This document shows positions 1-41,677 of a stretch of 41,677 bases of DNA, piece by piece. The stretch is taken from positions 1 through 41,677 of IMG/VR virus record IMGVR_UViG_3300036782_000146, one strand, 5' to 3'. Positions within the stretch are counted from its first letter, which is position 1; every line of letters begins with the position of its first letter. Source of the DNA: a virus. Position numbers and translations under genes: made by a program. A model generated the notes under the pieces. It did not search any database. It saw only the letters and a list, made by a program, of their open reading frames with translations, and was not told where the DNA came from.

Positions 1-1359
1 ATGGAAAACCCTAGTCAAGATCGAAAGTCTTTGGTTACGCCTTCAGTAACCACGACGGCTACGAAAGCACCGTCCGTCCGGATCAAACGGAAGGTCAAGC
101 TCGACGGGAAGTGGACATTCGCCACCATCGCGAAGCGCGGCGAGCGCGTCCTGTGGGACTACGTTCTCGTGAACGATCAACCTCAGAAGGTCGAGGGCGG
201 ATCGTTCTTCCTGGAATGGGTGCGCGACGGTCGCAAAATCCAGAAGAGCCTAAGCTCACTCGATCCTGTCTCCGCGATCGATGCGAAGGCTGCCCAGGAA
301 GCGACGCTCGCGCTCCAGTGCCAAGGCCTGGCGGGTGAGGACGCTGTCATCCCTGCCCTGGGTGGTGAGCGATCGCTGCGCGATACCTTCAAAGCTTTTC
401 TGGAGGAGAAACGTCACACGATCAATCAAAGGTCATTCGACAAATACGAGAGGAATTTAGAGCGGTTCTTCCAAAACACGAGCAAGCGCTATGCCTCCCA
501 GGTCACTCGTGAGGACATCATCAGCCACATCCAGTACTTGCTGGGTGCGTGCGATCTCGATAGCCAGACGGCAAAGTCAGACACGATCGTCGTGCTGACG
601 GCATGCCGATGGGGAGGAGCCCAGATCAAATTGAATCGGCGTGACTGGCCACGGGTTGACGAGAAGGATGTGGAGGTCTACGCCATCGAAGACCTCAAGG
701 ATTTCTTCGCGGCCACTACTGAAGACGAGCGCGTGATATTCAAGACGTTCCTGCTCAGCGGATTCCGAGATCAGGAGGTGCAATATCTGACGTGGCCAGA
801 TGTGGACCTGCGCAAGGGCACTCTCTCAGTGAAGGGCAAGATCGGTCCTCTCGATGCGAACGGCAAGCCGAAGTGGTCGTTCAAGCCGAAGACGCGCGAG
901 GAGAGGACTGTCCCCATCCCTCAAGAGCTGGTGGAGCTACTGAAGGCGCATCGCGAGAAGCAGGCCAAAGGAACTCTGCTGGTGTTCCCCACGCGGACGA
1001 GCACACGTACCGGTGACGAGAAGCCGAACAGGCGCTTCCTCCCTCAGACGAAGCAGATCGCGTTCAGAGCGGGTCTGAACTGTGGACGGTGTTATGGCTG
1101 GCTGCGAGGCCCGCGTAAAGGGAAGAAGTACACCAGGAAGAAGGTTCAGTGCTGTGATGGACCGACGTGCTCAGAATGGCGGGTGCATCGCTTCAGAGCT
1201 ACGTACATAACGGAGCTGCTCCGGTCCGGCGTGGACATTCGTACGGTACAGGCTCTCGCGGGACATAAGTCGCTGGCATCGACCATGAAGTACCTCCGGC
1301 CTCTTGAGGACGCCAGGCTCACGGTCCAGATCGAGCGCAGCTCGCTAACCGGCCTGTGA
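1..1359 (+). CDS. int: Tyrosine recombinase (phage integrase) with zinc-ribbon-like insertion
   Basis: A 452-residue tyrosine recombinase, expected to integrate and excise the prophage. The catalytic set is complete: R256 (in SGFRDQEV), K297, H396 and R399 (HRFR), H422 (AGHKS) and the nucleophile Y431 (MKYLRP). Residues about 125-215 form the SAM-like core-binding domain. Residues 25-100 are an N-terminal domain of a type I associate with acidobacterial integrases. An unusual cysteine-rich stretch (C361, C364, C384, C385, C390) lies just before HxxR and could bind zinc. The reading frame starts with ATG at base 1, so the upstream context and any att site are outside the window. It faces into the element, as expected for a gene at the left prophage end. 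Confidence 0.95.
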   Translation: MENPSQDRKSLVTPSVTTTATKAPSVRIKRKVKLDGKWTFATIAKRGERVLWDYVLVNDQPQKVEGGSFFLEWVRDGRKIQKSLSSLDPVSAIDAKAAQEATLALQCQGLAGEDAVIPALGGERSLRDTFKAFLEEKRHTINQRSFDKYERNLERFFQNTSKRYASQVTREDIISHIQYLLGACDLDSQTAKSDTIVVLTACRWGGAQIKLNRRDWPRVDEKDVEVYAIEDLKDFFAATTEDERVIFKTFLLSGFRDQEVQYLTWPDVDLRKGTLSVKGKIGPLDANGKPKWSFKPKTREERTVPIPQELVELLKAHREKQAKGTLLVFPTRTSTRTGDEKPNRRFLPQTKQIAFRAGLNCGRCYGWLRGPRKGKKYTRKKVQCCDGPTCSEWRVHRFRATYITELLRSGVDIRTVQALAGHKSLASTMKYLRPLEDARLTVQIERSSLTGL

Positions 1360-1443
1360 CCATTTTGCGATTGTGGTAATGCTCGGCCTCATGTGTATAG
1401 TCGGCTTCGGTTCATCTGAGTCGCCTATATGGAGGTGCTAGTT

Positions 1444-1974
1444 ATGAGGCTTTGGGTCGCCCTTTGCATGGTGCTTGCTTCGTTCGTTTTCACCACAAGA
1501 GCTTTAGCAGAAGAGACAAAAGTTCTACCGCAAAAGGTTTGCGGACAGGCGGTTGTAGCGCACATCAACGGGGATTCCACGACGTACGAGACCAAAGGCA
1601 TAACCTATACTTCGCCGCCACAATGGAGTGGAGTCGGTAAGGCATATAGCACTTGGTACAGCTTCATAACTCCACCGGCTCCAGCGGGGTGCAAGACAGT
1701 TGATACCGAGATAGAGATGGTTGGAGATCGTAGGTGTGATTGGTTTGAAGGCGCAATGCAAGGACACTGGTGGGCGGAATGCAAAGTAGTGGCAACCAGA
1801 CCAGACGGAAGTGTCGAGGTCCAGTTTCGGATGCAAGGACACGAGTCTTATGAGAACGGTTTTCACTGGGCACCCAACTCTAATTCCATACTCACTTGGA
1901 TGAGAGAGCCTTCACGCGGGCAATCTGTTGTAAATGTGAATGTGCTTTATCAAAGCGCGAATCCTGCAAAGTGA
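1444..1974 (+). CDS. Exported protein of unknown function
   Basis: This encodes 176 residues. I chose ATG 1444 because GGAGGTG at 1431-1437 sits 6 bases upstream; an in-frame ATG at 1429 overlaps that ribosome-binding site and is unlikely. The N-terminus is a good Sec signal peptide: MR, then a hydrophobic stretch, with probable cleavage after ALA at residue 22. The mature protein has four cysteines (VCGQ, AGCKT, RRCDW, AECKV), fitting disulfides outside the cytoplasm, and is rich in Trp and Tyr. I do not recognise a family. As a short solitary gene just inside the integrase, it looks like a lysogenic-conversion (moron) gene, which is inference. Confidence 0.7.
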   Translation: MRLWVALCMVLASFVFTTRALAEETKVLPQKVCGQAVVAHINGDSTTYETKGITYTSPPQWSGVGKAYSTWYSFITPPAPAGCKTVDTEIEMVGDRRCDWFEGAMQGHWWAECKVVATRPDGSVEVQFRMQGHESYENGFHWAPNSNSILTWMREPSRGQSVVNVNVLYQSANPAK

Positions 1975-2015
1975 GTCTCATAGCTCATTGCGGGATTCGA
2001 CGAGAGGAATGCACA

Positions 2016-2255
2016 TCACAGGAGATTTTGCTTCAGCACCCTGCTGGCTTTCGCGGCGAGCGGGTCACGCTGCCTGAGCCAGTAACCCAGGCTCGATGGG
2101 TTGAATCTCCACTCCCCCATAAATTTGAATCCCGGCAGCTTCTTTGAGACGCACCCACGCCGGACGGTCTCCGGGCTGCTCTTGAACAGGACGGCCACAT
2201 CCTCCAGGGTGAGAGCTGTCGTGCGGGACTCAATGTCTGAGAGCAAGTCGTACAT
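2016..2255 (-). CDS. Excisionase-like helix-turn-helix protein
   Basis: A small protein of 79 residues from ATG 2255. The frame is open back to a TTG at 2303, and neither start has a clear ribosome-binding site, so the start is uncertain. The middle reads as a MerR/AlpA-type winged helix-turn-helix of the kind used by excisionases: ALTLEDVAVLFKSS, then ETVRRGCVSKKLPGFK, then a GEWRF wing and a C-terminal basic tail. Proteins of this family bend DNA and set recombination direction or repress. Its place next to the integrase, in the opposite orientation, suggests an Xis or recombination directionality factor. It follows the gene at 2307-2792 almost without a gap, so the two are probably cotranscribed. 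Confidence 0.65.
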   Translation of the reverse strand: MYDLLSDIESRTTALTLEDVAVLFKSSPETVRRGCVSKKLPGFKFMGEWRFNPSSLGYWLRQRDPLAAKASRVLKQNLL

Positions 2256-2306
2256 GCGGGGGAATACCCAAGGCCAGGGCGTCCCCCCAAATACGGGGTC
2301 CAAAAT

Positions 2307-2792
2307 TCAAACCCGATTAGGTTCATGGCCGCCGTCGATCATCATCCACCTCGGGGTCGCGAAAGGCCAGAATGAGGGACAATCTTTCAGATAACTCTCG
2401 GCGTCGCCGGGGCGAAGGTCGTCTCTGCGGGAATCGTCTTGATATGTGTCACCCTCGCGGAGGGAGTTGAACGAGAGCAATCCCGCATTGCAGAGCATCG
2501 TCGATACAAGCTGTGTGTGCCTCTCAGTCGGGAGAAGTCCGAGATCGATCAGAAAACGAGTGAACCAGGGATTGTCTGCCCCGAGCCGGATAACCCGGCG
2601 ATCCGCCCTATCGTAGTAATGCGGGATACCGGAAACCCTGAAGATTTCACCCCTGGATTGCAGATGCGCCTGAATCGTCTCCCATACCTCGCGATCGATG
2701 AGGAAGGGCTGGCCGGTCTTGCTACGTATTGCGTCGAGCTTCAGCCTGACTTCATCATGCGTTGTGGTTGGTCGTTGCTTTCTTTTAGTCAT
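2307..2792 (-). CDS. Conserved-looking hypothetical protein
   Basis: This encodes 161 residues from ATG 2792, preceded by GAGGCG 3 bases upstream; an earlier in-frame start at 2840 has no such signal. The N-terminus is basic (MTKRKQRPTT). The middle contains a stretch of the form IPHYYDRADRRVIRLGADNPWF followed by a leucine-rich helix. That resembles short segments in some phage or plasmid replication proteins, but not well enough to name a family. There is no membrane segment and no obvious active-site motif. It is the first gene of a two-gene leftward unit with the excisionase-like gene, so a regulatory or DNA-related role is possible. Confidence 0.6.
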   Translation of the reverse strand: MTKRKQRPTTTHDEVRLKLDAIRSKTGQPFLIDREVWETIQAHLQSRGEIFRVSGIPHYYDRADRRVIRLGADNPWFTRFLIDLGLLPTERHTQLVSTMLCNAGLLSFNSLREGDTYQDDSRRDDLRPGDAESYLKDCPSFWPFATPRWMMIDGGHEPNRV

Positions 2793-2932
2793 TTCGCCTC
2801 GGGCCCGCTGGGCTGCTCCAAACATAAGCGGCCCCACCAATCCACGCTTGGATTCCTCTCAGACTTCCGAGGGATTTCAATTGCACCTTTGGGGTGACAT
2901 ATTGGTTAACGCTCTCCAGGGGTTGCCGATTC

Positions 2933-3712
2933 ATGATTTCAATGTTCAAGAGATTGGCAGTGGCATCGTTGTTGGCGCTTGCAGTAATCATCACGTTCGT
3001 CGTGATCAGTTCCAAAAATGCAGCCTCACCACATCAGGTCTCAGCCCCTCCTGAAAATGAACCTTCACCACCTCAGGCCCCAGCCCCTCCGGAGAATAAA
3101 GTTGAGCCCCAGCAAACCAAGGTAGAGGTGCCGGTGAATTACACATTGCCCCTCTACACAAAGCAGGCCGCACTCGTCTGTCCCTTGGCCGTTGCTTTTG
3201 ATAACCGCGAAGGCTACGGATTGCAAGGTGCGGTTGATGCCCATTTGTCGATCTTCGGTCATGACGATGCCGTGGAGAAATCGGGTTGCCAAGAATGGCG
3301 TGAGGGCCTGCCGATTTCACTCACTGCTGAAGGGCAAAAACAAGCTGCAGAATCGGACGCCGCAAAGACCTGTGACATGGTTAGCTTCACCAACGGGTAC
3401 ATTTTCTCTTGCGACCTGAGAAATGCGAGCGACGAAGAACGGCTAGAACATGCGGAGCAACAGATTGCACAGGTGATGCAAGACCCATCGAAAGTAAGGC
3501 TCCTGGAGTGCATGGGAGTGAATCCATGGAAAGAGAAACCTGCTGGATGGACACCCCCCACCGACCAGGAGTGCGCGGCGCTCAAGGCAAAACTCGGCGC
3601 TGCTGCTGATGCAAAAGAAGGGACCGCTGTAGAAGAGGGGACCGCTGCACCTGAAACTCCCTCTGATGAGTTGGCAACGCCGACGACGCCCTCGGCGGAT
3701 GGACACCACTAG
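2933..3712 (+). CDS. Membrane-anchored, cysteine-containing exported protein
   Basis: This encodes 259 residues. ATG 2933 was chosen because AGGGG lies about 10 bases upstream and because it puts a single hydrophobic segment (residues about 6-26) near the N-terminus as an anchor or signal peptide. A proline/glutamate linker (residues 30-65) contains a 13-residue repeat. The globular part carries six cysteines (ALVCP, SGCQE, KTCDM, FSCDL, LECMG, QECAA), fitting disulfides outside the cytoplasm. The C-terminus is low-complexity Glu/Thr/Pro. No family is recognised. It lies alone on the plus strand between leftward genes, which suggests an independently expressed accessory gene in the lysogen. 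Confidence 0.65.
   Translation: MISMFKRLAVASLLALAVIITFVVISSKNAASPHQVSAPPENEPSPPQAPAPPENKVEPQQTKVEVPVNYTLPLYTKQAALVCPLAVAFDNREGYGLQGAVDAHLSIFGHDDAVEKSGCQEWREGLPISLTAEGQKQAAESDAAKTCDMVSFTNGYIFSCDLRNASDEERLEHAEQQIAQVMQDPSKVRLLECMGVNPWKEKPAGWTPPTDQECAALKAKLGAAADAKEGTAVEEGTAAPETPSDELATPTTPSADGHH
3026..3100 (+). repeat. 39-bp imperfect tandem repeat inside the linker of 2933-3712
   Basis: Two copies begin at 3026 and 3065. Over 36 aligned bases about 30 match, each with TCACCAC, then CAG, then CAGCCCCTCC. The period is 39 bases (13 codons), so the reading frame is kept and the repeat encodes a Pro/Glu-rich spacer. Confidence 0.7.
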
Positions 3713-3794
3713 GCGGGCATAGAAATCCCGCCCAGGTGTTCTCGACTAGGGGGAAATACCGGCTCGCATGCACGACCCCGAATATGGATGGCGT

Positions 3795-3998
3795 TTATTT
3801 CGCCAGCTCATCAATAATCCGAGCGAACCGGCGCGGATTCTTCTCACACCGCGCCTTGTGGTGGCGTATCTGGCTCGCGCGGAAAAGATCACCGCAGTGG
3901 GGACACTGGTGCCAGACAGCCGGACGGCCTTCGTGCGTCTTGCGCAACGCGCGGAGGGCCTTCGCTGCTGCTGATGCTGCGGGGTCGACCTTGGTCAT
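3795..3998 (-). CDS. Small zinc-finger protein
   Basis: A 67-residue basic protein. C32-x2-C35, then H46/H47 and C51, form a compact C2HC-type zinc finger (CPHCGDLF ... HHKARC) flanked by Lys/Arg-rich helices, so nucleic-acid binding is likely but the target is unknown. Its ATG overlaps the stop codon of the upstream gene (3995-4573) as ATGA at 3995-3998, so translation is probably coupled. Confidence 0.6.
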   Translation of the reverse strand: MTKVDPAASAAAKALRALRKTHEGRPAVWHQCPHCGDLFRASQIRHHKARCEKNPRRFARIIDELAK

Positions 3999-4573
3999 AC
4001 CGTCGCCTGCTTCCGCACCATGTAAGCCTCGACCTCATCCGCCTGCCGCAGCCACTTGATGATGCCGCGAACGTGACGCTCTGCGCGCTTCCTGAATGCG
4101 CTGTCGATCTTCGTCGCGCCGTAGATGAGCTGTACCGACTTTTGCTTGTGCCAGTTCTCGCTGCCCTTTGTGACCGGCGTGTGGAACTCATCGAACTCGC
4201 TCTGGATCGCAGACCTAACCTCGGCGAGGGAAGACCGTGACAGCTTCTCGGTCTTCGCGACGGTGGTGACGGCGGCCTGGAGCGCGTCCAGAACCGGGGC
4301 GGTGGTGTTGAACTGCTCGGTGACCTGTTTGATCACCAGATTGACGATGCTGGTGTGCATGCGCTTGGATATCAAGCCTTGCAGCTTTGCATTGTCGCTG
4401 AGAGCGGGCAGATACGTCCCGGCCACTGCTGACTTGATCTCCTGACGCTGCGCTGCCGACACATTCCCGATCTTGGCGGCGATCTGCTCGGTCATCGTCT
4501 CAACGTTCTTGATCATCGCCTTCTGGGTTTTGCTCATCTCTGAAAGTTCCTTCGCTGCCTTCTTGGTTGCCAT
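3995..4573 (-). CDS. Hypothetical helical protein
   Basis: This encodes 192 residues from ATG 4573, preceded by GAGGAG about 7 bases upstream; an in-frame TTG at 4588 overlaps that signal. The sequence is almost entirely predicted helix, starting with a Lys/Ala-rich segment (MATKKAAKEL) and a run of heptad-like positions. The second half has conserved-looking WHKQKSVQLIYGATKID and RAERHVRGIIKWLRQADEVE. There is no membrane segment. I do not recognise the family. It is the fourth gene of the leftward early operon that starts at 6294. Confidence 0.65.
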   Translation of the reverse strand: MATKKAAKELSEMSKTQKAMIKNVETMTEQIAAKIGNVSAAQRQEIKSAVAGTYLPALSDNAKLQGLISKRMHTSIVNLVIKQVTEQFNTTAPVLDALQAAVTTVAKTEKLSRSSLAEVRSAIQSEFDEFHTPVTKGSENWHKQKSVQLIYGATKIDSAFRKRAERHVRGIIKWLRQADEVEAYMVRKQATV

Positions 4574-4658
4574 CTGGTCTCTCCTCAATTTTTCGTGCTT
4601 ACATCTATTCAGATGACATTTGTACGTAATAGTTGCGACTCACTTGTGGATATCTTTC

Positions 4659-4910
4659 CTACGCTGCCCGGCGGACGAACACGCCACCACCGTGACGAGA
4701 GACCTCCTGGTACATGAGCACCCAGGACCTGTAGTCGGCTTCGTCCTTAAGCCTTTTGATTTTGCCTGGATGGTCAGCGTGGGTCGGCAGCTCATCCCAG
4801 GTCGCGAAGTACCAAACACCGGGGTGGCTCTCCAGCTCGTCCAATAGGTGAGCATGAGCGGTGGGTACGGAACCGAGCTGTGAGCATTCTTCAGGTGTTG
4901 CAGGTCGCAT
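4659..4910 (-). CDS. Small phage protein, member of a three-copy family in this window
   Basis: This encodes 83 residues from ATG 4910, with a textbook AGGAGG 7 bases upstream. It shares a plan with the products of 6058-6294 and 6941-7237: a leading L-x3-L helix, then a short gap and W (here GVWYF), a DELP/DLP-type turn, a basic central stretch (KIKRLKDEA), and a final hydrophobic strand ending VFVRR. Small actinophage DNA-associated proteins have a similar plan from memory, so a regulatory or DNA-binding role is plausible but unproven. It lies between the replication-like gene and 3995-4573 in the leftward operon. Confidence 0.65.
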   Translation of the reverse strand: MRPATPEECSQLGSVPTAHAHLLDELESHPGVWYFATWDELPTHADHPGKIKRLKDEADYRSWVLMYQEVSRHGGGVFVRRAA

Positions 4911-4965
4911 GGTGTTGCCTCCTACTAAAAGTGATCTACAGGTGTGGAACTGATTCGGGCAGGTC

Positions 4966-6012
4966 TCAAGCGGCAGCCATCTCAGCCTCGACCTCGGCGC
5001 GCGTGTCCTCTTCGTCTTCTTGAGCGGTTGTGTCTGGGTAAGGCTCGATCTCCGTGACCTTTGCTGACTCTTCGATTCGCGCGAAGAGGGATACCAAAAG
5101 TCCCGGTGAGTCAGCTTTTTTAAGGAGGTTTATCCACGACGAGTCGTCTTCGAACGCCCAATAGAGAGTCGCGTATGGGTCTTCAACCTTAATTTTGTGG
5201 AGGGGCATGAACTGGGAAGGGTGCCACTGCTTACCTGTGGCCTTATTCGTCAGCATCGCAGCGGCCTCATGTAGAGGCATCGCTATCAGGTAACTGCCGT
5301 CCGCCAAAACATCGATCAGCAAACCGTGGGGTTTGAGGAACTCGCGCGCCACGTCGAGATCGAATGACTCCGGAAAAGATTCTCGGCTGTAATAACCCGC
5401 GCCTAGCTGCTCCTTTATGGTGTCGATGTCGCGCTCCAGGAACGCCTGCAGCTCCGGATCGATCTGCGCTGGCTCGGTGACCTTCGGCTCCGGGGCGACC
5501 AGGTCAAGGCCGCTCATGTCCTCATGGACCACCTCGGAGGGCTCCGGAACAGCTTCGTCGGCTGCCTGCTCCGTGGGCTCCTGAAATTCTTCGCTCCACT
5601 GGTCGCCGATGGGAAACACGACGAGGTCGTCCCCGCTCTGATCTTTCGTTGATTTCCTCTCAACCGGCACATAGGTGAATTTTTCCTGTGCGATCAGCGG
5701 CCAGTTCATGTACGTCAGCCTTGGCTCGTCATAGCGGTAGTCGATACGGCGAGAGATAAGCTCCAATTTCTTCAGTTTGGCCAGGGAGCGGTGAACAGAG
5801 CGACTGCCGAGACCGGTCATCTGCGCGAAATAGTCAATAGACAGCTTCATCACCTGGTTTGGCTGATCCTTCCAGCACCTATCAGCCAGGGCGACCAGTA
5901 CAAAGCGGTCGGTGCTCGTGAGTCCGTGGCGGCATTGGAGGGCCATGTCGACCCTCTCGCCGTGGAATGGTTTAACCGCTGTCCGTTCATTGTGCTTCGA
6001 ATTCTTTGGCAT
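4966..6012 (-). CDS. Winged-helix replication initiator-like protein
   Basis: This encodes 348 residues from ATG 6012 with AGAGGGAA upstream. The N-terminal quarter is a winged helix-turn-helix of the phage replication/helix_turn_helix_36 type: LTSTDRFVLVALADRC, then MKLSIDYFAQMTGLGSRSVHRSLAKLKKLELISR. This is the domain found at the start of lambda O-like and plasmid Rep proteins. An acidic, low-complexity linker (residues about 135-200) follows. Residues about 205-310 form a second domain I cannot name, and the C-terminus is very acidic. It is the second gene of the leftward operon, next to a control region with six phased repeats (6660-6773) that are natural candidates for its binding sites. 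It could instead be a transcriptional regulator. Confidence 0.7.
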   Translation of the reverse strand: MPKNSKHNERTAVKPFHGERVDMALQCRHGLTSTDRFVLVALADRCWKDQPNQVMKLSIDYFAQMTGLGSRSVHRSLAKLKKLELISRRIDYRYDEPRLTYMNWPLIAQEKFTYVPVERKSTKDQSGDDLVVFPIGDQWSEEFQEPTEQAADEAVPEPSEVVHEDMSGLDLVAPEPKVTEPAQIDPELQAFLERDIDTIKEQLGAGYYSRESFPESFDLDVAREFLKPHGLLIDVLADGSYLIAMPLHEAAAMLTNKATGKQWHPSQFMPLHKIKVEDPYATLYWAFEDDSSWINLLKKADSPGLLVSLFARIEESAKVTEIEPYPDTTAQEDEEDTRAEVEAEMAAA

Positions 6013-6031
6013 TGTGTGTTCCCTCTACCCA

Positions 6032-6076
6032 GAGGTGCGTATCGAGTTTTTTCTTGTTCACTTTGTTTTTGTGCGG
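6032..6076 (-). repeat. Leader-associated repeat, copy 1
   Basis: This T-rich stretch ends in TGTTTTTGTGCGG at 6064-6076. An identical 13-mer ends the second copy at 6361-6373, and the preceding 30 bases are recognisably similar. On the minus strand this copy encodes the last residues of the 78-residue protein and then the leader of the replication-like gene. Confidence 0.55.
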
Positions 6077-6294
6077 ACGAACAGGAACTCGGCCTCGACG
6101 CGTGTCTGGACGGACAGGTTGTTCCGGCGGCCAGCTCCATGGACGTTTACCTGCTTCTGGTGATTGCTGGCTCCGGGGAGGTCGGTCAACGGCACATTGA
6201 ACCAGGTGTCGGGATGGGCAGTCAGGGTCTCGATCAAGGGTGTCCAGTCGTGGGGCTGGCGGGCGGATGTGGGGACGGCGGGCGTGATCTTCAT
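6058..6294 (-). CDS. Small phage protein, member of a three-copy family in this window
   Basis: This encodes 78 residues from ATG 6294, preceded by AGGAGA. It follows the family plan: W17 and an L-x3-L helix, then DTWFNVPLTDLP, then a central basic HQKQVNVHGAGRR, then a strand ending EFLFVRTKTK. The central VNVH...R(R/K) block matches the product of 6941-7237 (TNVHKAMAARK) most closely. It is the first gene of the leftward operon, the position usually held by a regulator, while its relative 6941-7237 is the first gene of the rightward operon. That symmetry suggests the two control the divergent promoters, which is inference. Confidence 0.65.
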   Translation of the reverse strand: MKITPAVPTSARQPHDWTPLIETLTAHPDTWFNVPLTDLPGASNHQKQVNVHGAGRRNNLSVQTRVEAEFLFVRTKTK

Positions 6295-6331
6295 GATGTT
6301 CTCCTGTGGCCGCGTTGCGACTCACACCCTG

Positions 6332-6373
6332 GGTTACGTAGTTCGTTTTTGTCTTAACTGTGTTTTTGTGCGG
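6332..6373 (-). repeat. Leader-associated repeat, copy 2
   Basis: This is the second copy of the T-rich element ending in TGTTTTTGTGCGG (6361-6373). It lies in the untranslated leader of the leftward gene starting at 6294, at a distance from the start codon similar to that of copy 1 from its gene (about 80 versus 65 bases). Confidence 0.55.
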
Positions 6374-6443
6374 CGCGGCCAGGGGGACCAGGGGAACGGG
6401 CGGGCGGCGGGCGCTGGGACTGTTCAAGGGATGTGCAGACAGG

Positions 6444-6461
6444 GATGGATGCTTGTCCATC
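6444..6461. other. Small hairpin in the control region
   Basis: GATGGA (6444-6449) and TCCATC (6456-6461) are perfect inverted arms with a 6-base loop. There is no T-tract, so it is not a clear terminator. It could be part of an operator or an RNA structure. Confidence 0.4.
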
Positions 6462-6475
6462 ACCACTCCGGGGGT

Positions 6476-6496
6476 GCTGGGGGCCTTGCCCCCGGC
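6476..6496. other. Very G+C-rich hairpin in the control region
   Basis: GCTGGGGGC (6476-6484) pairs with GCCCCCGGC (6488-6496) around a CTT loop, with one T-G wobble. No T-run follows on either strand. It may act as a transcription pause or insulator between the divergent operons. Confidence 0.45.
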
Positions 6497-6515
6497 AGGT
6501 ATGCAGGGCAACTTA

Positions 6516-6533
6516 ATTTGATTCCAATCAAAT
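6516..6533. promoter_or_regulatory. 18-bp perfect palindrome, operator candidate
   Basis: ATTTGATT (6516-6523) and AATCAAAT (6526-6533) are perfect inverted arms separated by CC. A partial third half-site (AATCAAA) follows near 6539. The AT-rich dyad in the gap between divergent operons looks like a repressor operator. Confidence 0.5.
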
Positions 6534-6659
6534 GTTCAAATCAAACGACCCGACCGTCTACCTTCCTGCCTGCCCTGTCTGCGCAGCAGATAGTTAGACA
6601 GTCTGTTAGGGACTCGCTTATGGATTCAATTGAGATTCTCTTACACATCCCTTATGTCT

Positions 6660-6773
6660 GCCACTGAGTCCATGAATTTCGACTCACAGTCCAAACCATC
6701 GACTCAGAGTCGACGAAATGGACTCACAGTCGAGACCATCGACACAGAGTCCATGAATCTCGACAGAGAGTCG
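6660..6773. repeat. Six iteron-like repeats phased every 20-21 bp
   Basis: A 12-base motif with consensus GACTCAGAGTCS begins at 6660, 6681, 6701, 6721, 6741 and 6762. The first, fifth and sixth copies are degenerate. The start-to-start spacing is 21, 20, 20, 20 and 21 bases, about two helical turns, so all copies face the same side of the DNA. The 8-9 base spacers also recur (AAACCATC/AGACCATC, ATGAATTT/ATGAATCT). This is typical of replication-origin iterons or a cooperative operator array. It lies in the 646-bp gap between the leftward Rep-like operon and the rightward early operon. Confidence 0.75.
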
Positions 6774-6812
6774 AACCTACCGGACGCACTAGTAGAGGAC
6801 CCATCCAGAGCC

Positions 6813-6844
6813 CTGCCCAACCTTATATATAGGTGCTGCCCAAC
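6813..6844 (+). promoter_or_regulatory. TATATATA element flanked by a direct repeat, early promoter candidate
   Basis: CTGCCCAAC occurs at 6813-6821 and again at 6836-6844, flanking TTATATATAGG (6823-6833). It is the most AT-rich spot between the iterons and the first rightward gene and could be a -10 region or an unwinding element. I see no convincing TTGACA-like -35 box. Confidence 0.4.
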
Positions 6845-6851
6845 ATCGGCA

Positions 6852-6899
6852 CGGTCAGAAAATAATCCCTGGAATATTCCAACTACGTCACCCTGACCG
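6852..6899. promoter_or_regulatory. Concentric double-dyad operator candidate
   Basis: A perfect 12-bp palindrome, TGGAATATTCCA, occupies 6870-6881. It is flanked by CGGTCAG (6852-6858) and its exact inverted copy CTGACCG (6893-6899). Both dyads share the same centre, 6875.5, with 11 bases between inner and outer arms on each side. It lies just downstream of the TATATATA element and 42 bases before the ATG at 6941. Confidence 0.55.
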
Positions 6900-6940
6900 G
6901 TATCTCTCTCCCAGCCAAATCCCACACTGGAAACCCAGAC

Positions 6941-7237
6941 ATGCTCAAACTCAAAATCGTCCGCGCCTCCGAAGCTCCGCCAGCCCTGTACACGCACACA
7001 AATCGTAATGATGACTGGGACGCGCTTGCTGAGAAACTTCAAGACATACAAGTGGGGGACTGGATCGAGATACCCCTGGACGCTTTCAAAAACAAGACGA
7101 CATACCAGAAGCGTACCAATGTCCACAAAGCAATGGCTGCACGCAAGCTGACCGTCATCACCCGTGTCCTTGGTGCAAACCTGTACGTCCGCTGCCGCAC
7201 TGACAAGGACCCACAGAGAAATCCAAAGAAGAAGTAA
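6941..7237 (+). CDS. Small basic phage protein, first gene of the rightward operon
   Basis: This encodes 98 residues from ATG 6941 (GGAAA about 9 bases upstream). It is the third member of the small family seen at 4659-4910 and 6058-6294: WDALAEKL, then GDWIEIPLDAF, then a basic TYQKRTNVHKAMAARK, then LYVRCRTDK and a Lys/Arg tail. The basic middle and end suggest nucleic-acid binding. As the first gene after the iterons and the double dyad, it is a candidate early regulator. No named family can be given with confidence. Confidence 0.7.
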   Translation: MLKLKIVRASEAPPALYTHTNRNDDWDALAEKLQDIQVGDWIEIPLDAFKNKTTYQKRTNVHKAMAARKLTVITRVLGANLYVRCRTDKDPQRNPKKK

Positions 7238-7277
7238 CGATCGGACTTTCTGACCCTATGTAGAGGAACAAAACGTC

Positions 7278-7550
7278 ATGCTCATCATCATCTTCCTGAC
7301 CGCTCTCGCCCTTGGATGTATCGCCGCCCGCTGGTACCTGGCCACCGCACGCGCTAAACGTGCTGAAGCCGACGCTGCCTTCTGGGAATCGCAAGCTGAA
7401 CGCTGGCGGGATGACGCGACCTTATGGCGGGAAGAAGCCCTGTCACAGCTCAGCACTGGCGGGGTGACTGTCATCCGGATCAACGCCCTCGCCGACCGCA
7501 TGGACAAGGTAGCAACCAAGCTCAACGCTGCGACGCGGGTAGCCAAATGA
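7278..7550 (+). CDS. Small single-pass membrane protein with coiled coil
   Basis: This encodes 90 residues from ATG 7278, with AGAGGAA about 9 bases upstream. The first 20 residues (MLIIIFLTALALGCIAARWY) form one membrane helix. The rest is an Ala/Glu/Arg-rich amphipathic helix followed by a second helical segment. No family is recognised. Its stop overlaps the start of the next gene as ATGA at 7547-7550, so the two are probably translationally coupled. Confidence 0.65.
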   Translation: MLIIIFLTALALGCIAARWYLATARAKRAEADAAFWESQAERWRDDATLWREEALSQLSTGGVTVIRINALADRMDKVATKLNAATRVAK

Positions 7551-7714
7551 AGGTCGCCAATATTGAGGAGCGACTCGACCAGACTGAGCACATCAGCCCT
7601 GCAGAGCGCGCGATGCTGCGACTCGGCCAAGGCCTGGGATTCCTGACACCGGCACAAGTCGGGGAACGGATCGCTAGCCCCGCATCTGCTTCTTCTCCTT
7701 CTCAAACTCGATGA
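7547..7714 (+). CDS. Small helical hypothetical protein
   Basis: This encodes 55 residues. The ATG at 7547 overlaps the TGA of the upstream gene, which fixes the start even though the frame is open further upstream. It reads MKVANIEERLDQ, then a compact helical region (EHISPAERAMLRLGQGLGFLTPAQVGERI) and a Ser/Pro tail. No family is recognised. The tight overlap supports it as a real gene of the early operon. Confidence 0.55.
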   Translation: MKVANIEERLDQTEHISPAERAMLRLGQGLGFLTPAQVGERIASPASASSPSQTR

Positions 7715-7811
7715 GCTTCTCCAGCAGTTTCTTAATGTCGATGAGATGCCACGCTATAAGGCCATAGCAGAGGGGAACGAGCAGCCACATTGCGGAATTA
7801 TGATCATGCAT
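7674..7811 (-). CDS. Possible small membrane protein
   Basis: A possible 45-residue frame on the minus strand: MHDHNSA, then a hydrophobic helix (MWLLVPLCYGLIAWHLI), then a Lys/Glu-rich helix ending KKQMRG. The layout is typical of small phage membrane proteins. There is no good ribbosome-binding site, and it overlaps the end of 7547-7714 on the other strand by 41 bases. The call rests only on composition. Confidence 0.3.
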   Translation of the reverse strand: MHDHNSAMWLLVPLCYGLIAWHLIDIKKLLEKLIEFEKEKKQMRG

Positions 7812-7835
7812 GCGCGAGATTGTAACGCAAGCCCC

Positions 7836-7988
7836 TCACAGGCCGATCGACTTCAGCAGCACGGCGAGCCTACCTAGAGCCAGCAGGACGCGCAATAAAA
7901 CACCGGCGTAATCGATCCAGGTCTTCTTGCGACGTTTGCCGCCGAAGTCGAAGTTACCGCCGATCCGGAATGTGATGTTGCCCTTCAC
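7836..7988 (-). CDS. Possible small amphipathic or membrane-associated protein
   Basis: A possible 50-residue frame from GTG 7988; it is open to a TTG at 8030. It has a short Phe/Gly-rich beta-like start (ITFRIGGNFDFGG), a basic patch (KRRKKTW), and a C-terminal hydrophobic helix (YAGVLLRVLLALGRLAVLL). No clear ribosome-binding site was found. It fills most of an otherwise empty stretch between 7714 and 8123. Confidence 0.3.
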   Translation of the reverse strand: MKGNITFRIGGNFDFGGKRRKKTWIDYAGVLLRVLLALGRLAVLLKSIGL

Positions 7989-8122
7989 AAATCGAGGATG
8001 GCACAAAGAAGCACCGCCAACTACAACCAACTTTATGACTCGCTAGAGGGATGCGTGCCAAAAAGTGAGTCCACACTGAATTCGACAAACGGACTTCCCA
8101 CCCCAAGGTAGGAGGCCTCGTC

Positions 8123-8431
8123 ATGGCAAAGGTTCGTCACAACAAAATCATTAAGGCGGGGGATACTGCAATCCTCGTCCTGGGGAAATGGTCGGCAATA
8201 ATCGACACCGCAGATATCCCTCTCATTCAACAGTTCACGTGGTCAGCCGATCGCATACGCCGCACTGGCAAGCGAGCCGTCAGAACCCAGATCCTGCACC
8301 GCGACGGACCCTATGCACTCCGGTTGGGTCGCATGCTCACAGGAGCGGGGTACCACGAGCGCGTCGAGTACCTGGACCGCAACCCCTTCAACAATCGCCG
8401 TAGCAATTTAAGGACGGTCCCCCGTGGCTAG
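8123..8431 (+). CDS. HNH-like protein lacking the catalytic histidines
   Basis: This encodes 102 residues from ATG 8123, with GTAGGAGG about 8 bases upstream. The layout is that of phage HNH homing-type endonucleases: an N-terminal beta-rich part with a DTADIPLIQQFTWSA stretch, then the place of the LHR motif, then NPFNNRRSNLRTV, which is the usual third motif (DNRxxNLR). The residues that would carry the first histidines are replaced, LHR by LGRM and VDH by VEYLD, so nuclease activity is doubtful. It may be a DNA-binding derivative. It is in the rightward early operon and overlaps the next gene by 8 bases. Confidence 0.6.
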   Translation: MAKVRHNKIIKAGDTAILVLGKWSAIIDTADIPLIQQFTWSADRIRRTGKRAVRTQILHRDGPYALRLGRMLTGAGYHERVEYLDRNPFNNRRSNLRTVPRG

Positions 8432-8666
8432 ACCAACTTACGATCTCAAAGAGGACTGGACAGAAAAGCAACTCAAGCGAGCTGACTCCCCTGCAGCGAT
8501 AGTGAACAGTCTCCGTCGCGCCGAATCCCTGAGCCCGGATCAGCGCATCATGGACCGCGCCGTCCTCTGCAACGAAGCGAGGGCCCGCGACATCATCGCC
8601 GCCTGGGAACCTCGACTCGGTTACAAACACCTGATCGTCACCGTGGAGGCGTCCATAGATGCCTAA
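8424..8666 (+). CDS. Hypothetical protein
   Basis: This encodes 80 residues from GTG 8424, whose start lies inside the end of the preceding gene. It is charged and mostly helical (YDLKEDWTEKQLKRADSPAAIVNSLRRAESLSPDQRIMDRAVLCNEARARDI in outline), with a short C-terminal strand. No family is recognised. Tight packing with both neighbours supports it as a gene of the early operon. Confidence 0.55.
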   Translation: MARPTYDLKEDWTEKQLKRADSPAAIVNSLRRAESLSPDQRIMDRAVLCNEARARDIIAAWEPRLGYKHLIVTVEASIDA

Positions 8667-8910
8667 CCTCATGTTCGACTGCCGCCATCAAGCGCTGCTC
8701 TGTCCAGCCTGCGCTGAGGAGTTCGAAGTCCCGACATCCGCCTTCCGCAACCCGGAGCAGATGGTCGTTTTGACAGAGCGAATCACCCGGGCCCATCACT
8801 GCCGAAAGCAGAAACAGGCCAGAGCACACAAGCGCCAACAAACCACCCCGGTACCGGTGATCGACAAATGGAAGCAACTGTGGGCAGCATACGAGGCCAC
8901 CCATGCCTAA
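8659..8910 (+). CDS. Small zinc-ribbon-like protein
   Basis: This encodes 83 residues from ATG 8659, with GGAGG about 10 bases upstream and an 8-base overlap with the preceding gene. Cysteines in CRHQALLCPAC and a later HHC could bind one zinc ion. The C-terminus is basic and ends in a short helix (DKWKQLWAAYEA). A nucleic-acid or protein-binding adaptor is plausible. It ends inside the start of the sigma-like gene (8-base overlap), so the two proteins are probably made together. Confidence 0.55.
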   Translation: MPNLMFDCRHQALLCPACAEEFEVPTSAFRNPEQMVVLTERITRAHHCRKQKQARAHKRQQTTPVPVIDKWKQLWAAYEATHA

Positions 8911-9403
8911 GAATGAAGAATGGAAGCAAGACCCAGCCGCTCTTATGGCAGAGGTCAAAGTGCACGTGGGTCGCTTCTGCCGAGACAAGAGGATGGACGC
9001 AGACACACGGCAGGACATAGCACAGGACATCACCCTCGCCCTGTGGAAGAGACTGCAGCAGCCCGGCATCAAGAACCTGGACGCGCTCATTCATACGTAC
9101 ACACGCAACCGCCTCCAGGACTGGCGTCGATCCCATGTGCGTCGAGACCTAGATCAGGTGGGTGAAGAGAAAACAGCAGAAGAGTATGAGCCAGAGGTCA
9201 CCTCCACACAGGACAACATCGGCACACACTACGTTCGCATTCTTGAGGCGGCCAAAGGAGTGCTTACAAAAGAGCAGATCGATCTGATGCTCCAGGGGTA
9301 TACGGTGGAAGAGATCGCGGAGAAGCAAGGGATCAAAGTATCCACCCTACGCAACAGGATCGCCACACTGAGAAAAAGAAACAAAATGGCAGCCGCCGCA
9401 TAA
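8903..9403 (+). CDS. Sigma-70 family (ECF-like) RNA polymerase sigma factor
   Basis: This encodes 166 residues. Residues about 22-82 look like sigma region 2: DADTRQDIAQDITLALWKRL, then NLDALIHTYTRNRLQDWRR, where the polymerase clamp and the -10 element are bound. Residues about 118-160 are a region 4 helix-turn-helix: LTKEQIDLMLQGYTVEEIAE, then GIKVSTLRNRIATLRKR, which would contact the -35 element. There is no region 3, as in ECF sigmas. It is the last gene of the early rightward operon and directly precedes the structured leader of the packaging and structural genes, so a role as a middle or late gene activator is a natural inference. It starts inside the end of the previous gene. Confidence 0.8.
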   Translation: MPKNEEWKQDPAALMAEVKVHVGRFCRDKRMDADTRQDIAQDITLALWKRLQQPGIKNLDALIHTYTRNRLQDWRRSHVRRDLDQVGEEKTAEEYEPEVTSTQDNIGTHYVRILEAAKGVLTKEQIDLMLQGYTVEEIAEKQGIKVSTLRNRIATLRKRNKMAAAA

Positions 9404-9804
9404 AAAAGTTCTCACTTACGCGGTCTTACGTATAGAGAGCAAAAAGCTGATCGCCAGGTCAGCGCGTCTGTCCACAACTGCCCAGCAGAACACTGACACC
9501 GACTTAGCTCCTCGCCTGTCCTAGACCGGCGAGTCATTTAAGGTCCTGCGGGCGACCGTCGTCGTAAGTATTCAGAAGCGAGAAAAAGCCCGCATAAATA
9601 TTGAACTCGGTCGGTCCCGAGCTTGATCGGGCGAGCACGTAGGTTTTTCTCATACGAGATATCGTGCACAGCGCTGGTGGAAGTCCGGCGGATAAAGATT
9701 GAGAAAGACCAAGTCACAGGCTTATGACGAGCCTCTCCTCCTTGGTCTCCACCCAGGGGCAGGTCTTACCCAGCCATGCGTTGTACCTGCCCAGGGGTGA
9801 TTCC
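9404..9804 (+). ncRNA. Structured, gene-free leader between early and late operons
   Basis: About 400 bases have no convincing gene but many stem-loops in a row: 9511-9533 (CTCGCC/GGCGAG), 9547-9594 (TGCGGGC/GCCCGCA), 9606-9635 (CTCG and CCCGA arms, followed by a TTTTTCT tract at 9644), 9654-9665 (ACGA/TCGT), 9672-9690 (CGCTGG/CCGGCG), 9706-9748 (AGACCAAG/CTTGGTCT enclosing AGGCT/AGCCT) and 9750-9799. The start of the region contains TTACG repeated at 9416 and 9425, followed by TATAG, which may belong to a promoter. The region could be a 5' leader RNA, a separate small RNA, or partly the packaging site, since small terminase follows. Confidence 0.5.
9750..9799 (+). promoter_or_regulatory. Hairpin sequestering a ribosome-binding site
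   Basis: Bases 9750-9764 and 9785-9799 are inverted repeats matching at 13 of 15 positions: an 8-bp stem (GGGCAGGT/ACCTGCCC), a 2-by-2 internal loop and a 5-bp stem (CACCC/GGGTG), with a 20-base loop. The 3' arm contains AGGGGTG, the only ribosome-binding site for ATG 9805. Folding would hide it, so translation may be regulated. Confidence 0.55.
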
Positions 9805-9951
9805 ATGATCGCGTTCGAAACACTCCTACACTTCCTGCTCACGCTGCTGGCCGTCGCCTGGCTGATGCAACAAGTATTCCTGCTCTCGCTCATAGGACTC
9901 CTCACATGTCTAAGATATTCGCTGCCCTCCAAGCTGCCATCCAGGTCCTGA
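9805..9951 (+). CDS. Small hydrophobic membrane protein
   Basis: This encodes 48 residues from ATG 9805, preceded by AGGGGTGA within the 3' arm of the hairpin at 9750-9799. It is almost entirely hydrophobic from residue 6 to 36 (LLHFLLTLLAVAWLMQQVFLLSLIGLL), with a basic end. It overlaps the next gene by 46 bases in another frame. A leader peptide or a small membrane/lysis protein are both possible. Confidence 0.45.
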   Translation: MIAFETLLHFLLTLLAVAWLMQQVFLLSLIGLLTCLRYSLPSKLPSRS

Positions 9952-10094
9952 ACGGAATTGAAATGCAGGTATGGGCTATTGTCATCCTGGCCATCGGTGC
10001 TGGACTCATTGCAATACATCAAGCCGAGCATGGAAGCATGATCGTAGGTGGATCGCTCGCACTCTTGCAGCACAAGCAAACTGATCAGAAATAG
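9906..10094 (+). CDS. Small membrane protein, holin-like candidate
   Basis: This encodes 62 residues from ATG 9906 with AGGA about 9 bases upstream. An amphipathic N-terminal helix (MSKIFAALQAAIQVLNG) is followed by a membrane helix (QVWAIVILAIGAGLIAI), then HGSMIVGGSLALLQ and a short polar end. Its size and layout suit a small phage membrane protein such as a holin, but its place before small terminase is not a typical lysis locus. No family can be named firmly. Confidence 0.5.
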   Translation: MSKIFAALQAAIQVLNGIEMQVWAIVILAIGAGLIAIHQAEHGSMIVGGSLALLQHKQTDQK

Positions 10095-10157
10095 ACCACT
10101 TCACGCAGTAGTAGGTAAGGAGCCGATCCGACGGCGGAAACAAAGGAAGAATCGCCG

Positions 10158-10622
10158 ATGCCAGCAGGAATCAGATCGCACACCCTCACAAAGAAAAAGA
10201 GGCAAATATTCCTCGACAGCCTGTCCGAGGGAATGACGGTCACCGCTGCGGCAAAAATGGCGGGGTATCACCGGCGCTACATGTATTCGGTTCGTGATGA
10301 GAATCCCGAGTTTGCGATCGAGTGGGATGACGCGGTTCAGCAAGGATTAGACCTGTTAGAGGAAGAAGTCCGGCGTAGAGCGACTGGCTACCAGGAAGAT
10401 CTCGTATACCAGGGCAAGAAAACAAAAGAGCAAGTTACCCGTCACAGCGACATCCTGCTCATGTTCCTGATGAAGGCCAAGCGGCCCGAGTTCAAGGACA
10501 ACAATAAGGTTGAGATCCAGGTAGGCGACAAGCTGGGCGAGCTTATGGACGCGATCTCCGGTAAGGCTGAAGAGCCTGCTGAGGTTCCTGTCTCCGAGCC
10601 CACAGAAGAGTCTGCAACTTAG
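10158..10622 (+). CDS. terS: Terminase small subunit
   Basis: This encodes 154 residues from ATG 10158 with AAGGAAG about 8 bases upstream. The N-terminal helix-turn-helix follows the pattern of many phage small terminases: RQIFLDSLSEGMTVTAAAKMAGYHRRYMYSVRDENPEFAIEWDDA. It is followed by an EEVRRRA helix, a short strand pair (EDLVYQGKK) and the usual SDILLMFLMKAKRPEFKD block. The C-terminus is an acidic tail. It recognises phage DNA and recruits the large subunit (12168-13397). Unusually, about 1.5 kb of other genes, including a recombinase, separates it from the large subunit. Confidence 0.85.
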   Translation: MPAGIRSHTLTKKKRQIFLDSLSEGMTVTAAAKMAGYHRRYMYSVRDENPEFAIEWDDAVQQGLDLLEEEVRRRATGYQEDLVYQGKKTKEQVTRHSDILLMFLMKAKRPEFKDNNKVEIQVGDKLGELMDAISGKAEEPAEVPVSEPTEESAT

Positions 10623-10642
10623 TTTTTGTCCCAAGTGTCTAA

Positions 10643-10668
10643 TGTCCAGAAGTAATTACTAATGGACA
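10643..10668. promoter_or_regulatory. 26-bp dyad upstream of the serine recombinase, crossover-site candidate
   Basis: TGTCCA (10643-10648) and TGGACA (10663-10668) flank a perfect palindrome AGTAATTACT (10651-10660), all centred on 10655.5. Eleven of 13 base pairs are symmetric. The length and central AT dinucleotide fit a small serine recombinase crossover site. It ends 13 bases before the recombinase ATG, so it would also work as an operator. Confidence 0.55.
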
Positions 10669-10681
10669 GAGGACACCGGTC

Positions 10682-11320
10682 ATGGTAAGTGCACGCCAAA
10701 CGAAGATTTCAGACGTAGATTCTCGACACACTAATGGACACCCACTTCGGGTGGGCATCTACTGCCGCGTCAGCACAACCGACCAGCAGACGCTGCCCAT
10801 GCAAGAGGCTGCCCTGCGCGAGTATGCCGAGCACCGTGGCTGGGAAGTGGTCAAGGTGGTAGCAGAGAAGCGCTCCGGTGCTAAGACAAGGCCGCAGCGT
10901 GAGGCGCTCCTACAGGCCGCCCGTCGCCGCGAGATCGATGTCATCGCCGTGTGGAAGCTGGACCGGTGGGGCAGAAGCCTTGCGGATCTGGTCACGTCTC
11001 TCGAAGAGCTGATCGCCCTGGGCATCGTCTTCGTGTCCTACACGGAAGCCATCGACCTCAGCACTCCCTCGGGACGTGCGATGGCCGGAATGCTGTCCGT
11101 CTTCTCCACGTTCGAGCGTGACGTAATCCGCGAGCGTGTGCTGGCCGGTCAGGCATATGCGAGGTCGAAGGGTGTGCAGTTCGGACCACCACGGACCTCC
11201 TCTCTGCGCACCGACGAAGTTTTAGAGCTACACCAGCAGAACGTTCCGAAGGCTGAGATCGCCCGTCGTCTGGAGATTCCGAGAACGAGCGTGATCCGGA
11301 TCATCAAGGACGCCGCATAA
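10682..11320 (+). CDS. Serine recombinase (resolvase/invertase family)
   Basis: This encodes 212 residues from ATG 10682 with GAGGACACC upstream. An N-terminal extension of about 20 residues precedes the catalytic domain: IYCRVSTTDQQ with nucleophile S31, then SGAKTRPQREALL (R70), KLDRWGRS (D94, R95, R98) and the dimer/E-helix segment SVFSTFERDVIRERVLAG. Residues about 185-208 are a helix-turn-helix (NVPKAEIARRLEIPRTSVIRII). All expected catalytic residues are present. Small members of this family resolve or invert DNA. It lies between small and large terminase, an odd place for a recombinase, and may be cargo or act on a site beyond this window. Confidence 0.9.
   Translation: MVSARQTKISDVDSRHTNGHPLRVGIYCRVSTTDQQTLPMQEAALREYAEHRGWEVVKVVAEKRSGAKTRPQREALLQAARRREIDVIAVWKLDRWGRSLADLVTSLEELIALGIVFVSYTEAIDLSTPSGRAMAGMLSVFSTFERDVIRERVLAGQAYARSKGVQFGPPRTSSLRTDEVLELHQQNVPKAEIARRLEIPRTSVIRIIKDAA
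10730..10740 (+). repeat. Extra half-site of the recombinase-associated repeat
   Basis: ACTAATGGACA at 10730-10740 exactly repeats bases 10658-10668, the right half of the upstream dyad, 72 bases away and inside the recombinase coding region. Accessory half-sites near a crossover site are common in resolvase systems. Confidence 0.5.
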
Positions 11321-11367
11321 CGCACCACCAAGATTCAACAGCGCCCCAAACGGCATACAATACGGTC

Positions 11368-11526
11368 GTGAACAACACTCAGTTCATCACGCTGTTAATC
11401 GTCATCCTGGGCAGTGTCCTGTTCCAGTTTGCCGGTTTCTTTTTCCTCTTCAATAGCGTGGCACAGGTACGTTCCGAACTTGCCGGTCGTATCGACCGGA
11501 TCGCTGACGACTTAAAGCGATCGTGA
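11368..11526 (+). CDS. Small single-pass membrane protein
   Basis: This encodes 52 residues from GTG 11368. It reads MNNTQFITLLIVILGSVLFQFAGFFFLFNSV, one membrane helix, followed by a helical charged end (QVRSELAGRIDRIADDLKRS) that could form a coiled coil. The layout matches small proteins I have seen in acidobacterial phages, from memory only. The ribosome-binding site is weak, so the start is uncertain. No other gene occupies this stretch. Confidence 0.55.
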   Translation: MNNTQFITLLIVILGSVLFQFAGFFFLFNSVAQVRSELAGRIDRIADDLKRS

Positions 11527-11617
11527 ACCACACGAGCAGCGATGCTCGGAATCGTAGGTGCAAGGTAGGAGCGGGGTGGTCATCCTCCTGTGACCCTGCA
11601 CAAGAGCCCGACCACGA

Positions 11618-11836
11618 TCAGCCCGTTAGTGGCTGCCTAGCGATGCGGTAGAGCTGTTTCAATATGAGGCCCATGTAGATCGCACCTTCGTTCCTGTGCT
11701 CTCTGATCTTCTGCTGCAGCCAGATAATCTGGCTCGGATCGATAGCCTTCGCAAGTTGCGCCTCATAGCGGTTGACCTCTTGTTGTTCGACAAAGAGCTT
11801 TCTTAGCCAATCTCGAATTGCGTCTTCAATCATCAT
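11618..11836 (-). CDS. Small helical hypothetical protein
   Basis: This encodes 72 residues from ATG 11836 (a second ATG follows at 11833), with GGAGG about 7 bases upstream. It is highly helical: IEDAIRDWLRKLFVEQQEVNRYEAQ, then IIWLQQKIREHRNEGAIYMGLILKQLYRI. No family is recognised. It is one of two leftward genes lying against the direction of the late operon, between the recombinase and large terminase. Confidence 0.6.
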   Translation of the reverse strand: MMIEDAIRDWLRKLFVEQQEVNRYEAQLAKAIDPSQIIWLQQKIREHRNEGAIYMGLILKQLYRIARQPLTG

Positions 11837-11912
11837 CGGAAATCCTCCGCTGAGATAGATGTAATTTCCGATGGATTCCTGCAGTTATTTTCAAACACCG
11901 AGGTAACCCAAG

Positions 11913-11942
11913 GCCTGCCCCAACCGGCGGGCTTTCGCATTT
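11913..11942 (+). terminator. Hairpin with TTTCGCATTT tail, terminator-like
   Basis: GCCTGCC (11913-11919) pairs with GGCGGGC (11926-11932) around CCAACC, with one wobble pair, and is followed by TTTCGCATTT. The tail closely matches those after the hairpins at 21826 and 29339, so this is a member of a repeated family rather than a chance structure. Confidence 0.5.
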
Positions 11943-11959
11943 CTAGGACGTAAATCCTG

Positions 11960-12157
11960 CTACTCGCTGTTGGAGGTCCTGTCCTTTTTCATGTCGACCT
12001 CGGCCTGTCTGTATCCAGCCATGAAAGCCGGTGACGGCTTCGCATTCGGCTCAAACGGCTCGCCGCCTAAATAGAACGCATAGCCGTTCCGAAATTCAAC
12101 TTCATCGAGTGCCTGCTGCTCGAACCAATCAGCCTTCTTGACTTCTTTCGGGGTCAT
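11960..12157 (-). CDS. Small hypothetical protein
   Basis: This encodes 65 residues from ATG 12157, with GAGG just upstream; an ATG at 12166 is also possible. It contains FRNGYAFYLGGEPFEPNAKPSPAFMAGYRQAEVDM. The G-x2-FY-x-GG, Asn/Pro, G-Y spacing recalls ribosome-modulation-factor-like small proteins, but the resemblance is weak. Its start codon lies back to back with the large terminase start at 12168, leaving no room for a normal promoter between them. Confidence 0.55.
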   Translation of the reverse strand: MTPKEVKKADWFEQQALDEVEFRNGYAFYLGGEPFEPNAKPSPAFMAGYRQAEVDMKKDRTSNSE

Positions 12158-12167
12158 TTGCCTCATT

Positions 12168-13397
12168 ATGCATCCCTTCTCCCCTAAGGCCAGAGCGTTC
12201 ATTAAGCGCAGACCTGAGGACGATCGGACCATCAACATCCTCCAGGGCGCTACCCGTAGCGGCAAAACATTCGCCTGCATACCCAAGATCCTGGCCCTCT
12301 GCCGTTACAAGGTAGACGGTCACCGTGTCATCTGCGGCGTCACCAAGCAGACGGTTTACAAGAACTTCCTGGCCCCGCTGTTCGACATCGTCGGCCCGAA
12401 GAACTACAGCTACAACAAGAATAGCGGCGAGCTGACCCTATTTGGAGTCAAGTGGCTGGTTGAAGGCGCTGCCGATGAAGGCGCAGTAAAACGGCTTCAG
12501 GGACTTACCATCGGCGTATTGGTGATTGATGAGATCGCCAACATACCCAAGGTCGTGTTCGAGATGCTTTACTCTCGAATGTCGCCCAAGGGAGCGCGGC
12601 TTTACGCTAGCTGCAATCCGGCGAGCAGTTACCACTGGTTGAAGACGGAATGGCTGGACAATCCTGAGAAGGCTCAGGACATCTGGACCGAAGTCTTCTA
12701 CATGACGGACAACCTGTCCCTCGATGCAGCGACCAGGGCCCGATACGAGCGCAGCTTCACCGGTGCCTTCAAGCGCCGCATGATCGGCGCTGAGTGGTGC
12801 AACGCTGAAGGCGCGATCTACAGCGATGCGTGGTCGGATGCGGTCCTGTTCGACGAGCTGCCGCTGGCACTCCAGAACGACCGGAACCACCTGGCGCGTT
12901 ACTGCGCTGTGGACGCGGGAACACGAAACCAGACGGTGTTTCTGGACATCATCGACGACGGCACCACGCTCTGGCTCACCCGTGAGTACGTCTGGGACAG
13001 CGCCAAAGAGAAGCGCCAGAAGACCAACGGCCAGTACGCCGATGACCTGCAGACGTTCCTGAAGCTATCGCCGACGGCACTGGTCATCATCGATCCATCC
13101 GCTGCGAGTCTCAAAACAGATCTGGTACAGCGCGGCATCTGGCACGGCGATGCCGACAACGACGTTCTGCCCGGCATTCAAGCCGTCGCCACGATGTTGG
13201 CCACCGGCAGGCTGAAGGTACACCGGTCCTGCACAAATTTGATCGGCCAGATGGTCGATTACGCGTGGGACGAGGATGCCTGCAAGCGCGGCGATGAAAA
13301 GCCGCTCAAGGTCGCCGATCACGGTCCTGACGCGCTTCGCTATTGCGTTTACACGCAGATCCCGGCTTACCGGCTGGCTATGGCCATGGCCGCATAA
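12168..13397 (+). CDS. terL: Terminase large subunit
   Basis: This encodes 409 residues from ATG 12168; an in-frame TTG at 12138 is less likely. It is the packaging motor: Walker A GATRSGKT (residues 27-34), Walker B VLVIDE (D121, E122), coupling motif ASCNP (147-151), then an RNase H-like nuclease domain with D249 (AVDAG), D309 (IIDPS) and D384/D388 (ADHGPDA). All key residues are present. It works with the small terminase at 10158-10622 and the portal that follows. The 5' end abuts a divergent small gene, and no strong ribosome-binding site is seen for ATG 12168. Confidence 0.95.
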   Translation: MHPFSPKARAFIKRRPEDDRTINILQGATRSGKTFACIPKILALCRYKVDGHRVICGVTKQTVYKNFLAPLFDIVGPKNYSYNKNSGELTLFGVKWLVEGAADEGAVKRLQGLTIGVLVIDEIANIPKVVFEMLYSRMSPKGARLYASCNPASSYHWLKTEWLDNPEKAQDIWTEVFYMTDNLSLDAATRARYERSFTGAFKRRMIGAEWCNAEGAIYSDAWSDAVLFDELPLALQNDRNHLARYCAVDAGTRNQTVFLDIIDDGTTLWLTREYVWDSAKEKRQKTNGQYADDLQTFLKLSPTALVIIDPSAASLKTDLVQRGIWHGDADNDVLPGIQAVATMLATGRLKVHRSCTNLIGQMVDYAWDEDACKRGDEKPLKVADHGPDALRYCVYTQIPAYRLAMAMAA

Positions 13398-13429
13398 CTT
13401 AGGGCACCACGCCCTGCATAAGGGCACCA

Positions 13430-14890
13430 ATGCCGAAGAAATCTACGACAGCACAGGCCCGGGACTCTAGTGGCCGGTTTGTCAGCAAGACCGTGGCGCA
13501 GGCCGAGGACGCTTACAGCAATGTGCCTGCCCGTATGGGCTACGGAACGCCGAATCTGGTCGACGGCTCCGAGTGGATCAACACCCGGTTCAGCAACGAC
13601 TATCAGACGCTGCTCGCCCTGTATCGGTCGAACTGGATCGCACGCAGGATTTGTGACGCACAGCCTCAGTATGCGTTGAAGGCTTGGCCGACGATCACCA
13701 GCGACATTCCCCAGGACGACCGAAAGAAGTTAGATCGGACGCTTGCACGCACCAAGACGAAGGACCAGCTCCTGACCACAATTCAGTGGGCTAGATTATT
13801 TGGCGGCGCTGGTGCCCTGCTCTGTATAGCTGGCCAGGAAGATATGCTCGACCAGCCGCTTGACCTCGACTCGATCGAGATCGGCAGCTTCAAAGGCATC
13901 ATTCCGTTTGACCGCTGGAGTGGCATCACGAACAGCACGAAGATCTGTTCGGATATCTCGAAGCCTTTGCAGTTCGGCAAGCCCGAGAGTTATCAGGTTC
14001 ATCCGCCAACCGGGGGCGCTTACTTCGAAGTTCATGCCAGCCGGATTCTCCGTTTCACCGGGCCGATGGTTCCGTCTCCTGAGTACCAGGCGCAAAGCTA
14101 CTGGGGCATTTCGGTCCTGGAGTTGGCGCACGAAACGCTGAAGATGGTTGATTCGGCCCTGTGGTCCATTATCAACCTGCTTTTCCGTGCCCAGATCCTG
14201 TCCGAGAAGAATCCGGAACTAGCCCAGATGCTCGCTGGTGCTGGTTTGAATCAGCAGTCACTGCAAATGTTCCAGAAACGGATGCAGGAGAAGAATCACC
14301 TGATCTCGAATCAGGGACTGAACATCATCGGCAAAGATGGTGAGTTCTTCAGTTCGCAGTACAGCTTTGGTGGTGTAGCAGACGTTCTGCAGCAGATCCA
14401 GCTCTTCGCAGCCGGAGCCGCTGAGACGCCCGTATCAATCCTGTTCGGTCGTACGCTCTCCGGCCTCGGCCAGAGCAACGATGCCGACCTTCAGATCTTC
14501 GAAGACCGCATCGCGCAATGGCAGAACTCTGACCTCCGCCCGGTGCTTGAGCAGCAGCTTTACCCCGTTGTCTGCATGTCGGAGTGGGGAGAAGTCCCTG
14601 ACGATCTCGACCTCGACTTCCCGTCTATCCGAACGCTGACCGATAAGGACAAGCGCGACCTCGAAAAGGCCGCGAGTGAATCCATCTTTGGCCAGTTCGA
14701 TCGCAGCCTGTACGGAAAGAAGTCGGCCTTGACCGCGTTTAAGCAGCTTGCCGATGCGCTCGGCCTCAGCACGCCGATCACGCAGGACATGATCGACGCC
14801 GCCACCGATGACGCTCCTGAGCAGGGTGATGTGCCGCTGGAAGGCCTGAATGAAGAGGACGAGCCAGTGGAAGCAGCCGAGAAGAATTGA
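13430..14890 (+). CDS. Portal protein (DUF1073 family)
   Basis: This encodes 486 residues. It has the hallmarks of the DUF1073-type portal: an early NDYQTLLALYRSNWIARRICDAQPQYALKAWP block, a QWARLFGGAGALL segment, then SYWGISVLELAHETLKMVDSALWSIINLLFRA, and later LFAAGAAETPVSILFGRTLSGLGQSNDADLQIFEDRI. The C-terminus is acidic. The portal forms the ring through which DNA enters and leaves and to which the neck binds. It follows large terminase by 32 bases and overlaps the MuF-like gene by 41 bases. Confidence 0.9.
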   Translation: MPKKSTTAQARDSSGRFVSKTVAQAEDAYSNVPARMGYGTPNLVDGSEWINTRFSNDYQTLLALYRSNWIARRICDAQPQYALKAWPTITSDIPQDDRKKLDRTLARTKTKDQLLTTIQWARLFGGAGALLCIAGQEDMLDQPLDLDSIEIGSFKGIIPFDRWSGITNSTKICSDISKPLQFGKPESYQVHPPTGGAYFEVHASRILRFTGPMVPSPEYQAQSYWGISVLELAHETLKMVDSALWSIINLLFRAQILSEKNPELAQMLAGAGLNQQSLQMFQKRMQEKNHLISNQGLNIIGKDGEFFSSQYSFGGVADVLQQIQLFAAGAAETPVSILFGRTLSGLGQSNDADLQIFEDRIAQWQNSDLRPVLEQQLYPVVCMSEWGEVPDDLDLDFPSIRTLTDKDKRDLEKAASESIFGQFDRSLYGKKSALTAFKQLADALGLSTPITQDMIDAATDDAPEQGDVPLEGLNEEDEPVEAAEKN

Positions 14891-15611
14891 ATCGGCGTAT
14901 CAGCAAGCTCTGTTCGAGTTCCTGAAGTCGCCAACCGATGAGGCCGCCAACAGGATTGCCTCATCGATGGTGACCGCTGTCCGGGTGCGGAATGCACAAG
15001 GCTGGCGGGCAGCAGCGAACGAATCGACGAAGTCCCGCCTGATCCACCGGCTCCTGATGCAGGAACTGAATGGCCCGGTCGGGTATGAAGTTACTCGGCT
15101 GGTACGCGAGAACGCATCGCGGATTCGCACCTTGCCACTGGACATCGCGGAGAAGACGAACGCCTTCATCGCATCGCAACAGCGGCGCGGTATGCGCTCC
15201 GAAACGATTACGAAAGAGTTACAGGAACGGCTCCCAGAGATGCAGGCCGCTTCGGTGCGCCTTCTAGCACGAACTGAGACGGCGAAGTCCGAGACCGCAG
15301 TTACGCAGGCACGAGCCCAGAGCATCGGCGTGCATTGGTACCAGTGGGCCACAAGTGAAGACGGCAGAGTCCGGCTTTCGCACCGGAAGATGGACGGCGT
15401 CATCTGCCGCTTCGGCGACGATCCGAACCCTGAAGCGCTCGCTGGTGAGAAGTCAACGCTGGGCCATTACGCGCCTGGTGGTTGCCCAAATTGCAGGTGC
15501 CTGGCATTGCCGCTGGTGAGCCTCGATGAGGTGAGCTGGCCTGCCCGCGTGTACCACAACGGCTCCATCACGCGCATGACGCGTAAGCAATTCGAGCGAA
15601 TAGCTGCATAA
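14850..15611 (+). CDS. Phage Mu F-like minor head protein
   Basis: This encodes 253 residues from ATG 14850 inside the end of the portal gene. The C-terminal half is the Mu gpF-like domain: ARTETAKSETAVTQARAQSIG, then YQWATSEDGRVRLSHRKMDG and finally YAPGGCPNCRCLALPLV, with the family's typical R-x(2)-H and cysteine pair. This minor capsid protein sits inside or at the portal vertex and takes part in head assembly. The overlap with the portal suggests coupled translation. Confidence 0.88.
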   Translation: MKRTSQWKQPRRIESAYQQALFEFLKSPTDEAANRIASSMVTAVRVRNAQGWRAAANESTKSRLIHRLLMQELNGPVGYEVTRLVRENASRIRTLPLDIAEKTNAFIASQQRRGMRSETITKELQERLPEMQAASVRLLARTETAKSETAVTQARAQSIGVHWYQWATSEDGRVRLSHRKMDGVICRFGDDPNPEALAGEKSTLGHYAPGGCPNCRCLALPLVSLDEVSWPARVYHNGSITRMTRKQFERIAA

Positions 15612-15619
15612 GGACCACC

Positions 15620-16852
15620 ATGGATTATTTCGGCGTATCGCTTTCAGAAAATATTGCGAAAACGCCTGAGGGCTACGTCATCTGCAAAGACGTAGTTATC
15701 GGTCGCACCGGATACCAGGACTATCGCGTCAGCCAGCTTTCGAAGGCGCAGCTACGTGACCTCGGACTGCTGGAGCGCTTCTCCGATCCGGACGAAGTCG
15801 TACAGGTGTACCGCTCTGCGGAGCAAGTATTCGCACCGGCCACCATCGCCTCTTTCGAGGGGAAGCCGGTCACGGACCTGCACCCGAAGAAGTTTGTCGA
15901 TGCGGAGAACCACGCTGACCTGCAGCGCGGCCACATCCAGAACATTCGCCGTGGAGACCAGCCACTGAGCAACGGGGACATTCCCATGCTCGCGGACATG
16001 ATCATAACGGACCCCGATCTAGGGGACGACGTTTTGCAGCGCCGCAAGAGAGAACTCTCCTGCGGGTACGACTACAAGCTCTCTTGGGACGGCACAAAGC
16101 TTTCTCAGGAAGACATTTATGGCAACCACACGGCAGTCGTCCCCAAAGGGCGTGCTGGCGCGGAGGCACGTATCAACGATGCTGCCGATATCCCAACACC
16201 CATAAGGAAACAAAACATGAACATCAAAGAATGGTTCTTCGGTCCCGGCATCACCGCGATGGCCAAGGACAGCGTAGACCCGAAGCAGATCGCTGCTGCG
16301 GCCCGTGCCTTTGCCAATGACGAAGAGGTTGAAGAGAAGCCTGAGCCCAAGAAGGAAGAGCCGAAGGCAGAAGACGCCGATCCTCTTGCCGAAATCCGGG
16401 ACTCGCTAAAGAGCCTGTGCGACCGCATGGATGCGTACGACAAGGCCAACGAAGCCAAGGACGAGGAAAAGCCCGAAGAGGCCAAGGACGAAGAGTCCGA
16501 GGAGCAGGAAGCCGAGTCCGAAGACGCCGATGAGGACGAAGAGGAAGAGGGCAAGGGTGAGGATGCATTTATCGAGCCTGCCGTCTCCGAGTCTGATCTG
16601 ATCAAGTCCCTCCGTCCGCACATCGCTCGCTCGAAGGATGCCGCTCTCAAGGCGGAGTTCAACAAGCTGATCGCGCAGGCGAATGACTCCCAGCGCGGAG
16701 GCTCGCCTAAGGGCGCTTACGGCAAGGTTCAGGCCGCAGCCGGTAAGAAGTCGGCAGCCGCTCTGGATGCAGCAGACGCTCGCGAAGCAAATATCGCACG
16801 GCTCAATGAGCGTGCACAGGCTGCATTCAGCGGCCAGAAGGCAGGTAAGTAA
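15620..16852 (+). CDS. DUF2213-type prohead protease fused to scaffold domain
   Basis: This encodes 410 residues. Residues 1-190 match the DUF2213 protease-like family: GVSLSENIAKTPEGYVICKDVVIGRTGYQDY, VTDLHPKKFVDAENHADLQRGHIQNI, and RRKRELSCGYDYKL. H and S residues in HPKKF and ELSCG are the likely catalytic pair. Residues about 200-410 are acidic and Lys/Glu-rich, as in scaffolds. An in-frame start with its own ribosome-binding site lies at 16217, so the scaffold part is probably also made separately. The product would mature the prohead built from 17470-18462. Confidence 0.82.
   Translation: MDYFGVSLSENIAKTPEGYVICKDVVIGRTGYQDYRVSQLSKAQLRDLGLLERFSDPDEVVQVYRSAEQVFAPATIASFEGKPVTDLHPKKFVDAENHADLQRGHIQNIRRGDQPLSNGDIPMLADMIITDPDLGDDVLQRRKRELSCGYDYKLSWDGTKLSQEDIYGNHTAVVPKGRAGAEARINDAADIPTPIRKQNMNIKEWFFGPGITAMAKDSVDPKQIAAAARAFANDEEVEEKPEPKKEEPKAEDADPLAEIRDSLKSLCDRMDAYDKANEAKDEEKPEEAKDEESEEQEAESEDADEDEEEEGKGEDAFIEPAVSESDLIKSLRPHIARSKDAALKAEFNKLIAQANDSQRGGSPKGAYGKVQAAAGKKSAAALDAADAREANIARLNERAQAAFSGQKAGK
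16217..16852 (+). CDS. Nested scaffold protein from an internal start (predicted)
   Basis: ATG 16217 is codon 200 of the protease gene and is preceded by AAGGA (16204-16208) with 8 bases of A-rich spacing, an unusually good initiation site for the inside of a gene. It would yield 211 residues: a short conserved start (MNIKEWFFGPGITAMAKD), then the acidic Glu/Lys-rich scaffold region, then a C-terminal helical segment (SDLIKSLRPHIARSKDAALKAEF). The arrangement is that of lambda C/Nu3, where protease and scaffold share a frame. Confidence 0.6.
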   Translation: MNIKEWFFGPGITAMAKDSVDPKQIAAAARAFANDEEVEEKPEPKKEEPKAEDADPLAEIRDSLKSLCDRMDAYDKANEAKDEEKPEEAKDEESEEQEAESEDADEDEEEEGKGEDAFIEPAVSESDLIKSLRPHIARSKDAALKAEFNKLIAQANDSQRGGSPKGAYGKVQAAAGKKSAAALDAADAREANIARLNERAQAAFSGQKAGK

Positions 16853-17400
16853 TGTCGTTCGGAAAAGTAGTTCCCGTAAAGGGCCTGGTAGGTAGTTTCC
16901 CCGGCCACGTCTCCCGCCTCGGCCCGCTGAACATCACGGCGCGTCAGGTTCTGCCCACCACCCCCAACCCGATTCAGTTCGGTCAGGCAGTGGTCATCAA
17001 CCCTGCGACCAACACGTATCAGTCGGTAGCGGACTTCATCAATGGCGGGGGGACGATGACCTCGGCCCTGTTCGCGGGCATTGCCGTCGAAGAAGTGAAG
17101 ACGACCGGATCTTACCCGTACTCGGCCAATGGAACCACCGGCGCGTACCTGCCTGGCGACCAGGCTGAGGTCCTGAACTTCGGCACCATCAGCGTGGCGG
17201 TCAACGTGGGCACTCCCCAGTCCCAGGGCGCGGTCTACGTCCGCACCTCGGCGAACGGCGCGAACACCATCATCGGCGGCATTGAAGCCACGGCGGACGC
17301 GGGTCACCAGGTGACTCTCACCGGCGTTGTGTTCAGCTCCGGCGTTCTCGACTCCAACAATGGTGCCGAGATCACTTTGCTCAACCGCGTCGCGGCCTAA
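16852..17400 (+). CDS. Probable head decoration/cement-like structural protein
   Basis: This encodes 182 residues. Its ATG overlaps the preceding stop codon (TAATG). It is beta-rich, Gly/Thr-rich and lacks membrane segments: PGHVSRLGPLNITARQVLPTT near the start, then GQAVVINPATNTYQSV, YLPGDQAEVLNFGTISV and GAVYVRT. Proteins at this position in DUF1073/DUF2184 phages are capsid cement or decoration proteins. I infer that role from position and composition. It ends just before a hairpin and the major capsid gene. Confidence 0.65.
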   Translation: MSFGKVVPVKGLVGSFPGHVSRLGPLNITARQVLPTTPNPIQFGQAVVINPATNTYQSVADFINGGGTMTSALFAGIAVEEVKTTGSYPYSANGTTGAYLPGDQAEVLNFGTISVAVNVGTPQSQGAVYVRTSANGANTIIGGIEATADAGHQVTLTGVVFSSGVLDSNNGAEITLLNRVAA

Positions 17401-17416
17401 GCACCAAAGAAACCAT

Positions 17417-17440
17417 GGCGGCCTAATCCCACTGGCCGCC
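17417..17440 (+). other. Intergenic hairpin before the major capsid gene
   Basis: GGCGGCC (17417-17423) and GGCCGCC (17434-17440) are perfect arms with a 10-base loop. No T-run follows. The 5' side ATGGCGGCCTAA resembles the hairpin at 28864. It may act as an RNA stabiliser or attenuator that adjusts capsid expression. Confidence 0.5.
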
Positions 17441-17469
17441 TAAGACCCACCCAGAAAAAGGACATCACA

Positions 17470-18462
17470 ATGATCAAGCGCACATCACGCTCGCAGGCGC
17501 AGGCCTTCGACGCCGCCGGTCCTTCCGGCAAAGTATTCCTGTCGAGCGCGTTGACGCTCATCGACCCCATCGTAACCCTGCCCCTGATGGCGCAGACCGC
17601 CGAACGCGACATCTTCATTCGCTACGGCGGCGGTTACAGCGACAGCATACAGGCCTGGAACGTCAATTATGGCGATCCGACTGCCGGTGATGCCGCGCTC
17701 CAGGGCACCAACAACACCTCCGCAGGCGTGGTCGACGTTGACCTGCAGGCAGAAACCTGGGACGCGAAGCTCTGGACGAAGTCTTTCTTCATTTCGAAGA
17801 TGGACCTTGGCCGCATGCAGCAGGCGAGCACCGATGGCCGTCAGCCCCCGGTTGCCCTCCAGCAAATTTACAACGACGTGATCGATGCCACCTGGCGCAA
17901 GTACCGCGACCAGATCGTGTACATCGGTCGCCAGAACACCCCGGGCCTCGTGAACAACCCCAACGTCGCTGCCACCACGGTCAGCGCTGCGTGGTCTGCG
18001 GACGGCACCACTCCGCTCGAAATGCTCACCGATCTGAACTCGTTTCAGAATCAGGCGCTCGCTGCGTCCGGTTATGACGCGGCACAGGGCATGCCCAACC
18101 GCATGCTGATCCCGTACAGTGTCTTCGGTGTTCTGTCGCAGCCGATGAACTCCGCAGCTTCGATCTCCACGATCGACTACCTGGAGAAGTACTGCATCGC
18201 GACCAAGGCGGGCGCTGATTTCAAGATCATGCCGCTGCCTGATCCGTGGCTGGCTGGCCAGGGTGTCGGTTCGACTCTTCGTTCGGTGATTTACCGCAAC
18301 GAGCAGGCCGCGCTCGATGTCTGGATTCCCATGCCACCGCAGGTGTCCGGTGTGTACCCGTCCGAGCGCAACGGCGGCGGATACACCACCATATTCCACG
18401 GCAACGTGGGTCCCGTTCGGTGGAAGCGCGAAACCACAGCCCTCTACGCGGACGGTATCTAA
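17470..18462 (+). CDS. Major capsid protein (DUF2184 family)
   Basis: This encodes 330 residues from ATG 17470. It matches DUF2184 capsid proteins: a start rich in SSALTLIDPIVTLPLMAQTAERDIFIRYGGGYSD, then WDAKLWTKSFFISKMDLGRMQQAS, a central PNRMLIPYSVFGVLSQPMN and a C-terminal TLRSVIYRNEQAALDVWIPMPPQVSGVYPSERNGGGYTTIFHGNVGPV. It is expected to have the HK97 fold and form the icosahedral shell. It has its own leader with a hairpin, consistent with high expression. Its stop overlaps the next start as TAATG. Confidence 0.88.
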   Translation: MIKRTSRSQAQAFDAAGPSGKVFLSSALTLIDPIVTLPLMAQTAERDIFIRYGGGYSDSIQAWNVNYGDPTAGDAALQGTNNTSAGVVDVDLQAETWDAKLWTKSFFISKMDLGRMQQASTDGRQPPVALQQIYNDVIDATWRKYRDQIVYIGRQNTPGLVNNPNVAATTVSAAWSADGTTPLEMLTDLNSFQNQALAASGYDAAQGMPNRMLIPYSVFGVLSQPMNSAASISTIDYLEKYCIATKAGADFKIMPLPDPWLAGQGVGSTLRSVIYRNEQAALDVWIPMPPQVSGVYPSERNGGGYTTIFHGNVGPVRWKRETTALYADGI

Positions 18463-18845
18463 TGCAGATCACGTCCACGCGCACGCTCCTGTTCAAGGTG
18501 AAGGGTCAGCCGGATTTCGTCCTGCGGCCCTCACCTCGCCCCGTCTTTGCCCCCGACTACATCCGTGGTTCGAAGCTGTTCCAGATGGCCGTGTACGACA
18601 AGACCATCGAGCAGTTCATGCCTGCTGTTCCGGTAGTCGATGTGGCCGCTGTTGCTGCTAAGGCTGCTGCTGATGCCGCCGCGAAGTTGGCTGCCGACAA
18701 GGCCGCTGCCGATGCAAAAGCTGAAGCAGACGCCAATGAGAAAGCCGAAGCGGACGCAAAAGCTGCTGCCGAGAAGGCCGCTGCGGATGCGAAAGCTGCC
18801 GCTGAAGCAGAAAAGCCAGAAGCAAAGCCAGCCAAGGGTAAGTAA
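18462..18845 (+). CDS. Alanine/lysine-rich hypothetical structural protein
   Basis: This encodes 127 residues from ATG 18462, overlapping the capsid stop. Residues 1-50 are a compact domain (ITSTRTLLFKVKGQPDFVLRPSPRPVFAPDYIRGSKLF). Residues 60-127 are low-complexity Ala/Lys/Asp/Glu repeats (AKAAADA-type) that would form a long helix. No family is recognised. The position between major capsid and connector suggests a minor head or head-tail joining component. Confidence 0.65.
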   Translation: MQITSTRTLLFKVKGQPDFVLRPSPRPVFAPDYIRGSKLFQMAVYDKTIEQFMPAVPVVDVAAVAAKAAADAAAKLAADKAAADAKAEADANEKAEADAKAAAEKAAADAKAAAEAEKPEAKPAKGK

Positions 18846-19522
18846 TGCCGATTTCCGACTACAATTCGCTGCTCGCGTCCATCAACGGGGCAGCGAATGT
18901 AGCTTACGGCTCCAACCCGCCATATGGTGCGGCTGACTTTGCAGCGCTGTATCCGAAGTTCACCGGCGCACCGGCTCCAATCTCACTCACGACCACGGTC
19001 GGTGAAACGGACTGCACCCTGGCGGCTGAGAACTCATCTCTCGTGGCCGGTCTGCTCATCGCGGGCCTGGGCATTGCGCCTGGAACCACGATCGCGAGTG
19101 TTGACGGCACAGACCTTGAGCTATCGCTCCCTGCGACGGCATCAGGCTCGATCTCGGCGAACGTCTACCTGACTCCGCTGGTACCTGTGCCTGTGGTCAA
19201 CGCTTTTGTCGCGCTCGCATCAGCGTGTCTGGTGCAGGCTCGTTATCAGGAGCTGTGGCCTGTGGCAATGGGCTGGTTCATCGCTCACTTCCTCACTCTC
19301 TATCTCGATACCGATGGCAACCCCGCTGCAACGGCGGCGACTGCAGCAGCGCAGGGTGCGGCCAAGGGCATCATGACCGCGAACTCCGCTGGTGATGTGA
19401 GCGTGAGCTACCAGGCGCTTGAAGGTCTGGATGGCTGGGCTGCCTGGACTCTGACGAAGTATGGTCAGCAGTTCGCCACAGTCGCAAAGATGATCGGCTC
19501 GGGAAGCATGTACATCTGGTGA
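18845..19522 (+). CDS. DUF4054-type head-tail connector with beta-domain insertion
   Basis: This encodes 225 residues, starting at a TAATG overlap. The frame of the family is visible in two parts: DFAALYPKFTG at residues 30-41, and VPVPVVNAFVALASACLVQARYQELWPVAMGWFIAHFLTLYLD near 112-155, with a C-terminal WAAWTLTKYGQQFA. Between them, residues about 46-108 hold a Gly/Thr-rich beta insertion (GLGIAPGTTIASVDGTDLELSLPATAS) of a type common in phage structural proteins. The family forms part of the connector below the portal. Confidence 0.75.
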   Translation: MPISDYNSLLASINGAANVAYGSNPPYGAADFAALYPKFTGAPAPISLTTTVGETDCTLAAENSSLVAGLLIAGLGIAPGTTIASVDGTDLELSLPATASGSISANVYLTPLVPVPVVNAFVALASACLVQARYQELWPVAMGWFIAHFLTLYLDTDGNPAATAATAAAQGAAKGIMTANSAGDVSVSYQALEGLDGWAAWTLTKYGQQFATVAKMIGSGSMYIW

Positions 19523-19998
19523 AAGCCTCAGTCACAGTCACGCGCACGAGTGGACAGCAGCAGTTTGCCGCGCGTCTCGAAAAGCTCAAGAAGGCGGAAG
19601 TCCTCGTCGGCATTCCACAAGACAAGAGTCTGCGGACGACGGGCGAAGTCACCAACGCACAGCTACTTTTTATCCACACCAACGGCTCACCGCTACGCAA
19701 CATCACTGCTCGTCCAGTCATCCAGCCCGCGATCAAAGCACCCGACAATGCAAAGCGGATCTCCGCCGAGCTGAAGCAGGCGGCGCAGTCGATCCTCGAA
19801 GGTGATCCGGATGCGGCACATCAGCACCTGGAAAAAGCGGGCACGCTCGGCGCGAATGCCTCCAAGCGGTGGTTCACCGATCCCCGGAACGGCTGGCGCG
19901 GCAATGCGGAGAGCACCATCGAGGCCAAGGGCAGCGATAAACCACTGATTGACACCGGCGAATTACGCCGCGACCTGACCTACGTGGTGAAGGACTAA
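19519..19998 (+). CDS. Tail completion/HK97 gp10-like neck protein
   Basis: This encodes 159 residues from GTG 19519, overlapping the previous TGA. It contains a VLVGIP block, then NAQLLFIHTNGSPLRNITARPVIQPAI, and a C-terminal WFTDPRNGWRGNAESTIEAKGSDKPLIDTGELRRDLTYVV. This pattern is typical of virion-morphogenesis or tail-terminator-associated proteins of the gp10 type, which connect head and tail. The order after the DUF4054 gene fits. Confidence 0.72.
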   Translation: MKASVTVTRTSGQQQFAARLEKLKKAEVLVGIPQDKSLRTTGEVTNAQLLFIHTNGSPLRNITARPVIQPAIKAPDNAKRISAELKQAAQSILEGDPDAAHQHLEKAGTLGANASKRWFTDPRNGWRGNAESTIEAKGSDKPLIDTGELRRDLTYVVKD

Positions 19999-20000
19999 GA

Positions 20001-20831
20001 ATGAAGAAGATCATCAACATCGCGGTCCTAGTCCTCGTCTGCTTCGCGCTTACCGCGTGGGGTCTGACCACTGTGACTGGTCAGCACATAATCAATTCCG
20101 TCATCGATTCGACCACGATTGGTGCAACGATCCCGGCAACGGTGCGCGCAACCACCTTGGCGGCCACGGCGCAGCCGTTGAGCACAATCCCCGGCAATAG
20201 CACCTACCTGTCGTGGAACGGCACCAATGGTGCTGGCGAGTCAGACTTCTTCGACAATTACGGTGCGTCAACCGGCGGGTTCTACTGGTTTGCTACAGGC
20301 AATGATCGTAGTGGTGGATGGTCCTCATCGGCTCCGCAAATGACTCTGAATAAGAGTGGGCTGCTCTTCAGCGCTGGCGGATATACGACACCGAGTTCTG
20401 TTACCGCAGGCAGCGGCTTCTTTGGAAACCTAAATGGCAACGCCAGCACGGCCACCGCAGCCAACACCGCGAGCGCATTCGACCACACACCTGCAGGCTG
20501 CACAGGGATCAATACATTCGCCAGCAGCATCGACAATGCTGGCGACCTTGGCTGCGGACATACCGCTGTGGTGCGCAGTCTGGTCACCGCAGCTTGCACG
20601 ACCGGCTCTGCATCTTATTCGACCTGCAATACCCCAGCGACCGACTGGTCATCGCCCTTCCCGGCTGGTGCGACAGTGCATGCGACGTGTTCGCTCGCTA
20701 CCGCGAGTGATCCACGCGCTTCTGTTGGAGTCCTGTCAGTTGTGAACGGTACGGGCATCATCGGGACCATCGTCACCGAGGGAAGCGTATCGGTTACAGC
20801 TTCTCTGGAGTGCATCGGCGTTGAGGACTAA
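20001..20831 (+). CDS. Fibre-like protein with an N-terminal signal peptide
   Basis: This encodes 276 residues. Residues 1-27 look like a Sec signal peptide (MKKIINIAVLVLVCFALTAWG). The mature part is Ser/Thr/Gly-rich with fibre-type sequence: NSTYLSWNGTNGAGESDFFDNYG, TGGFYWFATGNDRSGG, and GSGFFGNLNGNASTATAANT. The last third has six cysteines (AGC, LGC, AAC, STC, ATC, LEC). It lies between neck genes, where an exported protein is not expected. It may be an outer structural fibre, a head fibre or a lysogen surface protein. Confidence 0.55.
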   Translation: MKKIINIAVLVLVCFALTAWGLTTVTGQHIINSVIDSTTIGATIPATVRATTLAATAQPLSTIPGNSTYLSWNGTNGAGESDFFDNYGASTGGFYWFATGNDRSGGWSSSAPQMTLNKSGLLFSAGGYTTPSSVTAGSGFFGNLNGNASTATAANTASAFDHTPAGCTGINTFASSIDNAGDLGCGHTAVVRSLVTAACTTGSASYSTCNTPATDWSSPFPAGATVHATCSLATASDPRASVGVLSVVNGTGIIGTIVTEGSVSVTASLECIGVED

Positions 20832-20834
20832 ATC

Positions 20835-21197
20835 ATGATCGATGTTTCCATGGTCCTTCTGAATCCCGATATCTGCGAGTCGTTCACCGCGCAGCGGTCA
20901 TCTGGCCAGTTCGGTGATGATGGCCGATTCGCAAGTCAGACCACGGATATCCCTCTCTACGGATCAGTGCAGAAGCCCGACGCGAATACGCTGCAACAAG
21001 TTGATGAAGGCGATCGCGTCACGGGAGCCCGCGCGTTTTATTCGATTTCGCCGATGTATGAGACGCGAGCGGGTGATAACGCCGGACTCAGCGACCTTCT
21101 TGTGCACCGTGGGCAGAAGTACCGCGTCGCCAAGGTATGGGACTGGTCAAATTTTGGCTATTGGCACGCATACGCGGTTCGCCTCTCGGGTGCGTAA
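20835..21197 (+). CDS. Probable head-closure/neck protein
   Basis: This encodes 120 residues from ATG 20835 with GAGGAC upstream. It has the pattern of small neck proteins of this phage group: MVLLNPDICESFTAQR near the start, GSVQKPDANTLQQVDEGDRVTGARAFYSI in the middle, then DLLVHRGQKYRVAKVWDWSNFGYWHAYAVRL. The assignment rests on position (after the connector genes, before the terminator) and on the overall pattern, not on a named domain. Confidence 0.6.
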   Translation: MIDVSMVLLNPDICESFTAQRSSGQFGDDGRFASQTTDIPLYGSVQKPDANTLQQVDEGDRVTGARAFYSISPMYETRAGDNAGLSDLLVHRGQKYRVAKVWDWSNFGYWHAYAVRLSGA

Positions 21198-21200
21198 AAC

Positions 21201-21803
21201 ATGAGCACGACAACGACGTTCAGCTCCGGGCAAACACTCACGTCGTCGGCCCTGACCCAAACGGAGGCTGAGAATGCGATCCAGTCACTGTTGGTTCAGG
21301 TGCTCGATGTTCCCGGATCAACCGTCCGCCCCTCGTGGCCTACGGCTGGCGCTCCTGCGTTTGATATCACGGATGATGTTTGCTTCTTAAAAGCAACGCT
21401 CTCAAATGACCGAGTCAATCGATCCAGAGACACAGCCCATACGGGAAGTGGAGAAACGCTCACCGTCACGGTGACTTACCTCCGCGTCTGGGACATTGGA
21501 TTGGCCCTATACGGACCCAACAGCTTTGATCGTGCTCGCCTGATCAAGTCCGCATTACTCATGGGTTGGACGCAGCGGTCACTAGCCACCAACAATCTGG
21601 CACTCGTGCTCGACATGGATGACCCACGCCGCCTGCCAGAATTATTCGCGTCACAGTGGTGGGAACGATCCGACTTCTCATTCCGGCTCAATGAGCTTGT
21701 CACTGAGACCACGACGGTTCCATCGATCGCTTCTGTCGAAATCGACCTCTTCACGCAGGACACATCCGTGTCTCAGCCGGTGGCCGTAATCACGCCTCAG
21801 TAA
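21201..21803 (+). CDS. Phage neck terminator protein (gp12-like)
   Basis: This encodes 200 residues. The characteristic blocks are present: YLRVWDIGLALYGPNSFDRARLIKSALLMGWTQRSLATNNLALVLDMDDPRRLPELFASQWWERSDFSFRLNELVTE in order, then TVPSIASVEIDLFTQD. This is the LIC_12616/gp12-like neck terminator family. It ends the tail tube and joins it to the neck. The next gene is the sheath, separated by a hairpin element. Confidence 0.8.
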   Translation: MSTTTTFSSGQTLTSSALTQTEAENAIQSLLVQVLDVPGSTVRPSWPTAGAPAFDITDDVCFLKATLSNDRVNRSRDTAHTGSGETLTVTVTYLRVWDIGLALYGPNSFDRARLIKSALLMGWTQRSLATNNLALVLDMDDPRRLPELFASQWWERSDFSFRLNELVTETTTVPSIASVEIDLFTQDTSVSQPVAVITPQ

Positions 21804-21825
21804 GTCTCCCCACCTTTTAACCATA

Positions 21826-21857
21826 AACGGCTCCCTCTCCGGGGGCCGTTCGCATTT
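21826..21857 (+). terminator. Strong hairpin with TTCGCATTT tail before the sheath gene
   Basis: Ten base pairs (one wobble) join 21826-21835 to 21841-21850 around TCTCC, followed by CGCATTTT. From 21828 the next 30 bases match those at 29339-29368 at about 28 positions. It may terminate or attenuate between the neck genes and the sheath/tube genes. Confidence 0.6.
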
Positions 21858-21869
21858 TCGCGAGGTATC

Positions 21870-23243
21870 ATGTCCGCTTTCCCTCTCAGTTTGAACCCGG
21901 TCGTAGATGTCACCACCACCGTCGAAGCCGGAGCCATCACCGGCCCTTCTTTCCAAGCAGGCCTGATCGTCGGCAACAGCGGCGTGATCCCCGCGTCGGG
22001 CGCGAACTCTCGAATTCGCCAGTACGGATCTACCACTGCGATGCTCAGCGACGGGTACACATCTATCGATCCTGAGTTCATGGCAGCGCAGTTGTACTTC
22101 AGCCCGACGCCTACTCCTCCGGCGCTGTTCGTCGGTGCGCAGGACCCGACCGCTGCGAAGACCATCACTGTCGGTGCCACCGCTGGCACCGGGTATGTGG
22201 TGGGAGATGTGCTCTCGATCATGCAGGGCTCAGCCTCAGGCGCAACCTTAAAGGTCACTGAGATCGGCGCTGAAGGTGCGGTCACGACTGGCACTCTGCT
22301 CACGCAAGGCACTGGGTATTCCGTCGCAAATGGTCTCGCGACGACTGGCGGCACTGGCACCGGCGCGGAGATCAACATTACCGCGATAGGCGAGACACCT
22401 CTCCAGGCCGTGACGGCATGTCGTCTCGCTAGCGCCAACTGGTACGGAGTCATGGTCTGCGGATCGAGTGACGCGGACAACGAGGCCATCGCAGCCTACG
22501 TGCAGTCGGCATCACCACAGTCGCTCCACTTCTATGGCAGCCAGGACACCTCGGCAGCTACGGATAGCATCTTTGCTCAGCTTCAAACACAGAAGATCGG
22601 TCGGTCATTCGGTCACGCGGCCACCACGCAAGGCGGGGGATACCCGAGCAATGTGTACGTCGCAGCCGCTGACATGGGCCGCGCCCTGGGTCTGAACACT
22701 GGTCTGCCCAGCTCCAACTTCGTGATGAAGTTCAAGAGCCTGCCAGGCATCGCAGCCGAGCCTTTATCGGAGACGCAGGTTGATGCGCTTGAGGCGCAGA
22801 GCGCAAACGTGTATGTAACGCGTGGAAATGCGTTCACTTGGCTCGAACAAGGCACAGTCGCGTCGGGGCAATTCCTCGATACCGTCATGGGCATCGACCG
22901 CCTTATTTCGAAGATTCAGCTTGGGGTAACGAACCTTTTCGTAAGTCAGAACGCGGTTCCTCAGACCGATCCAGGCGAGGCTCTGATCATGAACGTCGTG
23001 AGCCAGGCCTGCGCCTCTGAAGTGACAACCGGCTTCCTCGCGCCCGGAGTATGGACCGGCACGACCGTCGGCACCCTCACCGCAGGAACTGCCGTGCCGA
23101 AGGGCTACCTCGTTCAGGCGCTGTCTTTTGCGACGCAGTCATCGGGCGATCAGCAGGCACGCAAGGGCATGCCGATCACTGTGTGTGTCATCACTGCAAA
23201 CGGCATCCAGTCAATCGCAATCGGCGTAACAGTTCAGGTTTAA
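21870..23243 (+). CDS. Tail sheath protein (DUF3383 family)
   Basis: This encodes 457 residues. DUF3383 blocks are visible: FQAGLIVGNSGVIP, FMAAQLYFSPTPTPPALFVG, then CRLASANWYGVMVCGSSDADNEAIAAYVQ, GRSFGHAATTQGGGYPSNVYVAAADMGRALGLNTGLPSSNFVMKFKSLPGI, and VTRGNAFTWLEQGTVASGQFLDTVMGIDRL. Residues about 92-176 are a Gly/Thr-rich inserted domain (GTGYVVGDVLSIMQG ... GTGYSVANG ... GTGTGAEINIT), probably projecting outward. The sheath contracts to drive the tube into the cell. This gene makes the phage a myovirus. Confidence 0.85.
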   Translation: MSAFPLSLNPVVDVTTTVEAGAITGPSFQAGLIVGNSGVIPASGANSRIRQYGSTTAMLSDGYTSIDPEFMAAQLYFSPTPTPPALFVGAQDPTAAKTITVGATAGTGYVVGDVLSIMQGSASGATLKVTEIGAEGAVTTGTLLTQGTGYSVANGLATTGGTGTGAEINITAIGETPLQAVTACRLASANWYGVMVCGSSDADNEAIAAYVQSASPQSLHFYGSQDTSAATDSIFAQLQTQKIGRSFGHAATTQGGGYPSNVYVAAADMGRALGLNTGLPSSNFVMKFKSLPGIAAEPLSETQVDALEAQSANVYVTRGNAFTWLEQGTVASGQFLDTVMGIDRLISKIQLGVTNLFVSQNAVPQTDPGEALIMNVVSQACASEVTTGFLAPGVWTGTTVGTLTAGTAVPKGYLVQALSFATQSSGDQQARKGMPITVCVITANGIQSIAIGVTVQV

Positions 23244-23253
23244 GGGGTAATTC

Positions 23254-23694
23254 ATGTTCCAGTACAGTTTCGCTTCAATCCAGCTCTCCTTCACCCACGC
23301 GCTCGCCGGTAACTTTCTGTGGAACGGTGAACAGGCGAACGGCGGCGTCACCATTGCCCCGCTCACTGATCACACCGATCAGGAAACTACTCCCGATGGC
23401 GCGGTGATCACCAATTTCATTCCTGGGGATAGTGCGGCGTTCACGGTCACGACCCAGCAGATATCCGCTCTGCATGCCTTCCTTATCGGCTGGCACAATG
23501 CCTGCGTCACGGCTGCGAAGTTGGGCGACCTGTCCGACTACAACACCGCTGCAGCCATCGTGCGCGATCCCATCAGTGGCCGCACGCACACGATGCAGGG
23601 GATTGCTCCGAGCAAGATCCCCGATACGCCATACAACCCTAAGGCGCAGATGCTGTCCTGGGTGCTCAAGGTTTCCAACCTGGTGACGGAGTAA
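23254..23694 (+). CDS. Tail tube protein
   Basis: This encodes 146 residues from ATG 23254 with AAGGGG 6 bases upstream. It directly follows the sheath, as tube genes usually do. Blocks fit small tube proteins of this group: the N-terminal QYSFASIQLSFTHALAGNFLW, a central PGDSAAFTVTTQQISAL, then RDPISGRTHTMQGIAPSKIPDTPYNPKAQMLSWVLKV. It would form the rigid inner tube through which DNA passes. Confidence 0.8.
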   Translation: MFQYSFASIQLSFTHALAGNFLWNGEQANGGVTIAPLTDHTDQETTPDGAVITNFIPGDSAAFTVTTQQISALHAFLIGWHNACVTAAKLGDLSDYNTAAAIVRDPISGRTHTMQGIAPSKIPDTPYNPKAQMLSWVLKVSNLVTE

Positions 23695-23698
23695 TTAA

Positions 23699-24070
23699 AT
23701 GGAAATGCATAAGGACGTTCCCATCGGTGAGCACAAATACCGGATCGGCAGGCTTCCCGCCCGCACCGGTGCGTGGATTCTGCAACTGATCCTGAAGCAG
23801 ATGCAGGGCTCGCTCACCGAAGCTGACCACGCGAACATTCAGAGTCATCTTCTCTCCGTATGCTCGCGCCTGAAGAACGGCGTCCCTCTGCCAGTATTGC
23901 AGGCTGACGGCACGTTTGCGGAGAAGGACCTAGAGTTCGACCTGAACACGGTAGTTAAGCTCCAAGGAGCCGCGAGGGATTTCAACTTCGATGATTTTTT
24001 CGCGGAACGGGCTCGCGAGATAAAAGAAGCGAAGGCCCGGGCCCTGAGTTCCGACAGTTCGAGCGAATAG
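23699..24070 (+). CDS. Tail assembly chaperone, zero-frame product
   Basis: This encodes 123 residues between tube and tape measure, the standard position of tail assembly chaperones (lambda G). Residues 1-90 are helical: GEHKYRIGRLPARTGAWILQLILKQMQGS, HLLSVCSRLKNGVPLPVL. The gene reads on in zero frame to a Ser-rich end (SSDSSSE). A slippery heptamer at 23995-24001 would send part of the ribosomes into the -1 frame to produce a longer chaperone. Both forms assist tube assembly around the tape measure. Confidence 0.75.
   Translation: MEMHKDVPIGEHKYRIGRLPARTGAWILQLILKQMQGSLTEADHANIQSHLLSVCSRLKNGVPLPVLQADGTFAEKDLEFDLNTVVKLQGAARDFNFDDFFAERAREIKEAKARALSSDSSSE
23995..24001 (+). other. Slippery heptamer T TTT TTC for -1 frameshifting
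   Basis: In the zero frame the codons are TTT (23996-23998) and TTC (23999-24001), preceded by T. This is the canonical X XXY YYZ form. The -1 frame opens only from 23995, right after a TGA at 23992-23994, and stays open to 24237. The site thus lies at the first place where a shift could succeed. Confidence 0.7.
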
Positions 24071-24237
24071 ACGCCTTCCTGTTCCGTCCAGTCGTTGCGG
24101 GCCTTTGGACGCATAAGGACATCGTCACTGATGTCTTTACGTTTCAGGACCTCCTGGACGCACACGAATATCTCGATGTGCGCGAAGAGAACGCTGAGAT
24201 ACAGAAGGCGTGGCAGGACAGCCTGACGCAAAAGTAG
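23995..24237 (+). CDS. Tail assembly chaperone, -1 frame extension (lambda T-like)
   Basis: This is the second half of the frameshifted product. Starting from residue 101 of the zero-frame protein, it adds 78 residues, giving about 179 in all. It has no start codon of its own with a ribosome-binding site. The sequence is clearly protein-like: FERIDAFLFRPVVAGLWTH, VFTFQDLLDAHEYLDVREENAEIQKAWQDS. The LDVREENAE type ending is common in second-frame chaperone domains. It ends 6 bases before the tape measure start, whose ribosome-binding site TAGGA overlaps its stop codon. Confidence 0.65.
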   Translation, partial: FFRGTGSRDKRSEGPGPEFRQFERIDAFLFRPVVAGLWTHKDIVTDVFTFQDLLDAHEYLDVREENAEIQKAWQDSLTQK

Positions 24238-24243
24238 GATCAA

Positions 24244-26046
24244 ATGGAAGAATCCGGAATTTTTGACGAGTACCTTGTAAAGCTCGGCTTTGACTCCGAT
24301 CCAGCAGGCTATGCCAAGTTCGCATCGACGCTGACCGACGCCGCAGGTATCGCTGCCAGCCGGACCAAGTCAATCGTTGAATCTCTCGGCAAGTGGCAGG
24401 GTGCCATTGTCGGCGGATTCGCGGCCATCGGTACTGCTGCTCTCGTCACGATGGACAAGGTGGCTGATGCGGACCTGGGCTACCAGCTCCTCGCCACGAA
24501 AATGTTCATCGGCGTGGATGCTGCCAAGCAGCTCTCCATCGCCACGGACGTTCTGGGCCACAGCCTGGACGAGATCGCGTGGAATCCGGAGCTACATCGC
24601 CGCTTTGACATCCTTTTGGATGACCAGAAGCGCATGGCCGAGGTCATGGGCCATGGCTACGAGCCAGCACTCCTCAACATCCGCGAGATCCGCTTCCAGT
24701 TTTCCAGGCTTCAGGATGAACTCCAGTTCGGCCTCCTGCCGACCCTGGTCTCCGATGTATTCGACGACCTTGGCGGTGGAAACGCTCTCCAGAAGCTGGA
24801 GAATCTGAACGATTGGGTCATCGATCATCTCCCAGAGATCGCCTCGACCTTCAGCAAGTACCTTGTTCCGGTCCTGAAGGATGCGAAGGATGTCGGCAGT
24901 GATGTCGTCGGCATGCTTGAAGATGCGGGCGTGGCCTTCACGAACTTGGTCGGCCTGATCTCTGGCGATCATTCGATCGAAGGTACGACATTAAATTTTG
25001 ATCACCTGCTGACCGCTGTAGATCACGTCTCTCACGGTTTCGCGAAGTTTGTGAACACGATTACCGATGCGGAGCGTATTCTCGCTCATCTCGCAAGCGG
25101 TACAGCTCTCTTCTTCTCCGGACATTACGAAGAGGCGGCTGCTGAATATAAGAAGGCAATGCAGGACTTCACTGCTGGCAGCGGCGCTGTCCTGGGTGGA
25201 GTCGTCGGCACTGGCGCTGGAGCATTTGGCGGATCAGTTGCCGGTGGAGCGATTGGCACGACGATCGGAGCTACGCTCGGCTCCGTGGTTCCCGTATTCG
25301 GCACGGCTGCTGGCGGAGCAATAGGTGGAGCACTAGGTACGGCGTTCGGCGGCACGGTAGGTGCGGTCGGCGGTGGCATCACCGGTGCTGGCGGAGGTGC
25401 CCTGGAAGGCTGGTGGAAACAGAAGGTTGATCCATCCACCCCGGAGCACGGCTTCTACGTTCCCGACAGTGGAATTAAGAGCACTTCGTCAGGAAGCATC
25501 CACGACCTGATCGATTCGCTCGCCTCGAAATACAGCATCGATCCCTCTTTTGCTCATGCCGTAGCTGGCGCTGAGTCCGAAGAGCAGCAGGTCGCAAATG
25601 GACATCTGATCACCAGTAACAAGGGTGCGCAGGGCATCTTCCAGCTCGAACCGGGCACGGCTGCTCAGTACGGCGTCGACCCCAGTGATCCCGCTGGAAA
25701 CATCAAAGGTGGCCTGCAGCTCCTCGCCGATCTCGGCAAGAAGTACAACGGCAACGTTGAAGAGGTCCTGGCGGCCTACAACTGGGGTCAAGGTCACCTC
25801 GACAAGGCGATCGCGCGTCATGGTGGATTCGACACGTCCTATCTACCTCGTGAGACCCGGGACTACATCGCCCGGATCGAGTCGCGGATGGGTGGCGACA
25901 TTCACGTCAGCACCTACGTCTACGCGTCGCCCAATCAGAACGCGCAAGAGGTCGGTAAACAGGCGTCTGACCAGACGATCGCTCAACTCCGTGCTCGTCG
26001 GCAGACTACTTCAAACATAGCGATGCTCGGGAGCGCCTTTCAATGA
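24244..26046 (+). CDS. Tape measure protein with glycine-zipper and SLT lysozyme domain
   Basis: This encodes 600 residues, short for a myovirus. Residues 1-300 are helical. Residues about 312-390 are an almost pure Gly/Ala/Val stretch with GxxxG spacing (GGVVGTGAGAFGGSVAGG type), which could insert in membrane. Residues about 420-545 are a soluble lytic transglycosylase domain: SKYSIDPSFAHAVAGAESEEQQ with likely catalytic E444, then GAQGIFQLEPGTAAQYGVDP, and VLAAYNWGQGHLDKA. At about 1.5 angstrom per residue, the protein suggests a tail of up to about 90 nm. It overlaps the next start as ATGA. Confidence 0.88.
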   Translation: MEESGIFDEYLVKLGFDSDPAGYAKFASTLTDAAGIAASRTKSIVESLGKWQGAIVGGFAAIGTAALVTMDKVADADLGYQLLATKMFIGVDAAKQLSIATDVLGHSLDEIAWNPELHRRFDILLDDQKRMAEVMGHGYEPALLNIREIRFQFSRLQDELQFGLLPTLVSDVFDDLGGGNALQKLENLNDWVIDHLPEIASTFSKYLVPVLKDAKDVGSDVVGMLEDAGVAFTNLVGLISGDHSIEGTTLNFDHLLTAVDHVSHGFAKFVNTITDAERILAHLASGTALFFSGHYEEAAAEYKKAMQDFTAGSGAVLGGVVGTGAGAFGGSVAGGAIGTTIGATLGSVVPVFGTAAGGAIGGALGTAFGGTVGAVGGGITGAGGGALEGWWKQKVDPSTPEHGFYVPDSGIKSTSSGSIHDLIDSLASKYSIDPSFAHAVAGAESEEQQVANGHLITSNKGAQGIFQLEPGTAAQYGVDPSDPAGNIKGGLQLLADLGKKYNGNVEEVLAAYNWGQGHLDKAIARHGGFDTSYLPRETRDYIARIESRMGGDIHVSTYVYASPNQNAQEVGKQASDQTIAQLRARRQTTSNIAMLGSAFQ

Positions 26047-26819
26047 CATACCGTCCTCCCGAGTGGTCACAGCCAGCACTGACGGTCATCACCCTGACCT
26101 CGGCACCGACCGCCGCGTCATCGTCAACGGATGACCTGAGCAGCGGAGCCTCCGCGAACACATCGGGCGCAAGTGTTCAGCTTGATGACGGGACCATCGC
26201 CACACCACAGTTTGTTGATAACGCAACCTTGGGCGGCAGCGCATCCGGTGGATCATCGGGCTCGCTCACATATGTGTACGTATTCGACGCGATCTACCGT
26301 GTGCAGCATTCCCGTCGCCTCCGGATGACCGAGCACCCGGTGCAGAGTGGCGCAAGCATCAGCGATCACGCATTTATCCTGCCTGCGAAGGTCTCGCTTG
26401 AGATCGGCATGAGCGATGCTATGGACGCATTTACTCCGGGCGTCTTCACTTCGAATGCCAGCAAGAGCGTGTCTGCATACGAGACTTTGGTCTCGCTCCA
26501 GACGGGTCGGCAGCCGCTGACTCTCACCACGCGCCTGGACACATACACGAACATGCTGATCGAGAGCATAGACGCTCCCGATACGAAAGAAACGCGGTAC
26601 GGACTCAAGGCTACCGTCGTCCTCAACCAAATCTTCACCGGCACGGTGACCTCCCAGGGCGTGAGCGCCAGGCCGCAAACAACGGATGCAACGAGCATCG
26701 GAGCAAAGCAGCCGGTGCCGGTATCCAGTAACGCTTCGCAGCCGTTCACGAGGACCGATACAACCAACGTCTTCGGCGCGGGCAATGTGAGCAGCGTAGG
26801 TAGCGCGGGTGGTTCCTGA
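26043..26819 (+). CDS. Dit-like baseplate/tail protein
   Basis: This encodes 258 residues, starting at an ATGA overlap with the tape measure. The central block is typical of Dit-like N-terminal domains in simple myoviruses: VYVFDAIYRVQHSRRLRMTEHPVQSGASISDHAFILPAKVSLEIGMSDAMD, later LQTGRQPLTLTTRLDTYTNMLIESIDAPDTKETRYGLKATVVL. The first 85 residues and the last 60 are Ser/Thr/Gly-rich and probably flexible. It would form the ring at the base of the tube. Confidence 0.78.
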   Translation: MTYRPPEWSQPALTVITLTSAPTAASSSTDDLSSGASANTSGASVQLDDGTIATPQFVDNATLGGSASGGSSGSLTYVYVFDAIYRVQHSRRLRMTEHPVQSGASISDHAFILPAKVSLEIGMSDAMDAFTPGVFTSNASKSVSAYETLVSLQTGRQPLTLTTRLDTYTNMLIESIDAPDTKETRYGLKATVVLNQIFTGTVTSQGVSARPQTTDATSIGAKQPVPVSSNASQPFTRTDTTNVFGAGNVSSVGSAGGS

Positions 26820-27157
26820 TGTCTCTTCAACAGATTCCGCTGGATAACTCGCCGCACCAGACCTTCACCGTCTCGCTGAACGTGGACGGAAACAATCTCA
26901 CTCTCCAGCTCGCCATCAACTTCAACGTTATGTCGGGCTACTGGGTTCTGGGAATTTCTGATGCCCAAGGGAATCTCCTGCTGTCCTCGATCCCACTCCT
27001 CTGCGGTGTGTGGCCAGCGGCGAACCTGCTCGCACAGTACAGGTACCTGAAAATCGGCAGCGCATACGTTATCAACCAGGGCTCGACTCTCGACTCACCC
27101 GACTCAACCACGCTCGGCAGTCAATTCGAGCTGTGGTGGGGCGACACCGCTGCATAA
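26819..27157 (+). CDS. Baseplate plug-like protein (Pam3 gp18-like)
   Basis: This encodes 112 residues, overlapping the previous stop by one base. It has the pattern of the cyanophage Pam3 gp18 plug domain: PLDNSPHQTFTVSLNVDGNNLTLQLAINFNVMSGYWVLGISDAQGNLLLSSIPLLCG, then LGSQFELWWG. These small proteins close the tube in the baseplate hub. The order (Dit-like, plug, hub, spike) fits that assignment. Confidence 0.75.
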   Translation: MSLQQIPLDNSPHQTFTVSLNVDGNNLTLQLAINFNVMSGYWVLGISDAQGNLLLSSIPLLCGVWPAANLLAQYRYLKIGSAYVINQGSTLDSPDSTTLGSQFELWWGDTAA

Positions 27158-27166
27158 GGATTCGAA

Positions 27167-28186
27167 ATGAGCACAGCATCCATGCTTCCGTTATTTGGTC
27201 GCGTGTGGAGTCTCCAGGTGCTGACCGCTCCCGTTCAGGGACAGGATCAGCGGACCCTGCTCAATGTCTCGACTAGTACAGGATCAGATGACGATAAGGC
27301 ACTACGCATCGTCTTTGACGTCCACATGACGGCGGGGCACGGCTATCTGTGGGAAGCGAACATAGAAATCTACAACCTGGACCCGTCAACGATGGGCCTG
27401 ATCACCCAGGGCGCTCAAGTATCGCTCGCCATCGGATACGAGGCGAACGGGGAACCCTCCGAGATCTTCAACGGCTTCGTCTTTCAGCCAACGTTTGAGC
27501 GCCGGGATGTAACAGACTTTGTTTTGACGCTACACTGCTTCCTCGGCCTGCTCGACATCGTGAACAACGCCATGAGCGTTACCACAGGGCCTGTTTCGAA
27601 CCAGTGGGACATTGTTCAAAAAATGGTCCAATCCGCTGGGATCAAGATTGCTCACATTGACCCAGCTTCGTCCTTCAGCCAGCAGAAGCTGCCGCGCGGT
27701 AAGACGATATTCGGATCACCGAACAAGCTTCTCGCGCAGATCGCCAGCCAGAATAACCTGCTGAGCTTCTACACTCCCAGCGGCCTGATGATCGGGAAGC
27801 CGGGATCATCCTCATCTACTCCCGACCTGACGTTCGCTCCACCTCTCGGGCCCGGGCAGCAGCCATCCAGCGACGAAGCGAGCATCACTCGCTCACTGAT
27901 CGGCAGTCCGCAACAGACTCAAGACGGAATCGTCTTCCGCGTTCTCGGTGATCCACGCATCCAGATCAGGCTGCCTTTGATGCAGGTCAAGATCGACCAA
28001 GCTGTCATTCGGCAGCAGACTTTCACTGTGGGTTCGTTCCCTAAGCTGTCCTCGATCCTGAACCAGGACGGCGTGTATTACATCGCTGGCGTTAATCACC
28101 TCGGCGATAGCCGAGGAAACACCTGGGTCACCGAATGCATTGGCATTACGTCAGTGACTAGCCTGTTCCCTCTACTTGGAAATTGA
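27167..28186 (+). CDS. Baseplate hub protein
   Basis: This encodes 339 residues from ATG 27167 with AAGGA upstream. The outline is of gp27/gpD-type hubs: an N-terminal beta domain (LRIVFDVHMTAGHGYLWEANIEIYNLDPSTMGLI), then YEANGEPSEIFNGFVFQPTFERRDVTDFVLTLHC, and a second half with GKTIFGSPNKLLAQIASQNNLLSFY and a repeated beta barrel (IQIRLPLMQVKIDQAVIRQQTFTVGSF). It would sit between the tube and the spike that follows immediately. Confidence 0.78.
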   Translation: MSTASMLPLFGRVWSLQVLTAPVQGQDQRTLLNVSTSTGSDDDKALRIVFDVHMTAGHGYLWEANIEIYNLDPSTMGLITQGAQVSLAIGYEANGEPSEIFNGFVFQPTFERRDVTDFVLTLHCFLGLLDIVNNAMSVTTGPVSNQWDIVQKMVQSAGIKIAHIDPASSFSQQKLPRGKTIFGSPNKLLAQIASQNNLLSFYTPSGLMIGKPGSSSSTPDLTFAPPLGPGQQPSSDEASITRSLIGSPQQTQDGIVFRVLGDPRIQIRLPLMQVKIDQAVIRQQTFTVGSFPKLSSILNQDGVYYIAGVNHLGDSRGNTWVTECIGITSVTSLFPLLGN

Positions 28187-28858
28187 ATGTCAATAACGTT
28201 ACAAGAACGGCTGGCGAATCCAACCACCCCGTGGATGCTGGCGCAGAAGCTCCTGAGCCATGAGCTGCGCGTCGCTATGCCCGCGACCGTGCAGTCCTTC
28301 GACGCGGAGACACAGACGGTTGTGGTCCAGCCAGCGATCCGCGAGCAGATGCGGAATAAACAACAAGTGGTGGTGCCGACAACTCTCCCGCTGATTTCGT
28401 ACGTGCCGATCGTCATCCCGACCGCTGGTGGGTACGCGTTAACGCTGCCGATCCAGGCTGGTGACGAAGGCCTGCTGGTCGTTGCGGATAACTGCATCGA
28501 TGCCTGGTGGCAGAGCGGCGGCGTACAGAACCAGATCGATCTGCGGCGGCATGATCTCAGCGACGCGTTTTTCATCGTGGGCTGCTATAACCAGACGCGA
28601 AAGATCAGCAGCTACTCGACATCAACCGTCCAGATACGCACTGACGTTGGCGATACCGTGGTCGAAGTCGGCAACGGAGAGATCACGATCAAGGCAGCCA
28701 CTGTCACAGTCCAGGCTGAGCAGGTGAACGTGACCGGCAGCGAGAAGGTCACCATCTCCGGCAACAATCAGACCGTGATCGATGACGTGACTTTTTTACA
28801 GCACACACACAGTGGCGTGACTGCCGGTGGTGGTGTAACTGGCCCCGTCGTCCCTTAA
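28187..28858 (+). CDS. Baseplate spike protein (gp138-like)
   Basis: This encodes 223 residues, directly after the hub gene. The N-terminal OB-fold domain of the gp138 family is visible: ELRVAMPATVQSFDAETQTVVVQPAIRE, then PTAGGYALTLPIQAGDEGLLVVAD and WWQSGG. The C-terminal half is a beta-helix needle of alternating residues (VTVQAEQVNVTGSEKVTISGNNQTVIDDV). It ends in QHTHSG with H206 and H208, the H-x-H pair that binds iron at the tip of such spikes. It pierces the outer membrane. Confidence 0.85.
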   Translation: MSITLQERLANPTTPWMLAQKLLSHELRVAMPATVQSFDAETQTVVVQPAIREQMRNKQQVVVPTTLPLISYVPIVIPTAGGYALTLPIQAGDEGLLVVADNCIDAWWQSGGVQNQIDLRRHDLSDAFFIVGCYNQTRKISSYSTSTVQIRTDVGDTVVEVGNGEITIKAATVTVQAEQVNVTGSEKVTISGNNQTVIDDVTFLQHTHSGVTAGGGVTGPVVP

Positions 28859-28863
28859 ACAAG

Positions 28864-28898
28864 ATGGCGGCTTAGGCCGTCGGGCGGTCTTCCGCCAT
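28864..28898 (+). other. Intergenic hairpin after the spike gene
   Basis: ATGGCGG (28864-28870) and CCGCCAT (28892-28898) are perfect arms with an inner CCGTCGGGCGG. There is no T-run. The 5' side resembles the hairpin at 17417 (ATGGCGGC, then TTA here and CTA there). Confidence 0.45.
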
Positions 28899-28949
28899 TC
28901 GGATGCGCCGATAAACGCTCAAGTGGGGTGCGAAGCCCTGCTCCAATTT

Positions 28950-29315
28950 ATGCCGACCATTACAGTCAGAAAACTCGACAGAAACTGGGACCCAGTATGG
29001 GGAAACGGTCAGGATGACTATATCTCCGACGCTGATGCCGTCACCCAGATTATTAAACAGAAGCTCCTATTCTTTCTCGGTGAGTGGTGGGAGGACAGAA
29101 GTGCGGGTACTCCGATGTTTCAATCCATCCTCGGAGCGAGCCGCAGCATTGACGCCGTCGCCGCCATAATCAAAAACGTGATCCTGAGCGCTCCTTACGT
29201 GACTGGCGTCAGCAACCTCGCGGTGACTTACGTCTCGTCCACCCGCAGCTACACCTACTCCAGTCAGGCACAGACGCAGTTCGGCACGATCACCATCAGC
29301 GGAACGTCCGCCTAA
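28950..29315 (+). CDS. Baseplate wedge protein (gp25-like)
   Basis: This encodes 121 residues from ATG 28950; a GTG at 28923 is also in frame, and neither has a good ribosome-binding site. Typical blocks are present: LDRNWDPVWGNGQDDYISDADAVTQIIKQKLLFFLGEWWEDRSAGTPMFQSILGA, then VILSAPYVTGVSNLAVTY. These small proteins join the hub to the baseplate J wedge. It lies just before the J gene, as usual. Confidence 0.75.
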   Translation: MPTITVRKLDRNWDPVWGNGQDDYISDADAVTQIIKQKLLFFLGEWWEDRSAGTPMFQSILGASRSIDAVAAIIKNVILSAPYVTGVSNLAVTYVSSTRSYTYSSQAQTQFGTITISGTSA

Positions 29316-29338
29316 CTAACCCAAGCTTCATTTCTTTC

Positions 29339-29368
29339 CGGCTCCCTCTCTGGGGGCCGTTTGCATTT
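29339..29368 (+). terminator. Hairpin with TTTGCATTT tail before the baseplate J gene
   Basis: CGGCTCCC pairs with GGGGGCCG around TCTCT (29339-29359), followed by TTTGCATTT. Over 30 bases it matches the element at 21828-21857 at about 28 positions. The two hairpins precede sheath and baseplate J, the starts of two structural blocks. Confidence 0.6.
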
Positions 29369-29379
29369 GCGGATAAAAA

Positions 29380-30558
29380 ATGGCATACGCTCCTCCGACA
29401 ATCACGGCAGCCGGTCTGCAGATCCCTGCCTACGCGGACATCATCGCTTATTACGTCGCCGCCAAGCAATCGATCTACGGCAGCACGATCTATCTGGGCG
29501 AGGACAGCCCCGACTATCAGGAGATATCGGCCTTTGCCGCGAAGGTGAACGATGTAATGCAGGCGGTTCAGCTTGTATACAACGCTCGCTCTCCGATCAC
29601 CGCTGTCGGCTCCGATCTCGATTCGGTAGTCAAGCTTAACGGGCTGGTGCGCGGCGGCGCAACGCAATCCACCTGTCCAGTCACGTTGTCGGGCACCGCA
29701 GGTTCCACGATCACCAACGGTGTCTGCACGGATCAGGCGGGAAACTCCTGGGCCCTTCCGGCCTCCATCACGATTGGATCAGGTGGTACTGCCAACGCTA
29801 CGGCGACGTGCGCCACTCCAGGACCGATATCCGCATCCGTGAACACGATCACATCGATCGCGACGCCGACGGCGGGATGGACATCAGTCACGAACAATGC
29901 GGCTGCCACTTTAGGCCAGCTCGTCGAGGCAGACTCCGCGCTGCGTGCGCGGCAGGCGATCTCGGTTGCTCTACCCGGCCTGACCATGCTGCAGAGCACG
30001 ATAGCTGCTATCGCTGCGACAACGGGCGTCACTCGCTACTTGGCCTTGGAAAACCCAAGTGGAGCCGTAGACAGCTACGGAAACCCAGCACACTCGATCA
30101 CGGCAGTCGTCGAAGGCGGTACGGATGCTGATGTCGCCCAGGCGATTTATTCGAAGCGTGGTATCGGCTGCTTCACCAACGGCACGACCACGATCAGCGT
30201 CAGCGATCCGGTCAATGGTACCGCGATACCTATCAGTTTCGATCGGCCCACATACGTTCCGATCTTCGTGACGATGACCGTGCATGGTCAGAGCGGCTTC
30301 TCTAGCTCGACGTTAACGGCGATCCAGACCGCCATCGTGAACTATCTGAACTCGCTCCAGATAGGCGAGTCGCTCAACTACTCCGCTATTTATTTCGCGG
30401 CTCAGTCTGTCATGCCGAATCCCTCCCTGCCGCAGTTCTCGGTTAGGTCGGTGGCGATCGGCACGGCTGCTAGTCCGACTGGCATGAGCGATATCTCGAT
30501 CAACTTCAATGAGGTCGCGCAAGGCGTGATCGCCAACGTAAGCGTTTCAACGGTGTAA
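29380..30558 (+). CDS. Baseplate J-like protein
   Basis: This encodes 392 residues. The baseplate J family is shown by IIAYYVAAKQSIYGSTIYLGEDSPDYQEISAFAAKVND at the start, GGATQSTCPVTLSGTAGSTI, then LVEADSALRARQAISVALPGLTMLQSTIAAIAATTGVTRYLALENPSG, and DADVAQAIYSKRGIGCFTNGTTTISV. It forms the wedges that surround the hub and trigger contraction. The next gene, DUF2612, is its usual partner. Confidence 0.88.
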   Translation: MAYAPPTITAAGLQIPAYADIIAYYVAAKQSIYGSTIYLGEDSPDYQEISAFAAKVNDVMQAVQLVYNARSPITAVGSDLDSVVKLNGLVRGGATQSTCPVTLSGTAGSTITNGVCTDQAGNSWALPASITIGSGGTANATATCATPGPISASVNTITSIATPTAGWTSVTNNAAATLGQLVEADSALRARQAISVALPGLTMLQSTIAAIAATTGVTRYLALENPSGAVDSYGNPAHSITAVVEGGTDADVAQAIYSKRGIGCFTNGTTTISVSDPVNGTAIPISFDRPTYVPIFVTMTVHGQSGFSSSTLTAIQTAIVNYLNSLQIGESLNYSAIYFAAQSVMPNPSLPQFSVRSVAIGTAASPTGMSDISINFNEVAQGVIANVSVSTV

Positions 30559-30562
30559 CTCA

Positions 30563-31198
30563 ATGGCTGAGACAAATGAAGGTTTCGGCCTCGGTGGATT
30601 CGGGCAGGGGCCATTCGGCGGAGAGCCCGTCGAGAACCTCCCGATACCGTATTACACCGGGCTCATCACCAGCGAATATCAGGGCTCGACGAAGTTCCAG
30701 CAATGGATGAAAGCTCTGCTGCAGCCCCTCGATGATGCGAGTCAGTGTTTAGCGTCTGTGACGCTGGCATTCGATCTCGACCAGGCAGTCGGCGTGCAGC
30801 TCGACGTGCTCGGTCAAATCGTCGGCCAGGGAAGAGCGATGACGTTCCAGCCTTCGAGTGGAGCGTCTCCCATCCTCGATGACACGACGTACCGGCTGCT
30901 GCTCAAGGCGCGTGTCGCCTGGAACCAGTGGGACGGCACGATCGATGGTCTTCAGACGGTCTGGAAGAACCTCTTTCCCAATGGATCGATATCGATCGAG
31001 GACGGCCAGAACATGTCCGCCACGGTCATCCTTACCGGTGCCTTTACTTCCCTGGAACAGGATCTAGTCAACAACGGCCTGATCGTCCCTCGGCCTGAGG
31101 GCGTGCTCTACAACATAACGTTCTCTTCGCTTCCAATCCTCGGCTTCGGCCCGACGACCGCAGTCATTGCAGGATTTGGCGTTGGAAAGTTCGCGTAA
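30563..31198 (+). CDS. DUF2612 baseplate/fibre-connector protein
   Basis: This encodes 211 residues. DUF2612 blocks are clear: YTGLITSEYQGSTKFQQWMKALLQPLDDASQCLASVTLAFDLDQAVGVQLDVLGQIVGQGR, then LDDTTYRLLLKARVAWNQWDGTIDGLQTVWKNLFP. The ends are Gly-rich (GFGLGGFGQGPFGG). The protein lies at the outer edge of the baseplate and connects to fibres encoded just downstream. Confidence 0.82.
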   Translation: MAETNEGFGLGGFGQGPFGGEPVENLPIPYYTGLITSEYQGSTKFQQWMKALLQPLDDASQCLASVTLAFDLDQAVGVQLDVLGQIVGQGRAMTFQPSSGASPILDDTTYRLLLKARVAWNQWDGTIDGLQTVWKNLFPNGSISIEDGQNMSATVILTGAFTSLEQDLVNNGLIVPRPEGVLYNITFSSLPILGFGPTTAVIAGFGVGKFA

Positions 31199-31211
31199 CT
31201 AAGGACCACAA

Positions 31212-31784
31212 ATGTCAGCAACCACAAATTTTCAGGTCTGGAATCCCAACCAGGTCAACCAGGATTCGGACTCGGCATATACGTCGGATTCTCTTCGCAC
31301 TGGCGGAGCCGTGGACGGCGATGTCTTCGAGGCAGTCCTTGCGAACAAGCTGTTCTATCAGGTTTCCACGATGGTCGCGGCTCTGGGCACCATGCTCGCT
31401 GATAAGGGATTCACGAACAGTGATTCAAATTTCAATCAGCTAGTCTCTGTGCTCTCGAACATCGTCACGACTGCCGATCAGAAGCAACCTCTGCTGGTCG
31501 TATCACCCGGGGCATCGCTCACGTTTGATTGCTCGAAAGCGGACGGCTTTCAAGTCACGCTCAACGCAAGTGTGACCAGCTCGACTGTTGAGAACGCCTC
31601 ACCGGGGCAGATTGTGACCTTTGTCTTGATCCAAGATGGCACGGGCGGTCATACATTCGCGTGGCCCGCCTCGATCACAGGAACAACTGCGATTGATGCT
31701 ACAGCGAACATCACAAACGTGCAGAGCTTCATCGCTCGCGCCGACGGAACACTCCGTCCGCTGACCCCGCTGCTCAATAACTAA
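31212..31784 (+). CDS. Tail fibre adaptor/short fibre protein
   Basis: This encodes 190 residues from ATG 31212 with AAGGA upstream. The N-terminal NFQVWNPNQVNQDSDSAYTSDSLRTGGAVDGDVFEAVLANKLFYQVSTMVAALGTMLADKG is a fibre attachment-type domain. The C-terminal half is beta-rich with a HTFAWPASITG strand, as in short fibres. It has no signal peptide and only one cysteine, in contrast to the two large fibres that follow, so it may be the piece that stays on the baseplate and holds them. Confidence 0.7.
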   Translation: MSATTNFQVWNPNQVNQDSDSAYTSDSLRTGGAVDGDVFEAVLANKLFYQVSTMVAALGTMLADKGFTNSDSNFNQLVSVLSNIVTTADQKQPLLVVSPGASLTFDCSKADGFQVTLNASVTSSTVENASPGQIVTFVLIQDGTGGHTFAWPASITGTTAIDATANITNVQSFIARADGTLRPLTPLLNN

Positions 31785-31826
31785 GTTCCCTCGCCCATTT
31801 CGGGTCTCTCCTCAGGAAAAAAAATC

Positions 31827-34454
31827 ATGAAGAAATTCTGTGCCCTCGTGGCGCTCGCGATCTCGTGCGCTCTGCTGTCGATCTCTGCATCTGCCCAAAC
31901 TGTCACGCCTAATGCTGGACTGCAGGTTCCGGCATACGCAAGCCTGAATTGGCAGGTTCCGGTGATCTTTGACCTGACCCGAATCGACAACATCTTCGGC
32001 GGCACGGTATCGGTCCCCTCGATCACGCTCTCTGGATCGATCACGAATGCGAATCAGGCGGCGACGAAGGCATATGTCGATTCGGTAGCCCAGGGATTCC
32101 TGCAGGCAAGCGGCGCGACCATGACTGGGCCACTTGTATTGTCGGGAAATCCGACGGCTCCGCTCCAGGCTGCCGATAAGTCGTATGTCGATGCTGCGGT
32201 TGCTGCGGGTGGAGGCACAGGCTCTCTCACTGCATCCGCGATCTACACCGCTCTTGGCTACACCCCGCTATCCTCGACTACCGTCCCTGTTCCCGTATAT
32301 GACTGGACCCACACGGCGGTCCTGAACTACCTGAATGGCGTCTTCTCGGTCGACGGTAACTCGCAATCGAGCTGCACCGTAAGCGGCACAAGTTATACGA
32401 CAGCTTTTGACTGCGGCCTCGCGAATGCGCGCAACTACGCATCGAACACCACTCTCGACCCGAATCAGACAGACGCGACTCTGCTGGTGGGCAGTAACGG
32501 CGTTCTGGCGACAAATCTCGGGGCGCAACTACCCACCTCGACGAGCACTCACGCCACTGTGAACATCGTCGGCAGCGGCATCAACAGCTCCTACCTGCAA
32601 CTGAGCAGCTCGCTGCCTTCCGGCACTTGCATGATCACCCAGCCCGATGAAGCGACGGCGGGTAACTCTGCATATTTGCACATAGAAGGTCTCACGCTCG
32701 ACCTGAACGGCAATGCAGACTGTGCGATGTCTATCGATGGCGTGAAGTCGAGCATCTTCCGGAATATCAAGGCGATCAACACGCGCACCACAGCAGCGGG
32801 CTCCGGTGGGTTCGTGTTTAAGTTTGGTGGGACCACGGCAAGCGGGGCGGTCTACGAAGCATTCCTCGAAAACATCATCACGGATGGCACCGCTGGTGGT
32901 TACACACCCGCCGCGATCTCCTGCGCCACCCTCACGACCGCTGGCAATCCTGTGTGTACGGTGAGCAACGGTGGCAGCTATCCGAACGGCGTCGGTCAAG
33001 TACAGACCTGGGGCGTTGGAAATGGATCGGGTGCGTGCTCGACTTATCCAACATGGTCGCTCACGTTTAACGGCACTACGCTCACCGCCGTCACCGCATC
33101 GGGCGGCGTCTGCATCGGCCAGGTCTATCCAGTAGTTACTCCCCCGGCAGTCGCTGACAATGCCTTTCTCTTCAATAGTGGTTTCACTGATAGCACGGTA
33201 AAAGACGTGCGGGCGGTAGTTTCCACGAATTTCGCCGCAGTGAAAGTACTCGGGCATCCGAATACTTTCATCCACTATCACGCTTATGCCGGTCAGCCCG
33301 TGGGTTTCGAAGATCACGGCAACGATGTCTGGCAGGACACTGAATGCGACACATTGGGCGGATTCTGCGGAGCGATCGAAGGTCCCGAGACGCTGGTATA
33401 TGGCACTCAGGAGATCTTCAACAACTTCACCGCGACTCAGGGAAGCTCCCTGTTCTACGTCGACCAGAGTGTCACCGCTCCGACCTTCTACGCGAACGGT
33501 GTCACCTGCAACGGCAATAGACAGACAGTCGGTGGATATCACTCGCTCGTGATCGGCACAGGACTTCCGTACAGCAATACATCGGCTACGGGCGGCGCTG
33601 TCGACACTGGGTACTCGATTCCCAGCGGCGTGCAGATGGAGAATGTCTACGACTGCTCGTCGCAGCCGACCGTCAACGCCTTCATCTCGCATATCGGCTC
33701 GACTCAGTTGGAAGGTCCTGTCCACTTGACTCCGCAAAATGTGTCTTCGGCCACAATCACCGGAGTTAACTCTCCTGTTCTCTATCAAGATGGGTATAGC
33801 TTCAATAGTGGCGCGAACACTCTCGTAAGCTGGGCTTCGGGCCATGCTGATGGCCCCGGATACAGCAACTTCTATATCCAGCCGCCTGACAACATCGGGA
33901 GCACGCAGTACGAGCTGAAGCCTCCGAGCAACGCCAGCTCGACGACGAACTACAACTCTGTTCCCTGGCTGCTAGATGCGAGCGTGTGGCATGCGGGTGC
34001 GGCCCTTTCCTCAAGCCTCAAGTGCCAGATTGTGGCAGGAACAGGCACCGATCCGACGGTCGAGGCTCGCTGCAGTCATGGAGGCGCTGATACTGGCGCA
34101 TTCTTCGTGTCGTTTCCGCATATAGGTGGCCCGAGTTATTACGCCGCTCCGTCGGCTGCTGCTGGCGCTGCTCTAGGTGGTTCCACAATCAGCACGAGCG
34201 GCAATGACACGGACTTCACGGTCAGCTTCACGACGGGCGCTACGCCTGCAACAGGGGCGCTGGCCACGATGACCTTCGCGAAGCCATGGAGCACTGCTCC
34301 TCGGTGTACCACGCCGACGGCTAAGAACGCGGCGTCTGCAGCAGTGGTGCCTTATCTGTATCTGACCGAGACGACAACAACGATCTCGATCTCGACGACG
34401 ACAGCGCTCGCGGCCTCGACGGCTTATCAGTTCGATCTGTTCTGCGCTCAGTAA
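31827..34454 (+). CDS. Large tail-fibre/tailspike protein with signal peptide
   Basis: This encodes 875 residues. It begins with MKKFCALVALAISCALLSISASAQ, a good Sec signal peptide with cleavage near residue 23. Residues about 75-125 hold two fibre-type repeats (ATKAYVDS; GATMTGPLVLSGNPTAPLQAADKSYVDA). From about 160 to 700 the protein looks like a beta-helix or lectin-like surface with many short Gly/Asn turns. About 16 cysteines follow the signal peptide. It would bind or cut host surface sugars. The signal peptide and cysteine content are unusual for a phage fibre. Confidence 0.7.
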   Translation: MKKFCALVALAISCALLSISASAQTVTPNAGLQVPAYASLNWQVPVIFDLTRIDNIFGGTVSVPSITLSGSITNANQAATKAYVDSVAQGFLQASGATMTGPLVLSGNPTAPLQAADKSYVDAAVAAGGGTGSLTASAIYTALGYTPLSSTTVPVPVYDWTHTAVLNYLNGVFSVDGNSQSSCTVSGTSYTTAFDCGLANARNYASNTTLDPNQTDATLLVGSNGVLATNLGAQLPTSTSTHATVNIVGSGINSSYLQLSSSLPSGTCMITQPDEATAGNSAYLHIEGLTLDLNGNADCAMSIDGVKSSIFRNIKAINTRTTAAGSGGFVFKFGGTTASGAVYEAFLENIITDGTAGGYTPAAISCATLTTAGNPVCTVSNGGSYPNGVGQVQTWGVGNGSGACSTYPTWSLTFNGTTLTAVTASGGVCIGQVYPVVTPPAVADNAFLFNSGFTDSTVKDVRAVVSTNFAAVKVLGHPNTFIHYHAYAGQPVGFEDHGNDVWQDTECDTLGGFCGAIEGPETLVYGTQEIFNNFTATQGSSLFYVDQSVTAPTFYANGVTCNGNRQTVGGYHSLVIGTGLPYSNTSATGGAVDTGYSIPSGVQMENVYDCSSQPTVNAFISHIGSTQLEGPVHLTPQNVSSATITGVNSPVLYQDGYSFNSGANTLVSWASGHADGPGYSNFYIQPPDNIGSTQYELKPPSNASSTTNYNSVPWLLDASVWHAGAALSSSLKCQIVAGTGTDPTVEARCSHGGADTGAFFVSFPHIGGPSYYAAPSAAAGAALGGSTISTSGNDTDFTVSFTTGATPATGALATMTFAKPWSTAPRCTTPTAKNAASAAVVPYLYLTETTTTISISTTTALAASTAYQFDLFCAQ

Positions 34455-34465
34455 TTCGGAGAAAT

Positions 34466-37195
34466 ATGAACAAGCTACTTTCCATCCTTGCGGTGTTGGG
34501 CCTCGCTGTGCCTGCTCTCGGTCAGACGACCAATGTGGTCGCGACTAACCTGCAGATCTTCAATACGCGAGGCGGCAAGCTGACGGGCTCTGTGTGCATG
34601 CAGCCTGTATATAAGAATGCTGCGTCTGCGTTCTCCGCCGATGGCACAGCTCAGGTGCTACCTGCTGTGGCGTGTTTTCCGGTCTCGAACGGAAGCCTGA
34701 ATTTCTCGGTGCCCAGCACTGATTCCGCGAACCCACAGGTTTGTTACAAGACCTACCTGCAAAGCTCGAACGGGACTCAGATCTACCAGTGGCAGCAGCC
34801 GCTGTGCATATCCGGGACCACCTTCAATCTCGATCAGTACGCGCCCACCCAGGTCGTGACTGTCACTACGCCTTCGCTGCAGTACACCCCTAATGCTCCG
34901 TCGGGGGACTGCGGCTCTGCTATCGCCCTCGACGTTTCTGGTGTTGTTCCTACTCTGTCCCTGTACGCGTGTTTAGGTCACTCTTGGGCCCTCATGCCTC
35001 AGGGCGGTGGTGGAAGCTCAGTGATCCTGCAGACGGCTGGCACAAACAACACGCTCCAGACACTGCTGAACTTCGTCGCTTCGACCGCGAATGTCTCCGG
35101 CCTTACGATCACGCCTTCCAACCCGAGCGGCGGCGTCGAGAGGTTTGAAATCACCGGCAGCCCGACCACACTGAACGGTGTGACGCCGGGCAATATCATC
35201 AGCCACAACGCCTCGGACTTTGATGCCAGTGGCGCTGCGGCGAATGCGGAGGCTGCCGCTGTTGCGTCCAGCTTGCAGCTCGCAGGCGGGACCATGACTG
35301 GTGCTCTAACCTTGGCGGCTGATCCCACGACGAACCTTGGAGCAGCAACCAAGCAGTATGTCGATGCTCACAGCACGCAAGCCGTCGAATCAGACACGGT
35401 AATCCTAGCTGCAAGCAACTCCCCGCAAAAGGCGCAGGCGAATGTAGTTTGCTCGGGCACGGCGGATCAGACTTGCATCAACAATGCGATCGCCACGTAT
35501 TGTCCTAACGCCTCTGCTGGCGTGACTGGATGCAAGATCACTCTGCTCGATGGCGTGTACAACATCTCCGCTCCCATCGTGATCGATTCCGATGATGTGA
35601 CCCTGACAGGCACGCATCACTGTATGTGGGGTGGCTGGAACCACAGCTGGGTTAGCACGAGCAGTCCGGCAGGTGCGATAGGCACTGGCTGCGCTCAGAT
35701 CAGAGCCTCGGCCACCGGCTACGACATCATCGACCTCGCGAATACCACCCCTGCAGGAACGGGTTCAGACACGTATCGGCATCGTGGCATCCACATCCAT
35801 TGGCTATATCTCGTGGGCGACGGCTACACGGGATACGGCATAAACCTGGGTGGCATGGCTGACTTTTGCTCGATCACGGACAACGTGATTCAGCGAGTCG
35901 CGACCGGTATCGGCGTCACCTTGGATTCTCCGACGATTGCAGATAACTCGCTGCAAGACATCAGCGGCGACGCGCTCGATATAGGCCAAAACACCGTCCT
36001 TGCGCGGGCCTCCGGAAACCTGATCTTTGACATCGGGCGCTACGGCATAGCGAATGAGGGATATAGCACCGTCATCGAAGGCAACCGCATTGGAGATACT
36101 GCGAACACAGGAGTATTCAACTCGGGTCGCTCAGCTACGATCACCGCGAATGTGTTCGGTCCGATCGTAGGCAGCGCGATCTATCTGCAGTACTCGTCTA
36201 ACTCCGTCGTGTCAGCGAATACGATCGATTATTGCGACATAAACATGGGCTTCTACACAAAGCTGCCAGACACGAGTGATGCAATTGCGGCGGATTCGAA
36301 CACGTCAGGTCTGGCGGTCACCGGAAACACTCTCTGCACCTTACCAGTCGAGGGTGGTTATGCCATCAACGTGGCGGCAGCGTCCAACGCGGCGGTGAGC
36401 GGCAATTCGATCACTGGGTTCTGGAATGGGGGAGCTGGCTCTATATCGCTAGGCACTGCCGCGAACGCGGGGAATGCAGCTCAAACCCCTGCTCTTAACC
36501 CCATCGTCGCTGCGTCATCCGTCGCGCTATCAGGTCGGTATGTAGCCTCGTCGATCACCGGTGTGGCGTCTGGCTCCGCGATCACATCCTGGCCAGACAG
36601 CTCTGGCCTGGGAAGAAACCTGAGCATTCTCAGCGGCAGTGGTCCAAAATATGAAGCCACGTCGCTCGTCCATAGCGGTCCTGCTGTACGGTTCAACGGG
36701 ACGAACGACGCACTGGGCAATCTCACGTTCATGACGGCTGCTGGGACATCAGCCAAGACAGCATTCGCTGTTTTCAGCCTGTCGACAACGGCAGCAGCGC
36801 GTGGCCAAAACGTTTCTGTATTCAACGGTTACAGCAGCTTCAATGCTGGGTTCATCAACGCAGGTGGAAACACTGTCTGCATGTTCACCAGCGGGGTGGG
36901 ATGCGCGACGCAAACGGCTGGCGCGACCTCCACCACTTACGTGGTGGAGTGGGTTTGGAACGGCACCAGCTCTCGTATCGCGGTGAATGGAGCGAGCACG
37001 AGCTTCAGCGAGGGCGCATCCGGCTGGCTGAGTGGCCTGGTAATCGGCGCGAACGCCTCCTACACCAGCGAATTCTTCCCTGGCGATATCGCAGAAATCG
37101 ATGGGTACACAGGTGCTGCCTCCACTACGGATGCGGCTGCGATCGGCGCTGCACTTTGCAGCGCGTATGGCGTCACCTGCAGCACAACCTGGTAA
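34466..37195 (+). CDS. Large tailspike-like protein: signal peptide, beta-helix, LamG-like end
   Basis: This encodes 909 residues from ATG 34466 with CGGAGA upstream. MNKLLSILAVLGLAVPALGQ is a Sec signal peptide (cleavage near 19). Residues about 270-300 are a fibre repeat (GGTMTGALTLAADPTTNLGAATKQYVDA). Residues about 320-670 form a pectate-lyase-like parallel beta-helix: short repeated N/D-turn units such as ITDNVIQRV, IADNSLQDI, ASGNLIFDI, IEGNRIGDT, ITANVFGPI, VSANTIDYC and VSGNSITGF. Residues about 685-900 are a concanavalin-like domain (WPDSSGLGRNLS, VRFNGTNDALG). It contains about 19 cysteines. Probable surface-binding depolymerase. Confidence 0.7.
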   Translation: MNKLLSILAVLGLAVPALGQTTNVVATNLQIFNTRGGKLTGSVCMQPVYKNAASAFSADGTAQVLPAVACFPVSNGSLNFSVPSTDSANPQVCYKTYLQSSNGTQIYQWQQPLCISGTTFNLDQYAPTQVVTVTTPSLQYTPNAPSGDCGSAIALDVSGVVPTLSLYACLGHSWALMPQGGGGSSVILQTAGTNNTLQTLLNFVASTANVSGLTITPSNPSGGVERFEITGSPTTLNGVTPGNIISHNASDFDASGAAANAEAAAVASSLQLAGGTMTGALTLAADPTTNLGAATKQYVDAHSTQAVESDTVILAASNSPQKAQANVVCSGTADQTCINNAIATYCPNASAGVTGCKITLLDGVYNISAPIVIDSDDVTLTGTHHCMWGGWNHSWVSTSSPAGAIGTGCAQIRASATGYDIIDLANTTPAGTGSDTYRHRGIHIHWLYLVGDGYTGYGINLGGMADFCSITDNVIQRVATGIGVTLDSPTIADNSLQDISGDALDIGQNTVLARASGNLIFDIGRYGIANEGYSTVIEGNRIGDTANTGVFNSGRSATITANVFGPIVGSAIYLQYSSNSVVSANTIDYCDINMGFYTKLPDTSDAIAADSNTSGLAVTGNTLCTLPVEGGYAINVAAASNAAVSGNSITGFWNGGAGSISLGTAANAGNAAQTPALNPIVAASSVALSGRYVASSITGVASGSAITSWPDSSGLGRNLSILSGSGPKYEATSLVHSGPAVRFNGTNDALGNLTFMTAAGTSAKTAFAVFSLSTTAAARGQNVSVFNGYSSFNAGFINAGGNTVCMFTSGVGCATQTAGATSTTYVVEWVWNGTSSRIAVNGASTSFSEGASGWLSGLVIGANASYTSEFFPGDIAEIDGYTGAASTTDAAAIGAALCSAYGVTCSTTW

Positions 37196-37206
37196 CTAAA
37201 CAACCT

Positions 37207-37233
37207 GGCCGCCCTCGGGTGGCCTTCACTTTT
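37207..37233 (+). terminator. Hairpin after the tailspike gene
   Basis: GGCC-G-CCC and GGG-T-GGCC pair perfectly around TC (37207-37224), followed by TTCACTTTT. The tail resembles the TTCGCATTT tails of the other hairpins. It probably ends the long late transcript. Confidence 0.5.
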
Positions 37234-37263
37234 GAAATTCAACAAAGGGCCTAACACAGAAAA

Positions 37264-37539
37264 ATGAACATGACCGCCATCATCTCTCTCCTCGCTCTCA
37301 TCGCTTCCTACATCGGCTGGCAATGGCGGACGCACGAGCGCACAACAACACTCGGGCTCCAGATCCGCACATGCGAAAACAAAGACGAGCAGCATGACGA
37401 GCGGCTGAGCAAGATCGAGACTGAGCAGCGGGAGCTTCGCGATGCCCACATCCGCCAGGACGCGACGATGGCTGGAGTGCTGGCGGATGTGGCAAAGATG
37501 GATGGTAAGCTCGATCGCCTGATCGAGTCGCGCAGCTAA
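37264..37539 (+). CDS. Single-pass membrane protein with coiled coil (possible lysis accessory)
   Basis: This encodes 91 residues. The first 20 (MNMTAIISLLALIASYIGWQW) form a membrane helix. The rest is a coiled coil of Glu/Arg/Gln heptads (DEQHDERLSKIETEQRELRDAHIRQ) ending in KLDRLIESRS, like the end of XhlA or some spanin-type proteins. It lies after the fibre genes, where lysis genes often are. No endolysin is next to it, so its role in lysis is only suggested. The start has no strong ribosome-binding site. Confidence 0.6.
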   Translation: MNMTAIISLLALIASYIGWQWRTHERTTTLGLQIRTCENKDEQHDERLSKIETEQRELRDAHIRQDATMAGVLADVAKMDGKLDRLIESRS

Positions 37540-37557
37540 GGAAAGTCATGAATACCC

Positions 37558-38184
37558 CTACTTGCTTCCTAGCAGCAATCCAACGTTCGATTGGATAAAA
37601 ATCACCAGGAAGATGAAGGTGATAAGCAGGCTGAGCTGCGCCACTGAGCTAAAGATGCGGGCCAGTGTATCCGACCGTTTATGAAGCTCAGAGACGTTCG
37701 TCGCTTTAACAAGAGATATTTGATTTAGCTGCTCGGTGGTGGGCATCACATTCGGAATTTCGAGAAGTCGCAGCTTCAATTGTGTTTCTGCTATCAGTAA
37801 GGCTGAGGTGGACTCAGCGTGCTGGCGCGCCAGCATAATATGTGGCGTGCTCAACAGCCCTGTGGTTATCGTCACGACTAGCAGCCAGCACGCTGCGATA
37901 AGCACATGAACGTGTTGCGCCGGATGACCTGTGCTCAACCGGCTTCCGATCGCGGCAACTACTGTAAAGGTGAGGGTAAGGGTGCCTCCTGCCAGCAGGA
38001 TGATTCTGTCCATGTATGCGAGTTGCGACGCGTAACGCTTGTCACTGCCAGAATGCAATGTCGACAGGTGTGTGATCATGTCGCGGAATATTGCTGCGAC
38101 TCTCTCGGCTTGACCCGTAGTAGGTTCCGGAGGTGCTGTTGGTTCCTGAGGCGTCGTGGTTGCTTCTGGCGTCATCCCACTCAT
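37558..38184 (-). CDS. Three-helix membrane protein of unknown function
   Basis: This encodes 208 residues from ATG 38184 with GAGGAAGG about 10 bases upstream. A Pro/Thr-rich start (residues 1-25) is followed by a helical stretch and three membrane segments: IILLAGGTLTLTFTVVAAIG, VLIAACWLLVVTITTGLL and LSLLITFIFLVIFIQ. No family is recognised. It is the last gene of the leftward accessory block. Superinfection exclusion is a possible job for such a prophage membrane protein, but nothing in the sequence proves it. Confidence 0.65.
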   Translation of the reverse strand: MSGMTPEATTTPQEPTAPPEPTTGQAERVAAIFRDMITHLSTLHSGSDKRYASQLAYMDRIILLAGGTLTLTFTVVAAIGSRLSTGHPAQHVHVLIAACWLLVVTITTGLLSTPHIMLARQHAESTSALLIAETQLKLRLLEIPNVMPTTEQLNQISLVKATNVSELHKRSDTLARIFSSVAQLSLLITFIFLVIFIQSNVGLLLGSK

Positions 38185-38232
38185 TGGTTGGAAACCTTCC
38201 TCTGTCGCAGGGTAGGCTGGTTAGGCACGTCT

Positions 38233-38577
38233 TCAATCAGATTCATTGATTACAAGCGAGACCAGGACACCAGGCACGTCGTGGTGGTTACTCACTTCAT
38301 CATCAGGCATAGCCTCTTGTCTCCGTGCTTCGAATAAGCCCTCGACTATCATTGTCAAGGCTTGGTATCGCGCATCGTTTTGATGTGTTATCCACATACT
38401 TCCGCAGGCTGCGCACGTCCGCCGTCCAAACATGGCGGCCTTGATTTCGCTTTCAGCCCTTTCGCGTGACATCGGAAAGCTCATCTTCGAGCCGCAGTCT
38501 CGGCAGGCGAATTCAAGGGCAGTGAAATCGGAAATGCGATACGACTTGGTCTTTTCCATATAAATGTGATGGTCCAT
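38233..38577 (-). CDS. Zinc-ribbon protein
   Basis: This encodes 114 residues from ATG 38577, with GGAGGAG only a few bases upstream. Two CxxC pairs (FACRDCGSK, RTCAACGSM) about 30 residues apart form a zinc ribbon. The rest is helical and charged (MSRERAESEIKAAMFG, YQALTMIVEGLFEARRQEAMP). No family is known to me. It lies between the SRAP gene and the membrane protein, all in the same direction. Confidence 0.6.
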   Translation of the reverse strand: MDHHIYMEKTKSYRISDFTALEFACRDCGSKMSFPMSRERAESEIKAAMFGRRTCAACGSMWITHQNDARYQALTMIVEGLFEARRQEAMPDDEVSNHHDVPGVLVSLVINESD

Positions 38578-38669
38578 TCTCCTCCGACTTGAAAGCGTAG
38601 CAGAGTCTCCTTTCTTCCGCCTGCTCAAGATCGACTGGTCGAGGCTGAGGTTGAACTTCATTCGACGGC

Positions 38670-39482
38670 TCAGAAGTCGAAGCTTCGGTTCTCCGGTTTA
38701 GGTGATCGTTTCTTTCTAGGCGGCGGCGGATCGAACTCTCCGTCCATATCCATGCCTTCCAGTTCCCACAGCTCTTCATCGGTGAGCTGTCGCCCCATCT
38801 CGACGACGTTATCCGGCATCAGTAAATCTGGACTGTCGTTCTTCACATTCCCCACGTCCTTGCTCACCCTCCATGCGGTCATCTTCTCAGCGTCAAACGG
38901 GCGAAGTAGATCGAGCGGCGGACGGTCAGGATCTCCGCGAAGCCAGCGATCGTAATCCTTCTGCGGAATGATCACCGGCATCCTGTCGTGCAGCGGTTGA
39001 ACTACTTCGTTCGGATCGGTGGTAATCACCGTGAACGTCAGTAGTTCCGTCGCTGTTTTTCGATCTGTCCACTTCTCCCATAGGCCAGCCAGCGCATACG
39101 GATGGCCGTCTTTCATCGCGATCGCGAAGGGCTGCTTGTTCTTCGCGTCGATCTTCACCCACTCATAAAAAGCATCCGCAGGCACAAGGCAGCGGCGGTA
39201 CTTGATGGCTTCTCTGAACGCTGGCGCGGTGGTGATCGTCTCCGCCTTGGCATTGATCGTGCGTAGGCCGATCTTCTCGTCTCTACTCCAGTAAGGAATC
39301 AGTCCCCACCGCATGAGCACTAGTTCGCGCTCACGGGTGTCTCGATTCAATCTGACGACTGGCTGAACGGTCCGTGGCGCGACGTTCCACGACGGCCCGA
39401 AATCGGGCAGGGAAGGACCGTGAACAGCGAAGTGCTCTGCAATGCGTTGTTTGTCAGAACGGCGTGCGTAGCGACCGCAAAT
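38670..39482 (-). CDS. SRAP/YedK-like DNA-protein crosslink protein with an ATT start codon
   Basis: This encodes 270 residues, starting MCGRYARRS if ATT 39482 is used. SRAP proteins form a covalent link to abasic sites through Cys2, exposed when the first Met is removed. The catalytic set is here: C2, N77 and E81 (INAKAET), E107 (FYEW), H165 (PLHDRMP), close to E. coli YedK numbering. ACCTCC at 39489-39494 is a perfect ribosome-binding site 6 bases from ATT. An in-frame TGA lies 18 bases upstream, and only GTC, GGA, GGT, GGC and ATC codons intervene. So no ATG, GTG or TTG start can give Cys2. The TTG at 39350 would lose it. Confidence 0.85.
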   Translation of the reverse strand: MCGRYARRSDKQRIAEHFAVHGPSLPDFGPSWNVAPRTVQPVVRLNRDTRERELVLMRWGLIPYWSRDEKIGLRTINAKAETITTAPAFREAIKYRRCLVPADAFYEWVKIDAKNKQPFAIAMKDGHPYALAGLWEKWTDRKTATELLTFTVITTDPNEVVQPLHDRMPVIIPQKDYDRWLRGDPDRPPLDLLRPFDAEKMTAWRVSKDVGNVKNDSPDLLMPDNVVEMGRQLTDEELWELEGMDMDGEFDPPPPRKKRSPKPENRSFDF

Positions 39483-39497
39483 GATGCCACCTCCGAC

Positions 39498-39692
39498 TCA
39501 TAACTCGCCGCTGTAAGTAGCCTCTATGATGCGTCGCGCCAGACTCACTGAGTGGCTAATGATGCTCCGCGCCATAGGACTGTTCATGAGCCTTTGGTCA
39601 GAAAAATCAAGGCGTGCGAATTTCACGGCGGCGATCATGCCAGCGACCACTGCCACAGTCGAGGGGCGAATCGATTCCTTTGTCTGCGTCAT
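39498..39692 (-). CDS. Small hypothetical protein upstream of SRAP
   Basis: This encodes 64 residues from ATG 39692, overlapping the stop of the previous gene as ATGA. It has a mildly hydrophobic segment (VAVVAGMIAAVKFA) and a helical second half. It ends with the TGA at 39498-39500, which is in the same frame as the SRAP gene and only six codons from its start. No family is recognised. Confidence 0.5.
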   Translation of the reverse strand: MTQTKESIRPSTVAVVAGMIAAVKFARLDFSDQRLMNSPMARSIISHSVSLARRIIEATYSGEL

Positions 39693-39895
39693 TGTCGACT
39701 CTGTAGAGATCTCGTCACGTCCCAGGACGGTTGGCCGAGGAATACTTCAGTCGAGGCGATGTAGGAGCGGCGCTCCAGGCACACGGGGCAGCGGACCGTG
39801 ACGGAGCCGACGGGAGCGTCAACAGCAATAGGGATGCACCGCTTGCACCCCTTGCATCGGACGACTTGAACTCGATTGCGCTCAGGAGCTGGCAT
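39689..39895 (-). CDS. Small zinc-ribbon protein
   Basis: This encodes 68 residues from ATG 39895; the frame is open further upstream, and the ribosome-binding site is weak. CKGCKRC and CPVC, about 20 residues apart, form a zinc ribbon (VVRCKGCKRCIPIAV, VTVRCPVCLERRSY). Its stop overlaps the next start. It begins the short leftward run that leads to SRAP. Confidence 0.55.
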   Translation of the reverse strand: MPAPERNRVQVVRCKGCKRCIPIAVDAPVGSVTVRCPVCLERRSYIASTEVFLGQPSWDVTRSLQSRQ

Positions 39896-40030
39896 ACCCA
39901 CAGGGTAGCGCTGAGGGCTGTGAAAAGGCAAACAAAAGGCGAAAACGGTTGGCGCTTGTAAATCAGCGGGGTCCTCCATCGCGTCCTTGAAGTGGCTGGG
40001 TTGTACGAATCGTTTAGGCGAAGTGCTAAG

Positions 40031-40645
40031 TTAACTCGACTTGAAATCTAGTAAGACCGGCTTCCGAGTCGGCGCAAAATCTTCGTCCACGATTGCCGCG
40101 TTCACAAAGAGCGTGGTTTTGGTCGACAGCGTGCCGTACGCGCTGTGCACGTGCCCAAAGCAATGCAGGCGAGGCTTGATGCGGAGCACAGTACGTCGGA
40201 GAGCGGCACATCCCTGGTCCGCATCCAGCACACCCTGCGGCGCTCCGTGGGTCATCAGGATGTCGGTATCGGCGGGGATGGTGCTGTACAGCTTCTCGCG
40301 ATCAGCCTCGTTGCTCATACCGAACGCTCCGCCGTAGAGCGGGGTGATTGGGCTACCAAAGATCTTGATACCCTCGATCGTGACCGACTCATTGAGCAGC
40401 AGTGTTGCGTTGCTCAGACGTCGCCGCCATCCCTCCGGATCTGCCTGCACCGGATACTCGTGATTCCCACAAGTTACGACCTTGAATCGGGCAGGCTGCT
40501 CGCCGATCCAGTCGTTGAACGCGTCCATCGCCGCGACACTTTTTCCGAAAAAGGACCAGTCCCCACAGTGGAGCAACATTTCGCACGGAGGGATCGTCAG
40601 CTCATTTTCGAGCTGGTGCGTGTCTGAGACTATGCAGATGCGCAT
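40031..40645 (-). CDS. Calcineurin-like metallophosphoesterase
   Basis: This encodes 204 residues. All metal ligands of the family are visible: D8 and H10 (SDTH), D29 (CGDW), N61 and H62 (CGNHE), H133 (MTHGAP), H165 and H167 (GHVH). It resembles the compact MPPED/UPF0046-like subgroup of phosphodiesterases. The substrate is unknown; nucleotides or a host signal are possible. No ribosome-binding site is seen upstream of ATG 40645, so the start may be leaderless or further upstream. It is a likely accessory gene of the prophage. Confidence 0.85.
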   Translation of the reverse strand: MRICIVSDTHQLENELTIPPCEMLLHCGDWSFFGKSVAAMDAFNDWIGEQPARFKVVTCGNHEYPVQADPEGWRRRLSNATLLLNESVTIEGIKIFGSPITPLYGGAFGMSNEADREKLYSTIPADTDILMTHGAPQGVLDADQGCAALRRTVLRIKPRLHCFGHVHSAYGTLSTKTTLFVNAAIVDEDFAPTRKPVLLDFKSS

Positions 40646-40816
40646 TCGGAGGGGAAGATCGGTGGCCAGCAGGTCGCGTCAACAGCCTGCTGGCCTTCGC
40701 TCGGGTGCTACTAAATCGGTAGAGCCCACTGCACCGGGAGGGACGCAACCCTTCCCGGTCCAGAGTATAGCCAGCGATCTGAAATCACGCAAATACGCAC
40801 AGTTTGAAAAGACGAA

Positions 40817-40859
40817 GCCCGCCCCTGATCGTTCGCAGCCGATCAGGGGCGGGCTTTTT
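40817..40859. terminator. Strong intrinsic terminator, probably bidirectional
   Basis: The 15-base arms 40817-40831 and 40840-40854 (GCCCGCCCC..., ...GGGGCGGGC) are perfectly complementary with an 8-base loop and are followed by TTTTT on the plus strand. On the minus strand the stem is followed by TTCGTCTTTTC. It lies just after the end of the leftward gene 40898-41677 and would stop it from running into 40031-40645. The rest of 40646-40897 holds only a weaker hairpin at 40734-40758. Confidence 0.8.
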
Positions 40860-40897
40860 GTGCGTGCACGCATAAGACTAGACCTGCGAGAAGTGTG

Positions 40898-41677
40898 TCA
40901 GTAAGTTGGTCCGTCATGCATCATCTGCTGTGCATCGTCCATGTCCCACTGAAGGTCCTGTAAAGCCCAGTTCAAGTTATTTATCTGCGTTTGGCGTACC
41001 GTCCTACGCATTTCTGCCGCAGAAACTGGTCTTCTATAGGCCTTCTTGGTTGCATCATCTAACATTTCAAATTCCTCGGCATCGTTGTACGCGACTCCGG
41101 GGAGGGTGCAGTCAGTCGTCAGGTCGTCTGATTCTTCGTTGCACCCTGGCGAATCCTTCCTCCATCGATAAAGTGAATCTCTGTAGAAGTCTGCGCCGTT
41201 CCAAAGGAATTCCGTGTCTTGTCTCCGCGCTCTTGCGGGAGTCACCGTAGCCCTACGCTTTGGAAGAACGTGAGATGCCACTAGCTGTTTTGGCTCACCC
41301 GCATCCTCCCACCTATCAGCGGCGGTCGCGTCGTCAGCAGTGAGCTTACAGACCTCGGGGTACTCGTTCGGGCCAATAGTGTCTTGCCCGGGTACACATC
41401 TTTGAGGGCCACTATCCCTGACCCACTGTCTCTCCCTTTGGGCGTCCTGCGTGTATTCCAGGCGGTACCGAACCCCGCCAACCCAATAGATGTGGTGGTT
41501 CTTCCGCTGCACTGGCTGTTCTGAGGTTGAGCTGGCCGCCTGCGGAGCGTCAGGGGATACGCTCCGATGTGCGATGACAGCGAAGACGATGAAAATGACA
41601 AGGCCCACCAGAAGCAGGGTCTTCGCCGGGCGCTGCGGGTCACGGGTGGGTGGTGGTGAGTCGAGCAAGCTATTCAT
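40898..41677 (-). CDS. Membrane-anchored hypothetical protein
   Basis: This encodes 259 residues; the window ends exactly at its start codon, so its promoter lies outside. A polar, Pro-rich N-terminus is followed by one membrane helix (TLLLVGLVIFIVFAVIA, residues about 20-36). A large outer part contains a YWVGGVRYRLEY strand, four cysteines (RCVP, EVCK, GCNE, DCTL), and acidic, Trp/Asp/Gln-rich ends. No family is recognised. It may be prophage accessory or host sequence at the right boundary. Confidence 0.6.
   Translation of the reverse strand: MNSLLDSPPPTRDPQRPAKTLLLVGLVIFIVFAVIAHRSVSPDAPQAASSTSEQPVQRKNHHIYWVGGVRYRLEYTQDAQRERQWVRDSGPQRCVPGQDTIGPNEYPEVCKLTADDATAADRWEDAGEPKQLVASHVLPKRRATVTPARARRQDTEFLWNGADFYRDSLYRWRKDSPGCNEESDDLTTDCTLPGVAYNDAEEFEMLDDATKKAYRRPVSAAEMRRTVRQTQINNLNWALQDLQWDMDDAQQMMHDGPTY

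Follow-up and report, generated by a model that had tools for sequence, protein, structure and literature searches.

Tailed phages whose fibres or spikes would be made as Sec pre-proteins, several of them infecting Acidobacteriota, form a set to which the phage studied here appears to belong. Its DNA, an IMG/VR virus record, was analysed over 41,677 nucleotides (the window), and two genes of its tail operon, named 31827 and 34466 after their first positions, encode fibres with predicted signal peptides. With a probability of roughly 0.6, the fibres would be exported, oxidized in the periplasm and attached at lysis to virions built in the cytoplasm, the three steps being taken together. Fibre export is very likely as judged from the sequence, and we infer at about two in three that the exported fibres attach to virions. 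The signals with their start sites, their recurrence, their placement before a dock module, the cysteine enrichment and the position in the tail operon were all seen directly in the DNA.

Fibre genes of the window

The window encoded an integrase (1-1359), a resolvase, a Mu-F-like protein, portal, capsid and sheath, together with tape measure, baseplate and gpI proteins. With portal, capsid and sheath the phage is a tailed myophage, and with the integrase at 1-1359 it is probably temperate. A filamentous phage coat protein of the pIII type was ruled out for the window, head and tail genes being present. Besides the tyrosine integrase, a serine resolvase (PF00239) was located at 10682-11320, distant from the fibre genes, for which a role in DNA inversion is possible. 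A gene for an SOS response-associated peptidase (SRAP) lay downstream of the fibre genes on the minus strand (38670-39350).

The gpI-like tail protein (DUF2612, phrog_587; 30563..31198, plus strand), which was the anchor for finding relatives, was followed by a conserved short tail fibre or adaptor with no signal peptide (phrog_9017; 31212..31784, plus strand), and then by 31827 and 34466, so that both fibre genes stood in the tail operon after the baseplate genes. The host is likely a member of Acidobacteriota, since the N-terminal part of 31827 is common to fibres of the phage Tunturi 5. A scan of genome contigs for host assignment gave eight loci, seven from Pseudomonadota and none from Acidobacteriota.

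The first fibre ORF (31827-34454, plus strand, 875 aa) began with a Sec signal peptide, MKKFCALVALAISCALLSISASA (31827..31895), for which SPase-I cleavage was predicted between ASA and QTV. Directly after it came a fibre N-terminal dock module, QTVTPNAGLQVPAYASLNWQVP...IDNIFGG (31896..32030), and the remainder (32031..34454) held the repeat GATMTGPL...KSYVDA and a cysteine-rich body. The second fibre or spike ORF (34466-37195, plus strand, 909 aa) started with the signal peptide MNKLLSILAVLGLAVPALG (34466..34522), with a predicted site between ALG and QTT, followed (34523..37195) by an N-terminal cysteine domain and the repeat GGTMTGAL...KQYVDA. Residues 458-622 formed a right-handed beta-helix (PF13229), and the C-terminal domain reads by eye like a lectin. 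No N-terminal module common to other fibres was identified in 34466. Both proteins displayed a charged n-region, a hydrophobic core, an AxA-type site and an ATG with a ribosome site just upstream (AGGA for 31827, GGAG for 34466). Of the 18 cysteines in 31827, 16 were located after the signal, as were all 19 in 34466, compared with 4 in the 486 residues of the portal and 1 in the 330 of the capsid. The full-length search of IMG/VR gave no match to 31827 and matched 34466 in the repeat region only, and no phage record covering most of either was found.

The third gene, 20001 (20001..20831, plus strand), was an uncertain member of the set. It encoded a small protein of 276 aa with 7 cysteines, with a ribosome site AAGGA and a hydrophobic N-terminus reading MKKIINIAVLVLVCFALTAWGLTTVTGQ, a long hydrophobic stretch with a poor cleavage site. 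It lay outside the tail operon, among genes of the head-tail connector, with phrog_222 and phrog_939 on either side; neither fibre repeat nor beta-helix was found in it, homologues were absent among the fetched loci, and PHROGs and Pfam had no match for it or for 31827. Since it has a poor site, no repeat and no such homologue, it was treated separately, as a candidate only, both as a fibre and as a cleaved protein. The first-pass annotation had given the three ORFs with their coordinates and starts as described here, and its cysteine counts and the fibre repeat in two genes were borne out; its description of all three as fibre-type genes with clear signal peptides held for 31827 and 34466 and is doubtful for 20001. 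At another locus (L109:1076-3560), the tail operon had two genes upstream of gpI, of 703 and 126 aa, that carried signals and recall 20001.

Recurrence of signals and the dock module

Signals were scored by a home-made procedure using n-region charge, 9-residue hydropathy and a von Heijne matrix. The first cleavage cut-off (3.5) already called 31827 and 20001, and 34466 (score 3.4) was called only after it had been lowered to 3.0. Among 3874 internal 60-mers of window proteins 24 (0.6%) were called. In tape-measure and adaptor genes, calls arising at internal start codons were false and were discounted by eye. Called signals had a median length of 20 and few lipobox-like sites; position -1 was mostly A, T, G or S, and position -3 mostly A, V or L.

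In the window's gpI relatives, genes of at least 250 aa had a signal in 16/21 cases after gpI versus 4/44 before it (Fisher p=1e-7, which overstates independence as the sequences are related); of the four upstream calls, two were the tape-measure false calls and one was the window's own 20001. Cysteines numbered 1.88 per 100 aa in signal-bearing proteins (n=26) versus 0.45 in signal-less fibres (n=82), a contrast of about four-fold whose p=7e-13 likewise overstates the independence of related sequences. Repeat-bearing fibre ORFs from 80 loci were mostly without signal (84/89), and three of the five called ones were convincing (L004, L061 and L066). Among phages of Streptomyces, Leptospira, Microcystis and Roseobacter, the annotated relatives had no signals, and in Burkholderiaceae and Enterobacterales the gpI relatives were followed by short signal-less fibres, the signal calls there being at internal starts and read as false. 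The search in Pseudomonadota gave too few module matches for use as a control. All nine rows of the window's clade in the gpI tree were signal-bearing (support 100/100); further signal-bearing rows lay outside it, and the tree forces at least two changes.

Aligned fibre N-termini had one dock module in common, TPNxGLxxP...W...LD, in fuller form TPNxGLQvPxxxxxNWQVP...LDxIFGG; alignments A1 and A3 had been dropped as pattern-scan queries, being too diverse. In signal-less fibres the module stood close to Met1; in 31827 and in gp337 and gp341 of Tunturi 5 it came immediately behind the cleavage site. Scanning for the module gave 57 loci. At 43 of these it was a stand-alone signal-less protein, mostly of 126-135 aa with at most one cysteine, and in 37/43 a called signal-bearing gene was located within 5.5 kb downstream; among those with no called partner, three stop at a contig edge and two show visible, uncalled signals. 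At 11 loci, with L178 and L179 near copies and L181 a borderline twelfth, the module followed a called signal in a fibre of 312-1720 aa with 4-22 cysteines, two of these fibres being cut by the contig end. The module of 31827 shared 52% identity with the dock of L088, which stands alone and has no signal. Relatives with no hydrophobic N-terminus had been proposed as a refutation of export, which proved too simple, as modules occur both with and without a signal.

The exported partners often began with INPxTQxNWP, and ORFs with an INPxTQxNW N-terminus were signal-bearing in 32/32 cases, some from shared contigs and with slightly laxer cut-offs. In most relatives the exported protein had no dock module of its own, so attachment is assumed there. 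The AlphaFold model of the dock had a confident C-terminal domain, the first 60 residues being of low confidence. The best PDB match of this domain was weak (CBA120 TSP4 N-terminal region, E 1.2e-3, TM 0.40), and the model had many tailspike and fibre matches in a viral library; in the model, its folded part is similar to the platform domains of tailspikes. The adaptor 31212, which showed a weak match to a tailspike depolymerase in fold comparison, was conserved (about 37-49% identity) ahead of either form of the dock. It had been put forward as the dock, and its lack of a signal fits this role, while the separate dock protein found in relatives is the better candidate.

Signals were also observed in cultured phages of Tunturiibacter, i.e. 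the podophages Tunturi 1 and 2 and the jumbo myophage Tunturi 5 (PMC11924767). When annotated starts were scored, six consecutive Tunturi 5 genes (gp337-gp342) started with signals, and the gene-level scan again called its four large signal-bearing genes. Between the fibre genes, gp339 and gp340 (L001:11067-11850) were small signal-bearing paralogues, which could be periplasmic fibre chaperones. Tunturi 1 and 2 had five signal-bearing fibre or spike genes each, with up to 34 cysteines, the signals differing between them by few and conservative changes, and neither annotation nor scan found another large fibre or spike gene in them. A pattern scan from Tunturi 2 gp12 found nothing. The gene-level scan found no signals in the tail genes of Tunturi 3 and 4; Tunturi 3 was isolated on the strain that also yielded Tunturi 1 and 2, so this host does not require signal-bearing fibres. 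Recombinases or integrases were annotated in Tunturi 3 to 5 only, clear plaques were reported, and the main text of that study is silent on signal peptides and reports no virion proteomics (PMC11924767).

Tail-protein families were matched by signal-bearing proteins of L004, L118 and L122, and others matched beta-helix/pectate-lyase, GDSL or GH10 domains. One protein in fibre position (L101:13835-18397; 1520 aa, 46 cysteines) carried a GH10 glycosidase domain behind its signal peptide. After the gpI relative of L118, two signal-bearing genes (L118:12156-16049) had no cysteines at all, so export does not always go with oxidation; the first of them had a C-terminal tail-fibre domain (phrog_9017). 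L118, L119 and L121, which are among the signal-bearing rows outside the window's clade in the gpI tree, may have hosts of other phyla.

Proposed assembly route and competing explanations

Assembly in the cytoplasm would cover heads, tails, the baseplate and the adaptor that lacks a signal, plus, in relatives, the signal-less dock. Before lysis the fibres would be exported and their signals removed at AxA-type sites followed by Q, and folding and disulfide formation would take place in the periplasm. Lysis would then mix the compartments and let the exported fibres attach to the virions, through a dock, which is fused into 31827 in the window and stands alone in relatives. We infer actual export and cleavage, the disulfides and the joining at lysis from the features given above. 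Export with later attachment is favoured because the signal is prefixed exactly to the fibre N-terminal module; the export with oxidation suggested earlier gains strong sequence-based support from this, from the recurrence in both related and unrelated phages, and from the four-fold cysteine density. For a general two-compartment route in tailed phages whose hosts are diderm soil bacteria, recurring in podo-, myo- and jumbo phages, with fibres disulfide-bonded in the periplasm and joined at lysis via a stand-alone or fused dock, the chances are about even.

The proteins could instead be exported and never join virions, acting as soluble or surface-bound depolymerases or receptor binders, released from the infected cell or lysogen, which clear polymers or mask receptors for spread or superinfection exclusion. 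This would agree with real signals, with the enzyme-like GH10, GDSL and pectate-lyase-like domains of some bodies, with the integrase of the window phage, and with the lack of a dock module in the exported protein of most relatives. However, the window and about 11 further loci have signal and fibre dock module fused in one protein, the genes have tail-fibre positions and fibre repeats, and annotation and scan gave Tunturi 1 and 2 no other large fibre or spike gene, so this explanation is rather unlikely. Display on the lysogen surface, raised in the first-pass annotation, is possible for the window phage with its integrase, and less likely as a general role because Tunturi 1 and 2, with five genes each, have no annotated integrase and form clear plaques.

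Less probable still, and only a slim chance, is an uncleaved hydrophobic N-terminus serving as inner-membrane anchor or tail docking helix, with the fibre folding in the cytoplasm. The long stretch and poor site of 20001 would suit it, but most other signals have good -1/-3 residues, the median length of 20 and few lipobox-like sites, and the cysteine enrichment fits an oxidising compartment. The docking helix considered earlier is further disfavoured as homologous docks have the module at Met1 with no helix, and the module starts where cleavage is predicted. It is very improbable that the signals are passive leftovers, carried in when secreted enzymes of the host were captured to serve as fibre bodies, and of little use to the phage: host-like domains do occur in some fibres, but a phage dock module is also preceded by a signal in several phages, the changes between Tunturi 1 and 2 are few and conservative, and every INP-type fibre (32/32) retains its signal.

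Comparison with known systems

Tailed phages are held to assemble wholly in the cytoplasm, and we know of no described tailed phage that matures its fibres outside the cytoplasm and adds them at lysis. No paper dealing with signal peptides in fibres of tailed phages turned up in our literature search, which is weak evidence, subscription journals being mostly outside the search; the papers examined name signal peptides in methods or references only. The sequences suggest that phages of soil bacteria, including cultured Acidobacteriota phages, may mature fibres outside the cytoplasm and join them at burst. If true, fibres needing export and oxidation would alter the cytoplasm-only picture and account for disulfide-rich receptor-binding proteins in such phages, recombinant production would call for periplasmic expression, and receptor-binding proteins may escape notice where a gene with a signal has been labelled a host-like secreted enzyme. 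With three phage-host pairs in culture, the model is within reach of testing.

The pIII and pVIII proteins of filamentous phages are structural proteins with signal peptides, and pIII is disulfide-bonded; they differ from the window fibres in belonging to extruded filamentous virions, not tailed ones, and have no homology to them. Tailspikes of the CBA120 TSP4 kind are made in the cytoplasm with no signals, and their branching platform, which is related to T4 gp10 and recruits other spikes, lies in the N-terminal region to which the dock C-terminal domain has its weak fold likeness. Like the window, Tunturi 1, 2 and 5 (PMC11924767) have runs of signal-bearing, cysteine-rich fibre or spike genes, and gp337 and gp341 of Tunturi 5 share the dock module of 31827, while these phages differ in type, being podo- and jumbo myophages. 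Finally, ordinary GxTMTG...YVDA fibres of IMG/VR loci share repeat, N-terminal module and operon position with the signal-bearing ones, and differ in having no signal peptide and about one quarter of the cysteine density.
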